A stretch of 64,000 nucleotides of DNA, from contig NZ_CP031557.1 of assembly GCF_003403075.1 (NCBI RefSeq), forward strand, positions 2,790,001 to 2,854,000, given 5' to 3'. The notes beneath the pieces were generated by a model. The model was not told where the DNA came from, did no database searches, and was given only the letters and a program-made list of their open reading frames with translations. Positions 1-64,000 of this stretch are shown one piece after another (the stretch's first letter is position 1; each line of letters starts with the position of its first letter). The DNA comes from Flavobacterium psychrotrophum. GTDB taxonomy: Bacteria > Bacteroidota > Bacteroidia > Flavobacteriales > Flavobacteriaceae. Both the position numbers and the translations under genes were made by a program.

Positions 1-44
1 TGAGGAAGCCATACAGTCATAATCTCAACCTTTGAGAGCAATAA

Positions 45-74
45 AAAGAGGCGTACCATTGGGTACGCCTCTTT
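45..74. terminator. Strong hairpin terminator, probably bidirectional
   Basis: A perfect 13-bp stem (45-57 with 62-74) closes an ATTG loop. It is flanked by an A-run on the left and a T-rich stretch on the right, so it can end transcription from either side. On the minus strand it lies 38 bp after the stop of the receiver protein. On the plus strand it would end an upstream gene whose last codons may lie in bases 1-35. Confidence 0.8.
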
Positions 75-111
75 GCTTTTATAGTTTTTTTCTGAGAAAC
101 AGTATGAGCTA

Positions 112-516
112 TTACACGGGGTCTGGTATAAATATTTTTTCCAGATCTTCTTTGCATATTGGTTTAAGAAAATACTCCTTAACTATAGTACTGAATTTTT
201 TGGCCTTATTAAGATCCTGTTCATCATTAGACGAACTTATCATATAAATGGTAGAAATTTTTGCAAGGCTGCCTGCAAGCTTAGAGTACTCTTCTAAAAA
301 TTGCCACCCATCCATAATAGGCATATTAACATCCAGCAAAATAAGATCTGGCAGGTTACCGGTATCTTTATTTTGCTTAATGCTTTCTATAGCGTCTTGC
401 CCGTTACTAAAAAACAAAGGGTTAACATCTATATTATTTTGCTTAAAAAGGTTTTTAAGTAAAAAATGGTAAATTTTATCATCATCAATTACATACATAT
501 TATTCACCCTCTTCAT
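112..516 (-). CDS. Single-domain response regulator (CheY-like receiver)
   Basis: A 134-residue protein consisting only of a receiver domain. It shows the acidic cluster D11-D13 after the first beta strand, the predicted phospho-acceptor D62 in LLDVNMP, a Ser cluster near residue 94-96 and the conserved Lys in FLKP (K118). With no output domain it probably acts by protein contact or as a phosphate shuttle. It overlaps the 3' end of the PAS kinase gene by 17 bp, so the two are translationally coupled and likely partners. A second ATG at 498 lies just after the kinase stop, but starting there would shorten the first beta strand, so the 516 start is preferred. Confidence 0.85.
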   Translation of the reverse strand: MKRVNNMYVIDDDKIYHFLLKNLFKQNNIDVNPLFFSNGQDAIESIKQNKDTGNLPDLILLDVNMPIMDGWQFLEEYSKLAGSLAKISTIYMISSSNDEQDLNKAKKFSTIVKEYFLKPICKEDLEKIFIPDPV

Positions 517-2026
517 TAAAATATAATTTAAATACAGTACCTTTATTTACTTCACTCGAAACTTCAACCCTGCCTCCCATGGCTTCTATCTGGTTTTTGG
601 TAATAAACAATCCTATTCCCCTTGAATTTTGATGCTTATGGAATGTTTTATACATGCCAAATAATGCATTCTTATGTTTCTTAAGGTCGATACCCAGGCC
701 GTTATCACTAATATACAACACTTTCTTACCTTTCTCTATGGCATAGTCATAAGAAATTACCGGCTTTCGTTCTGAACTTGAGTACTTAATGGCATTAGTT
801 GTAAAATTAAGCAACACACTTTCAAGATATGCCGGGTTGTAGCTAACAGTAACATCCAGCGGAATATTAATTTCTATAGTAACACCATGCTTACTAATTT
901 CATTATGCAATATAGTAAGTATATTCTTAAGGTAATACCTTAAGTTCAAATCTTCTTTTACGTTTTTTACTTCGGTCTGAATTTCAACCAGCTCTTTTAA
1001 ATGGCTGATTGTTATTGTTAACCCATCTGATATACCTTCAAGATGATCAAGCATCTCCTCACGCTCACCTTCAGTACCGGCTGTTTTTAATAAATCCAGC
1101 AACATTTTAAGGTTACCCGCATGCGATCGTAAATTGTGCGATACTATATGGGCAAAGTTGCTAAGCCTGTTATTTTGTTCTCCAATAATAGTAATAATGC
1201 GGGCAAGCTCAATTTCTTTTTCTTTAAGCTCAGTAATATCTTTAAGCGTGCCAATAGCCCTTGTAGGCGCTTCGTGCGCATCACGGTTTACAATACGCCC
1301 CCTGCTCATTACCCAGCGATGGCCAGACTGCTCGTGTTTTATACGGTATATATATTCAAAACGCTGGGTTTTACCCGCTATATAATCTTCAGAGGCTTTC
1401 ATATGCCCTTTAAGATCGTCTTTAAATATAAGCTTGCGCCATTTTTCAAAAGACATAACGGTATCTTTCTCTTCCCTTCCTATGATTTTCATGGATTGGG
1501 AGGAAAAAAACACCTGATTATCAACCATATCAAAATCCCAGATACCCTCAGAGGCAGCCTCAAGGGCATATTTTATACGCTCACCTGAATATTTCAGCTG
1601 CAGCTCCTGTTGCTTTTGAGTAGTTATGTCGCTCATGCGCCCGTAAAAAATTACACTTCCGTCCTGTTGCAACTCAGGGTTAGCATGTACCTTTATCCAT
1701 CGCAGCCCTTTTAACGGCAACTCCACTTCATATTCAAAATCCCACGGCACACCCCTTATACGCGCCCTGTGCAGGGCTACATAAAACCCTCTGTTATATT
1801 TGGGCAGTAACCTGTCATTAAGGCAACCCACAAAATCTGCCATAAAATCTTTTGCAGATATTTCATAAATATTGCTTACAGATTCACTGCAAAAAACCAG
1901 TGTATATACATTATTTCTTTCCCATGCCAACTTAAAAATAACATCCGGAACCTGATCAAGAAGCCTTTTATAAAAGGCATTTAAAGGTTCTGCTCCATCT
2001 ACATCGGGAATATCGAAAAACTTCAT
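500..2026 (-). CDS. PAS-domain sensor histidine kinase
   Basis: A 508-residue kinase without evident membrane segments, so probably a cytoplasmic sensor. Two PAS/PAC modules cover about residues 15-138 and 147-270; the first ends in GRMSDIT and the second in GTLKDIT, both typical PAC ends. The dimerisation/phospho-acceptor helix follows, with the H box FAHIVSHNLR (His297 the likely site), then an HATPase domain with N box FTTNAIKYS (about 411), DNGLGI (about 442) and the SRGIGL G2 box (about 468). The gene is followed by, and overlaps, a receiver-only protein that is its probable phosphorylation partner. The ligand or signal cannot be read from the sequence. Confidence 0.9.
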   Translation of the reverse strand: MKFFDIPDVDGAEPLNAFYKRLLDQVPDVIFKLAWERNNVYTLVFCSESVSNIYEISAKDFMADFVGCLNDRLLPKYNRGFYVALHRARIRGVPWDFEYEVELPLKGLRWIKVHANPELQQDGSVIFYGRMSDITTQKQQELQLKYSGERIKYALEAASEGIWDFDMVDNQVFFSSQSMKIIGREEKDTVMSFEKWRKLIFKDDLKGHMKASEDYIAGKTQRFEYIYRIKHEQSGHRWVMSRGRIVNRDAHEAPTRAIGTLKDITELKEKEIELARIITIIGEQNNRLSNFAHIVSHNLRSHAGNLKMLLDLLKTAGTEGEREEMLDHLEGISDGLTITISHLKELVEIQTEVKNVKEDLNLRYYLKNILTILHNEISKHGVTIEINIPLDVTVSYNPAYLESVLLNFTTNAIKYSSSERKPVISYDYAIEKGKKVLYISDNGLGIDLKKHKNALFGMYKTFHKHQNSRGIGLFITKNQIEAMGGRVEVSSEVNKGTVFKLYFNEEGE

Positions 2027-2079
2027 GGTATAAATTTAGAATAAAAACATCAAATTGTGAACAAGCCGGCATTGCTTTT

Positions 2080-2979
2080 TTATTTTCTCGGATGAAAGTT
2101 GTTTACAATCTGTGAAAGGAAGGTTCTGTCTACATGCATATACACTTCTGTAGTAGTAATAGACTCATGCCCCATCATTAACTGTATAGATCTTAGATCG
2201 GCACCATTCTCCAGCAAATGTGTAGCAAATGAGTGCCTAAAGGTATGCGGGCTTATATTTTTTTGCAGGGTTGTTTTCTCAGCCAGCCTTTTTATAATGG
2301 TAAAGACCATAGCGCGCGTAAGCCCTTTGCCACGCCTTCCCAAAAACACAATATCTTCATGCCCTTTTTGTATATCAAGGTGTACGCGAATGCCTTTTAC
2401 ATAATTAGCGATAAATTTTTGTGTTGTATTACCTATGGGCACAAAACGCTGCTTACTACCCTTGCCGGTTATTCTAATAAACCCTTCATCAAAATAAAGG
2501 TCAGAAAGCCGAAGTGTAGTAAGTTCAGATACACGCAGGCCACACCCATACAGGGTTTCGAGCATAGCTTTATTACGCTCGCCATCATTTTTACTGAGGT
2601 CTATAGCGGCAATAAGGCGGTCAATTTCATTAACTGAAAGCGTATCCGGCAGTTTTCGTCCCATTTTTGGCACTTCTATAAGCTCCATGGGCATATCTTT
2701 TCGATAATCTTCAAACACTAAATATTTAAAAAAACTCTTAAGCCCTGAAATAATCCGTGCCCGGCTGCGTGGGTTTAGTTCTCCTGCTATATAGTAAATA
2801 AACTGCTGCAGCGTTTCTTCACCAATTAAAACCGGAGAAACATCTATTGTATTATCTTCTAAATACTTAACCAACCTATTTATATCAAAAAGGTAATTTG
2901 TAAGCGAATTTTCAGACAGGCCACGCTCTATCCTGAGGTAGGTTTTGTATTCGTTTATGTATGTTTTCCAAACTTTCAT
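2080..2979 (-). CDS. xerD: Site-specific tyrosine recombinase, XerD type
   Basis: A 299-residue tyrosine recombinase of normal XerC/D length. It has an N-terminal SAM-like DNA-binding domain (about 1-90) and a C-terminal catalytic domain. Catalytic residues visible are R149 in GCGLRVSEL, K173 in TGKGSKQ, H245 and R248 in PHTFRHSFATH, H271 in MGHES and the nucleophile Y280 in TEVYMHVD. Xer recombinases resolve chromosome dimers at dif during cell division. The housekeeping context and lack of mobile genes nearby favour that role over an integrase. XerC versus XerD is not fully decided by motifs; many Bacteroidota encode only one or two such enzymes. Confidence 0.88.
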   Translation of the reverse strand: MKVWKTYINEYKTYLRIERGLSENSLTNYLFDINRLVKYLEDNTIDVSPVLIGEETLQQFIYYIAGELNPRSRARIISGLKSFFKYLVFEDYRKDMPMELIEVPKMGRKLPDTLSVNEIDRLIAAIDLSKNDGERNKAMLETLYGCGLRVSELTTLRLSDLYFDEGFIRITGKGSKQRFVPIGNTTQKFIANYVKGIRVHLDIQKGHEDIVFLGRRGKGLTRAMVFTIIKRLAEKTTLQKNISPHTFRHSFATHLLENGADLRSIQLMMGHESITTTEVYMHVDRTFLSQIVNNFHPRK

Positions 2980-3073
2980 TACCGGTTAAACTTTTGTGAA
3001 TTAAGAAATCCTTGGTAATTGCACCTTTTTTATTGATATACTTTTGAAACACAAAACTAAAACTAAATTAAAC

Positions 3074-3700
3074 ATGAAACTATTTAAATTTTTAACAGTA
3101 GGCGCATTATTAATAGGTGGTATGGCTACCTCTTTTGCGCAGGAAGATGCAAGTAATGCCGACAGCATGAACATTAGCTTTGGTGTTAAAGGTGGTGTAA
3201 ACTTTGCAACACTTAACGGTGGCGACATTGATGGCAGCCCAGACTCAAGAACCAGCTTTCATGCCGGTGTATTTGCAGAGTTCCCGATAACAACTATGTT
3301 CTCTATACAAACTGAGGCTTTATATTCTGGCCAGGGCGCCGAACTTAATTTTAGGGGAAATGATGGCGACAGGGCTGAACTTCAGCTTGACTACATTAAT
3401 GTGCCGGTACTTGCTAAATTCTATATACTGGAAGGCTTAAGCATTGAGGCAGGACCACAGTTTAGCTTTTTGCTAAATGATGAAGTTGATTTTAACCCAA
3501 ATTCTAACGGCGGCGACAACCCAACACCGTTTAGGGATAGTCTAAAAACATTTGAATTTGGTGTAGCGGGAGGGCTTACATTCCAGACGCCAATTGGTAT
3601 TTTTGCAACGGCAAGATACAACCAGGGCATTACAAAAATTGCTGACGACTTAGACATCCAAAACTCTGTTTTTCAACTGGGTGTAGGATTTAAATTCTAA
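3074..3700 (+). CDS. Outer-membrane beta-barrel protein (porin family)
   Basis: Starting at the ATG at 3074 the 208-residue product begins with a clear signal peptide (MKLFKFLTVGALLIGG..., cleavage after TSFAQ) and continues with alternating, glycine-rich beta strands, ending in LGVGFKF with the C-terminal Phe typical of outer-membrane barrels. The pattern FGVKGGVNFATLNG near the mature N terminus matches the outer-membrane beta-barrel family common in Bacteroidota (PF13568-like). An upstream in-frame start at 3044 would put charged residues ahead of the signal peptide and is not preferred. The gene is divergent from xerD and followed by a terminator. No substrate can be inferred. Confidence 0.85.
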   Translation: MKLFKFLTVGALLIGGMATSFAQEDASNADSMNISFGVKGGVNFATLNGGDIDGSPDSRTSFHAGVFAEFPITTMFSIQTEALYSGQGAELNFRGNDGDRAELQLDYINVPVLAKFYILEGLSIEAGPQFSFLLNDEVDFNPNSNGGDNPTPFRDSLKTFEFGVAGGLTFQTPIGIFATARYNQGITKIADDLDIQNSVFQLGVGFKF

Positions 3701-3737
3701 AAAATAAGATTGATTGGTTTACACACTCTTGTGTAAG

Positions 3738-3767
3738 AGGGCTGCCTTAGGGTGGCCCTTTTTTTTA
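3738..3767 (+). terminator. Rho-independent terminator of the porin-family gene
   Basis: A 9-bp stem with G-U pairs (3738-3746 with 3751-3759) and a TTAG loop runs into eight T residues. Its right edge overlaps the stop codon of the converging DUF721 gene. Confidence 0.75.
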
Positions 3768-4061
3768 CCGGAGCACTACCTGGGTTACAACATCTCTGCC
3801 CAGCTCCTCATTTATCATTTTTATGATCTTATCCTTACCGTAACTAAGCTCTTCGCGCAATACTGCCGATGTAAGCTCTACATAAAGGATACTGTTTCTT
3901 AACATAATGTCGCGGGTATAGTTGTTAACCCCATTACCCATAAGGTTTTTCCAGGCATCACGCACATTTATACCATCCATACCTTTTTGCAGGTTGTTGG
4001 TTTTTATAAACTCTTTAAGCACATCACCTATAGAGCTATTATCATTTAGCCTTTTAGCCAT
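3765..4061 (-). CDS. DUF721 / DciA-like protein
   Basis: A 98-residue protein with the DUF721 pattern: an N-terminal helix (IGDVLKEFIKTNNL), then V-DAWKNLMG and a beta-rich core (LRNSILYVELTSAVLREELSY) with the conserved LR-EL-Y motif. DUF721 proteins include DciA, which loads or assists the replicative helicase in bacteria lacking DnaC. Whether this short version does so is inference. Its ATG overlaps the stop of the upstream lipoprotein gene by one base (TAATG), implying coupled translation. Confidence 0.8.
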   Translation of the reverse strand: MAKRLNDNSSIGDVLKEFIKTNNLQKGMDGINVRDAWKNLMGNGVNNYTRDIMLRNSILYVELTSAVLREELSYGKDKIIKMINEELGRDVVTQVVLR

Positions 4062-4480
4062 TATTTTACAGTAAAGGGTTCTGGTTTTTTATAATGATAT
4101 TCTATATTATGCTGGTTTTTAACCACCAGCTCCTCTTCGTTAAGCTCTATAAGCTCTTCCTGCCATTTAGCATACTCTGTACTATAGCTCATAATGGTTT
4201 TACCACTCTTTTTCGAAAGTGTAAGTTTTTCACTCAGGTCATTCATACGGTAGCTGCCATCCATTTGTGGCATTACTTTTTTACGGCTGCCTACAGAATC
4301 TTTTATCTCAAAAAAATCGATAGTAGGATTTACAGAGTAATCTTTTTCAGAACCATCGGGCATAATAACTTTTTCTATCTCCCAGTAACCATTAATTGCA
4401 TTATATCCTTTTTCTGAACTTTGCTCTTTACAGGAAAATAACAGGGTTGTAAATAAAAATAGAAAGGCTGCTTTTTTCAT
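4061..4480 (-). CDS. Lipocalin-like lipoprotein, function unknown
   Basis: From the ATG at 4480 this is a 139-residue protein with a lipoprotein signal peptide (MKKAAFLFLFTTLLFSC, lipobox LLFSC). The mature part begins YNAINGYWEIEKV, resembling the lipocalin-like domain (G-W-I/V-E-V near the start) seen in many Bacteroidota lipoproteins, and is beta-strand rich. A longer reading would use a TTG at 4501 and place the signal peptide internally. It is translationally coupled to the downstream DUF721 gene. Ligand unknown. Confidence 0.7.
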   Translation of the reverse strand: MKKAAFLFLFTTLLFSCKEQSSEKGYNAINGYWEIEKVIMPDGSEKDYSVNPTIDFFEIKDSVGSRKKVMPQMDGSYRMNDLSEKLTLSKKSGKTIMSYSTEYAKWQEELIELNEEELVVKNQHNIEYHYKKPEPFTVK

Positions 4481-4590
4481 TAGCTTAAATATTAAACGCA
4501 AAGTTAAGTATTAAAAATTGTACATGCCTGCATTAAAAATGCTTTATTGATACATATATTTTGTATGGCACAGCAAGTAATATTTACCAT

Positions 4591-4659
4591 ATATAACAAG
4601 AAAAGCCGTGGCGGGTACCACAGCTAATATTGTAAAATGATATTATTTGCTTGTTATAT
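4591..4659 (-). terminator. Probable terminator region after ftsY
   Basis: An inner imperfect stem (about 4604-4624, AGCCGTGG with CCACAGCT) is followed on the minus strand by a T-rich stretch. It is enclosed by a perfect 10-bp outer inverted repeat (4591-4600 ATATAACAAG with 4650-4659). It sits directly after the ftsY stop. Confidence 0.5.
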
Positions 4660-4660
4660 T

Positions 4661-5614
4661 CTACTTAAAGAAAGAATCTACAAATTCATATTTGTTAAAT
4701 ACCTGCAAATCTTCAATACCTTCGCCTACACCTATGTATTTAACCGGTATTTTAAACTGGTCTGAAATACCTATAACAACACCACCTTTAGCAGTACCAT
4801 CAAGTTTGGTAACCGCAAGGCTTGTAACCTCTGTAGCAGCGGTAAACTGTTTAGCCTGCTCAAAAGCGTTTTGGCCGGTAGAGCCATCAAGCACTAAAAG
4901 TACATCGTGAGGCGCATCATCAATAACCTTTTGCATTACGCGCTTTACCTTAGTAAGCTCGTTCATAAGGTTAACTTTATTATGAAGCCTTCCGGCAGTA
5001 TCAATAATTACAACATCGGCATTTTGCTTAACAGCGCTCTGTACCGTATCAAATGCTACTGAGGCAGGGTCGCTGCCCATTTGCTGGCGTACTATAGGCA
5101 CTCCTACCCTGTCTGCCCATACCTGCAATTGGTCTATTGCTGCGGCACGAAAGGTATCTGCAGCTCCAAGCACCACATTATGGCCGGCTTTTTTAAACTG
5201 GTAAGCAAGTTTGCCAATGGTAGTGGTTTTACCTACACCGTTAACACCTACAACCATTAAAACATATGGCTTTTTATTAGCCGGAATTTCAAACTCTGTA
5301 GCTTCGCCGGTATGGGTTTCGCTTAGTAAACCGCCAATCTCTTCGCGCAATATACCATTAAGTTCATCTGTACCCAAGTATTTATCGCGAGATACACGCT
5401 CTTCTATGCGCTCTATAATTTTAAGTGTGGTATTAACCCCCACATCAGATGCCACAAGTATCTCTTCAAGGTTATCCAGCACCTCATCATCTACTTTGCT
5501 TTTACCGGCAACAGCCTTAGAAAGCTTTGAAAAAAAAGAAGTCTTTGTTTTTTCAAGGCCTTTATCAAGGGTTTCCTTCTTTTCTGAAGAAAATATTTTT
5601 TTAAAGAAATTCAT
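4661..5614 (-). CDS. ftsY: Signal recognition particle receptor FtsY
   Basis: A 317-residue SRP GTPase that docks ribosome-nascent chain-SRP complexes at the inner membrane. A short N-terminal N domain precedes the G domain with P loop GVNGVGKTTT (about 123-132), DTFRAAA, DTAGR and TKLDGTAKGG. It lacks the long acidic A domain of E. coli FtsY, as usual in this phylum. It lies just downstream of the DUF4295-L33-L28 cluster, but a hairpin terminator separates them, so ftsY may have its own promoter. Confidence 0.96.
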   Translation of the reverse strand: MNFFKKIFSSEKKETLDKGLEKTKTSFFSKLSKAVAGKSKVDDEVLDNLEEILVASDVGVNTTLKIIERIEERVSRDKYLGTDELNGILREEIGGLLSETHTGEATEFEIPANKKPYVLMVVGVNGVGKTTTIGKLAYQFKKAGHNVVLGAADTFRAAAIDQLQVWADRVGVPIVRQQMGSDPASVAFDTVQSAVKQNADVVIIDTAGRLHNKVNLMNELTKVKRVMQKVIDDAPHDVLLVLDGSTGQNAFEQAKQFTAATEVTSLAVTKLDGTAKGGVVIGISDQFKIPVKYIGVGEGIEDLQVFNKYEFVDSFFK

Positions 5615-5660
5615 ATACGCTACTTCGTCTTGATTTGCGGGGTAAATATAGAAAATAAAA

Positions 5661-5689
5661 AAGCTACTTTCGTTATCTGAAAGTAGCTT
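5661..5689 (-). terminator. Terminator of the L28/L33/DUF4295 cluster
   Basis: A perfect 11-bp stem (5661-5671 with 5679-5689) with a 7-nt loop is followed on the minus strand by a T-run. It lies between the DUF4295 stop and the ftsY start. Confidence 0.8.
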
Positions 5690-5710
5690 TTCTATATACT
5701 GTAAGGATAA

Positions 5711-5863
5711 TTATTTCTTTTTAAGAAATGTATCCACTTCTTCAGGAGACATAACGCTCTCAACAAAAGTATAAGCACCAGTTTTAGGAGACTTTACCAT
5801 TTTGATAGCTTTGGTTAACCTTTTAGAAGCTGTCTGTAACGTTGCTACGGTTTTCTTTGCCAT
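5711..5863 (-). CDS. DUF4295 small basic protein
   Basis: A 50-residue, lysine-rich ORF starting MAKKTVATLQTASKRL and ending in EEVDTFLKKK. Its N terminus resembles small ribosomal proteins, and it sits immediately after rpmG in the order rpmB-rpmG-DUF4295-ftsY, a neighbourhood typical of Bacteroidota. The family (DUF4295) is known by position only; a ribosome-associated role is inference from gene order, size and charge. The ORF is short but has a good ATG, the family sequence, and a terminator directly after it. Confidence 0.85.
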   Translation of the reverse strand: MAKKTVATLQTASKRLTKAIKMVKSPKTGAYTFVESVMSPEEVDTFLKKK

Positions 5864-5875
5864 GACTCAAATGAA

Positions 5876-6058
5876 TTATTTAATTTCTTTATGAACCGTA
5901 ACCTTTTTAAGGATAGGGTTGAATTTTTTTATCTCTAACCTGTCTGGGGTATTCTTCTTGTTTTTGGTAGTAATATACCTTGAAGTACCCGGAACGCCTG
6001 AAGTTTTGTGCTCAGTACATTCTAAAATAACCTGGATTCTGTTACCTTTTTTTGCCAT
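5876..6058 (-). CDS. rpmG: 50S ribosomal protein L33
   Basis: A 60-residue L33 ([18 protein letters not shown]..., ending [11 protein letters not shown]). Only one cysteine is present, so the four-Cys zinc ribbon of C+ L33 proteins is absent; this is the zinc-independent type. It lies 31 bp downstream of rpmB and 12 bp ahead of the DUF4295 gene on the same strand, consistent with one transcript. Confidence 0.96.
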
Positions 6059-6089
6059 CGTGTAATTTATTTATGAGGTGTAAACGGAA

Positions 6090-6326
6090 TTATTTAATAA
6101 ACCCGTTAGCTTTGGCCTCTTTTAAAACCGCGGCTATACCATTTTTGTTAATAGTCTTGATAGTAGAAGCTGCTACCCTTAGAGTGATCCACCTGTCTTC
6201 CTCAGGAAGATAAAAACGCTTCTTAACTAAGTTCACACTAAACTTGCGCTTAGTTTTGTTCATTGCGTGGGAAACGTTATTTCCAACCATCGCTCTTTTA
6301 CCGGTAAGGGCACAAACTCTTGACAT
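6090..6326 (-). CDS. rpmB: 50S ribosomal protein L28
   Basis: A 78-residue L28 of standard length ([20 protein letters not shown]...), with the RRF-VNL core ([13 protein letters not shown]) and the C-terminal KTINKNGI. The paired-cysteine motif of zinc-binding L28 variants is absent, with a single Cys at position 5. It is first gene of the rpmB-rpmG-DUF4295 cluster; no clear promoter was assigned upstream. Confidence 0.96.
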
Positions 6327-6405
6327 TATTTCTCGCTTTTATATCGTTATTCAAAATCAGGGTGCAAAGAAACAAAAAACTAATCAATTACGCAAACCCA
6401 AATAA

Positions 6406-7653
6406 TTAGTTTTTTAAAATTTCCTGATAAATTAGTTCCAGTGCCTTTTCAGACGCCCTCTCTATTACCTTTTCTCGTGGTTGACCAAAGTCATATTTAA
6501 AACTGTAAACCTTTGACGGTGTTGCAATTCCTATAAATACCGTACCTACATCGGCAGCGGCATCGCCCTTTGAAGGCCCTGCATTTCCGGTAGTAGAAAC
6601 TGCATAATCTGTATCAAATATTTTTTTAGCACGCAGTGCCATAACCTCCGCAACCTTAGCACTAACCGGGCTGTATATATCTATAAGCTGCTGTTCTATA
6701 CCTAAAATATTTACTTTGCTTTGTGTAGCATAAGTAACAGCACTGCCTTTAAAGTAAGCCGAAGCACCGGCAACACCTGTAAAGAGAGAAGCTACCCTGC
6801 CGCCTGTACAACTTTCGGCAGCCGCTACGGTAAGCCCTTTGTCGCGCAGCATTTTACCCAGCACTACCTCCATAGATTCATCTTCGTTCAGGCCTACAAT
6901 AATATCACTAATTATAGCCTGTAGTTTTGTAATTTCATGCTCAAGCGCCAGTAACAGCGAAGCCTCATCTGCACCATGTGCACTAAGACGTAAACGCACT
7001 TTACCGGGACTTGGCAGGTATGCCAGTTTTATAAATGGCGGCAAATTATCTTCCCAGTCAGCAATACGTTCTGCAACAAGGCTTTCACCCTGCCCGTAGG
7101 TCATTATTGTACGATGGATGATGTACGGCCTTTCGTAAGCTTCTACAATCCTGGGAATAACTTCATTATCTATAAGATATTTCATTTCATAAGGCACGCC
7201 CGGCAGCGATATAAAAACCGTATCGGCCTTTTTTATCCACATACCCGGGGCAGTACCCACCTCATTGTGCAGCACAGTAGCTTTAGACGGCAGCAATGCC
7301 TGATCTTTGTTCATTTGGCTGGCGGGGCGGCTCATAGCCTTTTCAATAAGTTTTACAACGTGTGCTTCAACATCTTCATTACGTACCAGATGGTCATCAA
7401 AATATTCGCAAAAAGTAGTTTTTGTAATATCATCTTTTGTAGGACCAAGGCCACCTGTAAAAATCACGACTTCTACCCTGTTTTGCAAAAATGCCATAGT
7501 ATCCAGTATATGGCGGCGATCGTCGCTTATCGACATCATTTCAGAAACACTTACACCTATCCTGTCCAGCGCCTTAGCCATATAAGCCGAATTAGTATCG
7601 GTTATCTGGCCTATAAGTATTTCATCTCCTATGGTTACTATAGCTGCTTTCAT
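6406..7653 (-). CDS. cinA: CinA-family protein (nicotinamide-nucleotide amidase type)
   Basis: A 415-residue, full-length CinA. The N-terminal MoCF/COG1058 domain (about 1-170) starts [20 protein letters not shown] and carries the [10 protein letters not shown] motif. The C-terminal PncC-type deamidase domain (about 255-415) starts [12 protein letters not shown] with the catalytic Ser in ESCTGG. CinA proteins recycle NMN or hydrolyse ADP-ribose-like pyridine nucleotides; a competence role is not implied by the sequence. It begins 2 bp after the Hpt gene ends, so the two are co-transcribed. Confidence 0.93.
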
Positions 7654-7655
7654 AA

Positions 7656-8000
7656 TTACAGGTTATAATTTTTCTTTACTTCTTTAAGCGTGTTTGCAAC
7701 ATGCTCTTTAAGACTCCTTACAACATCTCTTATTTCCTTGCGCCTGCCTTCGGCTTTTGCCCATTTTTCAATAGCAAGTATATCGTCATACGCAAGATCC
7801 ATACCCAGCAAATCCAGCGTAGGTTTTATTTTATGGGCAGCATGATACACCCTGTTATGGTCTTTATCTTCAAGGCCTGTTTTAATATTTTTTACCTCAA
7901 CAGGAACCTCTTCGGTAAAAAGAGTTACAATTTGTTTTGCAAATTCTTCATCATTATCAGAAATCGCATATACTTTTGATAAGTTGTAATGTAATGCCAT
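7656..8000 (-). CDS. Stand-alone Hpt (histidine phosphotransfer) protein
   Basis: A 114-residue all-helical protein with the Hpt signature [15 protein letters not shown]; His56 is the predicted phosphorylated residue. Hpt proteins relay phosphate between receiver domains in multi-step phosphorelays. It lies between a FAH-family hydrolase gene (5 bp upstream) and cinA (2 bp downstream), all on the minus strand, with no kinase adjacent; the nearest receiver in the window is at 112-516. Its partners are therefore unknown. Confidence 0.85.
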
Positions 8001-8005
8001 ATCTA

Positions 8006-8617
8006 TTACTTAACCTGTATCTTAAATAGTTGTTTTCCTTCTAAAAAGCCTTCCAGCACATCGCCGGCGGCTACCGGGCCTACCCCTTCGGGCGTGCCTG
8101 TAAAAAGCACATCGCCGGTGCGCAGCGTAAAGTATTTTGAAACCTCAGCAATTAGCTCGTCTATCTTCCAGAGCATAAATTGTGCATTACTTTTTTGAAC
8201 AGTATCACCATTTTTATGCAGTTCAAAATTAATATCATCTACAGATGTATAATTGGTTTTTGGCACAAAATCGCCAATAACCGCAGAACCATCAAAAGCT
8301 TTTGCCTTTTCCCACGGCAGGCCTTTAGCTTTAAGGGCATCCTGAAGGTCGCGTGCGGTAAAGTCTATACCTACACTTATCTCATCATAATACTTATGTG
8401 CAAACGTAGGCTCTATATACTTGCCTACTTTATTGATCTTTACAATAAGTTCAATTTCATAATGCACATCAGTAGTAAACTCCGGTATTACAAATGGAAA
8501 CTGCTTTTGTAAAAGCGCCGAATCGGGCTTCATAAAAATAACCGGTTCAGAAGGGCGCTCATTATTAAGCTCCTCTATATGGTTTACATAGTTCCTGCCA
8601 ATGCAAATAATTTTCAT
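8006..8617 (-). CDS. Fumarylacetoacetate hydrolase (FAH) family protein
   Basis: A 203-residue FAH-fold protein. Visible family motifs are the N-terminal CIGRNYVNHI, the metal-binding region YEIELIVKI, GIDFTARDLQ, and FTGTPEGVGPV near the C terminus. Such short members act as acylpyruvate hydrolases or oxaloacetate decarboxylases/tautomerases; the substrate cannot be fixed from sequence. It sits in a tight minus-strand run: the exonuclease gene ends 10 bp upstream and the Hpt gene starts 5 bp downstream. Confidence 0.9.
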   Translation of the reverse strand: MKIICIGRNYVNHIEELNNERPSEPVIFMKPDSALLQKQFPFVIPEFTTDVHYEIELIVKINKVGKYIEPTFAHKYYDEISVGIDFTARDLQDALKAKGLPWEKAKAFDGSAVIGDFVPKTNYTSVDDINFELHKNGDTVQKSNAQFMLWKIDELIAEVSKYFTLRTGDVLFTGTPEGVGPVAAGDVLEGFLEGKQLFKIQVK

Positions 8618-8627
8618 AGTACGAAGC

Positions 8628-9404
8628 TTATGCTAATTTATTATTTAATTTCCTGAGTTTTATAGCCGTCAGTACTTTTTTAGTATACAGCGGAAAATCA
8701 GCACTCTGAAACCATCCGTAGTAACCCGGCTCCTGCTGCAGCACCTGCTCTACCTTTACGTTTTTAAATTTGCCAAAGGTAAACACCTCCTGGCCCGCAT
8801 CATCAAGCGCTATAAAACCGGCAAAGTCTACCGCCTTTTTACGTGTAGTATATTCTGATAGCAAACGCATATCATTCTCAAGGTCTTCATAACGGTCTAG
8901 CTGCGACTTCAAAATTTCGTAAGTAGCATTTGTATCTGCTGCTGCTGTATGGGCATTTTCCAGCACCTGCCCGCAGTAAAATTTATACGCAGCACTCAGG
9001 GTACGCTCTTCCTTTTTATGGAATATGGTCTGTACATCTACAGATACCCGGTTCTTCATGTCAAAATCTACGCCGGCACGCAACATCTCTTCAGCCAGCA
9101 GCGGTATATCAAAACGGTCAGAATTATATCCTGCAAGGTCGGCATCCTTTATCATAGTATATATCTGCGTAGAGAGTTGTTTAAAAGTAGGCTCATTTGC
9201 CACTTTCTCATCAGTAATACCATGAAAAGCAATGGTAGCAACGGGTATCGTCCTTTCCGGATTTACCAGCCAGGTGCGGCTTTCCTTATTTCCGTTTGGG
9301 TAAACTTTTAAGATTGATATTTCTACAATACGGTCTTTCGTAATGTCTGTACCTGTAGTTTCAAGATCGAAAAAACAGATGGGGCGGTGTAGTTTCAGTT
9401 CCAT
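8628..9404 (-). CDS. DnaQ-like 3'-5' exonuclease
   Basis: A 258-residue DEDD exonuclease. Exo I is CFFDLETTGTD (D and E metal ligands), then HGITDEKV, Exo II AGYNSDRFDIPLL, and Exo III with HTAAADTNATYEIL (HxAxxD, the DEDDh class). The C-terminal 90 residues (GQEVFTFGKFKNVKVEQVL, YYGWF) resemble the domain found after the exonuclease in Bacteroidota homologues annotated as DNA polymerase III epsilon or generic exonucleases. Whether it is the replicative proofreading subunit is not decided. Confidence 0.9.
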   Translation of the reverse strand: MELKLHRPICFFDLETTGTDITKDRIVEISILKVYPNGNKESRTWLVNPERTIPVATIAFHGITDEKVANEPTFKQLSTQIYTMIKDADLAGYNSDRFDIPLLAEEMLRAGVDFDMKNRVSVDVQTIFHKKEERTLSAAYKFYCGQVLENAHTAAADTNATYEILKSQLDRYEDLENDMRLLSEYTTRKKAVDFAGFIALDDAGQEVFTFGKFKNVKVEQVLQQEPGYYGWFQSADFPLYTKKVLTAIKLRKLNNKLA

Positions 9405-9505
9405 TATAATGCTTTGTGCTATTACAAATATAGCGGTACAAAATTATAAAAAGAACATTAGCTGCGTGTATTTACGGTTAAAATTGCAAATTAATTAAAG
9501 GCAAA

Positions 9506-10153
9506 TTAGTTACAGTCCCATATATAGTCAGATGTTTCGTATGTTTTTTGTTTGTAGTCAAAATGCCACCACTCATAAGGGTAAATACTAAAACCGGCTT
9601 TGGTCATTATCTTAGCCAGCAGCCTGCGGTTTTTACGTGCTTTGCGGGATATATCTTTATAGTCAGGATGCGACACCTCGCTAAAATCGTCAAAAGCCCC
9701 ACCCATATCAAGCAAATTACCATCGGCATCTGCCAAAGAAATATCTATAGCCCTGCCCCTGTTGTGGTTACTTCCTTTACCGGGCTTGGCCACATACTTA
9801 GGGTTATTTACAATTTCATACATTTTATACTGAATGGGATACGGGCGATAACAGTCAAAAATTACCAGCCTTAGCTCTTTTTCAGCAGCAAGTGCATTTG
9901 CTTTATCAAGCGCCACTGCAACCTCAGGTCGCAGCAGGCAACGCGCACAGGGATATACTTTTTGGTGCATAAAGTTGGCTGTATCTGCATATGCCATTTT
10001 ATTAATAACGCCGTCAGCCTCAAATTTCACCTCAGACCACTCTGTAGATAACGAATCGATAATGCTTGTCTGTTCTTGCGCTGCGGCAGTAATACTGGTT
10101 ACAAATAACAAAAACAATAACCTGAGGCACGTGATGGTATAAATTTTGAGCAT
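9506..10153 (-). CDS. M15-family D-Ala-D-Ala dipeptidase (VanX/DdpX-like)
   Basis: A 215-residue exported zinc peptidase starting at the ATG at 10153; an in-frame TTG 6 bp upstream is not needed. A signal peptide ends near TAAAQ. Zinc-binding motifs are SNHNRGRAIDISL (His and Asp) and YEWWHFDY (catalytic Glu and second His), as in VanX and DdpX. These enzymes hydrolyse D-Ala-D-Ala or trim peptidoglycan peptides in the periplasm. Nothing nearby suggests a glycopeptide-resistance cassette, so a wall-recycling or housekeeping role is more likely. Confidence 0.85.
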   Translation of the reverse strand: MLKIYTITCLRLLFLLFVTSITAAAQEQTSIIDSLSTEWSEVKFEADGVINKMAYADTANFMHQKVYPCARCLLRPEVAVALDKANALAAEKELRLVIFDCYRPYPIQYKMYEIVNNPKYVAKPGKGSNHNRGRAIDISLADADGNLLDMGGAFDDFSEVSHPDYKDISRKARKNRRLLAKIMTKAGFSIYPYEWWHFDYKQKTYETSDYIWDCN

Positions 10154-10194
10154 ATTCAAATATAAGAATTTGTACCTTTATAAAAAGTATTGCC

Positions 10195-10830
10195 ATGCCA
10201 AAAAAGAACCGCAAACAAGAGGAACTCTGGAACACCATAAGCCATGGTACCGGTGCGGCACTATCTGTAGCGGCACTTGTAGCTATGGTTGTATACAGCG
10301 CATTATATGGTACCGCCATACACCTTGCGGCATCTATTGTTTTTGGCAGCAGCCTTATTTTGCTCTATACAGCATCTACTGTTTACCATGCAGCATGGAA
10401 ACTAAAATGGAAACGCATACTACAGCGCATAGACCACCTGTGCATTTATGTTTTGATAGCGGGAACATATACACCCGTTGCACTACTGGGACTAAAAGAC
10501 ACCTGGGGCTGGGCAATATTTGGGTTTATATGGGCCTTTGCCATTGCAGGGTTTATCTTTAAATTTTCGCCCCTGCGAAAAAATGAAAAGCTGTCCCTTA
10601 CCTTATACGGGCTTATGGGCTGGCTTATTATTGTTGCCATAAAACCATTAATAAGCAGTGTGGCTCCGGGTATGCTGTATTATCTGTTAGGTGGAGGTTT
10701 ATGTTATACTTTCGGCATCTACTTTTATGCCAAAGAAAAAATCCCGTATAACCATACCATCTGGCATATGTTTGTACTGGGTGGCAGTGCGCTGCACTTT
10801 GCGGGTATTTTTATATACCTCATTCCATAA
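10195..10830 (+). CDS. Hemolysin III / PAQR-family membrane protein
   Basis: A 211-residue protein with about seven hydrophobic segments and the family motifs SHGTGAALSV, STVYHAAW, RIDHLCIYVLIAGTYTP and the C-terminal IWHMFVLGGSALHF. The conserved His, Ser and Asp residues match the metal-site pattern of PAQR/CREST hydrolases. The family name comes from a haemolysin activity of one member; the cellular role here is unknown. It is transcribed alone, divergent from the dipeptidase gene 41 bp away. Confidence 0.9.
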   Translation: MPKKNRKQEELWNTISHGTGAALSVAALVAMVVYSALYGTAIHLAASIVFGSSLILLYTASTVYHAAWKLKWKRILQRIDHLCIYVLIAGTYTPVALLGLKDTWGWAIFGFIWAFAIAGFIFKFSPLRKNEKLSLTLYGLMGWLIIVAIKPLISSVAPGMLYYLLGGGLCYTFGIYFYAKEKIPYNHTIWHMFVLGGSALHFAGIFIYLIP

Positions 10831-10904
10831 AATCAACAATACATAAATCGTAACTTATACAAAATGAAAATATAATATAGTTCAAATATTTTTTCTCGCA
10901 AAGA

Positions 10905-10981
10905 CACAAAGGCGCAAAGCTTTACTCTCATCAAGTACCGACACAAGCGACTGATAAGCCGCAAAGCTTGGCTCCTTGGTG
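10905..10981. repeat. Imperfect inverted repeat in an intergenic gap
   Basis: Two 18-nt arms (10905-10922 and 10964-10981) are inverted copies with 15 of 18 matches. The flanking text, CTCGCAAAGACACAAAGG, resembles a dispersed intergenic repeat type I associate with Flavobacteria. It lies between the hemolysin III gene and a converging gene; no ORF is supported here. Confidence 0.5.
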
Positions 10982-11049
10982 TGATATCTAAATCATTTGA
11001 CTACACTAAATATGCAGATAGTATTAATATCAGGATTAAAAGCATAAAA

Positions 11050-11077
11050 AAAGCGCGATACCTAAATACCGCGCTTT
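11050..11077 (-). terminator. Terminator after the 11083-11943 gene
   Basis: An 8-bp GC-rich stem (11050-11057 with 11070-11077) is followed on the minus strand by a T-run. It starts 5 bp after the stop codon of the minus-strand gene. Confidence 0.75.
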
Positions 11078-11082
11078 GCTTA

Positions 11083-11943
11083 TTATAATTTAAAGATTCC
11101 GCCAAATACTATCATCCGCTGAAAGTAGGTGAAGTGTTGCGAAGCCTTGTCTGCTCCCTGGTAGGTAGTACGAATGTCATTCATGTTAATGTATCCGCTT
11201 TTAAGTTCTCCCAGTATAAAAAAGTGCTTAAAGAAGGTAATGTTAATACCTGCTTCTGCCGCTACTCCAAACCCTGAAATATGAAAATCATCATGGCGTT
11301 GCTTACCCAGTACCATGGCATTAGTTTTAGGATATAAAACCCCGCCATAAACTCCTTCGGTAAGATTAATTTGTATTATATCGGTATTTGTAATGCCTAG
11401 ATATTTAGAAAAATCATCCATTCTTGATATACCGGCATTAATAAAATTAAGGCCATCAGTATGTTCAAACGTAAGAAAATCTTCCGTCATCTGTACCGGT
11501 ATGTTGTTATAGATACCGTTAAACGCTGCACCGGGCTGGTCTAAAGGCTGATCAATATAGCCGTTTACATTAACAGTCTGGTTTTGCGTCATTACATATT
11601 TCATGTGGTCTAAACCAACAGCTATACTGTAATGATCATTAATATAATACCCCATCCTGAAGTTGGTCTGCGGAATGGTCATCTTGGTTGGGTTTACATA
11701 GTCCATATGCCAGCCCTTGGGCTTGTCATGGGCTGCTACATTGTTAAGGGTAAAATTATACCCGTTACCGGTAAAGTTAATATCTGATTCAGAAAAACTT
11801 GCACGGTTACCGCCCCAGTAAACAAAGAACTTTCCTTTATTGTGAGCTGTGTATTTTTCAGGACTTGCAGGCACTTGCTGCGCAAAGGTGTACTGTGAAA
11901 AAATACAAAAAGTTAGTACAACCTTTAGCCAAGGTTGTTTCAT
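11083..11943 (-). CDS. Exported, probably outer-membrane barrel protein of unknown function
   Basis: A 286-residue product with a signal peptide (MKQPWLKVVLTFCIFSQYTFAQQ, cleavage after FAQ). The mature protein has many short amphipathic beta strands with aromatic ends (GKFFVYWGGNRASF, FRMGYYINDHYSIAVG, HFFILGELKSGYINM) and ends in IVFGGIFKL, which together suggest an outer-membrane barrel. No catalytic motif is visible. It is followed by its own terminator and starts 30 bp downstream of kdsA; a link to lipopolysaccharide is possible but only positional. Confidence 0.7.
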   Translation of the reverse strand: MKQPWLKVVLTFCIFSQYTFAQQVPASPEKYTAHNKGKFFVYWGGNRASFSESDINFTGNGYNFTLNNVAAHDKPKGWHMDYVNPTKMTIPQTNFRMGYYINDHYSIAVGLDHMKYVMTQNQTVNVNGYIDQPLDQPGAAFNGIYNNIPVQMTEDFLTFEHTDGLNFINAGISRMDDFSKYLGITNTDIIQINLTEGVYGGVLYPKTNAMVLGKQRHDDFHISGFGVAAEAGINITFFKHFFILGELKSGYINMNDIRTTYQGADKASQHFTYFQRMIVFGGIFKL

Positions 11944-11973
11944 TAGGGTAATTTGTGATGTGTGTATAAAAAA

Positions 11974-12792
11974 TTAAAATTGATTTATTGTTCTCCTTAT
12001 GGCGGTTAGTTTTTCCATAAGGCCTTCAAAATAGTCAAGGTGCAGCATATTTGCGCCATCGCTTTTGGCATTGGCAGGGTCAAAATGTGTTTCTATAAAA
12101 ATACCATCTACACCGGTGGCTATGCCGGCGCGGGCAATAGTTTCGATCATATCTGGCCTTCCTCCGGTAACGCCTGCTACCTGGTTAGGCTGCTGTAGCG
12201 AGTGTGTAACATCTAACACCGTAGTAGCAAAATCTCTCATGGTAGGTATACCCCTAAAGTCTACCACCATATCCTGGTAACCAAACATAGTACCACGGTC
12301 TGTAACCATTACTTTATCGTTACTGCTGTCAAGCACTTTTTGCACAGCGTGCTTCATGCTCTCAGGGCTCATAAACTGGCCTTTTTTAAGGTTTACAGTA
12401 CGCCCGGTTTCAGCAGCTGCCACTACAAGGTCGGTCTGCCTTACAAGAAACGCCGGTATTTGCAGTACATCTACATACTGGGCTGCCATCAGGGCATCTT
12501 CGTTAGTATGGATGTCTGTAACGGTAGGTACGCCAAAGGTTTCAGACACTTTACGCAATACCTTAAGGGCTTTTTCATCGCCTATACCCGTAAAGCTGTC
12601 TACACGGCTGCGGTTGGCTTTTTTAAACGATCCTTTAAAAACATAAGGTATTTGCAGCCTGTCGGTTACTTTTACAATATGCTCAGCAATGCGCAGCGCC
12701 ATTTCTTCTCCTTCTATGGCACATGGGCCTGCAAGTAGAAAAAAGTTGCCGCTATCGGTATTCTTTATTTGGGGGATGTTTTGTAAGTTCAT
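11974..12792 (-). CDS. kdsA: 3-deoxy-8-phosphooctulonate synthase
   Basis: A 272-residue DAHP-synthase-fold enzyme that condenses phosphoenolpyruvate with arabinose 5-phosphate to give KDO 8-phosphate for lipid A core synthesis. Motifs include FLLAGPCAIE, FKGSFKKANR, LQIPAFLVRQTDL, DRGTMFGYQDMVVDFR and GIFIETHFDP. The region DRGTMFGY lacks the Asn/Cys pattern needed for a firm metal-dependence call. The gene is followed by the exported protein gene at 11083-11943 and preceded by a small lipoprotein gene. Confident by length and motifs. Confidence 0.95.
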   Translation of the reverse strand: MNLQNIPQIKNTDSGNFFLLAGPCAIEGEEMALRIAEHIVKVTDRLQIPYVFKGSFKKANRSRVDSFTGIGDEKALKVLRKVSETFGVPTVTDIHTNEDALMAAQYVDVLQIPAFLVRQTDLVVAAAETGRTVNLKKGQFMSPESMKHAVQKVLDSSNDKVMVTDRGTMFGYQDMVVDFRGIPTMRDFATTVLDVTHSLQQPNQVAGVTGGRPDMIETIARAGIATGVDGIFIETHFDPANAKSDGANMLHLDYFEGLMEKLTAIRRTINQF

Positions 12793-12831
12793 TTCAGAGT
12801 TTTAAAATGTGGTGCAAAGATAAAAAGAAAA

Positions 12832-12853
12832 AGCCTTCTAATTGCAGAAGGCT
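12832..12853 (-). terminator. Terminator after the small lipoprotein gene
   Basis: A perfect 8-bp stem (12832-12839 with 12846-12853) and 6-nt loop with a T-rich minus-strand tail lies 9 bp after the stop of the 12863-13315 gene, separating it from kdsA. Confidence 0.75.
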
Positions 12854-12862
12854 GTGGTGTAA

Positions 12863-13315
12863 TTATAGTACTTTTCGTATGCCAAAATCTTTAGGTGCCA
12901 TTACCTTACCTTTTTCATACAGGTTAATATAAATTATCTTAGGTTTGGCAAGTCCTTCCCAAGTAACTTCATAAATATCAAGCAGGCCGGCACCCATATC
13001 AAACTTCTTGGTAGGGAATGGGCAGCACGAATCTGTTTTTTTATACTCCAGCTTTTCCCCGTTAGGGCCGCTAAGTGCTCCAAAAAAGCGTTTCACGTTA
13101 ATTTCTGCCGCACTGTAGGGCATAAAACCAAGGTTAACAGGGTAATCCTGGTTATAACCATATTTTTTATCGGAAGCCGTTTCGGTAATTACAAAAGTCT
13201 TTTCTTTAGTAAGTCCCGGCATTACGGCGGTATCATCTATGTTTTGTATCGTGTTTTTTGTGCTTACACAGGCTGTCGCCATTATTAATATGCCCAATAG
13301 AAGGAGCTTTTTCAT
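12863..13315 (-). CDS. Small lipoprotein, function unknown
   Basis: A 150-residue protein with a lipoprotein signal (MKKLLLLGILIMATAC, lipobox ATAC). The mature part has a Cys pair and Pro (DSCCPFPTKK) and a C-terminal beta-rich half (GLLDIYEVTWEGL, KIIYINLYEKG). I do not recognise a named family. It precedes kdsA but is separated by a terminator; homologues may carry a KDO aldolase name taken from that neighbour, which nothing in this sequence supports. Confidence 0.7.
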   Translation of the reverse strand: MKKLLLLGILIMATACVSTKNTIQNIDDTAVMPGLTKEKTFVITETASDKKYGYNQDYPVNLGFMPYSAAEINVKRFFGALSGPNGEKLEYKKTDSCCPFPTKKFDMGAGLLDIYEVTWEGLAKPKIIYINLYEKGKVMAPKDFGIRKVL

Positions 13316-13356
13316 AGTAGGTTGAATTTTAATTCAAAAATAATAAAATTATGGTG

Positions 13357-13463
13357 AATAATGGAACGCGGATTACATGGATGCTTCGCAAGCGCAGATT
13401 TTAAAACCTGGCAGTAAAAAATCTGCGGGCATCCGCTCAATCCGCGTCATCTGCGTTCCATAT
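13357..13463. repeat. Long imperfect hairpin (REP-like) upstream of the YeeE pair
   Basis: Bases 13357-13405 and 13419-13463 form interrupted complementary arms: TGGAACGCG with CGCGTCATCTGCGTTCCA, GGATGC with GCATCC, and GCGCAGATTTT with AAAATCTGCG. It is GC-richer than its surroundings and non-coding. A TANNTTTG-type element (TATTTTTG, 13470-13477) lies just beyond it, ahead of the ATG at 13497. Confidence 0.6.
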
Positions 13464-13496
13464 TATTTGTTATTTTTGCAATCAAATATTACAATT

Positions 13497-14057
13497 ATGT
13501 ATAGCTTTTACGGAACCTGGCCGTGGTATGTGTCAGGCTTTTTAATAGGATCGGTCATGTTACTACTGGTTTTCTTTGGCAAAACCTTTGGTATGAGCAG
13601 CAACCTGCGCACTATGTGCAGCATTATGGGAGCAGGTAAAACATCTGACTTTTTCCGATTTGACTGGAAAGCCCAGCGCTGGAATTTAGTAGTGGTACTT
13701 GGTGCCATGATAGGTGGCTTTATAGCAACACATTATTTAAGCGACGGATCTGGGGTGGTGCTTAATCCTAAAACAGTTACCGAACTTAGCCTGATACATA
13801 TTGATGAGCCTAACGGAAAATTACTACCGGATGCGCTAACCAGTGCAGAAGCGTTACAATCGCCTAAAGTATTGGGCATATTATTGCTTGGTGGTTTGCT
13901 CGTAGGTTTTGGCACACGCTATGCCGGTGGTTGTACATCCGGGCACGCCATTACCGGATTAAGCAATTTACAGTTACCCAGCCTTATTGCGGTAATAGGT
14001 TTTTTTATTGGCGGATTGATAATGTCGTGGCTGTTGCTGCCCCTAATTTTAAAGTAA
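13497..14057 (+). CDS. YeeE/YedE-family membrane transporter subunit
   Basis: A 186-residue membrane protein from the ATG at 13497; the longer open frame to 13377 runs through the REP-like repeat and is rejected. Several membrane segments surround the family motif GGCTSGHAITGLS with a conserved Cys. YeeE/YedE (TsuA-like) proteins move thiosulfate or related sulfur species using conserved Cys residues. The next gene, 1 bp downstream, encodes the second half-size member, so together they make a two-part transporter. Sulfur substrate is inferred from the family. Confidence 0.85.
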   Translation: MYSFYGTWPWYVSGFLIGSVMLLLVFFGKTFGMSSNLRTMCSIMGAGKTSDFFRFDWKAQRWNLVVVLGAMIGGFIATHYLSDGSGVVLNPKTVTELSLIHIDEPNGKLLPDALTSAEALQSPKVLGILLLGGLLVGFGTRYAGGCTSGHAITGLSNLQLPSLIAVIGFFIGGLIMSWLLLPLILK

Positions 14058-14058
14058 G

Positions 14059-14472
14059 ATGAAGTTTATAAAATATTTACTGGTAGGCATATTGTTTGGC
14101 ATTGTACTAACCAAATCTGAGGCCGTGTCGTGGTACAGAATCTATGAAATGTTTCACTTTCAGTCCTTTCATATGTATGGTATAATAGGTACTGCTGTAG
14201 TAGTAGGTACTCTTGGTATTCAGCTTTTTAAAAGAAGTAAACTTAAAGATATTAACGGTGAACCCATAGTATTACAGGATAAAGAAAAGCGTTTTACAAG
14301 CTACTTTGTAGGCGGTATTATCTTTGGCTTAGGCTGGGGACTGGTAGGCACCTGCCCCGGGCCAATTTTTATACTGATAGGCTCAGGCTTTATGGGCATA
14401 GGCATTGTACTTATAGGTGCATTACTTGGCACCTGGGTATATGGCTTGCTAAAAAACAAACTACCACATTAA
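14059..14472 (+). CDS. YeeE/YedE-family (DUF6691-like) membrane protein
   Basis: A 137-residue protein with about four membrane segments and the motif GLGWGLVGTCPGPIFILIGSG, whose Cys-Pro corresponds to the second Cys motif of full-length YeeE proteins. It starts 1 bp after the stop of the preceding half and is surely co-translated with it. The pair resembles the two-gene PmpA/PmpB-type arrangement. Likely imports a sulfur compound; no sulfur-metabolism gene is adjacent to confirm this. Confidence 0.85.
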   Translation: MKFIKYLLVGILFGIVLTKSEAVSWYRIYEMFHFQSFHMYGIIGTAVVVGTLGIQLFKRSKLKDINGEPIVLQDKEKRFTSYFVGGIIFGLGWGLVGTCPGPIFILIGSGFMGIGIVLIGALLGTWVYGLLKNKLPH

Positions 14473-14541
14473 ACCGATATGGAGGTTTTTTTAATCCTCT
14501 TCTTTATTTATAAAATTACCAACCAAACCAGATTGTACATC

Positions 14542-14895
14542 ATGAAAAAAGTACTTGTGTTATTAATGATGTTTACGATGTCAGTAAAAGCACAGAATAC
14601 AATGGGAAATACTTATTTTACATGGAACGATTTTACTGAAAACTTTGGTAAGGAAATGGTTTCTGCTGAGGATGTTCATACCAGCATGGTTAAAAGCGGT
14701 TTAAAAGAGAATGCTCTAACGGTTATGGATTTTACATTCATATCTGATAAAAAAGAAAACCTTGAAAAATTGGCGGAGTTTCTTCATAAGCATTATCCTT
14801 ACAAAATTGAAAGTATAAAGCGTAATGAAGATGTGTGGGAAATTAATGGAATAACAAACGCAATCCCTGTTACAGCAGATAATATGCTTTTTTAG
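14542..14895 (+). CDS. RraB-like exported protein, 5' part of an amber-interrupted gene
   Basis: From the ATG at 14542 the product begins with a signal peptide (MKKVLVLLMMFTMSVKAQ) followed by a domain resembling the RraB / RNase E inhibitor family: SGLKENALTVMDFTFISD, then KLAEFLHKHYPYKIESI and VWEINGI. It ends abruptly at a TAG codon (14893-14895) in the middle of the expected motif: the bases after the stop continue in the same frame as ALDMYKRGYEFDARLDSYGG, which is how RraB domains end. The stop takes the place of an expected Trp codon (TGG). An exported RraB fold would not act on RNase E; the function is unknown. Confidence 0.65.
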   Translation: MKKVLVLLMMFTMSVKAQNTMGNTYFTWNDFTENFGKEMVSAEDVHTSMVKSGLKENALTVMDFTFISDKKENLEKLAEFLHKHYPYKIESIKRNEDVWEINGITNAIPVTADNMLF

Positions 14896-14904
14896 GCATT
14901 AGAC

Positions 14905-15450
14905 ATGTATAAAAGAGGATATGAATTTGACGCAAGACTTGATTCCTATGGAGGCCTTAGTGGTTCTAAAAATTTTCCTAACTTAGAGAAATCTCAAGAG
15001 GATATATATTTTGAAAGTGGCATCAGTTGTTATGATAAAGGTGATCTTAGTGGGGCAATTATTAACTGGTCACTTACATTGGCTATAAATCCTAAAGAAC
15101 CAAATGCTTATTATTCAAGGGCTATTGTTAAAGCAGAACTATATACATGGAAAGCTGCTCTTAATGATTATAATAAAGCGATTGAATTAGCGCCTGACTT
15201 CACGAGTGCATTAGTAAACAGAGGTAGTCTTAAAGATGACAATGGTGATTATATGGGTGCTGTACAGGACTATAATACCGCACTGAAAGTTAAACATTTA
15301 GACATTGAACAAGAAGAGATGATTTATTTTAACAGGGGTAACTCAAAATATAATCTAAAGGACAGGAAAGGCGCATGTACAGATTGGCAAAAAGCATATA
15401 AATTAGGTTCAACAGACGCTAAAGATAAACTTGATAAATATTGTAATTAA
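14905..15450 (+). CDS. TPR protein, 3' part of the amber-interrupted RraB-TPR gene
   Basis: In the same frame as the preceding fragment, with only the TAG and three codons between. The first residues (MYKRGYEFDARLDSYGG) complete the RraB-like domain. Residues about 35-175 form three or four tetratricopeptide repeats (YYSRAIVKAELYTWKAALNDY, ALVNRGSLKDDNGDYMGAV, YFNRGNSKYNLKDRKGAC). The ATG at 14905 lies inside the RraB domain, so independent initiation would give a protein without a signal peptide. Best read as the 3' half of one 302-codon gene rather than a separate gene. Confidence 0.6.
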   Translation: MYKRGYEFDARLDSYGGLSGSKNFPNLEKSQEDIYFESGISCYDKGDLSGAIINWSLTLAINPKEPNAYYSRAIVKAELYTWKAALNDYNKAIELAPDFTSALVNRGSLKDDNGDYMGAVQDYNTALKVKHLDIEQEEMIYFNRGNSKYNLKDRKGACTDWQKAYKLGSTDAKDKLDKYCN

Positions 15451-15452
15451 CA

Positions 15453-16202
15453 CTAAACCTGCATCAGCCAGCGGTATGCTTCAGGAAATGCTTTGCGCCA
15501 AAGCTTTTCGTTATGGTGCCCGTTGTGAATGATCCGTTTTTGTATCTGGCGGGCATTAGCAACACGTTCTAAGATCAACTGTTCCATTCGTTCCAGGTCG
15601 GGTATCATGGCGGTACTCTCATGATCGCCCGCCATTAAATATATGCGGCCTTCAATTTTATCAACGCTTTCTATAAAGGTATATATCTCTTCGCTAAACC
15701 AAAACGATGGCGAAAACACTCCTGAATTGCCAAAAACCTCAGGATATTTTAGCAAAGCGTAAAAGGAAATCAATCCACCTACCGAACTCCCAAAAATAGT
15801 AGTTTGCGACTTATCTTTCAGCGTATTATAATGGCTGTCAACATATGGCTTTAAGGCATTAACCATAAAATCAAGATAATCATCGGCATGGCCACCACCG
15901 TGGGTATCATTAGGATATGGCGTCATTTCGTCAATACGGTGCTTATCACCGCCGTGTGCTATACCTATAATAATGGCTTCGCTATGCAGGTCATTCAGTT
16001 TCTCCTCAATATGCCATTCATGATTATTAGTTTCAGGCTGCGCAAAAACATTTTGCCCATCGTGCATGTATATTACAGGATACCCTAAGTTATTGGCATC
16101 ATATCCCGCAGGCAGGTAAACCCAAATGTTTTTATCCCCATGCAGTTGCGGCGCTGCTATGGTAAATTCTTCAACGGTACCTTTTTCTGTAATTGTTTTC
16201 AT
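15453..16202 (-). CDS. Alpha/beta-hydrolase esterase (esterase D / PF00756 type)
   Basis: A 249-residue protein from the ATG at 16202; no signal peptide. Nucleophile elbow GSSVGGLISFYALLKYP, preceded by IYMHDGQNVFAQ and WHIEEKLNDL, and the C-terminal catalytic His in NGHHNEKLWRKAFP. This matches the putative-esterase family that includes feruloyl esterases, enterochelin esterases and S-formylglutathione hydrolases; the substrate is not evident. It converges on the TPR gene with a 2-bp gap. Confidence 0.85.
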   Translation of the reverse strand: MKTITEKGTVEEFTIAAPQLHGDKNIWVYLPAGYDANNLGYPVIYMHDGQNVFAQPETNNHEWHIEEKLNDLHSEAIIIGIAHGGDKHRIDEMTPYPNDTHGGGHADDYLDFMVNALKPYVDSHYNTLKDKSQTTIFGSSVGGLISFYALLKYPEVFGNSGVFSPSFWFSEEIYTFIESVDKIEGRIYLMAGDHESTAMIPDLERMEQLILERVANARQIQKRIIHNGHHNEKLWRKAFPEAYRWLMQV

Positions 16203-16293
16203 GGTTTTGTAATCAAGTAATAACAAACCTAATAATACTATCCGGAAAACTATGCTAAAGGTTCGCTAAATAAGAGATACCATTATGTCCGAC

Positions 16294-17271
16294 TTAATTC
16301 TCAAAATACTCAAACGCATCGATAATGTCAAGGTACACCCCGTCAAAACCTGCCGCTGTTATTTTATCAAGATATGAGTCGCTGTTTTTGTAAATGATAT
16401 CCTGCCAGTCCTGGTTCCAGTATTTTACTTTATAGTTGCCCGGCCAGTCCGGATTTTCGGCAGCGATCCAGTCCGGCTTGTCCGAATTCCACAAGTTTTT
16501 CCAATAGTAGCGGTAATCTTCAGCCTCACCTATAGACATATAGCATATAACCATACGTGTACCACCATTAGCCTTATGTCTTAATTGTACAATTTCCTGA
16601 GCAGTAAACTGCTCTTCATTAAAAAACAGGTCAATAATAACAGCATCATAATTAGTAGCTGTTACTGCCCTGATAAAATCAGCCTTAGTGGCTAAATTCT
16701 CAGGGTTGATAAAGAATATAAAATTCTTTACATCAGATAACTTTGTAATGTTATTACTGTTTACATTATGTGGCGCAGTGCCGGGTATTACGGTAAGGTT
16801 ACGATCTGGCGCGGCATAAGAAACATATCCCGAAGCCTGGTTGGCGGTATAAGAAGCCGTCATTTTTGAGGCCGTGCTGCAATAATCTGTAACCAGTATG
16901 GTGTTGCCCGCATTTTTAGAAATGTTCAGAAAACTTTTCAGGTAATTTGTCGTAGCAGTGTTTGTTGCCTTATCGTCACTATCATAGCCGTACAGCAAAT
17001 CTTCCTGCCCGTTACCATCTATGGCATCTAGATAAGCCGTTGCCGGGCTTCCACCCTCTTCTCCGGTGCTGCTTACCAGCTCAATGCCGTTTTGCGGAAT
17101 CACAGCAAAATTAGGATTAGCTGTTTTTGCCTTTTGGCTGATGCCGATAACAAAATCGCGCATATCCTGCTTAAAATCCCTGTCTTCAGGTGTATTGCTA
17201 TTGTTACTATCATCGCTTTTGCTGCATCCTGTAAGCAGGGCTATAAATATTACTAAAATTGTTGCTTTCAT
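16294..17271 (-). CDS. GH114-like lipoprotein (endo-alpha-1,4-polygalactosaminidase family)
   Basis: A 325-residue lipoprotein (lipobox LLTGC, followed by a Ser/Asp/Asn linker). The C-terminal half carries GH114 hallmarks: MVICYMSIGEAEDYRYYWK, PDWIAAENPDWPGNYKVKYW and GFDGVYLDIIDAFEYF with the conserved Asp residues. GH114 enzymes cleave galactosaminogalactan-type polymers or are TM1410-like proteins of unknown activity. The N-terminal part (about 30-190) is also barrel-like. Stand-alone gene between an esterase and ligA. Confidence 0.8.
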   Translation of the reverse strand: MKATILVIFIALLTGCSKSDDSNNSNTPEDRDFKQDMRDFVIGISQKAKTANPNFAVIPQNGIELVSSTGEEGGSPATAYLDAIDGNGQEDLLYGYDSDDKATNTATTNYLKSFLNISKNAGNTILVTDYCSTASKMTASYTANQASGYVSYAAPDRNLTVIPGTAPHNVNSNNITKLSDVKNFIFFINPENLATKADFIRAVTATNYDAVIIDLFFNEEQFTAQEIVQLRHKANGGTRMVICYMSIGEAEDYRYYWKNLWNSDKPDWIAAENPDWPGNYKVKYWNQDWQDIIYKNSDSYLDKITAAGFDGVYLDIIDAFEYFEN

Positions 17272-17376
17272 TTTTGGGGCGTTTTATAACATAACTCAGG
17301 CAAAGGTAGCTTTAGTACCCTGTACCACTAAAAATTATTTTTCATTTTTTAAACTTTGGCTACCTTAGCAGGATAA

Positions 17377-19407
<2,031 letters not shown>

Positions 19408-19440
19408 ACATTTGGGAACGCATTTAAGTTATCTTGTAGT

Positions 19441-19992
19441 ATGAACCAAATTCAATTAAAATCAGATCGGCTTTTGCTTCGCAATTTTATTGCGAGTGAT
19501 GTTATAAATGTACACGATTTGCTGATACAACCGGAAACCATAGCTTTTAATCCTGGTCTTGCTCCCGAGAATGAAGCGGCTACACTAACATTACTTTCAG
19601 GCTGGCAGCAGGAAATAAACAATGAACCACGGCTTAATTACACTTTCAATATTGAAAATACTAACAAGCAATTTATAGGAATTATCAGTATTGGTATTGT
19701 AAAAGTAAAATATAGAAATGCCGAAGTATGGTATAAGCTAAGCCCTGATGTTTGGGGTAAAGGCTATGCTACTGAGGCGCTAAATACCGTTATCAAATTT
19801 GGTTTTGAAGTATTAAATTTGCATCGTATCGAGGCAGGCTGTGCTGTTGGCAACATCGCATCTTATAAAGTGATGGAAAAGACAGGAATGCAACGCGAAG
19901 CACACAGACGCAAATTACTCCCGCTTAAAACCGGTTGGAGTGATAATTACGAATATGCTATTCTTGACGAAGATTACTTTAAAGGCATTTAA
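19441..19992 (+). CDS. GNAT acetyltransferase (RimJ/RimL type)
   Basis: A 183-residue acetyltransferase. Visible are the N-terminal IQLKSDRLLLRNF, the central AEVWYKLSPDVWGKGYATEAL with the acetyl-CoA pyrophosphate loop (GKGYATEA), and LNLHRIEAGCAVGNIASYKVMEKTGM typical of ribosomal-protein Ser/Ala N-acetyltransferases. Actual substrate unknown. It ends 1 bp before rlmH and is probably co-transcribed with it. Confidence 0.9.
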   Translation: MNQIQLKSDRLLLRNFIASDVINVHDLLIQPETIAFNPGLAPENEAATLTLLSGWQQEINNEPRLNYTFNIENTNKQFIGIISIGIVKVKYRNAEVWYKLSPDVWGKGYATEALNTVIKFGFEVLNLHRIEAGCAVGNIASYKVMEKTGMQREAHRRKLLPLKTGWSDNYEYAILDEDYFKGI

Positions 19993-19993
19993 A

Positions 19994-20467
19994 ATGAACA
20001 TAAAACTCATTGCCATAGGCAAAACCGATAATAAAGCTCTGCAAACGCTGATAGACGACTACACCAAACGATTGGGTTTCTACATAAAATTTGACCTGGA
20101 GATCATTCCGGATATTAAGAACGCAAAAAACCTGAGCGAGGCACAACAAAAAGAAAAAGAGGGCGAACTTATACTGGGCAAGCTCTCCCCTACCGACCAG
20201 TTGATATTGCTCGACGAGAACGGCAAAAACTTTAGTAGCGTAGGCTTTAGCGAAGAGCTGCAAAAAAAGATGAACTCAGGTATTAAGACACTGGTATTTG
20301 TTATTGGCGGGCCGTATGGTTTTAGCCAACAGGTGTATGCCAAGGCTCAAGGCAAAATATCGCTCTCATTAATGACGTTTAGCCACCAGATGGTGCGGTT
20401 GTTTTTTATCGAGCAGGTGTACCGGGCATTTACCATTTTAAGAAACGAGCCGTATCATCATCAGTAA
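19994..20467 (+). CDS. rlmH: 23S rRNA pseudouridine-1915 N3-methyltransferase RlmH
   Basis: A 157-residue SPOUT methyltransferase from the ATG at 19994 (a longer open frame overlaps the GNAT gene and is not needed). Family motifs: N-terminal MNIKLIAIGKTDN, LLDENGKNFSSVGFSE, the trefoil-knot loop FVIGGPYGFS and the very conserved C terminus LMTFSHQMVRLFFIEQVYRA. It methylates pseudouridine 1915 of 23S rRNA in assembled ribosomes. Confidence 0.96.
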   Translation: MNIKLIAIGKTDNKALQTLIDDYTKRLGFYIKFDLEIIPDIKNAKNLSEAQQKEKEGELILGKLSPTDQLILLDENGKNFSSVGFSEELQKKMNSGIKTLVFVIGGPYGFSQQVYAKAQGKISLSLMTFSHQMVRLFFIEQVYRAFTILRNEPYHHQ

Positions 20468-20488
20468 CCAGGATTAAAACCAACCACC

Positions 20489-21097
20489 ATGAAAAAAAAA
20501 CCAATAATCCTATTAACACTTTTATTATTAGCAGGTTGTAACAATAAAAGTAAGACTTCTGAACCTACACAACAAAGCGATAATTTTTTTGACAAATTTG
20601 AGAAGCTTGACAAAACTACCCCTTTCTTTACTTTTGACCAAGTAACATATTACCACAATGATTTTACAAGTGGTGAGTTTGCAGATATAATTGATAAGGA
20701 AGACTCAATTAGTAAATCTGAGAAAAATTTACTTGAGACAATTACTACTAATCTTCCGGAAAACTTAAATGACATAATAATAATCAACATCAAAAATAAT
20801 TATCCCGTAAAAATTGAGATGCCCGAAAAGGATATTCAATTTCTAAAAGATATTTTTCAGGAAAAATACAAAGATCGCGATTGGTCGAGTGCCTGCGTAC
20901 CAATGTATCGCGATGTTTTGGTTTTCAAAACAAGAGGGAAAATAACGGGAATCGCAAAAATATGTTTTGGCTGCTGGGAATTCAGCTTTTCGGGCACAAA
21001 AGCAAAAACAGGCGGTTTTGGCCTGAAAAACGAATTGAATAATCTTCATAAGTTGCTCTACGAGAAACTACCTAAAGGAAATAAATCAGATCAATGA
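20489..21097 (+). CDS. Lipoprotein of unknown function, first of a tandem paralogous pair
   Basis: A 202-residue lipoprotein (lipobox LLLAGC, then a Ser/Thr/Gln-rich linker). It shares its whole architecture with the next gene: FDQVTYYHNDFT, YPVKIEM, CVPMYRDVLVFKTRGKITGIAK, ICFGCWEF and a C-terminal LHKLLYEKLPKG. The CFGC motif and the Cys in the ACVPMYRD segment are conserved in both copies. The family is not recognised. The leader and start (AACCAACCACCATG plus A-run) are nearly identical in both genes. Confidence 0.75.
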   Translation: MKKKPIILLTLLLLAGCNNKSKTSEPTQQSDNFFDKFEKLDKTTPFFTFDQVTYYHNDFTSGEFADIIDKEDSISKSEKNLLETITTNLPENLNDIIIINIKNNYPVKIEMPEKDIQFLKDIFQEKYKDRDWSSACVPMYRDVLVFKTRGKITGIAKICFGCWEFSFSGTKAKTGGFGLKNELNNLHKLLYEKLPKGNKSDQ

Positions 21098-21130
21098 TAT
21101 ACTGATTAAAACAAGCTTAAACCAACCACC

Positions 21131-21676
21131 ATGAAAAAAATATTATCTCTTTGTCTGCTCCTTATTTTTCTAACAGGTTGCGAACAGCAACCCTTTTTTG
21201 ATTTTGATAATGTAACGCATTATCATAGCGATATTACTCAAGAAGAGTTTTCTATCTTAAAGAATAAAAATACTAACGATAAAAATTTCGAATTATTCTC
21301 CGCTCTCTTATGGGGACATTATGATTACCCAAGAACCATCCACAATACAAAATTTATTGGCGGTGTAGAGCAGTTCTATCCTGTAAAAATTGAGATAAAC
21401 CCAGACAAAATTGTTCAGTTTAAAGAGATTTTTAAAAGTAATAATTTAAAACCTGATGTTGCAACACTATGCGAGCCCTTCTATAGAGATATAATCGTAT
21501 TTAAAAAATCAGGTCAAATTACAGGTATTGCAAAATTATGCTTCGGTTGTCAACAGTTAGCAATTATTGGTACAGATGAAAATGCTGAAGGGTTTGGAGA
21601 AAATGGGGAGTGGAAAAAGCTACAAACATTATTATCTGAAAAATTGCCTGAAGGCAGCAATCTTACAGAAGAATGA
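21131..21676 (+). CDS. Lipoprotein of unknown function, second paralogue
   Basis: A 181-residue lipoprotein (lipobox FLTGC) and diverged duplicate of the preceding gene, lacking its linker. Shared segments are FDNVTHYHSDIT, YPVKIEINPD, CEPFYRDIIVFKKSGQITGIAK, LCFGCQQL and LQTLLSEKLPEG. The motif CFGC and the upstream Cys suggest a structural disulfide or metal site; this is inference. Its stop codon overlaps the start of the DUF1801 gene (ATGA), so the three genes 20489-22026 form one unit. Confidence 0.75.
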   Translation: MKKILSLCLLLIFLTGCEQQPFFDFDNVTHYHSDITQEEFSILKNKNTNDKNFELFSALLWGHYDYPRTIHNTKFIGGVEQFYPVKIEINPDKIVQFKEIFKSNNLKPDVATLCEPFYRDIIVFKKSGQITGIAKLCFGCQQLAIIGTDENAEGFGENGEWKKLQTLLSEKLPEGSNLTEE

Positions 21677-22026
21677 AAACCGTAAATCAATACATCGCCC
21701 AGTTTCCACCCGAAACCCAAAAACTCTTACAACGGGTTCGGGATGTTATTATACAAACAGCACCTGATGCCGAGGAAAGTATTAGCTATGCCATGCCAGC
21801 CTACAAACTAAACGGAAAACCGCTGGTATATTTTGCGGGTTATAAAAAACACATTGGTTTTTATGCCACGCCTACAGGCCATGAGGCTTTTAAAAATGAA
21901 CTTAGTAAATATAAGCAAGGTAAAGGCTCGGTACAATTTCCTATTACAGAACCGATGCCTTTAGACTTAATAAAGCGTATAGTAGCTTTCCGCGTAAGCG
22001 AAAATTTTGCGAAAGCCAAAAAATAA
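21673..22026 (+). CDS. DUF1801 (YdhG-like) protein
   Basis: A 117-residue protein with the DUF1801 pattern: TVNQYIAQFPPETQKLLQRV, then PDAEESISYAMPAYKLNGK, the KHIGFYATP motif and a final VAFRVSENFAKA. This fold is shared with the iron-chaperone YdhG/frataxin-like group of Bacillus, but function is poorly defined. It overlaps the upstream lipoprotein stop by 4 bp and converges on the MFS gene with a 5-bp gap. Confidence 0.85.
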   Translation: MKTVNQYIAQFPPETQKLLQRVRDVIIQTAPDAEESISYAMPAYKLNGKPLVYFAGYKKHIGFYATPTGHEAFKNELSKYKQGKGSVQFPITEPMPLDLIKRIVAFRVSENFAKAKK

Positions 22027-22031
22027 ACAAC

Positions 22032-23168
22032 TTACACCTTAGCCTTTGTAGTAAAGGCAATAACCAGCAACGCCATAAACGCAAGGAATAAAAACGAAAC
22101 TTTGAGGCTTGATGCTTCTGCCAGGAAACCAATAACCGGGGGCCCTACTAAAAAGCCCACAAAACTAATGGTACTTACGGCTGCAATAGCCGGGCCAGGC
22201 TGCATGGTTGTGCTGCGACCAGCGGCACTGTACACTAACGGCACCACGCTAGATATACCCGCACCTATAAACAGGAAACCTATTATAGAGGGTATCAGCG
22301 TAGGGAAAATAACCACCAGCAACAACCCCGTAAGGCTCAGCGTACCGCTAACCTGCAATGTAGTTTTTAACCCGAAGCGTGCCGCAAAACTATCGGCAAC
22401 AAAACGTCCGCTTGCCATGGCACACATACCGGCAGTATAACCCGCGCCTACCCATGCACCGGGAGCCAATACTACCTTTTTAAAATATATGGTACTCCAG
22501 TCAAACATAGCACCTTCTATAACCATAGAGCAAAATGCAATTAAGCCAAGGGTAATAAGTGCACTGTCGGGTTTGGCAAAGGCACTCTTTTTCTTTTCTG
22601 CCCCCTTGTCGTTATGCAGGTATTTTAAGCATACAATAACCGATATTACTGTAATAATGGCTATCAATATAAAATGTGGCATTGGGTCTACCCCCTGCCC
22701 TATCATCAGCGTACCCACACTTGCACCTACAAAACCGGCAAGGCTCCACAAACCGTGAAACGATGCCATAATGGGCTTTTTATACAATACCTCTGTTGCT
22801 ACTGCCTGTGTGTTTACAGATATGTTTACCGAATTACTAGCCATTCCAAACAGCACCAGGTTAGCCGCTAACAGGTATATATTAGGTACAAGCCCAAGCC
22901 CCACCAGCGATACACCATACATCATTAATGCTACGGCAAGTACTTTGCGGCTGCCTACTTTATTTACTGCCCAGCCCGCCAACGGCAGCGAAATCATAAG
23001 GCCTACAGGTAATGCAAAAAGTACCGCGCCCAGTGCTGCTTCGCTAAGCGAAAGTTTTTGCTGTATAGTAGCAATGCGCGATGCCCAACTGCTAAAAACA
23101 AGCCCCGCCATAAAAAACATGGCTGCTACTGCCCTTCTTATAACAACCGGCGCGTAAGATGATGTCAT
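22032..23168 (-). CDS. MFS transporter, predicted AraR regulon member
   Basis: A 378-residue transporter with about 12 membrane helices. Family features are the N-terminal FMAGLVFSSWASRIATIQQ, the DUF-like GxxLFALPVGLMISLPLAG turn and the cytoplasmic loop KYLHNDKGAEKKKS in the middle; overall like YbjJ/FucP-distant bacterial MFS proteins. Its promoter region carries a 19-bp site of the same type found before araA, araB, susC and araR, placed exactly between the predicted -33 and -7 boxes. That suggests it moves L-arabinose or an arabino-oligosaccharide, or exports a product of the pathway. Substrate otherwise unknown. Confidence 0.85.
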   Translation of the reverse strand: MTSSYAPVVIRRAVAAMFFMAGLVFSSWASRIATIQQKLSLSEAALGAVLFALPVGLMISLPLAGWAVNKVGSRKVLAVALMMYGVSLVGLGLVPNIYLLAANLVLFGMASNSVNISVNTQAVATEVLYKKPIMASFHGLWSLAGFVGASVGTLMIGQGVDPMPHFILIAIITVISVIVCLKYLHNDKGAEKKKSAFAKPDSALITLGLIAFCSMVIEGAMFDWSTIYFKKVVLAPGAWVGAGYTAGMCAMASGRFVADSFAARFGLKTTLQVSGTLSLTGLLLVVIFPTLIPSIIGFLFIGAGISSVVPLVYSAAGRSTTMQPGPAIAAVSTISFVGFLVGPPVIGFLAEASSLKVSFLFLAFMALLVIAFTTKAKV

Positions 23169-23194
23169 TTTTATACTAATAAAGGTTAGTTACG

Positions 23195-23228
23195 CAAAGA
23201 TATAATTATAAGTGTAAAATATACAATT
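23195..23228 (-). promoter_or_regulatory. MFS-gene promoter with predicted AraR operator
   Basis: On the minus strand a TANNTTTG -7 element (TATCTTTG, 23195-23202) is preceded at 21 nt by TTG (23224-23226). Between and overlapping them lies the 19-bp site 23210-23228 (AAGTGTA-N5-TACAATT), the centre of a wider near-palindrome from 23202 to 23233. Binding there would block polymerase directly. Confidence 0.6.
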
Positions 23229-23665
23229 ATAATATTTTTCATTGCTTCAATAAAAAGCAAAAATAGTAAATTTGATTGTTCTTGAATTACAAATAATATG
23301 ATGGTATTAAATTTCATTCAAAAGACAATCACAATTATTGTTTTAGCAACTTTCTTTGAAAAAAAAGACGAAAAAGTAATGTGCATTAAATAATTATAGT
23401 ACATTTGACTATAACTAATTCTCACCCTAACCAATTTAAACAGAAAACACTATGAAATTATATAGAACATGAATTATCTCACGGGCGGAAGTTCAATCAC
23501 AAGCTCCCTTCTACTTCGGTACATAATACCGCATAAACCTATAAGTATCGATATCATAAAATGTATAATTCTTTTACGCACACATTTTATACAGACGTTA
23601 ATTTTATAGGCATAATTTATAAAATCTATATTTTTTTGGTCTAACTCTTGTATATGTCGAAAAAT
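23229..23665. other. Non-coding part of the MFS-araA intergenic gap
   Basis: The 605-bp gap between the divergent MFS gene and araA contains no gene I can support. A 31-codon and a 46-codon ATG frame on the plus strand (from 23298 and 23468) look like chance. A GC-richer patch at about 23468-23550 stands out in otherwise AT-rich DNA and could be a decayed coding fragment. Confidence 0.5.
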
Positions 23666-23684
23666 TAGTGTTATTTCGACACTT
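23666..23684 (+). promoter_or_regulatory. Predicted AraR operator upstream of araA
   Basis: A 19-bp site (TAGTGTTATTTCGACACTT) with inverted AGTGT/ACACT arms 7 nt apart, 90 bp before the araA ATG. It matches the ACACTT end and 19-bp frame of the sites before the MFS gene, araB and susC. No clear TANNTTTG promoter element could be fixed around it. Confidence 0.55.
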
Positions 23685-23773
23685 ATTAATTTATAGTTTC
23701 TTTAACAGAAACTAACAGACTTAAAAAGGGGTAGTTACCCCACAACAAACAACAATTTTTTACAAACATAATT

Positions 23774-25264
23774 ATGATTGACTTAAAAACATTTGAGGTG
23801 TGGTTTGTAACCGGAAGCCAAAACCTTTATGGCGATGAAACACTTAGACTTGTAGCAGAACATTCTCAGGAAATTGCAAAAGGCCTTGACGCTTCGGGCA
23901 AAATACCTGTACGTGTGGTATATAAGCCTACTGTAAAAAGTACTCAGGAAATATATGATACGCTTGTAGCTGCAAACACTGCCGAAAATGTAATAGGTGT
24001 TATTACCTGGATGCACACTTTTTCTCCTGCCAAAATGTGGATCAGGGGTCTTGCTGCTTTAAAGAAACCTTTACTGCACCTGCACACACAATACAACCGC
24101 GACATTCCGTGGAGCTCTATGGATATGGACTTTATGAACCTTAACCAGAGTGCACACGGCGACCGTGAGTTTGGTTTTATGGTATCGCGCATGCGCAAAA
24201 ACCGTAAAGTTGTTGTAGGTCACTGGCAATCTGCCGATGTAGAAGAGCAAATAGGCAACTGGAGCCGTGCAGCAGCCGGATGGCATGACTGGCAAGGTGG
24301 TAAATTTGCCCGTTTTGGAGATAATATGCGTTTTGTTGCCGTAACAGATGGCGATAAAGTTGAGGCAGAACTTCAGTTCGGTTTCTCTGTAAACAGCTAT
24401 GGTATTGGCGATCTTGTGGCTTTAATCGACGCAGTTTCCGCAAACGATATTGAAGCACTTATCGAAGAATATAAAGAAAAATACACCATTGCGGCTGACC
24501 TGCTTCCGGGTGGTGAGCGTCACAGCTCTGTATACGAAGCGGCAAGAATTGAAATTGCACTTCGCAAATTCCTGGTAGACGGTGGCTTTAAAGGCTTCTC
24601 TGATACTTTTGAAGACCTTCATGGTATGGTACAGCTTCCGGGCCTTGCGGTACAAAGGCTTCTTGCAGATGGCTTTGGCTTTGCCGGAGAAGGCGACTGG
24701 AAAACAGCAGCCCTTGTGCGTGCATTTAAAGTTATGGGTAGCGGCCTTGAAGGCGGTAACGGCTTTATGGAAGACTACACCTACCACTTTGACCCTAACA
24801 ACGAGCTTGTACTTGGTTCTCACATGCTTGAGATCGACGAGTCGCTTGCTTCTACAAAACCAAGCCTTGAGGTGCACCCATTAGGTATTGGTGGTAAGGC
24901 AGACCCTGCACGCCTTGTATTTAATGTAGCCGGTGGCGCAGCCCTAAACGCTTCTATCATAGACGTGGGTAACCGTTTCCGTATGATTGTTAACGAAGTT
25001 GAAGCTGTAGAGCCACAACATGAATTACCAAACCTACCGGTAGCACGCGTTCTTTGGAAACCACTTCCTGACATGAAAACCGGTTGTGCCGGATGGATCT
25101 ATGCCGGTGGTGCTCACCACACTGCTTACAGCCAGAACCTTTCTGCAGAAACCATACAGGATTTTACAGAGATGGCAGGTATCGAATTTATCCGCATTGG
25201 TAAAGATTCTACTATAGACAGCATCAAGAATGAACTTAGGTGGAACGATATTGCCTTTAAATAG
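23774..25264 (+). CDS. araA: L-arabinose isomerase
   Basis: A 496-residue AraA converting L-arabinose to L-ribulose, the first step of the isomerase pathway. Typical segments are [17 protein letters not shown] at the N terminus, [68 protein letters not shown] and the C-terminal [11 protein letters not shown]; the metal/catalytic Glu and His residues lie in these motifs. First gene of the plus-strand arabinose arm, with a predicted AraR operator upstream. Confidence 0.97.
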
Positions 25265-25315
25265 TAAAGTGCTATCTTAGGCACTTTTTAAACCAAATCT
25301 CAAACGTTATAAATT

Positions 25316-27022
25316 ATGGGCAATTTTGAAACCATTGATTATGTAATTTTCATTGCTTACTTTTTCATAGTCTCCGGTTACGGGTATTATATTTACAAAA
25401 GCAAAAAAAAGGAAGAAGGCGAAGTGTCTGACTCTAAAGACTTTTTCCTTGCCGAAGGTTCGCTTACATGGTGGGCCATTGGTGCATCGCTTATTGCATC
25501 TAACATCTCTGCAGAGCAGTTTATCGGAATGAGCGGTAACGGTTTTGTGGTGGGTGTAGCGGTAGCCGCTTATGAGTGGATTGCTGCCATAGCACTTATT
25601 ATTGTGGCTGTATGGTTTATACCCGTATATCTTAAAAATAAGATATTTACCATGCCTCAGTTCCTCGAAAACAGGTATAACCAGACTACGAGCCTTATTA
25701 TGGCTATATTCTGGCTGTTTTTATATGTGTTTGTAAACCTTACTTCTATCCTTTATCTGGGTGCTATTGCTATAGCAAACATGGCAGGCATGGATCATTT
25801 CCATACCATTGTTATTGTTATGGCTATCTTCTCCCTGTTCATTACACTGGGCGGTATGAAGGTTATTGGCTTTACAGACGTTATACAGGTAGTAGTACTT
25901 GTAATAGGTGGCCTTGCTACTACTTACATAGCGCTTACCCTTGTTAGCGAGCACTTTGGGTTAGGTACAGATGCTATTGCTGGCTTTAAGGCCATGATGC
26001 AGGATGCTCCGGACCACTTCCAGCTTATGGGTACAAAACCGGGACCGGGTGCAAGCCAGGCTGAAGTAAACAAATACCTTATGCTTCCTGGTATTGCAAT
26101 GTATTTTGCAGGTATCTGGATCGTTAACCTTAACTATTGGGGTTGTAACCAGTACATTACACAACGTGCCCTGGGTGCCGATCTTAAAACAGCACGTACA
26201 GGTATCCTGTTTGCAGGTTTCATGAAACTGGCTATGCCGGTAATTGTAATGCTTCCGGGTATTGCTGCTTATGTACTTTACAAAAATGGCGCTCTTCAAA
26301 CAGAAATGGGTGTAGGAGAAGCCTTTAAGGCAGATAACGCTTACTCAGCTATCCTTAGTTTCCTACCAACAGGATTAAAAGGTCTTTCGGTTGCTGCACT
26401 TACTGCTGCTATCGTAGCATCGCTTGCAGGTAAGGCAAACAGTATCTCAACAATATTTACACTGGATATTTACAAGCGTTACATCAACAAAGATGCAGGC
26501 GAGAAAAAACTGGTAATCATGGGGCGTATCGCTATCCTTGCTGCCATTATCTTCTCTGTAGCACTTACATGGAATGACGCTCTTGGAATAGGTGGCGAAG
26601 GCGGATTTACCTTTATCCAAAAATATACAGGCTTCTTTAGCCCGGGTGTATTTGCAGTGTTCCTTTTAGGTATGTTCTGGAAACGTACTACCGGTGCAGC
26701 AGCTGTTGCAGGTGTTGTAGGTGGCTTTGTGCTGTCTGTATTCTTTAATAGCTATGCAGTAGATTTGTTTGGCCCTGAAACCATTTTATGGACAGCTTAC
26801 CAAAATGCAGCTGGGCATTATGAAATACCATTCCTTATCTGTATGGGCTGGGCATTTTTCTTTACCTTGCTAATGATGATCGCTATGAGCCTTGCCGGCC
26901 CTAAGATCAATCCTAAAGCATACGGACTGGATACTGCTATGTTTAAAGTGGCTCCTTCTACACTGGCGCTTATCGTAGTAACATTACTATGTGTTGCCGG
27001 ACTTTATATAACATTCTGGTAA
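25316..27022 (+). CDS. Sodium/solute symporter (SSS family), probable L-arabinose importer
   Basis: A 568-residue SSS-family carrier with about 14 hydrophobic helices, like the SglT-type sodium/sugar symporters. Recognisable parts are DFFLAEGSLTWWAIGASLIA (with SNISAEQFIGMSGN following), a signature of sugar SSS proteins, and the core helix stretch ALTAAIVASLAGKANSIST. Position 51 bp after araA and before the pentose-phosphate genes makes L-arabinose the likely cargo. Inner-membrane import would follow SusCD uptake and periplasmic hydrolysis. Confidence 0.9.
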   Translation: MGNFETIDYVIFIAYFFIVSGYGYYIYKSKKKEEGEVSDSKDFFLAEGSLTWWAIGASLIASNISAEQFIGMSGNGFVVGVAVAAYEWIAAIALIIVAVWFIPVYLKNKIFTMPQFLENRYNQTTSLIMAIFWLFLYVFVNLTSILYLGAIAIANMAGMDHFHTIVIVMAIFSLFITLGGMKVIGFTDVIQVVVLVIGGLATTYIALTLVSEHFGLGTDAIAGFKAMMQDAPDHFQLMGTKPGPGASQAEVNKYLMLPGIAMYFAGIWIVNLNYWGCNQYITQRALGADLKTARTGILFAGFMKLAMPVIVMLPGIAAYVLYKNGALQTEMGVGEAFKADNAYSAILSFLPTGLKGLSVAALTAAIVASLAGKANSISTIFTLDIYKRYINKDAGEKKLVIMGRIAILAAIIFSVALTWNDALGIGGEGGFTFIQKYTGFFSPGVFAVFLLGMFWKRTTGAAAVAGVVGGFVLSVFFNSYAVDLFGPETILWTAYQNAAGHYEIPFLICMGWAFFFTLLMMIAMSLAGPKINPKAYGLDTAMFKVAPSTLALIVVTLLCVAGLYITFW

Positions 27023-27040
27023 AACTTAAACTCACACAAT

Positions 27041-27703
27041 ATGAAATTTTTTATTGACACCGCTAACCTTGCCCAGATTAAAGAGGCACACGAGCTTGGC
27101 GTGCTGGATGGTGTAACTACTAACCCGTCGCTTATGGCTAAGGAAGGTATTACCGGACAGGAAAATATTATAAACCACTACAAAGCCATTTGCGAAATTA
27201 CCGATGGCGATGTTAGTGCAGAGGTTATTGCAACTACTTTTAACGAAATGGTTGCCGAAGGCGAAGCTCTTGCTGCCCTGCACCCACAAATCGTGGTAAA
27301 ACTACCTATGATAAAAGACGGTGTAAAAGCTGCAAAATACTTTTCAGAAAAAGGTATCAAAACTAATGTAACCCTTGTATTCTCTGCTGGTCAGGCACTA
27401 CTTGCCGCTAAGGCAGGCGCTACCTATGTATCGCCTTTTGTAGGCCGCCTTGACGATATTTCTACAGACGGACTTAACCTTATCCAGGAAATCCGCCAGA
27501 TCTATGATAACTACGGTTATGAGACAGAAATACTTGCAGCATCTGTGCGCCACACTATGCATATTGTAAACTGTGCAAAACTGGGCGCTGATGTTATTAC
27601 AGGCCCGCTTAGCGCAATAGAATCGTTACTTAAACACCCGCTTACCGATAATGGCCTTGCCCAGTTCCTGGCAGACCACGCTGCAGCGGCTTCAAAAGCA
27701 TAA
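27041..27703 (+). CDS. fsa: Transaldolase / fructose-6-phosphate aldolase-type enzyme
   Basis: A 220-residue class I aldolase of the small TAL/FSA family (full-length transaldolases are about 310-390). Motifs: [29 protein letters not shown], the Schiff-base Lys region [31 protein letters not shown] and FVGRLDDIS. Within a run of pentose-phosphate genes, transaldolase activity (sedoheptulose 7-phosphate plus glyceraldehyde 3-phosphate) makes better sense than fructose-6-phosphate aldolase; the family does not separate the two by length. It is 18 bp after the symporter gene. Confidence 0.88.
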
Positions 27704-27709
27704 TTATTT

Positions 27710-28561
27710 ATGGAAAAGATAACCGATATAAAAAAATTAGAACAGATAGCCAGCCAGGTGCGCCGCGACATTGTGCGTATGGTACACGGCTGCCAGAGTG
27801 GCCACCCGGGCGGATCTCTGGGCTGTACTGACTATCTTGTAGCATTGTATTTTAATGCCATGACCCGCAAAGAGGGTTTTGATATGGACGGTAAAAATGA
27901 AGATTTGTTCTTCCTTTCTAACGGTCACATCTCTCCGCTGTTTTACAGCGTACTGGCACATGCAGGTTACTATGATAAGAGTGAGCTTGCTACTTTTCGT
28001 AAGTTAAACACAAGGCTTCAGGGCCACCCCACCACGCACGAGCACCTACCGGGTATCCGGATTGCATCGGGTTCATTAGGGCAAGGAATGAGTGTTGCCA
28101 TAGGTTCGGCTTTAGCCAAAAAACTAAATGGTGATAACAGCCTTGTATATGCGCTTTTTGGCGATGGCGAACTTCAGGAAGGCCAGATATGGGAAGCAGC
28201 AATGTTTGCACCGCACAACCGTGTAGATAACCTTATATGTGCTGTAGACTACAACGGCCAGCAGATAGACGGGCCTACAAGCCAGGTACTTTCTCTGGGC
28301 GACCTTAAGGCCAAATTTGCAGCGTTTGACTGGACAGTACTTGAAAGCGATGGTAACGATATGGCTACAATAGTTGCCAAACTTGCCGAAGCTAAAGAAC
28401 TTACAGGCCAGGGCAAACCTATTGTTATTTTGCTAAAAACAGGTATGGGCCACGGCGTAGACTACATGATGGGCAGCCACAAATGGCATGGTGCCGCACC
28501 AAACGATGCTCAGCTTGAAGCCGCACTGGTACAACTTGAAGAAACGCTTGGGGATTATTAA
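27710..28561 (+). CDS. Transketolase, N-terminal (TPP-binding) subunit
   Basis: A 283-residue protein equal to the first half of transketolase: GGSLGCTDYLVALYF, the HGITGLL-like ISPLFYSVLAHAGYY region, GSLGQGMSVAIGSAL, and the thiamine diphosphate/Mg motif GDGELQEGQIWEAAMFA with DYNGQQ. It needs the second-half subunit encoded at 28662. The pair interconverts xylulose 5-phosphate, the product of AraA/B/D, with glyceraldehyde 3-phosphate and C7/C6 sugars. Starts 6 bp after the transaldolase-type gene. Confidence 0.93.
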   Translation: MEKITDIKKLEQIASQVRRDIVRMVHGCQSGHPGGSLGCTDYLVALYFNAMTRKEGFDMDGKNEDLFFLSNGHISPLFYSVLAHAGYYDKSELATFRKLNTRLQGHPTTHEHLPGIRIASGSLGQGMSVAIGSALAKKLNGDNSLVYALFGDGELQEGQIWEAAMFAPHNRVDNLICAVDYNGQQIDGPTSQVLSLGDLKAKFAAFDWTVLESDGNDMATIVAKLAEAKELTGQGKPIVILLKTGMGHGVDYMMGSHKWHGAAPNDAQLEAALVQLEETLGDY

Positions 28562-28651
28562 TTTAAAGATTGAAAATTTAAATATTGAAAGATTCAGGAC
28601 GGTTTAACCATACTGCAATTTTTAAATCTTTCAATCATTAAATTCTTAAAT
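28562..28651. repeat. AT-rich imperfect inverted repeat between the transketolase genes
   Basis: Arms at about 28562-28597 and 28616-28651 share ATTGAAAGATT and TTTAAA words in inverted orientation. It fills the 100-bp gap between the two transketolase subunit genes. It could form a hairpin inside the operon mRNA; no coding content. Confidence 0.45.
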
Positions 28652-28661
28652 GAGAAAAAGC

Positions 28662-29618
28662 ATGAAAAAATACACATACACAGAATCAAAAGATACGCGT
28701 TCCGGCTTTGGGGCGGGATTGCTTGAGGCAGGCAGGCGCAACAGCAATGTTGTGGCACTGTGTGCTGACCTTGTTGCCTCGCTAAAAATGCAGGATTTCA
28801 TCAATGAATTTCCTGAGCGTTTTATACAGGTAGGTATTGCCGAGGCTAACATGATAGGCATCGCGGCAGGTCTTACCATAGGCGGAAAAATTCCGTTTAC
28901 GGGTACGTTTGCAAACTTTTCTACAGGAAGGGTTTACGACCAGATACGCCAGAGTGTTGCCTACTCAGACAAAAATGTAAAAATATGTGCATCTCACGCC
29001 GGTCTAACACTGGGTGAAGATGGTGCAACCCACCAGATACTGGAGGATATAGGCCTTATGAAGATGCTTCCGGGCATGACGGTTATCAACCCGTGCGATT
29101 ACAACCAGACAAAGGCGGCTACTATAGCCATTGCTGAATATGAAGGTCCTGTATACCTACGTTTTGGCCGTCCGGTGGTGCCTATATTTACCGATGCAGA
29201 CCAGAAGTTTGAGATAGGTAAGGCATGGATGGTAAACGAAGGTGCAGACGTAAGTATTTTTGCTACAGGCCACTTAGTATGGGAAGCCATACAAGCAGGC
29301 GAAAAACTTGCAGAAATGGGCATTGATGCAGAGATCATTAACATTCATACCATTAAGCCTCTGGATGCAGAAGCAGTACTAAAATCGGTAGCCAAAACAG
29401 GCTGCGTGGTTACTGCCGAAGAACATAACAGGCTGGGTGGCCTGGGCGATAGTATTGCACAGCTGCTTGCAACCAACAACCCTGCCCCACAGGAGTATGT
29501 TGCTGTTAACGACAGCTTTGGCGAAAGCGGAACCCCTGCCCAGCTTATGACTAAGTACGGCCTGGATGCTGAACACATTATTAAAGCAGTGCAAAAAGTT
29601 ATAGCACGCAAAAAATAA
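28662..29618 (+). CDS. Transketolase, C-terminal subunit
   Basis: A 318-residue protein from the ATG at 28662 (an in-frame ATG 12 bp upstream is also possible). It holds the pyrimidine-binding and C-terminal transketolase domains: KKYTYTESKDTRSGFGAGL, IQVGIAEANMIGIAAGL (the catalytic Glu), PFTGTFANFSTGRVYDQIR, SHAGLTLGEDGATHQ, and GCVVTAEEHNRLGGLGDS. Split transketolases of this kind are found in many bacteria next to pentose catabolic genes. A terminator follows. Confidence 0.93.
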   Translation: MKKYTYTESKDTRSGFGAGLLEAGRRNSNVVALCADLVASLKMQDFINEFPERFIQVGIAEANMIGIAAGLTIGGKIPFTGTFANFSTGRVYDQIRQSVAYSDKNVKICASHAGLTLGEDGATHQILEDIGLMKMLPGMTVINPCDYNQTKAATIAIAEYEGPVYLRFGRPVVPIFTDADQKFEIGKAWMVNEGADVSIFATGHLVWEAIQAGEKLAEMGIDAEIINIHTIKPLDAEAVLKSVAKTGCVVTAEEHNRLGGLGDSIAQLLATNNPAPQEYVAVNDSFGESGTPAQLMTKYGLDAEHIIKAVQKVIARKK

Positions 29619-29638
29619 TTTTAATTACACCAATTTTT

Positions 29639-29678
29639 AAAGCCATTTTATCGAACCTCTGTTCTGTAAAGTGGCTTT
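29639..29678 (+). terminator. Terminator after the transketolase genes
   Basis: A 12-bp stem with one G-U pair (29639-29650 with 29667-29678) and T-tail lies 20 bp after the stop. It may make the GH97 gene a separate or lower-expressed unit. Confidence 0.7.
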
Positions 29679-29726
29679 TTATTTCGCTTACAACTATAAC
29701 GTTTTATTAAACCAAACCTCAATATT

Positions 29727-31649
29727 ATGATTCAAAAACTCAGCCTTGCATCGCTGGCGCTTATCCTGGCATCATGCGCGTCGGGTGTTAAGACAAGTGG
29801 CACTGAGGCCAGCCCGGACGGCAAGCTTACAGTAGACTTTGGCGTAAACAAAAAAGAACAGGCATACTATCTTGTAAAAAATAATAAAACCGTTGTTATT
29901 GATACCTCTTACATAGGCCTTGTGCGTAAAGATGCCAATTTTTTTGAGCACCTGCATGTAGCATCTATTGGCGATAGCGAAAAAGTTACTGATAGCTACA
30001 CCATGCTACAGGGTAAGAAAAAAGACATTACCTACACCGCAAATCAAAAGGTACTGCACCTTGAAAATAAGGACGGCCAAAAAATGGACGTTATCTTTAA
30101 CGTATCAGAGCACGGACTTGCTTTTAAATATAAATTTCCTGAAACATCTGAAGATGTAAAGTATATTACAGAGGAGAAAACAAGCTTTAATTTTGTGGCA
30201 GGTAGCAAAGCATGGCTACAACCCATGAGTGAAGTAAAATCAGGATGGGAACATTCTAACCCTGCTTACGAAGAATATTACCAGCTTTATGTTCCGGTGG
30301 GCACGCCATCTACAATTGGTCAGGGATGGGTATTCCCTGCGCTGTTTAAAGCCGGAGACACCTGGGTATCGGTATCTGAAACCGGGTTGGGAAGTAATTA
30401 CTGTGCATCGCACCTTGATTATGATAAAGATGCCAAAACCATTAAAATTGTCTTCCCACAGGATAAAGAACGTTTTGCTGCAGATGCAGCCCTAAACCCT
30501 GAATCTAAAACACCGTGGGAAACACCATGGCGCATACTTGCCATAGGCAGCCTTAATGATGTAACCGATTCAACCCTGGGTACTGACCTTGCAGACAAGA
30601 CTGTTGAGGGCAACACTGCGTTTGTAAAACCGGGTATATCTTCATGGAGCTGGGCCATCTTAAAAGACGATTCTGTTAACTATGATACTACAAAGCAGTT
30701 TATTGATTATGCACATGATATGAACTGGCCGTACTGCCTTATTGATGCCGACTGGCACAAGCGCATAGGCATGGATAAGATAAAAGAACTTTTAGCTTAT
30801 GCAAAAGAACGCAATGTAAAACTAATACTATGGTATAATTCTGCCGGAGACTGGAACACCGTACCTTATGGCCCTAAAGATAAATTTCTTACAGCTGAAG
30901 GCCGTGAAAAGGAATTCAAGATGCTGGAAGACCTTGGTGTGGGAGGTGTAAAAATCGACTTTTTTGGCGGAGATGGCCAAAGTATGATCGCTTACTATCA
31001 TGACATACTAAAATCAGCATTAAAGCATAAGATACTGGTAAACTTTCACGGGGCTACCTTACCAAGGGGATGGCAACGCACCTACCCTAACCTGATGACT
31101 GCAGAAGCAATCAAAGGTTTTGAATATATTACGTTTGAACAGCAAAATGCCGACCATGAGCCATCTCACGCTGCTATAATTCCGTTTACGCGTAATCTTT
31201 ACGACCCTATGGACTTTACCCCTATGGCACTGGACAAAATACCAAACATTAACCGCAGGACCACAAGCGGGTTTGAGTTGGCACTGCCTACCCTATTTAT
31301 GTCGGGCATACAGCACCTTGCCGAAATACCGGAAGGCATGGCAAAAATGCCGGATTATGTAGTTACTTATCTTAAAGATATTCCTACCGCATGGGACGAG
31401 AGTAAATTAGTGGCTGGTTATCCGGGTAAAGATGTGGTAATAGCACGCCGCAAAGGCGATGCCTGGTTTATTACAGGCATTAACGGCGAGGATAAAGCCA
31501 AAGACATCAGCATCGACCTTTCATTCCTTAAAAAGGATGGCTACATGATTACCGATGGTGCTGCCTCTTTATTTGATAAGACGGTTGTAAAACCTGGTAA
31601 AACTACCGTAAAGCTAAAGCCAAACGGTGGTTTTATAATGAAATTCTAA
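29727..31649 (+). CDS. GH97 glycoside hydrolase, retaining type, probably beta-L-arabinopyranosidase or alpha-galactosidase
   Basis: A 640-residue lipoprotein (lipobox ILASC). N-terminal beta-sandwich (about 30-290) and (beta/alpha)8 barrel typical of GH97. Position 411 in GGVKIDFFGG is an Asp on the strand where retaining GH97 enzymes carry their nucleophile, unlike inverting SusB, which uses Glu residues elsewhere; E460 in LMTAEAIKG is the candidate acid/base. Retaining GH97 enzymes include alpha-galactosidases and beta-L-arabinopyranosidases. The surrounding arabinose operon favours an arabinopyranosidase acting on plant glycans; this is inference. Confidence 0.88.
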   Translation: MIQKLSLASLALILASCASGVKTSGTEASPDGKLTVDFGVNKKEQAYYLVKNNKTVVIDTSYIGLVRKDANFFEHLHVASIGDSEKVTDSYTMLQGKKKDITYTANQKVLHLENKDGQKMDVIFNVSEHGLAFKYKFPETSEDVKYITEEKTSFNFVAGSKAWLQPMSEVKSGWEHSNPAYEEYYQLYVPVGTPSTIGQGWVFPALFKAGDTWVSVSETGLGSNYCASHLDYDKDAKTIKIVFPQDKERFAADAALNPESKTPWETPWRILAIGSLNDVTDSTLGTDLADKTVEGNTAFVKPGISSWSWAILKDDSVNYDTTKQFIDYAHDMNWPYCLIDADWHKRIGMDKIKELLAYAKERNVKLILWYNSAGDWNTVPYGPKDKFLTAEGREKEFKMLEDLGVGGVKIDFFGGDGQSMIAYYHDILKSALKHKILVNFHGATLPRGWQRTYPNLMTAEAIKGFEYITFEQQNADHEPSHAAIIPFTRNLYDPMDFTPMALDKIPNINRRTTSGFELALPTLFMSGIQHLAEIPEGMAKMPDYVVTYLKDIPTAWDESKLVAGYPGKDVVIARRKGDAWFITGINGEDKAKDISIDLSFLKKDGYMITDGAASLFDKTVVKPGKTTVKLKPNGGFIMKF

Positions 31650-31676
31650 GATTATAAGTGTTACATTTTTTGAGTA

Positions 31677-31704
31677 AACAGCCCTGAAAGGGGCTGTTTT
31701 TTTA
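31677..31704 (+). terminator. Terminator after GH97
   Basis: A perfect 8-bp GC-rich stem (31677-31684 with 31691-31698) followed by a T-run, 27 bp after the GH97 stop. It closes the plus-strand arabinose arm. Confidence 0.8.
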
Positions 31705-31722
31705 TTTCTATACTTGTAGATT

Positions 31723-32493
31723 TTACCGCTTAAAATCAAAAATAAAAGGCACTTTAATTTTAAGAAAAGAAAGAGGGTTAGATTTATAAAACACAAGCAT
31801 ATTTTCATTTACAAGATAAAATGGTATAACGTTAGAATACTCATCCGGCACCTGTATTTTAGAATATTTACTCACCTCTACATTATACAATACAGGTATA
31901 AATTTACCTTTATATAAAACCTCATCATATATCAATTTACCATCTTTCAGTATTGCTGTAGATTCTCCCGAAATATTTTTTACAATACATTTTGGCGGCC
32001 TATTACCGTCTAAAGACCAGGCATACAAATCTGCATTTGCATTTACTATATCCGGGTCATGCGTCACGCTGTAATAGAGAGTATTACCGGCCACTGCTAC
32101 AACAAAACCATTAATTCCGGTTTCTTTCATTTTACCACCAAATAACTGGATAATACTGTCTTCTGAATCAGTTATAAATACATTTCCGCAATCATCTGCA
32201 GCAATAAATGCTGAATTTATGTTATAGTCTGTGTCTTTACCTTTAAAGGAAACTACTAAGTGTTTTTTAACATTACTTATCATACAATCATCTTTTATAA
32301 GATGTATCGCTTTACCTTTAGGATAGGTAAGAAATAATTCAGGTTTCCCTTCAATTAATACATACAATTTGTTCTCATTAAAAGAATCAAAAACTGGATT
32401 TCCTTTATTGTATCCTACAAAGACCATATCTTGAGAAAAACAATTACAGGATAATAAAAAAATTAAGAAATACCGTATTAGAAAATCGATCAT
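31723..32493 (-). CDS. Exported protein of unknown function, possible beta-propeller
   Basis: A 256-residue protein from the ATG at 32493 (the longer frame starts with TTG). A hydrophobic signal with Cys (FLIRYFLIFLLSCNCFSQ) precedes a beta-rich chain with recurring blocks such as LYVLIEGKPELFLTY, SAFIAADDCGNVFITDSE and LYAWSLDGNRPPKCIV, suggesting propeller-like repeats. No family is recognised. It lies between the two arms of the arabinose locus, converging on GH97, and its composition is AT-richer than the neighbouring sugar genes; a role in the pathway is unproven. Confidence 0.6.
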   Translation of the reverse strand: MIDFLIRYFLIFLLSCNCFSQDMVFVGYNKGNPVFDSFNENKLYVLIEGKPELFLTYPKGKAIHLIKDDCMISNVKKHLVVSFKGKDTDYNINSAFIAADDCGNVFITDSEDSIIQLFGGKMKETGINGFVVAVAGNTLYYSVTHDPDIVNANADLYAWSLDGNRPPKCIVKNISGESTAILKDGKLIYDEVLYKGKFIPVLYNVEVSKYSKIQVPDEYSNVIPFYLVNENMLVFYKSNPLSFLKIKVPFIFDFKR

Positions 32494-32549
32494 AAAGTAT
32501 TGGTTTGAAATCAAAAATAATCATTCTTATCAATACATATAAACAAAAA

Positions 32550-32573
32550 ACCGGTTCCCTGCCAGGAACCGGT
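32550..32573 (-). terminator. Terminator after galM
   Basis: A perfect 9-bp stem (32550-32558 with 32565-32573) with a T-run on the minus strand, about 60 bp after the aldose epimerase stop. It ends the long minus-strand arabinan transcript or the separate galM transcript. Confidence 0.85.
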
Positions 32574-32631
32574 CTCATTAGCAAAATAAGTAACCCAAAC
32601 TTATATAACTAACCTAACAAAATATTGCTTG

Positions 32632-33801
32632 TTATTTTTTTGCCGAGAATTTGTAGATAGTAGTTGTACTATATTTTTCTCCCGGGTTTAATGTTGTAGT
32701 AGGGAATTTTGGCTGGTTAGGCGCATCAGGATAATGTTGCGTTTCCAGGCAAAGACCGCTGCGTTTTTCATAGTTACCACCACCTTTGGCAGGTTTAGTG
32801 CCATCTATAAAGTTACCGCTGTAAAACTGTATGGCAGGCTGGTCTGTAAATACCTGCATATAACGGCCAGAAGCTTTGTGGTATACACTACCTACTTCTT
32901 TTACCTTATTGCTACTGTCTGTAAATACCCAGCAGTGGTCAAAACCGCCGCCTTTTTTAAGCTGGTCATCTGTAGCGTTAATGTCTTTACCTATCTCTTT
33001 AGCAGCAGTAAAATCAAACGCTGTGCCTGTAACTGCCTTAAGCTCTCCTGTAGGTATCAGCGTAGCATCTACCGGAAGGAATTTATCTGCCTTAAGCTCC
33101 AGTTCGTGATCAAGAATTGTTTTGAATTTGCCGCTTAGGTTAAAGTAGCTGTGCTGCGTAAGGTTTACAACCGTTTTCTTATCGGTTTCAGCTTCATATT
33201 TAATTTCAAGCGCATTATCATTGCTTAGCGTGTAGGTAACCACAACTTTAAGGTTGCCAGGGTAACCTTCTTCGCCATCTTTAGCGGTGTAGCTAAGTTT
33301 GATAGACGGCGCATCGCCCTCAATCGGCTCAGCAGTCCAAACCCTTTTGTCAAAACCTTTACCACCATGCAGCGAGTTAGGCCCATCATTTACCGTTAGC
33401 TGGTACTCTTTGCCGTCAAGGCTAAATTTACCTTTAGCGATACGATTGCCATAACGGCCAATGATTGCGCCAAAGAAATAAGGGTTAGAAGAAAGGTACA
33501 GATCCGGAGACGTATAGCCTAAAACCACATCTTCAAATTTACCGTCTTTATCCGGGGCTGTAAGCGAAAGGATATCACCACCCATAGTGATTACTTCCAT
33601 CTTCATGCCGTTAGCATTGGTAAGTGTGTACTTTTCGATCTTTACGCCTTCAGCCGTTGTGGCATAATCAGATTTTTCGATAGTACTCTTAGCAGCCGGT
33701 GCGGTTTGTTCGGTCATGGTTTCTTCTTTTTTCTCCTCTTTGCAGCTAATAAGCATCGTAGCACTCATTAGTGTGCAAAGGGCGATTTTTACGTTTTTCA
33801 T
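32632..33801 (-). CDS. galM: Aldose 1-epimerase (mutarotase) lipoprotein
   Basis: A 389-residue GalM-family enzyme with a lipoprotein signal (MLISCKEEKKEE) and a low-complexity linker. Catalytic motifs: NRIAKGKFSLDG, LHGGKGFDKRVW, the His in TQHSYFNLSG, DHCWVF and the Glu in GLCLETQHYPDAPNQP. It interconverts alpha and beta anomers; as a periplasmic lipoprotein beside AraD/AraB it would supply the L-arabinose anomer accepted by the transporter or isomerase. It is separated from araD by a 270-bp gap with a dispersed repeat, so it may have its own promoter. Confidence 0.92.
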   Translation of the reverse strand: MKNVKIALCTLMSATMLISCKEEKKEETMTEQTAPAAKSTIEKSDYATTAEGVKIEKYTLTNANGMKMEVITMGGDILSLTAPDKDGKFEDVVLGYTSPDLYLSSNPYFFGAIIGRYGNRIAKGKFSLDGKEYQLTVNDGPNSLHGGKGFDKRVWTAEPIEGDAPSIKLSYTAKDGEEGYPGNLKVVVTYTLSNDNALEIKYEAETDKKTVVNLTQHSYFNLSGKFKTILDHELELKADKFLPVDATLIPTGELKAVTGTAFDFTAAKEIGKDINATDDQLKKGGGFDHCWVFTDSSNKVKEVGSVYHKASGRYMQVFTDQPAIQFYSGNFIDGTKPAKGGGNYEKRSGLCLETQHYPDAPNQPKFPTTTLNPGEKYSTTTIYKFSAKK

Positions 33802-33912
33802 AATTCAGTTTGGTTTGATTATAATATCATTTACCCGATATAGCCAAAATCCTGCTTTATAACGATAGGCATAGCGGTAAAATAAATATACTAACTTTTT
33901 GCCCAAATATTA

Positions 33913-34055
33913 TTAACCACATAGGTACATAGCATCTAATCCTAAAAAGGAAACATAGAAAATTCTTTTTAACATAGCCTATATTGAAGCGAAGCTCCCT
34001 ATATAATCTTCCCGTTTTCACAGGCCATTCATTGGCTATGTATCTATGTGGTTAA
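33913..34055. repeat. Dispersed intergenic repeat with 21-nt inverted ends (copy 1)
   Basis: Ends 33913-33933 and 34035-34055 are inverted copies matching at 20 of 21 positions (TTAACCACATAG...). The inside includes TTTTTAACATAGCCTAT. A related copy lies at 54857-54958. Situated between araD and galM; non-coding. Confidence 0.7.
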
Positions 34056-34071
34056 ACTAATTAAGGCATTG

Positions 34072-34773
34072 TTAACTTTGTCCGTAGTACGCATCTTTTC
34101 CATGCTTACGGTCGTAGTGTTTTTGAATTAAAGAATCCTTCATGCGCGGTGCATTCGGGTTGATCTGGCGGGTAAGGTAAGCCATCTCGGCTACAGCCTC
34201 AAGCACCTTACTGTTGTATACTGCCTTGGCAGCATTCTTACCCCAGGTAAATGGCCCGTGGTTGCCCAGCAATACCATTTCTACCTCTTCATAAGAAATA
34301 CCTTTATCCTTAAAGCAGTCCAGTATCTGGATACCGGTATTGTGCTCATAATTACCCTCAATAAGTGCATCTGCCATAGGTGGAGCGCACGGAATATCTG
34401 CCGTAAGGTGGTCTGCATGGGTTGTACCTAAAATAGGAATATCCATTTGCGACTGTGCCCACGCAACAGAATAAGTAGCATGCGTATGCGCAATACCACC
34501 TATCTTTTCCCAGTGCTTGTATAGGTAAGCATGCGTTTTAGTGTCTGAAGACGGGCGCATGGTACCTTCTATAATGTTGTTATCATAGTCAAGGATAACA
34601 ATATCCTCAGGCTTTAAAATATCATAAGGAACGCCGCTTGGTTTTATGGCAAATATACCGCGTGCACGGTCTACCGCACTAACGTTACCAAAGGTGTATA
34701 TAACCAGCTTAAGGGCATCAAGCTGCATATTAGCCTCATAGCATTCCTCTTTCAGGCTTTTATATAAGCTCAT
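34072..34773 (-). CDS. araD: L-ribulose-5-phosphate 4-epimerase
   Basis: A 233-residue class II aldolase-fold enzyme converting L-ribulose 5-phosphate to D-xylulose 5-phosphate. Zinc-binding histidines are visible in AHTHATYSVAWA and LGNHGPFTWG; substrate-phosphate residues in FAIKPSGVPY and MRPSSDTKTH; GTTHADHL is also typical. It overlaps the 3' end of araB by 14 bp, so translation is coupled. Confidence 0.96.
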   Translation of the reverse strand: MSLYKSLKEECYEANMQLDALKLVIYTFGNVSAVDRARGIFAIKPSGVPYDILKPEDIVILDYDNNIIEGTMRPSSDTKTHAYLYKHWEKIGGIAHTHATYSVAWAQSQMDIPILGTTHADHLTADIPCAPPMADALIEGNYEHNTGIQILDCFKDKGISYEEVEMVLLGNHGPFTWGKNAAKAVYNSKVLEAVAEMAYLTRQINPNAPRMKDSLIQKHYDRKHGKDAYYGQS

Positions 34774-36448
34774 ACTTTTTTTCTTTTATTACATTTTCAA
34801 CAAAAGTACCTAACTGCTTGTAAGACTCCATTAAAGCTTCGTATTTTTCTACGTGGCCTGCCTGAGGGAAGTATTCTGCCTCAAAATCAGACCCCATTTT
34901 TTTACTGGCTTCAATAACATCGCCATATACACCTGCTGCAACAGCGGCATAAATAGCAGCGCCAAGTGCAGGTGCCTGGTCGCTTTCGGCAACTTTAATA
35001 GGCATATTAAGCACGTTAGCAAGTGTTTGCATGATGAATGGCGACTTACGTGCCACACCACCAATACCTATTACAGCATTGATCTTTACACCTTCGCTCT
35101 CAAAACGGTCTACAATCATTTTAGAACCAAAGCAAATGGCGTTTACCAATGCCTTAAAGATGTGAGGTGCTTTTGTACCCAGAGACAATCCGCTGATTGC
35201 AGCCTTAAGCTCCTGGTTAGCATCCGGAGTACGGCGGCCGTTAACCCAGTCAAGCGCTACAGGAACTGCTTCAGACAACGGGATATTCTCTGCTTGCTTA
35301 GTAAGCGTACGTATAAAGTTAGCATCTACCTCATCGGCAAGTTTTTGCTTTTGCTCTGCCGTAAGGATATCTGATGTAAGCACCAGGTTATCTATAGGCC
35401 ATGAAAGGATATTTTTGAACCATGCCAGTACATCGCCAAAGGCAGACTGGCCGGCTTCAAGACCGATAAGACCCGGTATAACCGAACCATTTACCTGGCC
35501 ACAGATACCTTTTACAGTATTAGTACCAATAACCTCTGACGGAGATATCATGATATCGCAGGTAGATGTACCCATGATGCGTACCAGTACGTTCTCGTCT
35601 ACTTTAGCACCTACAGCGCCAGAGTGTGCATCAAAGGTACCTACAGCTACTACAGTCTTGGTTGTAAGGCCAAGCTTTGCAGCCCATTCTGCATTAAGGT
35701 TACCCGCTACAACATCAGATGTATAGGTTTCATCATATAAATTGTTTCTTAGCGAAGCAAGGTACGGGTGCAGCTGCGAAAGGAATTCTTCCGGCGGAAG
35801 CCCGTTCCAGCTTTCATGCCACATGGCTTTATGGCCTGCGGCACAACGGCTGCGCTTAAAGGTTTTAAGGTCTTTATCATCTGCTAGCAGGTAGGTCATA
35901 AGGTCGCAGTGCTCCATCCAGGTATATGCGGCATTTTTAACAGCCTCATCTTCCCTTACAATATGCAGGATCTTAGCCCAAAACCATTCTGACGAATAGA
36001 TACCGCCTTCAAATTTTGTAAAGTCTTCTCCACCCCATGTAGCAGCAAGGTGATTAATCTCATCAGCTTCTTTTATTGAGGTATGGTCTTTCCACAAGAT
36101 CATCATGGCATTAGGGTTTTCTTCAAAACCGGGAACCAGTGCAAGCGGCGTACCATCCTGCGCTACCGGTATTGGAGAAGAGCCCGTGGTATCGATACAA
36201 ATACCAACAACCAACTCTGGATTAACCTCACTGGTAGACACTACCGATTTGATCGTATTCTCAATACCCTCAATATGGTCTAGCGGGTGCTGGCGGAAAC
36301 GATTAGCCTGCGGATCGCAGTACAAACCTTTTTTCCAGCGTGCATACATGTGTACTTCTGATGCCAGTTCTGCACCATTATCCGTATCTATAAGTACCGC
36401 CCTAACCGAGTCAGTACCATAATCTAATCCTATAACATATTTCTTCAT
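34760..36448 (-). CDS. araB: Ribulokinase
   Basis: A 562-residue FGGY-family kinase phosphorylating L-ribulose at C5. The N terminus GLDYGTDSVRAVLIDTDNG is the ATP/phosphate loop with the typical AraB GTDS motif. Downstream are CDPQANRFRQHPLDH, GICIDTTGSSP, GTFDAHSGAVGA, IMGTSTCDIM and the C-terminal VIGIGGVARKSPFIMQTLANVL. Length is standard for AraB. Its promoter region, behind the GH51 gene, carries a predicted AraR operator and a TANNTTTG element, so araBD can be driven separately from susC. Confidence 0.96.
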   Translation of the reverse strand: MKKYVIGLDYGTDSVRAVLIDTDNGAELASEVHMYARWKKGLYCDPQANRFRQHPLDHIEGIENTIKSVVSTSEVNPELVVGICIDTTGSSPIPVAQDGTPLALVPGFEENPNAMMILWKDHTSIKEADEINHLAATWGGEDFTKFEGGIYSSEWFWAKILHIVREDEAVKNAAYTWMEHCDLMTYLLADDKDLKTFKRSRCAAGHKAMWHESWNGLPPEEFLSQLHPYLASLRNNLYDETYTSDVVAGNLNAEWAAKLGLTTKTVVAVGTFDAHSGAVGAKVDENVLVRIMGTSTCDIMISPSEVIGTNTVKGICGQVNGSVIPGLIGLEAGQSAFGDVLAWFKNILSWPIDNLVLTSDILTAEQKQKLADEVDANFIRTLTKQAENIPLSEAVPVALDWVNGRRTPDANQELKAAISGLSLGTKAPHIFKALVNAICFGSKMIVDRFESEGVKINAVIGIGGVARKSPFIMQTLANVLNMPIKVAESDQAPALGAAIYAAVAAGVYGDVIEASKKMGSDFEAEYFPQAGHVEKYEALMESYKQLGTFVENVIKEKKYELI

Positions 36449-36477
36449 TTCCTAAATCGTGTGAGTTTATTTTTTTA

Positions 36478-36520
36478 CAAATATAATAATCTGTTTTAAA
36501 TAAATGTAATTATTACACTT
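36478..36520 (-). promoter_or_regulatory. araB promoter with predicted AraR operator
   Basis: The minus strand has a perfect TANNTTTG element (TATATTTG, 36478-36485) and, 16 bp upstream, the 19-bp site 36502-36520 (AAATGT...ACACTT on the plus strand). The site would cover the -33 region. The ATG of araB is 30 bp after the -7 element. Confidence 0.6.
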
Positions 36521-36528
36521 GTAAAATT

Positions 36529-38517
36529 TTAGGAAAGTTTAACTTTAATAATTACGAAAGAATAAGCAGGTATTTCAGCTTCTATTTTGCTCTTACCTGT
36601 CTTGATCGTAGTCTCGGCCGGTGCTACCGGTTCTTTATCAAAGTTGTTCTCTGCCTTAAGGTTATCTGATTTTAAAACCGTCATGGTTCCGCTTGCTGCA
36701 AGCTTCGCTCCTTTAACATCAAGGTTTGCTTTTTGAGCATTTGCAGATGTGTTTACGATCTTAACTATAACTTCATTATTCGCCTTGTCTATTACAGCGC
36801 TGGAGAACATACCGTTTTGTCCGGTAACAGGTTTGCCACCCTCTGTAATAGAAATAAGGTTAGTACCCGCATTGTTACCATATAGCTTTTGCACATAATA
36901 GTTTGGCGTAGCATAGCTTTCAAGGTTATTAAACCAAATAAGGTCCGGGGTCCACTGCCAGCCATCAGCATGGGCAAAAAGCGGCGCGTAGCTTGTCATA
37001 TATACCACATCGGCATTACGCTCAAGACCGGTCATAAATGCAGCTTCAGAAAGTGCAGCCTCCCAGTTATTCTTATTATCAGGGCTGGCAATATCTACTG
37101 TTTGTACAGCATACTCTCCGGCAAATACTTTTGGCCCTTTACGATCATACTTATCATAACGGGTTGCATTCTTTTTAAACCACTCTGGGCTGTTATAGTA
37201 GTGCTCATCTACAACGTCTGCCTTAAGTTTTTTAAGTTCATCCCATCCATATTCAAAATGCTCTCCATCCGGAGATGGCCCACTACCCGACACAATTTTT
37301 ATTGCAGGATATTTTGCACGTATGGCTTTGTCAAATGCTTTATAGCGTTCTATATAATCTGGCCCCCATTGCTCGTTACCTACACCTATCATTTTAAGGT
37401 TAAAAGGTTTTGGGTGCCCCATGTCGCTACGTAGTTTACCCCACTTGGTAGTTACGGCACCGTTAGCAAACTCAATAAGGTCTAATGCGTCCTGGATGTA
37501 AGGATCAAGCTGATCCATTGGTACAAGCTCTCCTGTGTTGTACTGGCAGGCAATACCACAACTTAAAATAGGCACCGGTTCTGCCCCTATATCTTCAGAA
37601 AGCTGGAAGTACTCGTAAAACCCAAGTCCGAATGTCTGGAAATAATCCGGTGTAAGTTTATGGTTAAACTCTACATTCCAACGGTTTATAAGTGTTTCGC
37701 GATCATCTACATTACCCACACTTTTTTTCCACTGGTAGCGCTGCTCAAGTGTGCGCCCTTCAACAATACATCCGCCAGGAAAACGAAGGAAGCCCGGATT
37801 AAGGTCATAAAGTTTTTGTACAAGATCTTTACGAAGTCCGTTTGGCCTGTTTTTCCATGTATCTTCCGGAAATATAGATAACATATCTACATTTATTACA
37901 CCTGTTCCTGTAAAGGTAACTTTCAGTTTACCCTTAGCTACAGTTTTATTAGCTTTCATCTGGGCGGTATATTTTTTCCAGTCTTTACCCGCCGGACTAA
38001 CTGAGCTCTCAGCAATTACTTTGTCCTGCTCATCTATAAACTGAAAAGTAATTTTGCTGATGTTTCCGCTTTGGTTCGCAGCCATTACAGATACATTGTA
38101 AGCATCGCCATCTTTAATACCTATACCACGGAAACCCTCGTTTAGAAGAACGTAGTTTTTATCGTTGTTAACCTCAATGCTGGCAAAGTTTTTATTCCCT
38201 GCTTTTTTAGATTCTATTATGTTAGCATAACCGGAAGTTTTGTTAAGCGAGTGCTTACTGCTGTTTGGCTGTACCCACCCCATAAGCGGCGTATCAAATT
38301 CAAACGAGCGGTTTTTTACCAGCTCGGCATAAAGGCCACCATCGGCTCCCAGGTTAATGTCTTCAAAAAAGATACCGTACATGGTAGGCTGGATCTTAAC
38401 ACCTGTGTCTTTAAAATCCAGTACATACTTGTTTACTGCCGGTTTTTGCTGTGCCACACCCGAAAGTGAGCCCATAAGCATTGCAGACAATACGGCATTT
38501 TTAATAAATTGTGTCAT
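36529..38517 (-). CDS. GH51 alpha-L-arabinofuranosidase with N-terminal binding-like module
   Basis: A 662-residue secreted enzyme from the ATG at 38517 (an upstream TTG reading extends it without need). Signal peptide to about SGVAQQ. The extra N-terminal region of about 190 residues contains a beta-sandwich that may bind carbohydrate. Catalytic residues: acid/base Glu in GVGNEQWGPDY (E382) and nucleophile Glu in VFAGEYAVQT (E468). It removes arabinofuranosyl side chains or exo-arabinose from arabinan or arabinoxylan. The final beta-domain (about 560-660) is typical of GH51. Confidence 0.93.
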   Translation of the reverse strand: MTQFIKNAVLSAMLMGSLSGVAQQKPAVNKYVLDFKDTGVKIQPTMYGIFFEDINLGADGGLYAELVKNRSFEFDTPLMGWVQPNSSKHSLNKTSGYANIIESKKAGNKNFASIEVNNDKNYVLLNEGFRGIGIKDGDAYNVSVMAANQSGNISKITFQFIDEQDKVIAESSVSPAGKDWKKYTAQMKANKTVAKGKLKVTFTGTGVINVDMLSIFPEDTWKNRPNGLRKDLVQKLYDLNPGFLRFPGGCIVEGRTLEQRYQWKKSVGNVDDRETLINRWNVEFNHKLTPDYFQTFGLGFYEYFQLSEDIGAEPVPILSCGIACQYNTGELVPMDQLDPYIQDALDLIEFANGAVTTKWGKLRSDMGHPKPFNLKMIGVGNEQWGPDYIERYKAFDKAIRAKYPAIKIVSGSGPSPDGEHFEYGWDELKKLKADVVDEHYYNSPEWFKKNATRYDKYDRKGPKVFAGEYAVQTVDIASPDNKNNWEAALSEAAFMTGLERNADVVYMTSYAPLFAHADGWQWTPDLIWFNNLESYATPNYYVQKLYGNNAGTNLISITEGGKPVTGQNGMFSSAVIDKANNEVIVKIVNTSANAQKANLDVKGAKLAASGTMTVLKSDNLKAENNFDKEPVAPAETTIKTGKSKIEAEIPAYSFVIIKVKLS

Positions 38518-38556
38518 GTTTATTCTAGTTTTGGTTTTGTTCAATTTCTTTAATCA

Positions 38557-38579
38557 TCAGGCATTCGTTACTTGCCTGA
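38557..38579 (-). other. Hairpin between GH43 and GH51 genes
   Basis: A 7-bp stem (38557-38563 TCAGGCA with 38573-38579) with a 9-nt loop in the 68-bp gap before the GH51 gene. No strong T-tract follows on the minus strand. Confidence 0.4.
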
Positions 38580-38585
38580 ATCCTT

Positions 38586-39593
38586 TTATTTATCCATTGG
38601 CTGTACAAGAGGCCAGCCATCTTTCCAGCTTATTTCTTTAATCTTAAGCTTTGGTGCGCCTTTTTGGGCAATTTCATATGCATGAAATACCAAATAGTCT
38701 TTACCATTAAAGGTATAGGCGCTATTGTGCCCTACACCTGCCCAGTTCTTGTTGCCTTCTATAACCAGTGTGCCACCACCCTGGTTCAGGTCTTTTCCGG
38801 CAGCATCAAGGTATGGGCCTTGTACTGTTTTGCTGCGGCCTACAACAACTTTATAGGTGCTGTTTTCGCCACGGCAGCAATAATCCCATGACAGGAACAG
38901 GTAGTACCAACCGTCTTTTTTAAATACAAACGGTGCCTCTAGTGCTGCATCGCCCGGGTCTTTATCCTCAAGGCTAAAACTGCGCTCGCGGCGGGCAATG
39001 GTAAACCATTCTTCAGGTTTTGCAATTGAAAGTAAATCCTTTGACAGCTTTACCATTTTAAGCCCGTCCCAAAACGAGCCAAAGGTTAGCCATGGTGTGT
39101 TGTTTTCATCATATATGAGGTTAGGGTCTATGGCATTCCACAGGTCGCGGTTAGGTACAGACTGCACAACGATACCGTGGTCAGTCCATTTAAAATCTTT
39201 TGACGCCGGGTCTAATGTCTTGTTGGTTGCCACACCTATTGCCGATGTGTTTTTTGCAAATGATGAAACGGAGTAATACAAATAGTATTGCCCGTTGTGT
39301 AAGCTTACATCCGGAGCCCAGATGTGGTTTTTAAAATCTGCTGCCACACCAGTAGCCCAGGTTGGTGCATTTTCAAAAACAGGCTTTTCCTTCGTCCAGC
39401 TTTTCATGTCTTTTGATGAAAATACCGAAATGCCATGCCCGGTGCAAAACAGGTAATAGGTACCATTTTGCTGTATCATTACAGGGTCGTGCACAATTGT
39501 TTCGTTTATGGGCAGCGCTTTCTGCGAAAAGACGCTGCCGTAAACGAAAAACAAAACTAAACTAACCCAAACATAACTAACTTGTTTTTTCAT
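38586..39593 (-). CDS. GH43 arabinan endo- or exo-arabinosidase
   Basis: A 335-residue exported enzyme (signal peptide ending in VFSQ). GH43 five-blade propeller residues: base Asp in ETIVHDPVMI (D36), pKa-modulating Asp in NAIDPNLIYD and acid Glu in LEAPFVFKKDGWYYLFLSW. The FGSFWDGLKM motif and CCRG segment recall endo-1,5-alpha-L-arabinanases. Likely hydrolyses the arabinan backbone with its two GH43 neighbours. Located 5 bp after the next GH43 gene. Confidence 0.9.
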   Translation of the reverse strand: MKKQVSYVWVSLVLFFVYGSVFSQKALPINETIVHDPVMIQQNGTYYLFCTGHGISVFSSKDMKSWTKEKPVFENAPTWATGVAADFKNHIWAPDVSLHNGQYYLYYSVSSFAKNTSAIGVATNKTLDPASKDFKWTDHGIVVQSVPNRDLWNAIDPNLIYDENNTPWLTFGSFWDGLKMVKLSKDLLSIAKPEEWFTIARRERSFSLEDKDPGDAALEAPFVFKKDGWYYLFLSWDYCCRGENSTYKVVVGRSKTVQGPYLDAAGKDLNQGGGTLVIEGNKNWAGVGHNSAYTFNGKDYLVFHAYEIAQKGAPKLKIKEISWKDGWPLVQPMDK

Positions 39594-39598
39594 GTATA

Positions 39599-40561
39599 TT
39601 ATTTTTGGATGCCCTCGGTAGTCATTACTATACGCTTAAGGGTACCATCATTATTATAGTACAATTTATCTATACATACCGAGCGGCGAAAACTACCGCC
39701 ATGAGGCTGTATGGCACCATTATGGTATATAAAATATGACTGCCCTTTAAATTCTATTATAGACTGGTGGTTTGTATTACTATTACCGGCCAGCTCGTTT
39801 AGAATACCTTTGTACTCCCACGGCCCTTCAATGCTTTTGCTCATGGCGTAGGCTAACTTTTCAGGAAACTGGTAAGCATAAGAAAGGTAATACCAGTCTT
39901 TATGCTTGTGTATCCACGGCGCTTCGGTAAAGTTTGGCAGGTCTACAACTTTAATATCCCCGTCAACTTCAGTCATGTTCTCTTTAAGCTTTACATATTT
40001 ACAAACAGTATTACCCCAATACAAATATGCCTGTCCTTTATCTATATATACAGCAGGATCGATATCATCCCAACTGATAGACGTTTGTGTGGTCATATCG
40101 TTTGTAATAAGTGCTTTGCCAAGAGCATCTTTAAAAGGCCCTAGCGGAGAATCTGAAACCGCCACACCTATTGCCTTACCCGGTATTGTACCATGTTCTA
40201 CACATACATACCAGTAAAACTTGCCATCACGCTCTATAACCTGGGCAGCCCAGGCATCGCCCTTAGCCCATTTAAAATCTGAGGCTTTAAGTGGCACCGG
40301 GTGCTTTTTCCAGGTTACCATATCGGCAGATGAATATACAAGCCACTCATTCATCTTATAAAAGTTGAAATCGTTTGGTGCCTCGTCATGCCCGCCATAC
40401 AGGTAAACCGAATCCTTGTACACCATTGCAGCGGGATCGCCTATGTAGGTATCTTTTATTATAGGGTTATTTTCTGATGGTTTTGTTACCCCCTTTTTCT
40501 TTTGGGCAACACAGCCCAACGAAAGGGCTACCGCAAAAAACACCAATATCTTTTTCTTCAT
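39599..40561 (-). CDS. GH43-family glycosidase, probable arabinofuranosidase/arabinosidase
   Basis: A 320-residue exported protein; the signal peptide has a Cys at SLGC, so it may be lipidated. GH43 motifs: Asp in TYIGDPAAMVYKDSVYLYGG (base), DDIDPAVYIDKGQAYLYW, and Glu in NFTEAPWIHKHKDWYYLSY (acid). It lacks the FGSFWDG loop of its neighbour, so it probably acts on side chains or oligosaccharides. Substrate is inferred from the operon only. GH43 genes here are separated by 5 and 41 bp. Confidence 0.88.
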   Translation of the reverse strand: MKKKILVFFAVALSLGCVAQKKKGVTKPSENNPIIKDTYIGDPAAMVYKDSVYLYGGHDEAPNDFNFYKMNEWLVYSSADMVTWKKHPVPLKASDFKWAKGDAWAAQVIERDGKFYWYVCVEHGTIPGKAIGVAVSDSPLGPFKDALGKALITNDMTTQTSISWDDIDPAVYIDKGQAYLYWGNTVCKYVKLKENMTEVDGDIKVVDLPNFTEAPWIHKHKDWYYLSYAYQFPEKLAYAMSKSIEGPWEYKGILNELAGNSNTNHQSIIEFKGQSYFIYHNGAIQPHGGSFRRSVCIDKLYYNNDGTLKRIVMTTEGIQK

Positions 40562-40578
40562 AATTGTATTTTGTATGT

Positions 40579-40605
40579 TAACCGGAAACCAATCCTTTCC
40601 GGTTA
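40579..40605 (-). other. Hairpin over the GH43 arabinanase stop codon
   Basis: A perfect 10-bp stem (40579-40588 with 40596-40605, TAACCGGAAA type) whose end includes the stop codon of the upstream cistron. No T-run follows, so read-through with an mRNA end-stabilising role is possible. Confidence 0.5.
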
Positions 40606-42198
40606 GTAAATTTTCTTACCCCAAAGCGGTTTTCCATCAGTAGCGGAACCGGAAATGGTTAAAGCAACTTTTCTTGGAGAAGCCTCCCAGTCCCAGCCAT
40701 TAAATATTTTACACTCAATACCGTTAATTATAACTGCATTTTTTGCGCTATCATATGACCAGGTTCCTGTCATTCCGTCACCTACAGTACCATTAGCATT
40801 AAGGCTTACTGTAACTGATTTTTGTATTACCTTATATTGATAATTCATATTGATTATCTCCCAGGCACCCACAAAAGAAGCATCTGTAAGTGTTGCTGCC
40901 GGTACACCCGCATAACGCTCTGGCGCTACAACCGGCCATCCGTCAGATGTCCAATCCATTTCCCTTACCTGGCCCATCATTACTGCATTAGACGCATTGA
41001 TACCCGGTACGTTTTCCGGTAATCTGCCCTGAGATGTAAAGTACCATTTACCATTAGCCTCATCCTGAATAACACCACAATGAGAAATACCTACCCAGCC
41101 GGTATGGTTATTAAAAGCATAAGGGTGCGTTAACATAGGCCAGGCATCTGCCCCCTCTGTAATACTTTGCCCATTTTTGCCTACATAAGGGCCGGTAATG
41201 TTTCTTGACCTTGCCACCCTGGTATTGTAAGCTACCGAAAGCTCATCATATGCAAGGAACAGGTAGTAATATCCTGTTTGTGCATTATATACAATTTCCG
41301 GACCTTCAAGCGCCTGCCACCTGTTTGTGCTTATATTTCCACGGCCTGATATGCGCACACCATAGTCATCAATAGTATTAAGCTGGTAAGGCCTGCCTGT
41401 TTCCGGGTTAATTTTTACGGCAGCAATTCCTGTATGCCATGACCCGTAAATAAGCCAGTGCTCTCCTTCAGGTGTTGCAATATAACTTGGGTCAATGCTG
41501 TTAAACTTATAATATGCATTCCAGTCGTTTGCTCCGTTTCTTACATGACTTGTAACACCATCCGAAATATTGCAAATCACCATACCTTTATCTTCCCATT
41601 GGTTAGAAGCCAGGCTTGTGGTTTCCATCATACCAATATAAGCTTCCTCACCCCATGATCTGGCAGGATCTGTACCTTCAACAAGTGCGTCATTTATCAC
41701 ACTATAATACATCCTGAATTTATTACCTACTTTACGCACACATGGCGCCCAGTAACCATAGGTAATATTCTGTATAGGTGCACGCCCTTCTATAGCCCTG
41801 CGTGTATTGATTTCATCTTTAACCCAGTTAGCCTCACCTGTCATTGCAGCCCCCAGGTATTCCCAGTTTATAAGGTCTAGAGAACGCCTTGCATGAAAGT
41901 GTCCGTGACCAAAAGAAGCATTACCATAAGATGCATCTGTCTGGTACATATAAAAGTACTGCCCGTCTTTAACTATCGTAGGGTCATGTACGTTTGCAAG
42001 GTTCCACTGGTTCCTGTTTTCCCAACCGCTAATTGCAGTATAATTATCGGCATATTTAGGGCCATTAAAGGTTTCGCCTACCGGGCCATCGTCATCTGTA
42101 CCTCCGCCTGTACCTCCAGATTCGTTATCATCTTTGGTACAGCCTATAGTAAGAAAACAGGCTAGCATGAATACTATATAAGGTTTAATATTTTTCAT
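40603..42198 (-). CDS. GH43 endo-1,5-alpha-L-arabinanase lipoprotein with C-terminal beta domain
   Basis: A 531-residue lipoprotein (lipobox FLTIGC, then a Gly/Asp linker). GH43 domain about 70-430: base Asp in NVHDPTIVKDGQYFYMYQT, FNSIDPSYIATPEGEHWLIY and acid Glu in LEGPEIVYNAQTGYYYLFL, plus GISHCGVIQDE. The C-terminal 95 residues (VTVSLNANGTVGDGMTGTW ...) form a small beta domain found at the end of large extracellular arabinanases. Surface-exposed enzyme cutting the arabinan backbone for SusCD import is the expected role. Confidence 0.92.
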   Translation of the reverse strand: MKNIKPYIVFMLACFLTIGCTKDDNESGGTGGGTDDDGPVGETFNGPKYADNYTAISGWENRNQWNLANVHDPTIVKDGQYFYMYQTDASYGNASFGHGHFHARRSLDLINWEYLGAAMTGEANWVKDEINTRRAIEGRAPIQNITYGYWAPCVRKVGNKFRMYYSVINDALVEGTDPARSWGEEAYIGMMETTSLASNQWEDKGMVICNISDGVTSHVRNGANDWNAYYKFNSIDPSYIATPEGEHWLIYGSWHTGIAAVKINPETGRPYQLNTIDDYGVRISGRGNISTNRWQALEGPEIVYNAQTGYYYLFLAYDELSVAYNTRVARSRNITGPYVGKNGQSITEGADAWPMLTHPYAFNNHTGWVGISHCGVIQDEANGKWYFTSQGRLPENVPGINASNAVMMGQVREMDWTSDGWPVVAPERYAGVPAATLTDASFVGAWEIINMNYQYKVIQKSVTVSLNANGTVGDGMTGTWSYDSAKNAVIINGIECKIFNGWDWEASPRKVALTISGSATDGKPLWGKKIY

Positions 42199-42253
42199 AG
42201 CTATTAGATTAATATTTTTAAAAAATCTGAAAATTCACTTTAAAGTCTATATT

Positions 42254-42279
42254 GTAAACAGATATTAAGCAATCTGTTT
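42254..42279 (-). other. Hairpin between GH51 and GH43 arabinanase genes
   Basis: An 8-bp inverted repeat (AAACAGAT with ATCTGTTT, about 42254-42279) in the 119-bp gap. It is not followed by a T-run on the minus strand. Confidence 0.4.
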
Positions 42280-42317
42280 ATCTGCATATTACATATAAAC
42301 AGACCGCTTAATACTTT

Positions 42318-43874
42318 TTATTTTGCTTCAAATACCACTACCGAAAATGGAGGAAGGGTTACACTAAGTACTCCTTTTTTGTATTTAAAGTCTTTAAAAT
42401 CTTTAGGCGTAATTGCGTTCGGGTTTTCGAACGTATTGTGATCCTGAAGTTTTCCTGAAGAAACGATCTTAGCTGTAAAATCTTTCAGGTTAAGGCCTTC
42501 AAGGTTGATATCTGTAGCAATCTTATCTGTTGAATGGATGTTAACCAATGAGATATGTGTTTTACCATCTTTAACAGAAGCAGATACACTTACTGCCTTA
42601 AGGGTTTCATTACCTACCTTATAATCTGGCGATTCTAACGTTACAGGAAGTAATTTTGCATCCTGGTGCGCTTTATAAAGCTTCATGATATGGTATGTAG
42701 GCGTAAGCAGCATCTTATCTGCTTTAGTAAGTATTACGGCCTGCAGTACATTAACCGTTTGTGCAAGGTTAGCCATGCGTACACGGTCGCTGTGGTTGTT
42801 AAAAATATTTAGTGTAGTACCCGCTATCATAGCATCGCGCATGGTATTTTGCTGATACAGGAAGCCCGGGTTAGTACCCTCTTCTACATCATACCATCCG
42901 CCCCACTCGTCTACAATAAGCGCTATCTTTTTTTCAGGGTCATACTTGTCCATGATCTCGCTGTGCTTAGTAACCAGCTCTTCCATTTTAAGGGCTGTCT
43001 TCATGGTTTCAAAGTACTGCTTCTCATCAAATTTGGTGGATGATCCTTTGTGGTCCCATTCAACAAATGAGTAAGAGTGCAGCGCTACACCCTCAATAAG
43101 AGATTTTGGTATATCGCGCATTAATACTTCTGTCCAGTGATAATCTGCTACGTTAGCCCCGGATGCAATACGGAAAAGCTTTCCGCTGTTAGACCAGTCG
43201 CCCATAAAAGTGGCATACTGCCTGTAAAGGTTTGCATAATATTCTGGTGTCATGTTACCGCCACAACCCCACATTTCGTTACCCACACCCCATATCCTTA
43301 CACCCCACGGATTTTCGCGGCTGTTTTTTTTACGAAGGTCGCTCATTGGACTTTTGCCACCGTGGTTTACATATTGTACCCACTCTGCAAACTCCTGTAC
43401 AGTACCACTACCTACGTTAGCGGCAAGGTAAGGCTCAGTGCCCAGGGTTTCGCATAGGTCTAAGAAATCGTGTGTACCAAAGCTGTTATCTTCGGTAACG
43501 CCACCCCACCATTGGTTTACAATAGTAGGCCTTTCACTTTTTGGGCCAATACCGTTTTTCCAGTGGTAAGTATCTGCAAAGCAGCCACCCGGCCAGCGAA
43601 GGTTAGGTATACCAAGATCTTTAAGTGCCGCAATAATGTCATTACGCACACCATTAGTATTAGGTATTTTGCTGTCTGCACCTACATAAAAACCGTCATA
43701 AATACAACGCCCAAGGTGCTCTGCAAAATGCCCATAAATATGTTTATCAATTTTAGGTGCAGCTGCTTCAGCTTTTACTTTAACAGTTGCTTTTTGTTGT
43801 GCCGTGAGAGCACCGGGCAGCAATGACGCTGCGGTAAAAAATAATGCGGTAACTATTTTATTGTGTTTGCCCAT
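42318..43874 (-). CDS. GH51 alpha-L-arabinofuranosidase (AbfA type)
   Basis: A 518-residue exported GH51 enzyme (signal ending LTAQQ). Motifs: IYGHFAEHLGRCIYDG, LRWPGGCFADTYHWK, acid/base Glu200 in GVGNEMWGCGG, GVALHSYSF and nucleophile Glu323 in LIVDEWGGWYD. This is the compact catalytic form without the N-terminal module of the other GH51 enzyme in the operon, so the two probably differ in substrate range (debranching versus oligosaccharide). Third gene of the susC operon. Confidence 0.95.
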   Translation of the reverse strand: MGKHNKIVTALFFTAASLLPGALTAQQKATVKVKAEAAAPKIDKHIYGHFAEHLGRCIYDGFYVGADSKIPNTNGVRNDIIAALKDLGIPNLRWPGGCFADTYHWKNGIGPKSERPTIVNQWWGGVTEDNSFGTHDFLDLCETLGTEPYLAANVGSGTVQEFAEWVQYVNHGGKSPMSDLRKKNSRENPWGVRIWGVGNEMWGCGGNMTPEYYANLYRQYATFMGDWSNSGKLFRIASGANVADYHWTEVLMRDIPKSLIEGVALHSYSFVEWDHKGSSTKFDEKQYFETMKTALKMEELVTKHSEIMDKYDPEKKIALIVDEWGGWYDVEEGTNPGFLYQQNTMRDAMIAGTTLNIFNNHSDRVRMANLAQTVNVLQAVILTKADKMLLTPTYHIMKLYKAHQDAKLLPVTLESPDYKVGNETLKAVSVSASVKDGKTHISLVNIHSTDKIATDINLEGLNLKDFTAKIVSSGKLQDHNTFENPNAITPKDFKDFKYKKGVLSVTLPPFSVVVFEAK

Positions 43875-43890
43875 AATGTGTTTAAAATTT

Positions 43891-43934
43891 TAATACCGTG
43901 CAGTGGGCCCTCACATGCCCGCCGCACGGTATTA
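43891..43934 (-). other. Strong hairpin between susD and GH51 (possible attenuating terminator)
   Basis: A perfect 11-bp stem (43891-43901 TAATACCGTGC with 43924-43934) enclosing a GC-rich 22-nt loop in the 86-bp gap after susD. On the minus strand it is followed by AAATTTT-type sequence rather than a long T-run. It may stabilise susCD mRNA or reduce transcription of the downstream enzyme genes. Confidence 0.6.
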
Positions 43935-43960
43935 AGTTTATTCTTTAATAATAAGTTGTA

Positions 43961-45523
43961 TTAGTAGCTTGGGTTTTGTACAGTACCCGGGTTGTTATCC
44001 ATTTCAAGCTGTGGTATAGGGAAGAATTCCCTGCCCGGCTGATAAGTATTAAACTCTGCATCACGGGTTTTAAGCCATGCAAGCTTAGTTGCATCTTCTA
44101 ACCAGCCCCAACGACGAATATCGTCAAAACGGTGGCCTTCTGAAGCAAACTCAAGAAAACGTTCGTGACCTATCTGCTCTCTCATTTGTGCCTGCGTCAT
44201 GTTAGGCTTAACAGTTGCAAGATCTGGCAATTGTACCCTGCTCCTTACCTGCTGTATGTAAGTGTAAGCCTGAGGTGTCTGACCAAGTTCGTTAAGACAC
44301 TCAGCATACATAAGCAATACATCAGAATAACGCATAAGGCGCTCATTTATACCGCTTCTCCAATCCATTTCATCCGGAAAATCGCCGTCAGCATTCTGGT
44401 ATTTTCTCCAGAATAAGTCGTTAAGATCTGCCGGGCTGTTTCTATAAAAAGTAGCAAAATCATGCCCATAAAGCATCATTCCCGGCTTATTATAAATTAT
44501 AGTAACATCAAGCCTTGGGTCTACGCCACCGCTAACAGTAGCTTCTTCTTTAAATTCATTAAATAGTGTCCATGTAGGCTGCATATCTGTAAAACCAAAA
44601 ACACGGGGTGCATATGTAATAGCACGTGCTGAAGTTTTACCCCAGTCAGAACCGGGAGCTCCGCCCCAGCCAAGGGCTACACCACCCGCATCACGGCTAA
44701 ACTGAACTTCGAAAATCGATTCTGAATTGTTTTCGTTTGCAGTAGTAAAGTTGTCTTTATAGTTAGACACAAGAGAGTACCCAAGAGCCATAACTGCTTC
44801 AAAATTAGTTTTAGCAGCAGCATACTCTTTATTAAAAAGCTGTGCCTTTGCAAGATAAGCAAGAGCAGCACCTTTAGTAGCTCTACCTTTTTCGCCGGCA
44901 TCAACACCGGCAACAGTGGTGTAAGAAACCGGAAGTAGCTCTGCTGCCATGGTAAGGTCTGCCTTTACCTGTGCCCAAGCCTCTTCCTGAGTTTTTTGTT
45001 CATGGTACACCTGCTCACTGGTTAGTGGTATAGGCACATTTTTAAACATATTTACAGCATGAAACAAATAAAGACCCCTAAGGAAATAGGTTTGCCCCAA
45101 TAGCCTGTTTTTGTAAGCCTCATCTGTAAATGTTATACCCGGCACCTTATCTAATACCTGGTTAGCACGATAAATACCCTGATAGTAGGTTTCAAATGCC
45201 CAACCGTAAATTGAAGCATCTGCAATGTTAGAGTTAAACCTACCCACGTTTGCCATAGCAGCCCATGGACTGTTACTGCGTGCATCATCTGCCTTACCAT
45301 CCAGCAAAAGCGGTGTGCTTCTCATATAGGTACCATCTGTAATAAGACTGGCATATACTGCATTTACACCTTTAGCCGCATCTTCCTCTGTTTTCCAGAA
45401 CGCTGCCGCGCTATCAAGGTTAGGGTCAATTTGATGTAATTCATCATCCTTTACACAACCCGTTAGCGTAAGTGCCAGTACGGGAATGATAAGCGATTTT
45501 TTTATAGTAAATATATTTTTCAT
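43961..45523 (-). CDS. susD: SusD/RagB-family arabinan-binding lipoprotein
   Basis: A 520-residue outer-membrane lipoprotein (lipobox LTLTGC). The SusD fold is visible as TPR-like helices with the WKTEEDA, GQTYFLRGLYLFHAVNMF and KGAALAYLAKAQLF motifs, and the C-terminal DIRRWGWLED ... NTYQPGREFFPIPQLEMDNN. It lids the SusC porin and binds oligosaccharides at the cell surface. It follows susC by 19 bp. Specificity for arabinan is inferred from the operon. Confidence 0.94.
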   Translation of the reverse strand: MKNIFTIKKSLIIPVLALTLTGCVKDDELHQIDPNLDSAAAFWKTEEDAAKGVNAVYASLITDGTYMRSTPLLLDGKADDARSNSPWAAMANVGRFNSNIADASIYGWAFETYYQGIYRANQVLDKVPGITFTDEAYKNRLLGQTYFLRGLYLFHAVNMFKNVPIPLTSEQVYHEQKTQEEAWAQVKADLTMAAELLPVSYTTVAGVDAGEKGRATKGAALAYLAKAQLFNKEYAAAKTNFEAVMALGYSLVSNYKDNFTTANENNSESIFEVQFSRDAGGVALGWGGAPGSDWGKTSARAITYAPRVFGFTDMQPTWTLFNEFKEEATVSGGVDPRLDVTIIYNKPGMMLYGHDFATFYRNSPADLNDLFWRKYQNADGDFPDEMDWRSGINERLMRYSDVLLMYAECLNELGQTPQAYTYIQQVRSRVQLPDLATVKPNMTQAQMREQIGHERFLEFASEGHRFDDIRRWGWLEDATKLAWLKTRDAEFNTYQPGREFFPIPQLEMDNNPGTVQNPSY

Positions 45524-45542
45524 GACTTTTTCATATTATTTT

Positions 45543-48500
45543 TTAGAAACTTGCTTCTATACCAAAAGCGAACGTACGTGGGTTAGGGAATGAACCATTA
45601 TCAAAACCTCTTGAAAGTAGGCCGTCATTTCCGTTAAAATCAGGATCTACACCCTTGTAAGGAGTAATAGTAAGCAGGTTAGACCCTTGTACATATAGGC
45701 GAACTCTTTCTACAAACTTGTTTTTCTCCATAGGTACGTTGTAGCCAACCTGAAGGTTTTGCAGCCTTAAGTAGTCTCCTTTTTGTATAAAACGGGTAGA
45801 CTCCCTGTTGTTTTGGTTAACGTCATTAAATGTAGGACGTGGTACATTGGTATTGGTATTTTCTGGCGTCCAGTAGTTAAGCTCATCTTTATGGCTGTTA
45901 AGAATACCACCCTGCATAAGTGCCGCATAGGTACCGTTAAACACTTTGTTACCACCATGACCTTGCCAGAACATTGAGAAATCAAAGTTTTTATAGCTGG
46001 CATTAAAGTTAAAACCATAGCTGTATTTAGGTATAGAGGTACCTAAGTGTGTACGGTCATCACTAGTAATTTGACCGTCGCCATTTACGTCTTTAAATTT
46101 AACATCGCCGGGTTCAGCTCCTAACTGTGTAGCATGATTTGCTATATCGTCTGTATTCTGGAAAATACCTTCTGCAACATAAGCAAACAAATCACCTGCA
46201 CTATGGCCAACTTCTGTAATAGATGCTGCACCATAAATAGGCAGTCCATCGTTAGCTATCTTAAGCACTTTATTTTTAAGTGTACCAAGGTTTGCATTTA
46301 CATCCCACTGAAAATCATGATCGTGATTGCTGTAACTTACTGTAAACTCAAAGCCCTGGTTTCTAATTCTGCCTACGTTAGTACGTATGTTAGCAGGGAA
46401 CGCGCCTGTAGAAAATGGCAACGGCTGCCCTACGATGATATCATCTGAAGTTCTTACAAAATATTCTGTAGTAAACTGTAGCTTGTTTTTAAACATGGCA
46501 AATTCTAATGCCACATTTGTAGTAGATGTTTCTTCCCACTTGATATTAGGGTCTTTAAGATCTATTACTGTAGTACCCGGAGCTAAGCCGTTATTAAATG
46601 TATATGATGCAAATGGATTTACTACAGCAGAATAATCGTAGTTAGCTATTGTATTGTTACCAAGTAAACCATAACCTCCTCTTAGCTTAAGGGTATCCCA
46701 CCACTCAGGTAGCTTAAGATCATTACTTATTTTATAAGCACCTGATACAGAGTAATAATTACCGGTGTCATTTTTAGGAGCGAACTTAGAAGACCTGTCC
46801 TGACGGAAGTTACCTGTAATGTAGTATGTATCATTAAAACTATAGTTTATCCTTCCTAATAGTGACTTTCTTGTTTCTCTCTGAAAGTTTTCTCCTCCGG
46901 AAATAGCATCTGCAAACTGTATCTGAGAAATTTCGTTGTAGTCATATCCTACACCACGGCTCCACATGTACTGGTCTCTCCAGTCTTCCATAACACTACC
47001 TGCCATGGCATCAAAATGATGCTTACCAAAGTTTATGTCATAGTTAAGAAGGTTATCTACAATAGTCCTGGTGTTGTTAGTCTGGTTTATGTTAAGTGCT
47101 GATTCTGCCTTAACAGTAACATAGTACCATCCAAGGTCGCTTTGCGGCACAAACATCCTGTTTTTAAGATTCATCTGGTCCGCAGTAACCCTTGTAGTAA
47201 ACTTAAGCCCTTTTACTATTTCAAGTTCACCCCACACATTACCTATAAAACGGTTTCTGTTAGAGTCACTATTTACAAGGTTGTTCCAACCTATTACGTT
47301 AAGGATAATAGCCCTTTGTGAAAGGTTATCTGTACCACCATAACCGCCCAGCCTATTGGCATCATAAACCGGCATTGTAGGAATACCCTGAAGCAACGTT
47401 GTAATGGTAGATTCACCATTATATGATGTAAAGTTATCTTTACCAGAATCTGTATAGCCTAATTTAGCGCCATACTTAAATTTACCTTTTTGTCCACCTA
47501 TATTAAGTGTTGTAGCATAACGCTCAAATGCCTGAGGCACTTTAAGGTAACTTGTATTTTTAAAGTAGTCTACGTTCAGGCTATAATTCATAGTCTCTGA
47601 ACCGCCACTAAAGCTAAGCGAGTGGTTTTCTACCCTACCCGTGCGGTAAGCAGCATCCTGCCAGTTAGTATCAACATTGTTGATATAGTTAGGGCTACTA
47701 GGGTCGTTACCCGGTAGCAATGCCATACCCACGTTAGCAAAAGAAGCGTTTGCTATTTGCTGGTACTGCTCCCTATTTGTAACCGGGATTTTTCTTGCTA
47801 CTTCCTGAAAAGCTGTATATGCCTTGTAATTAACGCTGGTTTTACCGGCCTTACCTTTTTTAGTAGTAATAATTACTACACCATTAGCACCACGCACACC
47901 ATAAATAGCAGCCGAAGACGCATCTTTTAAAACCTGCATCGACTCAATTTCGCCCGGTGCAAAGTCATTTGGAGCATCTACGATCATACCGTCTATTACA
48001 AACAGTGGGTTGTTATTGTTAAAAGACGTTATACCACGTATTTTAATGTTTACAAAACCACCCGGCTCACCCGATGATTGTACTGTAACACCTGCTACCT
48101 GGCCCTGAAGCTGCTTGGCAACATCATAAGTAATGGTTTTTTTAGCATCTTCAACTTTTACCACACCTACAGATCCTGTAAGGTCTGATTTTTTTGCGGT
48201 ACCATAACCTATCACAACCACGTCGTCTAGCTGTGTAGCAGCGGTTGCAAGTTTTACATTAATAACAGTCTGGTTACCTACTTTAACCTCCTGGCTTGTA
48301 AAACCGATGTAAGAAAAAACTAATACATCGTTTGCGTTAGCCCTGATAGAAAAATTTCCGTCAAGATCTGTAGACACACTGTTTGATGTACCTTTAATAA
48401 GAACAGTTGCCATAGGCAGCGCCATACCATCTTCGGTAGAAGAAATAGTACCTGTTACAGCCACCTCCTGCGCAGAAGCGGTCATGACTGTAAATAAGAT

Positions 48501-48575
48501 AAGCATACAGGCGGCCAGCTCTTTTTTAAGGAGCCCTCCCCTAATTGCTTTAAATAACGTAGTTAATCTCATCAT
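45543..48575 (-). CDS. susC: SusC/RagA-family TonB-linked outer-membrane transporter
   Basis: A 1010-residue SusC protein. A signal peptide (to about TASAQ) is followed by a carboxypeptidase-regulatory-like beta domain (about 38-115, AVTGTISSTEDGMALPMATV), then the plug (LDDVVVIGYGTAKKSDLTGS, about 117-135 onwards, with the motif IRGITSFNNNNPLFVIDGM) and a 22-strand barrel ending in GIEASF. It imports arabinan oligosaccharides with SusD using TonB energy. First gene of the operon; promoter and predicted AraR operator lie just upstream. The start MM could be the second Met. Confidence 0.96.
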   Translation of the reverse strand: MMRLTTLFKAIRGGLLKKELAACMLILFTVMTASAQEVAVTGTISSTEDGMALPMATVLIKGTSNSVSTDLDGNFSIRANANDVLVFSYIGFTSQEVKVGNQTVINVKLATAATQLDDVVVIGYGTAKKSDLTGSVGVVKVEDAKKTITYDVAKQLQGQVAGVTVQSSGEPGGFVNIKIRGITSFNNNNPLFVIDGMIVDAPNDFAPGEIESMQVLKDASSAAIYGVRGANGVVIITTKKGKAGKTSVNYKAYTAFQEVARKIPVTNREQYQQIANASFANVGMALLPGNDPSSPNYINNVDTNWQDAAYRTGRVENHSLSFSGGSETMNYSLNVDYFKNTSYLKVPQAFERYATTLNIGGQKGKFKYGAKLGYTDSGKDNFTSYNGESTITTLLQGIPTMPVYDANRLGGYGGTDNLSQRAIILNVIGWNNLVNSDSNRNRFIGNVWGELEIVKGLKFTTRVTADQMNLKNRMFVPQSDLGWYYVTVKAESALNINQTNNTRTIVDNLLNYDINFGKHHFDAMAGSVMEDWRDQYMWSRGVGYDYNEISQIQFADAISGGENFQRETRKSLLGRINYSFNDTYYITGNFRQDRSSKFAPKNDTGNYYSVSGAYKISNDLKLPEWWDTLKLRGGYGLLGNNTIANYDYSAVVNPFASYTFNNGLAPGTTVIDLKDPNIKWEETSTTNVALEFAMFKNKLQFTTEYFVRTSDDIIVGQPLPFSTGAFPANIRTNVGRIRNQGFEFTVSYSNHDHDFQWDVNANLGTLKNKVLKIANDGLPIYGAASITEVGHSAGDLFAYVAEGIFQNTDDIANHATQLGAEPGDVKFKDVNGDGQITSDDRTHLGTSIPKYSYGFNFNASYKNFDFSMFWQGHGGNKVFNGTYAALMQGGILNSHKDELNYWTPENTNTNVPRPTFNDVNQNNRESTRFIQKGDYLRLQNLQVGYNVPMEKNKFVERVRLYVQGSNLLTITPYKGVDPDFNGNDGLLSRGFDNGSFPNPRTFAFGIEASF

Positions 48576-48600
48576 AAAAATAAAATTTGGTTCGTTTAAT

Positions 48601-48652
48601 AAATGTATTTTTTACACTTCCAAATTTAGTTAAAGATTATTTAAAAAAACAA
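48601..48652 (-). promoter_or_regulatory. susC promoter with predicted AraR operator
   Basis: On the minus strand TTG (48650-48652) and TAAATTTG (48621-48628) are 21 nt apart, matching the TTG-N-TANNTTTG promoter. The 19-bp site 48601-48619 (AAATGTATTTTTTACACTT on the plus strand) lies directly after the -7 box, over the expected start of transcription. Confidence 0.6.
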
Positions 48653-48758
48653 ATAAAATTTTCAAAAAGTGAAATTTTAACATAAATAAACTAATAAGAC
48701 CCTAATACTACAACGTTGTCAGCCATCAAATATATATTATTGCGATTTTTTCAAAATA

Positions 48759-48789
48759 ATTGTAATTTCGTACACTTGTTAGTATCTTG
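48759..48789 (+). promoter_or_regulatory. araR promoter with predicted autoregulatory AraR site
   Basis: TTG (48760-48762) and a TATCTTG element (48783-48789, imperfect TANNTTTG) are 20 nt apart. The ACACTT-type site 48759-48777 lies across the -33 box; its left half-site is shifted by 1 nt relative to the other four copies. This suggests repression of araR by its own product. Confidence 0.5.
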
Positions 48790-48806
48790 CACTCAATTAA
48801 AAATCA

Positions 48807-49490
48807 ATGGAAAGCTATAACGATCAGGAAAAAGTACTGCTTGCAGTAGACTGTATTATCTTTGGGTTTGATAAAAAGCAGTTGAAAATACTCCTTATCA
48901 AAAGGGATTTTGAACCCGAAAGAGGTAAGTGGTCGCTTATGGGTGGTTTCCTCCGTCCCGATGAAAATCTCGATAACGCAGCCGTGCGTGTACTGCACCA
49001 CCTTACAGGTCTTGACAATGTATATATGGAGCAGTTGCGTATGTACAGTGCGATAGACAGGGATCCTGTAGACCGCACCGTATCGGTATCTTACTACGCA
49101 CTCATTAATATAACAGAGCACACAGAAATAAATAAAAACTTTTCTGCTAAGTGGTTTGACATTACCGAATTTCCGAGCCTGATATTTGACCACAATATAA
49201 TGGTAGCAAATGCCATGAGCCGCCTGCGTTACCGCGCCTCTACAAAACCTATAGGCTTTGAACTGCTGCCGGAAAAATTTACCATGAAGCAGCTACAGGT
49301 ACTTTATGAAGCAATACTGGGTGAAAAACTGGATAAGCGTAACTTTATAAATAAAATAAACGGGCTTGATATTTTATTAAAGACCGAAGAAAAAGATATG
49401 AACTCTTCGCGCAAGGGATCATTCCTTTATAAGTTTGACGAAGAAAAATATAAGCTCAAAGTTTCAGACGGGTTTACATTTAAGTTATAA
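48807..49490 (+). CDS. araR: Nudix-related transcriptional regulator AraR
   Basis: A 227-residue protein with an N-terminal Nudix domain (about 10-140) and a C-terminal winged helix (about 150-227, TMKQLQVLYEAILGEKLDKRNF), as in NrtR-type regulators. The Nudix box GGFLRPDENLDNAAVRVLHHLTG lacks the REUXEE glutamates (RVLHHL instead), so hydrolase activity is not expected. In Bacteroidota such proteins, e.g. AraR of B. thetaiotaomicron, repress arabinose genes and release DNA upon binding L-arabinose. It is divergent from susC, and predicted sites lie in front of it, susC, araB, araA and the MFS gene. Confidence 0.9.
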   Translation: MESYNDQEKVLLAVDCIIFGFDKKQLKILLIKRDFEPERGKWSLMGGFLRPDENLDNAAVRVLHHLTGLDNVYMEQLRMYSAIDRDPVDRTVSVSYYALINITEHTEINKNFSAKWFDITEFPSLIFDHNIMVANAMSRLRYRASTKPIGFELLPEKFTMKQLQVLYEAILGEKLDKRNFINKINGLDILLKTEEKDMNSSRKGSFLYKFDEEKYKLKVSDGFTFKL

Positions 49491-49525
49491 AAAAAGCCGG
49501 AGGTATTTAACCTTCGGCTTTTTTG
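49489..49525. terminator. Bidirectional terminator between araR and the DUF4294 gene
   Basis: Complementary arms AAAAAAGCCGGAGGT and ACCTTCGGCTTTTTT (about 49489-49503 and 49509-49524, one bulge each) form a stem with A- and T-runs on both sides. It overlaps the last codons of the DUF4294 gene. Confidence 0.75.
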
Positions 49526-50172
49526 TTTTTTTGTTTCCAGGCTTTCTTCAGCGCGGCATAGTCTATCGTAAATGCCGGATCCTGTTGTTGCAGGCGGTGC
49601 TCTTCAAAGGCTTTAAGTAAAAATCCTTCTATTAAAAAGTCTTCGGCAACAATACCCGGGCTATATGTCTTTTTAAGGTCAATATCAAAAAGGTGCGCAA
49701 TACGATTGCTATAAAATGCTTTAAAACCACTTTTTTGCTCCTTAATAAGATCAAAAGTACTTTTTCCCGTCTGGCGATATATAAGTTTAACCAGTATCTG
49801 GCCTTCTTTGCGGGTAAGCTTCTTAAGTTGTGCTTCAAACTCATCTTCAAGATAGTTTTGCACCATTTTAGCATATCGCTTTTTATCCTTTTCAGATTTT
49901 AGCTTTGCCATATTCTCATTCATCATGGTAAGACGATCAGCGGCTATCTTGGCATATGGGTACACCTTAAGCGTGCGGCGTCGCAGTATGGCAAGTTGCT
50001 TTTTTTCGTCGGCAGAAAGCGTGTCGTGCACATTAGTAATAACAAGCTCCTGGAGCTGGGTGTTTATAAGAATAGAATCCTGGTCAATACTGTCGTGTTC
50101 GGTAATTTGCGCAAAACCACCAACACTACATAGCATTACTAAAATTAAAGAAAAAAGCGCCTTCATCTTCAT
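49507..50172 (-). CDS. DUF4294 exported protein
   Basis: A 221-residue product from the ATG at 50172 (a second Met two codons later is equally possible; the longer open frame extends far upstream without need). Signal peptide KALFSLILVMLCSVGGFAQ. The body is helical and charged: RRRTLKVYPYAKIAADRL, RYAKMVQNYLEDEFEAQL, KLIYRQTGKSTFDLIKEQ and SGFKAFYSNRIAHLFDIDL, matching the DUF4294 family of Bacteroidota. Function unknown; periplasmic location expected. It is divergent from the M42 peptidase gene. Confidence 0.82.
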   Translation of the reverse strand: MKMKALFSLILVMLCSVGGFAQITEHDSIDQDSILINTQLQELVITNVHDTLSADEKKQLAILRRRTLKVYPYAKIAADRLTMMNENMAKLKSEKDKKRYAKMVQNYLEDEFEAQLKKLTRKEGQILVKLIYRQTGKSTFDLIKEQKSGFKAFYSNRIAHLFDIDLKKTYSPGIVAEDFLIEGFLLKAFEEHRLQQQDPAFTIDYAALKKAWKQKNKKAEG

Positions 50173-50248
50173 AAAATTTCTGTTCAAATGTATACAATTA
50201 TACATAACTCTGCTCTGTAATTTATATTTTAGCGTCAAAATTAAATTT

Positions 50249-51337
50249 ATGTCTGCAAAAACCATACTAAATGATGCTTCAATGGCATTTTTGGAAAAAT
50301 ATTTAAACAACGCTTCTCCCACAGGATATGAAAGTGAAGGCCAAAAGGTTTGGATGGAATACCTTAAACCTTATGTAGATACCTTTATTACCGATACCTA
50401 TGGCACGGCTGTAGGTGTTATAAATCCTGATGCGCCATATAAAGTAGTTATAGAGGGGCATAGCGATGAAATATCATGGTATGTAAACTATATTACAGAA
50501 AACGGCCTGATATACGTAATACGCAACGGTGGATCTGACCACATGATAGCGCCTAGTAAGCGTGTAAACATTCATACAAAAAACGGTATTGTAAAAGGTG
50601 TTTTTGGCTGGCCGGCCATCCATACGCGCAACCGTGGTAAAGAGGAACCTGCCAAAATAGAAACCATATTTATAGACCTTGGCTGCTCTACTAAAGAAGA
50701 AGTTGAAAAACTGGGTGTGCACGTAGGCTGCGTGATTACCTACCCTGATGATTTTATGGTGCTTAATGATAACAAATTTGTTTGCCGTGCCATAGATAAC
50801 CGCATAGGCGGATTTATGATTGCCGAGGTAGCACGACTGCTGAAAGAAAATGGCAAGACATTACCTTTCGGCTTGTACATTACAAACTCTGTTCAGGAAG
50901 AAGTAGGCTTAAGGGGGGCAGAAATGATTACCAAAACCATTCGCCCTAATGTAGCCATTGTTACAGATGTTTGCCACGACAGTACTACCCCTATGATAGA
51001 CAAGCGCATTGAGGGCGAAACCCAGATAGGCAAAGGTCCGGTTATTACCTATGCCCCTGCTGTGCAAAACAACCTGCGCGAACTGATACTTGATACCGCT
51101 ACTAAAAACGAAATACCTTTTCAGCGCCTTGCCTCAAGCCGCGTAACGGGTACCGATACCGACGCCTTTGCTTACAGTAACGGTGGTGTAGCTTCTGCCC
51201 TTATATCGTTGCCACTACGCTATATGCACACCACTGTAGAAATGGTACACAGGGAAGATGTAGAAAATGTTATTAAGCTTATTTATGAGACACTCCTTAC
51301 TATAGAGAATGAGGAAACTTTTTCTTATTTTAAGTAA
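50249..51337 (+). CDS. M42-family metallopeptidase (glutamyl aminopeptidase/FrvX type)
   Basis: A 362-residue cytoplasmic aminopeptidase from the ATG at 50249; the longer frame to 49925 runs through the neighbouring gene's antisense strand. Metal ligands and active site: EGHSDEI (His and Asp), CRAIDNRIGG (bridging Asp), VQEEVGLRGAEM (Glu pair), VTDVCHDSTTP, and C-terminal MHTTVEMVHREDVE. M42 enzymes form tetrahedral dodecamers and degrade peptides. The 51347 gene follows at 9 bp, suggesting an operon. Confidence 0.93.
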   Translation: MSAKTILNDASMAFLEKYLNNASPTGYESEGQKVWMEYLKPYVDTFITDTYGTAVGVINPDAPYKVVIEGHSDEISWYVNYITENGLIYVIRNGGSDHMIAPSKRVNIHTKNGIVKGVFGWPAIHTRNRGKEEPAKIETIFIDLGCSTKEEVEKLGVHVGCVITYPDDFMVLNDNKFVCRAIDNRIGGFMIAEVARLLKENGKTLPFGLYITNSVQEEVGLRGAEMITKTIRPNVAIVTDVCHDSTTPMIDKRIEGETQIGKGPVITYAPAVQNNLRELILDTATKNEIPFQRLASSRVTGTDTDAFAYSNGGVASALISLPLRYMHTTVEMVHREDVENVIKLIYETLLTIENEETFSYFK

Positions 51338-51346
51338 TAACTGCCA

Positions 51347-51721
51347 ATGAAAAATTTCCTGGAACAAACAGCACAATTATGGGTAATAACAAGGGGTATA
51401 ATAATTACCTGCATTGTTATATGGCTACTTACGCTTAACTGGCATCAAGAGCTTATGAGCCCATTCACATTTCCAAAAGTAGGAATAAGCATTGCCTATC
51501 TTATGATGTTGTGCATATTGTTTTCTAATGAAATAAAAGGCAATAAACTTCCTTACCTTACCCGTTCATTTGCCGGAGGTTTATCAATATTATACGCCCT
51601 GGGCTTTTTATTTTCAACATTTGTTCCGGGTCAGCGCTATTTTATACTTATGGCAATTTGGTTCTTATTTTTTGGCCTGTACGATGTATTGATCATTGGA
51701 GGGTTCAGGCAGGAAGAATAA
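51347..51721 (+). CDS. Small four-helix membrane protein, unknown function
   Basis: A 124-residue hydrophobic protein with four predicted membrane helices (about 14-33, 46-62, 71-92 and 97-118). No motif is recognised. The ending FGLYDVLIIGGFRQEE is charged and probably cytoplasmic. Nine bases after the M42 peptidase gene and ahead of a strong terminator, so they form a two-gene unit. Confidence 0.7.
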   Translation: MKNFLEQTAQLWVITRGIIITCIVIWLLTLNWHQELMSPFTFPKVGISIAYLMMLCILFSNEIKGNKLPYLTRSFAGGLSILYALGFLFSTFVPGQRYFILMAIWFLFFGLYDVLIIGGFRQEE

Positions 51722-51747
51722 TTTTATCTCTATATAACAGAGTATCT

Positions 51748-51779
51748 AAAATGCCGGCTAAAACTTTAGCCGGCATTTT
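51748..51779 (+). terminator. Terminator after the M42 peptidase operon
   Basis: A perfect stem of about 14 bp (AAATGCCGGCTAAA with TTTAGCCGGCATTT) with a 3-4-nt loop and T-tail, 27 bp after the stop of the small membrane protein gene. Confidence 0.85.
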
Positions 51780-51975
51780 AATATCTCAAACGGGGAAAGT
51801 TAAAGGTTAATCCTTTAAGCTCATAAAAAGCCATGTAATAAGAGTTGCTATCTTACAAAATTATCCTAATTTTATTATAACATTCAGTAGCAGGAGCCCG
51901 CGGTATATTTTTTAGTTGTAACTTCGATAGCTGAATATTGAACCTACTAAATATTGATATTCGAAAAATGACCGT

Positions 51976-53208
51976 ATGATATACCGCAAACCGGATTCGA
52001 TAATACCAAAGAACGACTATGAAAGGCTCGAAAAGCTGCGTGACTACCAGATACTGGACACGCACTCTGAAGATACCTTTGATAAAATAGCACTTATGGC
52101 ATCGCAGATATTTAACACGCCCAGTGCCTTTATAACTTTTGTAGACGAAGACCGTGTTTTCTTTAAATCAAACCTTAGCTCACTTACGGTAAACGAAATT
52201 CCGAGAAATGACAGTTTGTGCTCGCTTGCCATACTGGAAGATAACATTACGCTTTTTCAGGATACACATCTGCATAATTCATTGCTTGAAAGTCCTTATG
52301 TAGCTGCCGAGGGTGGCATCCGCTTTTATGCCGGGGCACCATTAAAATCGCCTGAAGGTTACAATATGGGCACCATTTGTGTGGTAGACTCTGTTGCACG
52401 AGAGCAGCCTACATCGCACCAGCTCGAAATGCTGCGTACACTTTCTACCATAATTATAGATAAGCTCGAAAATCGCCTGCGCTACCGCAAATCGGTTGAA
52501 TCGCAAATCAACCTGATGAATATTGCACTGCACGAAATTAAAAATCCGCTGGCAAGTATAAAACTTGCTAACGAGATTATTACTAAAAATCCTGCCAGTA
52601 CAGAGCGTATGACCGAAAATATTAAATCGGCCGTTGCAAACATCCAACGTAAACTGGGCGAGTACCTTGCCCATAGCGAGATGGAAGAAAAAGACCAGGT
52701 ACTTAATATTGAGAATGTAGACCTCAGGGATATGTTCCGCAGGCTGGTAAATAATTTTGAACTGCTTGCTGACCGCAAAAAACAGAGTATAGAACTACAC
52801 GTAGATGAGCATTTGCCTATTGTAGAGGCCGACCGTGAAAAAATACTGGACGTTCTACACAACCTGCTGAGTAACGCAATTAAATACTCTTACCACAGCA
52901 CTACGATAAAAGTTTCGGCACGCGAGGCCGGTAATTATGTACACATTGAAGTTAAAGACCAGGGACAGGGACTAAACCTGAGCGATATGCAAAAGCTGTT
53001 TACAAAATTTGCCAAGCTCAGTTCTAAGCCTACCGGTAAAGAAACCAGTAATGGCTTGGGGCTATCTATAACAAAATCGTTTGTAGAGCTGCATAAAGGT
53101 AATATTTATGCCATGAGCCCCGGTAAAGAAAAAGGCACTACGTTTATTGTATCGCTACCTTTTAAGCACAGGCTTGCTACAGAAGAGAGTGAAGCAGCAA
53201 CTGCATAA
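51976..53208 (+). CDS. GAF-domain sensor histidine kinase
   Basis: A 410-residue cytoplasmic kinase. An N-terminal GAF domain (about 25-165) contains FDKIALMASQIFNTPSAFIT, CSLAILEDN and FYAGAPLKSPEGYNMGTICV. The H box is LHEIKNPLASIKL (H186), then HATPase boxes LHNLLSNAIKYS, VKDQGQGLNL and ETSNGLGLSITKSF. No receiver or regulator is adjacent; an AraC regulator follows 74 bp later but is not a known phospho-target. Signal unknown. Confidence 0.92.
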   Translation: MIYRKPDSIIPKNDYERLEKLRDYQILDTHSEDTFDKIALMASQIFNTPSAFITFVDEDRVFFKSNLSSLTVNEIPRNDSLCSLAILEDNITLFQDTHLHNSLLESPYVAAEGGIRFYAGAPLKSPEGYNMGTICVVDSVAREQPTSHQLEMLRTLSTIIIDKLENRLRYRKSVESQINLMNIALHEIKNPLASIKLANEIITKNPASTERMTENIKSAVANIQRKLGEYLAHSEMEEKDQVLNIENVDLRDMFRRLVNNFELLADRKKQSIELHVDEHLPIVEADREKILDVLHNLLSNAIKYSYHSTTIKVSAREAGNYVHIEVKDQGQGLNLSDMQKLFTKFAKLSSKPTGKETSNGLGLSITKSFVELHKGNIYAMSPGKEKGTTFIVSLPFKHRLATEESEAATA

Positions 53209-53282
53209 GTATAGTAATTTTACACTTTAATATTCGTTTTTATGGTTAAAAATCATTAATTTACACTGTTTAAATTAATGGT

Positions 53283-54203
53283 ATGAGTAACCGCAAAGCC
53301 CTGCTGGACAAACCCGCACTTACAGTAGAAAGATCGTTAAAAACGCTGGTAGAAAACCGTACGGTTTACTCTCTTGATAACTGTGAGCTCAATTTGTTTG
53401 AAACCTACCAGGAGTCTATACTTGTACCTTTAAAATTTAATGACCTTGTAGTTACCAGTATGCTGCGCGGAAAAAAGGTAATGCACCTTTTTGACGATCC
53501 TGAATTTGAATACCTGCCCGGCGAAACGGTTATTGTACCCGGAAATGTAGAAATGAAAATTGATTTTCCGGAAGCATCCGTTCAAAATCCTACGCAATGC
53601 CTGGCACTCGCCATAGATCATGACAAAATTAATGATACCCTGCATTTTTTAAACGAGCGCTACCCAAAACAAGATAGTTTTGGCTGGCGACTTAATCATG
53701 AAAATTACTTTTTTTATAATAATACAGAACTTGCAGCCACACTAAACAAACTGATACGTGAGTGTATGGGTACAAGCGTTACTAAAGATGCCCTGGCAGA
53801 CCTGGCACTACAGGAGCTCTTAGTGCGCATTGTACAAACGCAAACCGTACAGCAATCTAATACAGGAAAGCTAACAGATAGTAACAGCCCTATTGTAGCA
53901 ATAGCTGAATACATCCGCGCTAATATTACCGCACCGGTAAACCTTAAGGACCTGAGCGAAAAGGCGTGCATGAGCACAACTTCTTTTTACCGTTATTTTA
54001 AAAGGGAACTGGGCATGAGCCCGATAGAATTTATTTTAAACGAAAAAATAAAACACGCCAAGCAGTTGCTTAAAAACCCGGGCATACAAATAAACGAAGT
54101 ATGTTTTATGTCTGGTTTTGATGACTGTAATTATTTTATCAGGCTGTTTAAAAAACACGAGGGCATTACACCAAAGCAATATCAACTATTGAATGTGGGG
54201 TAA
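53283..54203 (+). CDS. AraC-family transcriptional regulator
   Basis: A 306-residue regulator with an N-terminal sensing domain (about 20-180) of the cupin-like AraC_N type (YLPGETVIVPGNVEMKIDFPE) and a C-terminal double HTH (about 205-303: NLKDLSEKACMSTTSFYRYF ... VCFMSGFDDCNYFIRLFKKH, GITPKQYQ). It lies upstream of DUF779, alcohol and aldehyde dehydrogenase genes, a grouping seen in many bacteria in which this regulator activates the aldehyde dehydrogenase. Effector probably an aldehyde or alcohol; that is inference. Confidence 0.88.
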   Translation: MSNRKALLDKPALTVERSLKTLVENRTVYSLDNCELNLFETYQESILVPLKFNDLVVTSMLRGKKVMHLFDDPEFEYLPGETVIVPGNVEMKIDFPEASVQNPTQCLALAIDHDKINDTLHFLNERYPKQDSFGWRLNHENYFFYNNTELAATLNKLIRECMGTSVTKDALADLALQELLVRIVQTQTVQQSNTGKLTDSNSPIVAIAEYIRANITAPVNLKDLSEKACMSTTSFYRYFKRELGMSPIEFILNEKIKHAKQLLKNPGIQINEVCFMSGFDDCNYFIRLFKKHEGITPKQYQLLNVG

Positions 54204-54299
54204 TTAGGATTGTTAGAATTTTAGATTATTTGTATTTTAGACTGTTGTTATATTAAACTATCCTTGAAATTCCTCCTATCGTCGGAATGACAAACTCTT

Positions 54300-54338
54300 T
54301 TCCATTCTGGACGCAACGCAGCGAAATCGAAGAATCTC
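54300..54338 (-). repeat. Dispersed repeat, GAGATTCTTCGA type (copy A)
   Basis: Read on the minus strand it begins GAGATTCTTCGATTTCGCTG and ends in a GAATGGAA word. Related stretches occur at 55040-55079 and 58035-58061. Intergenic and non-coding; nearby 54280-54294 reads TCGTCGGAATGAC, another part of the element. Confidence 0.55.
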
Positions 54339-54404
54339 GGGATATCAGACAATTGTTGTTTTCACATTCCACACAATTAACTCAAAACTATAAAGAAGGA
54401 CAAA

Positions 54405-54779
54405 CTACTCCTCAATATAGCTTAGCTCTTCCAAATCTACGCGCTCCTCTTCTGTAAATAAACGCGACTGTATCATAAATCTTTTTCCTAACGGAATTTC
54501 TAAAGAAAAGCTTGCGCCCCTGCCGTCCACCGCGGTTAGGGTAAGGTGGGTGTGCTGCCAGTATTCAAACTGATCCTTACTCATCCAGAACTCACAGCCC
54601 TCTACCACACCCAGGCACACATCGCTGTAGCCCAGTTTAAAATCACCTTTTTCAAAACACATCGGCTGGCTGCCATCACAGCATCCCCCACTCTGGTGAA
54701 ACATCAGTTCTCCATAACGGCCTTTCAGCTCGTTTATCAGGGCTATTGCCTTTTCATCTGCATCTATCCTTTTATACAT
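54405..54779 (-). CDS. DUF779 protein
   Basis: A 124-residue protein of the DUF779 family, typically found beside aldehyde dehydrogenases. The Cys-rich core SGGCCDGSQPMCFEKGDFKLG with three or four Cys, then FWMSKDQFEYWQHTHLTL and DGRGASFSLEIPLGKRFMIQ, are the family's marks; a metal or redox site is plausible but unproven. The AraC regulator ends 200 bp away and the alcohol dehydrogenase starts 320 bp further. Its start codon region (first five codons and leader) is repeated upstream. Confidence 0.85.
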   Translation of the reverse strand: MYKRIDADEKAIALINELKGRYGELMFHQSGGCCDGSQPMCFEKGDFKLGYSDVCLGVVEGCEFWMSKDQFEYWQHTHLTLTAVDGRGASFSLEIPLGKRFMIQSRLFTEEERVDLEELSYIEE

Positions 54780-54985
54780 AGTTTTTGTTTTTAGTTTCGT
54801 ACTGCTTTTTATAAATCTAAAGACCTTAGTTGGATTAGAATTTAAAAGCTATTTTATAACCACATAGATACATAGCTACTAATTTTATAAAGGTCTTAAA
54901 AGTTTATATAGAAAAGCTTCGCTTTAACATAGCCTATGTGCAAAATTTAATTTCTATGTATCCTTTTATACATAGTTTTTGTTTT
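54765..54985. repeat. 27-bp direct repeat of the DUF779 start region bracketing a repeat element
   Basis: Bases 54765-54791 and 54959-54985 are identical over 27 bp (TATCCTTTTATACATAG...). The first copy contains the first five codons of the DUF779 gene and its leader. The 167 bp between them include the 54857-54958 repeat. Confidence 0.75.
54857..54958. repeat. Dispersed intergenic repeat (copy 2, right end rearranged)
   Basis: Bases 54857-54876 equal the end of copy 1 (33913-34055) in inverted sense, and the inside shares TTTAACATAGCCTAT. The right end stops at TTTCTATGTATCC, where the 27-bp direct repeat starts, so the expected inverted end is lost. Confidence 0.65.
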
Positions 54986-55039
54986 AAAAAGTTATTCCAT
55001 TCCGACCGGGGAAAATGAAGTAGAGGAATCTAATTACGT

Positions 55040-55079
55040 GAGATTTCTCGACTACACTGCGTTTCGCTCGAAATGGAAC
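55040..55079 (+). repeat. Dispersed repeat, GAGATTTCTCGA type (copy B)
   Basis: Reads GAGATTTCTCGACTACACTG and on to AAATGGAA. It resembles copy A at 54300-54338 read in the other orientation, and the 58035 copy. The 320-bp gap 54780-55100 is made almost wholly of such repeats and holds no gene. Confidence 0.55.
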
Positions 55080-55100
55080 AACAATATAATGAATATAATT

Positions 55101-56135
55101 TTATGCCTCAGCAATCTCAAGCACCATGCGCCCTTCGATCTGGCCTTTTTTCATTTTATCGAACACCTCGTTTACATCTTCAAGTTTAGCAGCTGTAACA
55201 TTGGCTTTTACCTTACCTTCGGCAGCAAATGCAATTGCCTCCTGAAGGTCTTTACGCGTACCCACAATAGACCCGCGGATGGTTATCCTGTTTAATACTG
55301 CATTAAAAATGTCAAGGTCAAAGGTTCCCGGAGGCAATCCGTTAAGTGCCATGGTACCTTTTCGCCTAAGGGTTTCAAGCCCCTGCTTAAAGGCAATAGG
55401 AGATACCGCCGTAATAAGCGCACCGTGCATACCGCCTACCTCTTTTTTAAGATACTCACCCGGGTTTTGCTCTTTTGCATTAACTACAAGGTCAGCACCC
55501 AGACGTTTTGCAAGGTCAAGCTTTGCATCATCTACATCAATAGCAGCAACGTGCATACCCATAGCTTTAGCATATTGTACAGCTACGTGCCCCAATCCAC
55601 CAATACCGGAAATAGCTACCCACTCCCCAGGTTTAGTCTCAGTCTCTTTAAGGCCTTTATATACGGTAACACCTGCACATAGTATGGGTGCAAACTCTAA
55701 AAAGTTAACATTGTTAGGTAAAATACCCAGGTAGCGAGCATCGGCCACTACATATTCGGCAAAGCCACCATCTACGCTATAACCGCCATTTTGTTGAGTT
55801 TCGCACAGGGTTTCCCATCCGGTAATACAATGGTCGCAGCCACCACAGGCACTGTACAGCCATGGCACACCTACAGCATCTCCTTCTTTTACATTTTTAA
55901 CACCGGGGCCTAATGCTACCACATAGCCTACTCCTTCATGACCGGGAATAAGAGGCATTTTTGGTTTTACGGGCCAGTCACCCTCCACAGCGTGCAGGTC
56001 GGTATGGCATACGCCACTGGCAATTACCTTAACAAGAACTTCATTCTGACCCGGCATTCTTACCGGCATTTCCTCAATTTGTAGTGGCTTGCCGAACTCT
56101 CTTATTACAGCAGCCTTCATGGTTTTAGGGATCAT
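55101..56135 (-). CDS. adhP: Zinc-dependent alcohol dehydrogenase (AdhP type)
   Basis: A 344-residue medium-chain dehydrogenase. Catalytic zinc ligands: Cys43 in [11 protein letters not shown] and His66 in PGHEGVGYV; structural zinc Cys in [18 protein letters not shown]-binding [19 protein letters not shown]. It oxidises ethanol or other primary alcohols to aldehydes, or the reverse. The product would be handled by the aldehyde dehydrogenase at 56313. The upstream AraC regulator and DUF779 gene suggest common induction. An alternative start is the Met at 56120. Confidence 0.92.
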
Positions 56136-56312
56136 AATTTATTTTATTTGGGTTGTTAAACGGGTGTTTGCTTTGTAGTTAAATAGCACAGGAAACCCAC
56201 GGCAGCCTCTCACACAGCTGCCGTAGTTTACCTTTACCGAAACAAATAATTCTAAAAAAATCGAAAAGAAAAGCAGGCTACCACGCCGTAACCTGCTTTG
56301 AAGAGTGGTTTC

Positions 56313-57815
56313 TTAGAAGAAACCTAATTTTTGTTTGCTATAAGAAACCAGCATATTTTTTGTAGACCTGTAGTGCTCCAGCATCATTTTGTGGTTTTCG
56401 CGGCCAAAGCCCGATTTTTTATAACCTCCAAATGGTGCGTGGGCAGGGTAAGCATGGTAGTTATTTACCCAAACACGGCCCGCTTTGATTTCGCGCGGTA
56501 CCTGATATAGCTCATGCGCATCACGCGTCCATACACCGGCACCAAGACCATAAAGCGTATCGTTTGCAATTTCAAGGGCTTCCTCGGTAGTTTTAAAGGT
56601 AGTAACACACACCACAGGACCAAAGATCTCTTCCTGAAAGATACGCATCTTATTATGTCCTTTAAAAATAGTAGGCTGTATGTAGTAGCCACCGCCAAGT
56701 TCGCCATCAAGTTTGTTTATCTCACCACCGGTTAGCAGCTCTGCACCTTCTTCTTTACCTATTTTAAGGTACGATTGTATTTTTTCGTACTGGTCGTTAC
56801 TTGCCTGTGCGCCCATCATAACCGTTTTATCTAACGGGTGTCCTATTTTAATAGCTTTTGTACGGGCTATAACACGGGCAATGAATTTATCATAAATATC
56901 TTCGTGTACTAATATGCGCGACGGACAGGTGCATATCTCTCCCTGGTTAAGGGCAAACATTACCGCACCTTCTACAGCTTTATCAAAATAATCATCATCG
57001 GCATCGCCTACTGATTTGAAGAAAATGTTTGGCGATTTACCACCAAGCTCCATGGTGCTCGGGATAATGTTCTCAGCTGCATACTGCATGATAAGGCGGC
57101 CTGTAGTAGTCTCACCCGTAAACGATATTTTAGAAATTTTAGGCGATGTAGCCAATGGCTTACCGGCCTCTACACCAAAACCGTTAACGATGTTTATAAC
57201 ACCGGCAGGTATTACATCTTTAATTAGTTCCATAAGTACAATGATAGATACCGGAGTCTGCTCTGCAGCTTTAACCACAGTACAGCAGCCGGCAGCAATG
57301 GCAGGTGCTATTTTCCAGGTAGCCATAAGTAATGGGAAGTTCCACGGAATGATCTGCCCTACTACACCAAGTGGCTCGTGCACTACGATACTCACAGTAG
57401 TTTCGTCATGCTCGGCTATCGTACCTTCTTCGGCACGGATAACACTTGCAAAATAACGGAAGTGGTCTATACAAAGGGGTAAGTCGGCAGCAAGGGTTTC
57501 ACGGATAGCCTTACCATTATCAATGGTTTCTACGGTAGCAAGGTACTCCAGGTTGGCTTCCATAACATCGGCTATTTTGTTAAGGATACCGCTGCGGTAT
57601 GCAGGAGATGTTTTGCTCCATGTTTTAAAGGCTTCGTGTGCGGCATCTAAGGCCAGGTCGATATCTTCTTTAGTAGATCGGGCAGCTTTTGCAAACACTT
57701 TACCATCTATAGGCGAAATGTTGTCAAAATATTCTCCCTTAACAGGCGGTACAAATTTTCCACCTATGAAATTGTCATATTTCTCTTTAAACTCAGGGCG
57801 TGATACTATGCTCAT
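56313..57815 (-). CDS. Aldehyde dehydrogenase (NAD-dependent, ExaC/AldB type)
   Basis: A 500-residue ALDH-superfamily enzyme. Residues: Asn in [13 protein letters not shown] (oxyanion), Glu256 in [12 protein letters not shown] (general base), catalytic Cys295 in [11 protein letters not shown], and [10 protein letters not shown] for NAD. The motif [10 protein letters not shown] and C-terminal [20 protein letters not shown] match AldB/ExaC-type acetaldehyde dehydrogenases often tied to DUF779. It precedes adhP in the transcript with a 177-bp gap, so they may be separate units. Confidence 0.93.
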
Positions 57816-58034
57816 AACGTATTAATTTGTTTTTTTGTTTAATCCAAAGTTACCAAACTACAACGTTTTAGAAATAGCACTAATCTTTCAATTAATAGCA
57901 CAAAATTGACAAATGATGAAAGAATGAAAATTTTGACACAATGTTTTTAAAGAATGTTAAAAAAACTGAAGTGTTTTATACAGAAATGAAATTAGCGCTT
58001 ATCAAACTCTTATTTAATAAGTTCTAAATATGAT

Positions 58035-58061
58035 GAGATTGCTTCGTTCCTCGCAATGACA
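58035..58061 (+). repeat. Short repeat, GAGATTGCTTCG type (copy C)
   Basis: Reads GAGATTGCTTCGTTCCTCGC and then AATGACA. Shorter than copies A and B and only partly alike. It lies in the 271-bp gap between the aldehyde dehydrogenase and phospholipase genes. Confidence 0.45.
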
Positions 58062-58086
58062 GTACATGCTGAATCTGAAACAAAAC

Positions 58087-58986
58087 TTACAGCCACTCTA
58101 CTAATGACACCCCAAGCCCTATTGTGGTTTGCCTGTTGTTGTAGTCTATAAGTGTTTCGCCATAGCCGTGGGTCAGCTGCAAAAAGCCCCTGAGGTTACC
58201 ATCTATGCGGTATGACCAGGAAGCCTCGCCATAACCGCCAAAGTTTTTATTGAATGAAAAGTTAGTACTGCCTGTAAGTGTTACCGTGTGGCGGCCGCGG
58301 CAGTAAATACCTATAGCCTCTGCCCTGCCTATTTTTTCGACAATATCAGGATTATCATCCTTATCATCGGGCAGGCGAAACCACGGACGCAGGTACAGTT
58401 GCCAGTCGCCGGTTTCAAACCCTGCTTGTATAATAATGCGGTTCCAGCTGCGGGATAGCGGTGTGGCGCGTCCGTTGCTCTGGTGGTTAAGGCTTATGCC
58501 CAGAAGGCGGTTTTTAAAGCCCAGTACATTAAAATTAGTGGCAAAGTTAAGTATGACCTCAGGTTCGTAGTTGGTTTCCCTAAAAGGGCGCGATAATGAT
58601 GCATTATAGACCTGCCAGTGGCTTTTTTGGGTATAGGCACCCCACAGATCGCCATGACCCCAAAATAAGCCCTGAAATAGCTTTACCTTAAAACTGATTT
58701 GAAACTTGGCCTCAAGGTTGTTCAGGTCGAGGTTGTCATCGTTCTCATATTCTTCTCCGTTATTACCACTGTGCGGCATACCGTTTGGGCGGCTGCTCCA
58801 TCGCAATGGCATGAGGTAAACAGGCTTGTAAGGCGTAAGTACAAAGGTACCTGCCGAGGTAAGCGTATCGAGTTCCCAGCGTTGCGACATACTCTTAGGC
58901 CGCGCTGTATTAAAAACAGACGATACCTGCGCCTGAGACGTGGTAATTATAAGCAGACAGAAGATAAACAGTTGCCTCATATACAT
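58087..58986 (-). CDS. pldA: Outer-membrane phospholipase A (PldA/OMPLA)
   Basis: A 299-residue outer-membrane beta-barrel with a signal peptide (FIFCLLIITTSQAQ). The catalytic segment GISLNHQSNGRATPLSRSWNR contains the His, Ser and Asn triad of OMPLA (H-x-S ... N); earlier lines include PYKPVYLMPLRWSSRPNG and KFQISFKVKLFQGLFWG. It hydrolyses phospholipids that reach the outer leaflet and maintains outer-membrane asymmetry. Start at the first Met; the second Met two codons later is also possible. Confidence 0.93.
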   Translation of the reverse strand: MYMRQLFIFCLLIITTSQAQVSSVFNTARPKSMSQRWELDTLTSAGTFVLTPYKPVYLMPLRWSSRPNGMPHSGNNGEEYENDDNLDLNNLEAKFQISFKVKLFQGLFWGHGDLWGAYTQKSHWQVYNASLSRPFRETNYEPEVILNFATNFNVLGFKNRLLGISLNHQSNGRATPLSRSWNRIIIQAGFETGDWQLYLRPWFRLPDDKDDNPDIVEKIGRAEAIGIYCRGRHTVTLTGSTNFSFNKNFGGYGEASWSYRIDGNLRGFLQLTHGYGETLIDYNNRQTTIGLGVSLVEWL

Positions 58987-59056
58987 TTAGGTTTACTCCC
59001 AAAGATAGCGAAGCTTCTTACAAAATGATGTTAAGAGAGTGGTAAAGTGGTTATGT

Positions 59057-59163
59057 GTTGATTTGGTTATTTGGTTATTCGAAACGGGACAAACTTAACG
59101 TCAGTGGAAGCTGCCGAATAATCGCATTACCAAATAATCGCGTTACCAAATAACCAAATCAAC
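59057..59163. repeat. Inverted repeat with perfect 19-bp outer arms
   Basis: Arms 59057-59075 and 59145-59163 (GTTGATTTGGTTATTTGGT and complement) are perfect; inside, further GGTTATTCG and CGAATAATCG words pair. It lies between pldA and a lipoprotein gene; no ORF. Confidence 0.65.
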
Positions 59164-59535
59164 CTATAATTTAGTTACTGTGCCTTTTTGCTTTTGCGTA
59201 TCGCCTACTATAGAAAACTCAAAGTTATACGTATTGCCTTTTGTATTCAGTATCTTCATGTGCACGCCTTTGCTCTCGGCTGTATTTTTCGGGTTTACTT
59301 TCTGTAATACATACTCGCAGTCGTTTATCCAGCGCACGGTTGAAGTATCAATTTTACCCTCAAAGGTTTCAATTTCAAATTTATCATCGCGGGTAAATTC
59401 GGTTACCTTTTTCTGTCCGTTGATCTCATATTCAAAACGGAATTTCCCGGTTTTGAAATCGGCGCAATTGCGCTCGCCCTCGTAGCATGATGTTAAAAGC
59501 AGTGCAGGCAGTAGTAAAAATAAAAATCGTTTCAT
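59164..59535 (-). CDS. Small lipoprotein, unknown function
   Basis: A 123-residue lipoprotein (lipobox LLTSC). The mature protein alternates beta strands: FKTGKFRFEYEINGQKKVTEF, RWINDCEYVLQKVNP, NTYNFEFSIVG. Two further Cys (N-terminal ERNCAD and NDCEY) could pair. No catalytic motif; nothing supports names such as topoisomerase sometimes given to such small Flavobacterium proteins. Its ATG overlaps the stop of the DinB-like gene by one base (TAATG). Confidence 0.7.
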   Translation of the reverse strand: MKRFLFLLLPALLLTSCYEGERNCADFKTGKFRFEYEINGQKKVTEFTRDDKFEIETFEGKIDTSTVRWINDCEYVLQKVNPKNTAESKGVHMKILNTKGNTYNFEFSIVGDTQKQKGTVTKL

Positions 59536-60119
59536 TATTTGGTATCGTTAAGCCTTGTAAGCTCGTTGTCTGTAAAATTTCGTATTGCTTTTTCCTGCGC
59601 AAATTTTCCGCTGTTGTATTGCGCCGAATTATTTTTTGGGATGCTCAGGCTTTCCCATGCAGTTTGTTTCAGCATCTTGGCATAAAACACAATTTGCCCT
59701 ATATGGTATGGGTAGTGCGCCAACTGCCTGTTGATGGCCTCAACAACGGTATGCCCCTCATTACGGATGTAAATAATACTATCTAAACTCTCAGGGGTTA
59801 CGGTATCAAGCGCGGTAAAAAGGCATTGCCAGCCCTGCTCCCATCCTGCCATAAGTGCATTCTTATCTATATAGGTATCTATAAACTCATCATCGCGGTT
59901 GCGCCATTCCTTTTCGCCATCGCTGGTCAGGAAATCAGTCCAACGGCTCAGCATATTGCCCTGCAGGTGCTTTACAATTACAGCAATACTGTTTGTATCT
60001 TCATCGGCCGAATAAAAAAGTTGCTCCGGCTCTAATTGTGCCATGGCTTTTTCGCCCAGCGTTTTGTAGTACAAAAACTGCTTACGTGTGCTTTCGAGGT
60101 AAGATTTGGTGGCTTGCAT
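59535..60119 (-). CDS. DinB-like (DUF1572) protein
   Basis: A 194-residue four-helix-bundle protein of the DinB/DUF1572 type. Metal-site histidines are spread over VIVKHLQGNMLSRW (first), and INRQLAHYPYHIGQIVFYAKML with H-x-x-H-I-G-Q (second), as in YfiT/DinB folds. These proteins bind a divalent metal and are often bacillithiol-dependent transferases elsewhere; no partner is suggested here. Coupled to the following lipoprotein gene. Confidence 0.85.
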   Translation of the reverse strand: MQATKSYLESTRKQFLYYKTLGEKAMAQLEPEQLFYSADEDTNSIAVIVKHLQGNMLSRWTDFLTSDGEKEWRNRDDEFIDTYIDKNALMAGWEQGWQCLFTALDTVTPESLDSIIYIRNEGHTVVEAINRQLAHYPYHIGQIVFYAKMLKQTAWESLSIPKNNSAQYNSGKFAQEKAIRNFTDNELTRLNDTK

Positions 60120-60172
60120 TGTTTACTTGTAAGACATTAATTTCACTAATCTGTGGTTATAAATTCAGACCC

Positions 60173-60260
60173 ACAAGGTTTTAGAAACCTTGCAGGTAGC
60201 AGACTCACATTCCTACAAGGTCTTAATGACCTTGTAGGAATGTGAGTCTGCTACCTGCAA
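60173..60260. repeat. Very long perfect hairpin (33-bp stem, 5-nt loop) plus small adjacent hairpin
   Basis: Bases 60190-60222 pair without mismatch with 60228-60260 around a TTAAT loop. Immediately left, 60173-60191 forms an 8-bp hairpin (CAAGGTTT with AAACCTTG) that shares bases with the base of the large one. The words AAGGT and ACCTT recur in both. No ORF; it sits in the 353-bp gap 60120-60472. Confidence 0.85.
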
Positions 60261-60472
60261 AAATACGGCTTTAAAGGATATGATGGGAAAATAGGTAATA
60301 TTTCATAAGATCTTAACTTGTAAAATATTACGTGTTATTAAAAAAAAGATATTGTTTAATTTTGTTAATTTGGAAACCAATTAAACAGTTGCTAATATAT
60401 CCACTAATTTAGACCAATTTCAATTTTTATAATAGGCAACAATTGTGAGTAAATAACCAATGAACTTCTAAC

Positions 60473-61087
60473 ATGAAAAAAATCTTTATACTTTTAATTT
60501 CTTTCAATTATTTTTTATGTGATGCACAAAAAGCTAGCGATTTTATAATTCCTACAGGAGTCGCAGCGTTAAGCTTTGTTGCAATAAACTCAGAAAAAAA
60601 AGAAATAGCAAAAGAAATTAGTCAATTTAGATCTAAAGAATTTATAATAAACAACATAATTGGAAAAGTCAGTGAGAAAGATGTAAAATTTGAGACAGAA
60701 AGTCTTGCTTCAGATGATAGCGCTGGATTAATTTCTGTAGCATTTAATTGTACTGAAGTTGCCGAAAGAGGGCTTTTGTTAGCTTTTTTAGGTAACAATA
60801 GAGATGCCAATGGAAACATAGGCTTGGCATATGGTTTTAAATATATTCCATTAGTCGATGCTCAAAATCTCTTTAAACGTATTGATGGTTTAAAAGAGAA
60901 ACACAAGAAATACTTGAATGCGGAAAATGATGTTAACAATGTATATATTGAACACGACGATATAAAGTTCATCTTATATCGAGATGCCGGAGATAAAGTA
61001 CGTGTACTGTGGAATGGATTTGAAGTAATTTGGGAGCGTACTGCTTTCGATAGAACTAAACGAAGATTAGATCGTTGGTTTGAATAA
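60473..61087 (+). CDS. Exported protein of unknown function
   Basis: A 204-residue protein with a signal peptide (ILLISFNYFLCDAQ). The mature part has a hydrophobic stretch (IPTGVAALSFVAI) and a long mixed alpha/beta region (YIEHDDIKFILYRDAGDKV, VLWNGFEVIWERTAFDRTKRRL). I do not recognise it. Its AT content is above that of its neighbours, and it is isolated: it faces the murQ-side genes and has the long hairpin upstream. Recent acquisition is possible but not shown. Confidence 0.6.
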   Translation: MKKIFILLISFNYFLCDAQKASDFIIPTGVAALSFVAINSEKKEIAKEISQFRSKEFIINNIIGKVSEKDVKFETESLASDDSAGLISVAFNCTEVAERGLLLAFLGNNRDANGNIGLAYGFKYIPLVDAQNLFKRIDGLKEKHKKYLNAENDVNNVYIEHDDIKFILYRDAGDKVRVLWNGFEVIWERTAFDRTKRRLDRWFE

Positions 61088-61135
61088 TTGCTTAAAATGT
61101 TTAGTGCTTTAAACAAATATTTTAAGTGTCCTCCA

Positions 61136-61354
61136 TTAATCCACCATACTCTTCATAATCGTCTTTAAACCAAAAAACATCAGGAAGATACCTGCAAAGC
61201 AAAAGATAACACCAATAGCCAGCACCGGTATAAAAAACGGGTTGCTTTGGTTCTTAAAGGAGCTGTGTATTACTACAGGACCCAAAAAGAATAACGGCAG
61301 CGCACCACTAAGGTACTTAAGGCCTTTCATTAAAATTTGTTTATCGGTTGGCAT
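61136..61354 (-). CDS. DUF6095 small membrane protein
   Basis: A 72-residue protein with two membrane helices (about 11-33 and 40-65: YLSGALPLFFLGPVVI and FFIPVLAIGVIFCFAGIFLM). It matches the DUF6095 family found next to murQ in Flavobacteria. It overlaps the 3' end of murQ by 14 bp and is co-translated with it. Function unknown. Confidence 0.78.
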   Translation of the reverse strand: MPTDKQILMKGLKYLSGALPLFFLGPVVIHSSFKNQSNPFFIPVLAIGVIFCFAGIFLMFFGLKTIMKSMVD

Positions 61355-62156
61355 AGGCTTCTATGGCTTTACGTACGTTTTTATGTTCTTTTAAAAGTGC
61401 TTCGGCTTCGGCTTCAGAGATACCCAGCTCGTCTACAATCATGCCTACGGCACGGCCTACAAGCTTGTGGTTGCTCAGTTGCATATCTACCATCTTGTTG
61501 CCCTTAATATGGCCAAGTTGTATCATGGTGGCTGTACTCAGCATATTAAGCACCAGCTTTTGGGCTGTACCGGCTTTCATGCGGCTGCTTCCGGTTACAA
61601 ACTCCGGCCCTACTACCACCTCAACAGGATACTGCGCGGTTTGTGCCAAAGGGCTGCCCGCATTGCAGGTAATACAGCCTGTAGCAATACCGGCCTCGTT
61701 ACACTTTTCTAATCCGCCAATAACATAAGGCGTCGTACCCGATGCGGCAATGCCTACCACAACGTCGTTAGCATTAATGTTATAAGCTGAAAGGTCTGCC
61801 CAAGCCTGCTCGCGGTCGTCTTCGGCAAACTCTACCGCACGGCGAATGGCGGTGTCGCCGCCGGCTATAATGCCTACAACCAAATCAAATGGTACACCAA
61901 AAGTAGGCGGACATTCGCTGGCATCAACAATACCCAGTCGTCCGCTTGTACCCGCGCCAATGTAAAATAACCTTCCGCCATTTTTTAGTTGGGCAACGGT
62001 TTTCTCTACCAGCTTTTCAATCTGCGGAAGCGCTTTCTCAATAGCAAGCGGCACGGTTTTGTCTTCGTTGTTTATATTTTGCAATAACTCACTTACGGGC
62101 ATTTTTTCAAGATGCTCGTATTTAGAAGATTGCTCTGTAGTACGTGTAAAAGCCAT
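61341..62156 (-). CDS. murQ: N-acetylmuramic acid 6-phosphate etherase
   Basis: A 271-residue SIS-fold lyase that splits MurNAc 6-phosphate into GlcNAc 6-phosphate and D-lactate in peptidoglycan recycling. Motifs: TEQSSKYEHLEKM, RLFYIGAGTSGRLGIVDASECPPTFG, the catalytic Glu/Asp region AGGDTAIRRAVEFAEDD, VVGIAASGTTPYVIG and the second SIS GSSRMKAGTAQKLVLNML. It is slightly shorter than the roughly 300-residue E. coli enzyme, with the C-terminal tail trimmed. Next upstream is the ZIP transporter gene. Confidence 0.95.
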   Translation of the reverse strand: MAFTRTTEQSSKYEHLEKMPVSELLQNINNEDKTVPLAIEKALPQIEKLVEKTVAQLKNGGRLFYIGAGTSGRLGIVDASECPPTFGVPFDLVVGIIAGGDTAIRRAVEFAEDDREQAWADLSAYNINANDVVVGIAASGTTPYVIGGLEKCNEAGIATGCITCNAGSPLAQTAQYPVEVVVGPEFVTGSSRMKAGTAQKLVLNMLSTATMIQLGHIKGNKMVDMQLSNHKLVGRAVGMIVDELGISEAEAEALLKEHKNVRKAIEAYANR

Positions 62157-62165
62157 AATAAACCT

Positions 62166-62897
62166 TTATATAATTTGCAGGCAAGATGCCAGGATAACGC
62201 CCAGTATAATACTAAGCAGCTTGGCAAGGTTAAACTTGTGGTCTTCGCCACTTTCAAAAATAATGGTACTCGATATATGAAACAGAATACCTACCACTAT
62301 AGCCGAAATATACGGGTAATATTCTTCTACACAGGTTAACTGGCCAGAAATTAATGTACCTAGTGGTGTCATAGCAGCAAATACCACCATAAACAGCATT
62401 ACAGACCATTTATTAAGCCCTGAATTTATAAAAAATGCCGTAAGTATGATAGCTATGGGGAAATGGTGTATGCCTATGCCCCACGCCATTTCCGGGTGGT
62501 GGCTTACCGGCATACCCTCAAGCAGTGCATGGATGCAAAGGCTTATGAACAGCAGCCAGGGCATACCGTGATTGTGCCCATGCCCGTGCACATGGCCGTG
62601 CTCTGCACCTTTAGAAAAATATTCGAGTATGATCTGGAAGATGATACCTCCCATTATAAAAATACCCACAGTGTGGTTGTGCCCGTGCTCGTGGCCATGT
62701 TCATGCCCTTCGTGCCCACCTGCGTGCAGGCTGGCTTCATACACTTCAGGCAGCAAGTGCAGTACCGTAAGCGCAAGCAGGAACGAACCACTAAAGGCCA
62801 ACAGAAGCTTAAGGTTCTTTTTGTTTTTTGGCTTAAGCACCAGCGCGGCACCATAACCAATAAGCACAGAAAGCAGGGGAACTAAATATACTATCAT
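62166..62897 (-). CDS. ZIP-family divalent metal transporter
   Basis: A 243-residue transporter with about seven or eight helices and a histidine-rich cytoplasmic stretch (HAGGHEGHEHGHEHGHNH) near residues 75-95, plus a second one, HGHVHGHGHNHG. The binuclear metal site is indicated by ISLCIHALLEGMPVSHH and IGIHHFPIAIILTAF (His and Glu). ZIP proteins import zinc or iron into the cytoplasm. It ends 9 bp before murQ and starts 3 bp after the methyltransferase gene, forming a run of coding genes on the minus strand. Confidence 0.92.
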   Translation of the reverse strand: MIVYLVPLLSVLIGYGAALVLKPKNKKNLKLLLAFSGSFLLALTVLHLLPEVYEASLHAGGHEGHEHGHEHGHNHTVGIFIMGGIIFQIILEYFSKGAEHGHVHGHGHNHGMPWLLFISLCIHALLEGMPVSHHPEMAWGIGIHHFPIAIILTAFFINSGLNKWSVMLFMVVFAAMTPLGTLISGQLTCVEEYYPYISAIVVGILFHISSTIIFESGEDHKFNLAKLLSIILGVILASCLQII

Positions 62898-62900
62898 CTT

Positions 62901-63635
62901 TTATTTAAAGATCATTATTAAACGATCTGATTCGTGTTTATAAAATTTACGCAGGCGGTAATCGCCAAAAACATCCAACAGGTAAATACCGGCCTCCTCC
63001 ATCATCTGCTCAAAATCCGGCAGGGTAAGCGCCTGTACTTTTTCAACAAAATCATAGGTTTTTCCTTTATCGGTAAAATGTATTTCTTTTATAATATGAT
63101 TGTCTTCGACATACCTCTTTAAATGAAACTCAATACCATCTACTACCTTTATTTCCTGTGGCACCAGATTTTCTATAACGCGGTGCACATTCATAAAGTC
63201 AATTACTGCAAAACCATATTCGCTAAGGCTTTCGCAAATGGCCTTGAGCGTACGGATGTTATCTGAATCGTGTTCAAAATAGCCAAAACTGGTAAACAGG
63301 TTAAAAATCGCGTCATATTTTGTTGGAAACGGGTCACGCATATCATGCACCATAAAGTGCAGGCTTTCGTTACTGCATTTACTTGCTTCGCGAATGCTGT
63401 TTTCGCTCAGGTCGGCTCCGGTAACGTCATAACCCAGTTGGTTCAGGTAAATGGAATGGCGGCCTTTTCCGCAGGCAAGGTCGAGTATTTTGGCATCATC
63501 CGGCAGGTTAAGATATCCGGTAAGGTTATCCATAAAAAGCTGTGCCTCGTGGTAGTCGCGATCTTTATATAGTATGTGGTAGTAAGGGGTATCAAACCAC
63601 GACGCATACCAGGTATCTTCTTGGTCCTGTTGCAT
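62901..63635 (-). CDS. Class I SAM-dependent methyltransferase
   Basis: A 244-residue methyltransferase. SAM-binding motif I: KILDLACGKGRHSIYLNQLG; motif II VTGADLSENSI; motif IV YDAIFNLFTSFGYFE. The C-terminal half (VEKVQALTLPDFEQMMEEAG) includes the Methyltransf_25-type fold end. Substrate not evident. It precedes the ZIP gene by 3 bp. Confidence 0.9.
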   Translation of the reverse strand: MQQDQEDTWYASWFDTPYYHILYKDRDYHEAQLFMDNLTGYLNLPDDAKILDLACGKGRHSIYLNQLGYDVTGADLSENSIREASKCSNESLHFMVHDMRDPFPTKYDAIFNLFTSFGYFEHDSDNIRTLKAICESLSEYGFAVIDFMNVHRVIENLVPQEIKVVDGIEFHLKRYVEDNHIIKEIHFTDKGKTYDFVEKVQALTLPDFEQMMEEAGIYLLDVFGDYRLRKFYKHESDRLIMIFK

Positions 63636-63818
63636 AGTTTATAAAATGTACCTGCAAATTTACGCTATTAGGCGAATATAGGGACTGGTTTTCAGTAAAA
63701 ATTATAGTTATCATAAAAGGCACCAGTATTATATTTAACAGGAATTTAATTGCCAACAACTTAATTATTGCTAACTTTATATAGTTACAAACACACATTA
63801 TTCTTAAACACAATAACC

Positions 63819-64000
63819 ATGGAACAGCAAATTGCGATTTACGATTCGCACAAAAAAGCAGTAGAAGCACTAAAGACATTAAAAGCACATGATTTCCCGT
63901 TAAGCGATGTATCTATAATAGGAAAAGCAGGCATAGACAACGAACACCTGCATCTTGACGAAACAGACAAGGCAACTAACGTTCCTGCTTATATAGGGCT
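63819..64000 (+). CDS. General stress protein 17M-like (YflT-type) protein, 3' end outside window
   Basis: The visible 60 codons start MEQQIAIYDSHKKAVEAL and continue with KTLKAHDFPLSDVSIIGKAG, matching the N-terminal beta-alpha-beta of the YflT/GspM (general stress protein 17M-like) domain, which often precedes membrane segments in Bacteroidota. The gene runs past 64000. The start is a clear ATG with an AT-rich leader carrying TAACTTTA at about -40. Role: stress-related by name only. Confidence 0.7.
   Translation, partial: MEQQIAIYDSHKKAVEALKTLKAHDFPLSDVSIIGKAGIDNEHLHLDETDKATNVPAYIG

Follow-up and report, generated by a model that had tools for sequence, protein, structure and literature searches.

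The closest described system is that of Bacteroides thetaiotaomicron AraR (BT0354, here BtAraR), which binds in vitro to operators of the frame AAGTGT-N7-ACACTT, with seven bases between GTGT and ACAC, and is released from them by arabinose (PMC4666351). Pairs of such operators are described with 3 bp or 42 nt in between, the latter corresponding by calculation to about 63 bp from start to start (PMC4666351). In vivo, BtAraR is an arabinose-responding repressor, and the arabinan locus of the same organism also depends on BT0366, a hybrid two-component activator, and on BT4338, a global regulator, according to the account given in PMC5061871. An AraR-type arabinose regulon is a known kind of system; the lineage considered here is new, and no paper on AraR in Flavobacterium was found by title or start of abstract in the open-licence literature.

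The DNA analysed, hereafter the window, is a stretch of 64,000 nucleotides (positions 2790001-2854000) of the 4.84-Mb genome of Flavobacterium psychrotrophum, whose features are collected in Table 1. The genes from araA to the transketolase probably form one operon, of which the GH97 gene may be a further member. In the arabinan utilisation locus, one of the three GH43 genes exceeds the NCBIfam cut-off for arabinan endo-1,5-alpha-L-arabinosidase. The region 22032-49490 also contains an aldose epimerase gene and encodes a 263-aa protein that matched no Pfam family. The araR gene stands alone, divergent from susC. A scan of 30 window ORFs in the interval 15453-57815 revealed no hybrid two-component regulator; at least one is found elsewhere in the genome (locus L125). 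Positions 51976-54203 of the window encode a histidine kinase of the GAF kind and a regulator of the AraC type.

Table 1. Genes, predicted operators and candidate sites. Positions are those of the window, unless marked as genome positions.
Feature	Position	Strand	Description
MFS transporter	22032..23168	-	Pfam MFS_1
AraR operator 1 (predicted)	23210..23228		41 bp before MFS; matrix rank 1, score 28.5
AraR operator 2 (predicted)	23666..23684		89 bp before araA; matrix rank 4, score 18.4
araA, SSF symporter, transaldolase/FSA, two-part transketolase	23774..29618	+	gaps of 6-88 bp
GH97	29727-31649		108 bp past the preceding set
araB and araD	34072..36448	-	14-bp overlap between both genes
AraR operator 3 (predicted)	36502..36520		53 bp before araB; matrix rank 3, score 27.3
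Arabinan utilisation locus: susC, susD, GH51, three GH43, GH51	36529..48575	-	
AraR operator 4 (predicted)	48601..48619		25 bp before susC; matrix rank 2, score 27.7
Weak second site (AAGTGAAATTTTAACATAA)	48667..48685		66 bp from operator 4, upstream side of susC promoter; matrix rank 6, score 6.5
Site 5 of the first-pass annotation	48758..48777		AATTGT-N8-ACACTT; doubtful as operator; matrix rank 625, score -13.2
araR	48807..49490	+	Nudix-like and NrtR/AraR winged-helix repressor; Pfam NUDIX, NrtR_WHD, AraR_C
Place before GH43 arabinanase-like gene	genome 363613		
Place before GH39 gene	genome 533673		
Place before GH31 gene	genome 1299753		
Place between converging genes	genome 1335100		
Place before second MFS gene	genome 1647270		
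Place before secreted protein with type IX sorting tail	genome 1828010		weaker place 30 bp off, 1827980
Places before 1050-aa gene	genome 2313068 and 2313548		
Place before second transketolase part	genome 3110969		
Place before 782-aa protein	genome 3409567		

Judged by its sequence, the 48807-49490 protein is an AraR orthologue, and the link to the Nudix-type AraR drawn in the first-pass annotation is supported: its nearest solved structure in a PDB search is BtAraR (5bs6, E 2.5e-70), and a Nudix-like domain is followed by the AraR/NrtR winged helix, with matches to both AraR_C and NrtR_WHD. Another structure combining a Nudix domain and a winged helix is 3gz5 (E 5.3e-23), named MutT/nudix family protein in the PDB and presumably NrtR of Shewanella oneidensis, a regulator that controls NAD genes. 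The closest AraR proteins among the matches listed are those of F. akiainvivens, F. subsaxonicum and F. zepuense, at 83-85% identity. The Nudix signature is broken, as in the AraR branch of the NrtR family, where two or three glutamates are lost: the V, H and L that follow G-x5-E-x7-R replace three glutamates. R34, R86 and H131, which form hydrogen bonds with arabinose, and the recognition-helix residues D178-K179-R180-N181 are unchanged in the protein and in all 80 of its best 80 relatives. Among the six published DNA contacts, K179, R180 and N181 are kept and three are changed (K184N, K204R and R205K), the Bacteroides letter at these last positions being found in 17, 25 and 1 of the best 80 relatives, respectively; these replacements count against the explanation that we favour below.

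The first-pass annotation had proposed five sites sharing the frame AAGTGTA-N5-TACANTT as the operators of a regulon comprising the MFS gene, araA, araB, susC and araR. All five are found at their assigned positions and all possess an AAGTGT or ACACTT end. The frame is exact at sites 1, 3 and 4, which are three of its four exact places in the genome, and has three mismatches at site 2, whose minus strand reads AAGTGTC-GAAAT-AACACTA. This frame was abandoned as a consensus, because site 2 does not fit it and relatives have a broader range of sites. The correct frame is AAGTGT-N7-ACACTT, as in the published BtAraR operators, and each of sites 1-4 fits it with one mismatch. With at most one mismatch, this pattern occurs in four places in the window against a mean of 0.16 and a maximum of three in 100 shuffles. 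Genome-wide, it occurs in 23 places, four of them in the window, against 7 for the backwards pattern.

The spacer of seven is a sharp rule in the araR loci of other organisms. In the best 80 of these loci, found by AraR similarity and totalling 1.477 Mb, AAGTGT-Nn-ACACTT with at most one mismatch occurs in 112 places at n = 7 and in 0-6 places at each other n of 3-12, and control hexamer pairs at n = 7 occur in 1, 3 and 12 places. At least one N7 place is found in 69 of the 80 loci, and 102 of the 112 places are intergenic by our own ORF calls, intergenic DNA representing 8.4% of the bases. A matrix was trained on these 102 places (92 different), the other 10 being left out. This matrix, derived from relatives only, placed sites 1, 4, 3 and 2, in this order, at the top of the window, where ten simulated sequences of 64 kb reached 13.3 at most, and the same four led after the 20 loci labelled Flavobacterium had been dropped from the training. 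The first-pass annotation had found no matching site at another promoter in the arabinose region; by the matrix, nothing there beyond sites 1-4 exceeds 13.3, and the next place is the weak site at 48667-48685.

Promoters were sought with regular expressions of the form TTG-N18-23-TANNTTTG. A full promoter is present at sites 1 and 4: in the MFS promoter, operator 1 extends over the -33 TTG and into the spacer, and in the susC promoter, operator 4 starts one base past the -7 element (TAAATTTG). Site 3 has TANNTTTG alone, 16 bp past it, site 5 has an imperfect TATCTTG 5 bp past it, and the expressions detected no promoter within 80 bp of site 2, so that the claim that four of the five sites lie at a promoter is true with loose elements only. 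A Crp-like site as in Bacteroides (TATGTTNTANAACATA, at most three mismatches) was also considered and set aside, with 13 places found for 9.3 expected and none at the four promoters.

The association of the motif with AraR extends to the genus. Among 81 genomes, the window's own included, an AraR orthologue (best match with E below 1e-90) is present in 25 and araA in 23, and all 23 araA genomes possess the orthologue; the two orthologue genomes without araA are assemblies that are 89% and 75% complete. The motif AARTGT-N7-ACAYTT occurs 277 times in the 118.2 Mb of genomes with the orthologue (2.34 per Mb) and 153 times in the 174.9 Mb without it (0.87 per Mb), against 142 (1.20 per Mb) and 215 (1.23 per Mb) for its backwards control, the difference in motif frequency giving a Mann-Whitney p of 5e-11 with kinship ignored. 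The window's genome taken alone, with 11 motif places for 9 of the control, is not clearly above the background. One genome without the orthologue (G018) has 27 motif places; this and the uncorrected kinship count against the explanation favoured below.

Sites 1 and 4 lie in AT-rich DNA, on or right next to promoter elements, and one might take the sites for promoter or AT-rich sequence instead of operators. The spacer-7 rule and the genus comparison make this reading scarcely credible: the shuffled window never yields such a rate of AAGTGT-N7-ACACTT, nor do the 56 genomes without the orthologue, measured against the backwards control. A second alternative concerns the reader of the sites. The genome encodes four other NrtR-family proteins, paralogues of 37-40% identity, any of which might read some or all of the sites. 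Two of them have an off-window site nearby (3409567 at a distance of about 5 kb in one case, 2327949 about 260 bp before the gene in the other). None of these paralogues keeps both K179 and R180, all four are devoid of R34, and the motif frequency across the genus follows the AraR orthologue. Furthermore, in a tree of 38 proteins, BtAraR groups with 32 chosen AraR proteins (96/97), namely 31 from the best 80 relatives and that of the window, and the four paralogues fall outside; since the tree contains long branches (10 for SoNrtR and more than 2 for two paralogues), only this outside position was used. Reading by a paralogue is in our opinion very improbable. Sites 1-4 are most likely read by AraR, and this places MFS, araA, araB and susC in one arabinose regulon.

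The individual operators are conserved to different degrees. The 19 bp of the susC operator are identical in the relatives' loci L036, L037 and L038. A site scoring at least 13 within 500 bp upstream is found for 19 of 22 araB genes of relatives (21 genomes), and 13 of these genes have one that begins 54-75 bp ahead of their start. Before araA, such a site exists in the window, L159 and L161 and in none of the other 42 of the 45 loci compared (the window included, and at least one genome present twice). The next ORF upstream is less than 100 bp away in 25 of these 42 loci and 112-269 bp away in the remaining 17, so operon membership would account for many of the siteless araA genes, perhaps not for all. 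The 19 bp of site 2 recur unchanged in the close relatives L159 and L161, ahead of araA, and in L200, ahead of araB; a one-base variant precedes araB in L199 and L201. The MFS gene is divergent from araA or araB in five of the eight loci compared, these five being from close relatives; four of the five (L159, L161, L199 and L201) have a second N7 site between the MFS gene and araA or araB, and the fifth (L200, F. akiainvivens) has between MFS and araB an N8 inverted repeat with one mismatch per half. The missing sites at 42 of the 45 araA loci and three of the 22 araB genes count against the explanation given below, as does the lower score of site 2.

Site 5 requires separate treatment. The first-pass annotation considered that one of its half-sites is shifted by 1 nt and that it may be weaker; the two good halves one base too far apart are confirmed, and its status as an operator is doubtful. 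It could be a real but weak operator, with a spacer of 8 bp, through which AraR would control its own gene: its halves are intact with good flanks, and it scores 21.1 if one spacer base is skipped, it extends from the -33 TTG of araR to a point 5 bp short of the -7 element, no second AAGTGT-N8-ACACTT (at most one mismatch) exists anywhere in the window, and F. akiainvivens has its N8 repeat where other close relatives have an N7 site. Such a spacer finds little echo in the 124 kb of intergenic DNA of the best 80 relatives, where N8 with at most one mismatch is absent and where one mismatch per half gives 9 places for N8, 2-9 for the other spacers of 4-11 and 129 for N7; a looser N8 pattern lies within 150 bp of araR in two of 81 loci, the window and L063. 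In L036-L039, the ACACTT half is missing while the overlapping TTG is kept, as would be expected of a promoter element, and the TTG of site 5 with TATCTTG 20 bp further on looks like the araR promoter. The good halves and the F. akiainvivens repeat leave a minor but appreciable chance that AraR touches site 5. Autoregulation of araR is not established, and the regulon proposed from five sites is supported for the four units of sites 1-4 and not for araR.

The model that we consider highly probable from these comparisons is that AraR would repress MFS, araA, araB and susC from operators 1-4 and be released by L-arabinose. The sugar-free AraR dimer, bound to the AAGTGT-N7-ACACTT operators at the four promoters, would block RNA polymerase, at MFS by covering the -33 element and at susC by occupying the DNA that starts one base past the -7 element, where transcription should begin. 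The binding of cytoplasmic L-arabinose to the Nudix-like domain would release AraR from the DNA, and the transport genes, arabinose catabolism and the arabinan locus would thereby be switched on together.

The AraR regulon probably extends beyond the window, and its extent has to be revised, since similar places precede further sugar genes elsewhere in the genome (Table 1). Besides the four in the window, 13 of the 23 genome places were inspected, of which 10 are intergenic and three lie inside ORFs. The conservation of the off-window sites was followed for two genes, with 12 of 26 loci scanned. The site of the GH43 arabinanase-like gene is kept 26-90 bp before the match in three close orthologues (84-88%), and no upstream site was found in seven more distant relatives. 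For the secreted protein, both orthologues found in 19 genomes keep a site beginning 41 bp ahead of the gene; the F. franklandianum gene comes directly after araR. Its structure model (mean pLDDT 86.6) gave two Foldseek matches below E 0.001, a chitinase (ChiW; TM 0.16, rmsd 16.8), which is unusable, and a DUF3244 protein aligned over about 80 columns, as were the sorting-tail matches that ranked lower, so that no function can be derived from them. The 782-aa protein matched no family in Pfam, NCBIfam or the PDB.

The weak second site at 48667-48685 is possibly a decayed partner operator. By score alone it is within chance, scores of at least 6 arising about twice per 64 kb. Upstream of araR, in the best 80 relatives and the window, a site scoring at least 5 is found in 65 of 81 loci and two or more in 20, and 10 of the 30 pair spacings are 64-66 bp, the window's included, where uniform placement would put 0.8% with kinship ignored. 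These pairs come from Flavobacterium, Christiangramia, Wenyingzhuangia, Algibacter and Mariniflexile; the five araB loci with two sites have spacings of 65 (L198, Mariniflexile), 65 (L190, the same region as L079), 53, 89 and 166 bp. In L036-L038, no second site scoring 5 exists before araR. Could the AraR of Flavobacteriia use operator pairs 64-66 bp, or about six helical turns, apart, which flank the promoter and allow two dimers to form a small loop, with the window's outer partner decayed, the arabinan locus, which has no adjacent hybrid activator, run by AraR alone, unlike in Bacteroides, and an undescribed family of secreted proteins included in the regulon? Taken as a whole, this reading is rather unlikely. 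The looping idea is a proposal, the expected promoter between the paired sites being present in some of the ten pairs only, and so is the sole control by AraR, given the hybrid regulator elsewhere in the genome.

The operator rule of a seven-base spacer, tested on the best 80 loci, predicts AraR targets in Flavobacteriaceae and also in the distant lineages now named Balneolota and Rhodothermota. A 2015 paper is said to have reported AraR only from Bacteroidetes, in which Balneolota and Rhodothermota were then counted. Our observations also indicate a control of arabinan utilisation that proceeds without a neighbouring hybrid two-component system, and they name new candidate members of the regulon.

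In comparison with the known systems, the AraR of F. psychrotrophum shares with NrtR of S. oneidensis the combination of a Nudix and a winged-helix domain and differs from it in the ligand, which for NrtR is ADP-ribose according to PMC4666351. Like AraR of Bacillus subtilis, it would be an arabinose-released repressor acting on arabinose and arabinan genes, as described in PMC4666351 and PMC5061871; the B. subtilis protein, of the GntR/LacI type, belongs to an unrelated family, and the similarity is one of working and not of kinship. The closest likeness is to BT0354 of the NrtR family, in the domain make-up, the residues that bind arabinose and the central part of the recognition helix, and to its regulon, in the AAGTGT-N7-ACACTT frame and in the genes for arabinose and arabinan use, GH43, GH51 and SusCD among them, as far as these are described in PMC4666351 and PMC5061871. 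Unlike in Bacteroides, araR is not part of an araMPRDAB operon with tandem operators, araA and araBD are separate units, no hybrid two-component regulator is found among the scanned neighbours, and K184, K204 and R205 are replaced. Finally, the predicted units include an MFS gene and pentose-phosphate genes, which distinguishes them from the BT0354 regulon, and each promoter has one operator or a weak pair 66 bp apart in place of the tandem sites of Bacteroides, which are separated by 3 bp or 42 nt.

The two AraR-type sites of the gene for the secreted 415-aa type IX protein lie 30 bp apart, and in F. franklandianum the orthologue of this gene lies directly after araR. Two of the 30 homologues of the protein match the Pfam carbohydrate-binding family Cthe_2159. 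The AAGTGT-N7-ACACTT place of the GH43 arabinanase-like gene is present, with changes, in three close orthologues. Within the window, the position of the split transketolase genes relative to araA suggests that arabinose induces the non-oxidative branch of the pentose phosphate pathway.

Features of the F. psychrotrophum genome
Feature	Position	Remark
Secreted 415-aa type IX protein gene	L116 (off-window stretch) 9971-11290 = genome 1827980-1829299	two AraR-type sites
GH43 arabinanase-like gene	L117 (off-window stretch) 5580-6632 = genome about 362579-363631	perfect AAGTGT-N7-ACACTT place
Split transketolase genes	window 27710-29618	close behind araA
Four NrtR-family paralogues	genome 3067574, 4442692, 2326924, 3414549	

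The genome scan for AAGTGT-N7-ACACTT also returned an identical 19 bp, AAGTATGTTGTCTACACTT, at 46479, 3205242 and 4407074, perhaps a repeated element. In the genus genome G018, which is devoid of an AraR orthologue, AARTGT-N7-ACAYTT occurs at 27 places versus 4 for the control pattern, and the frame may be used there by another factor or belong to a repeat. The recognition helices of the four NrtR-family paralogues differ.

One locus retrieved by AraR similarity (L069) lies on a contig titled Rickettsiales; its AraR is almost identical to that of Marinoscillum pacificum, and it is probably a bin under a wrong name. Among the best 80 such loci, AraR relatives accompanied by N7 sites were found on contigs of Balneola-type and Rhodothermia organisms (L102, L103, L107, L108, L110 and L112).
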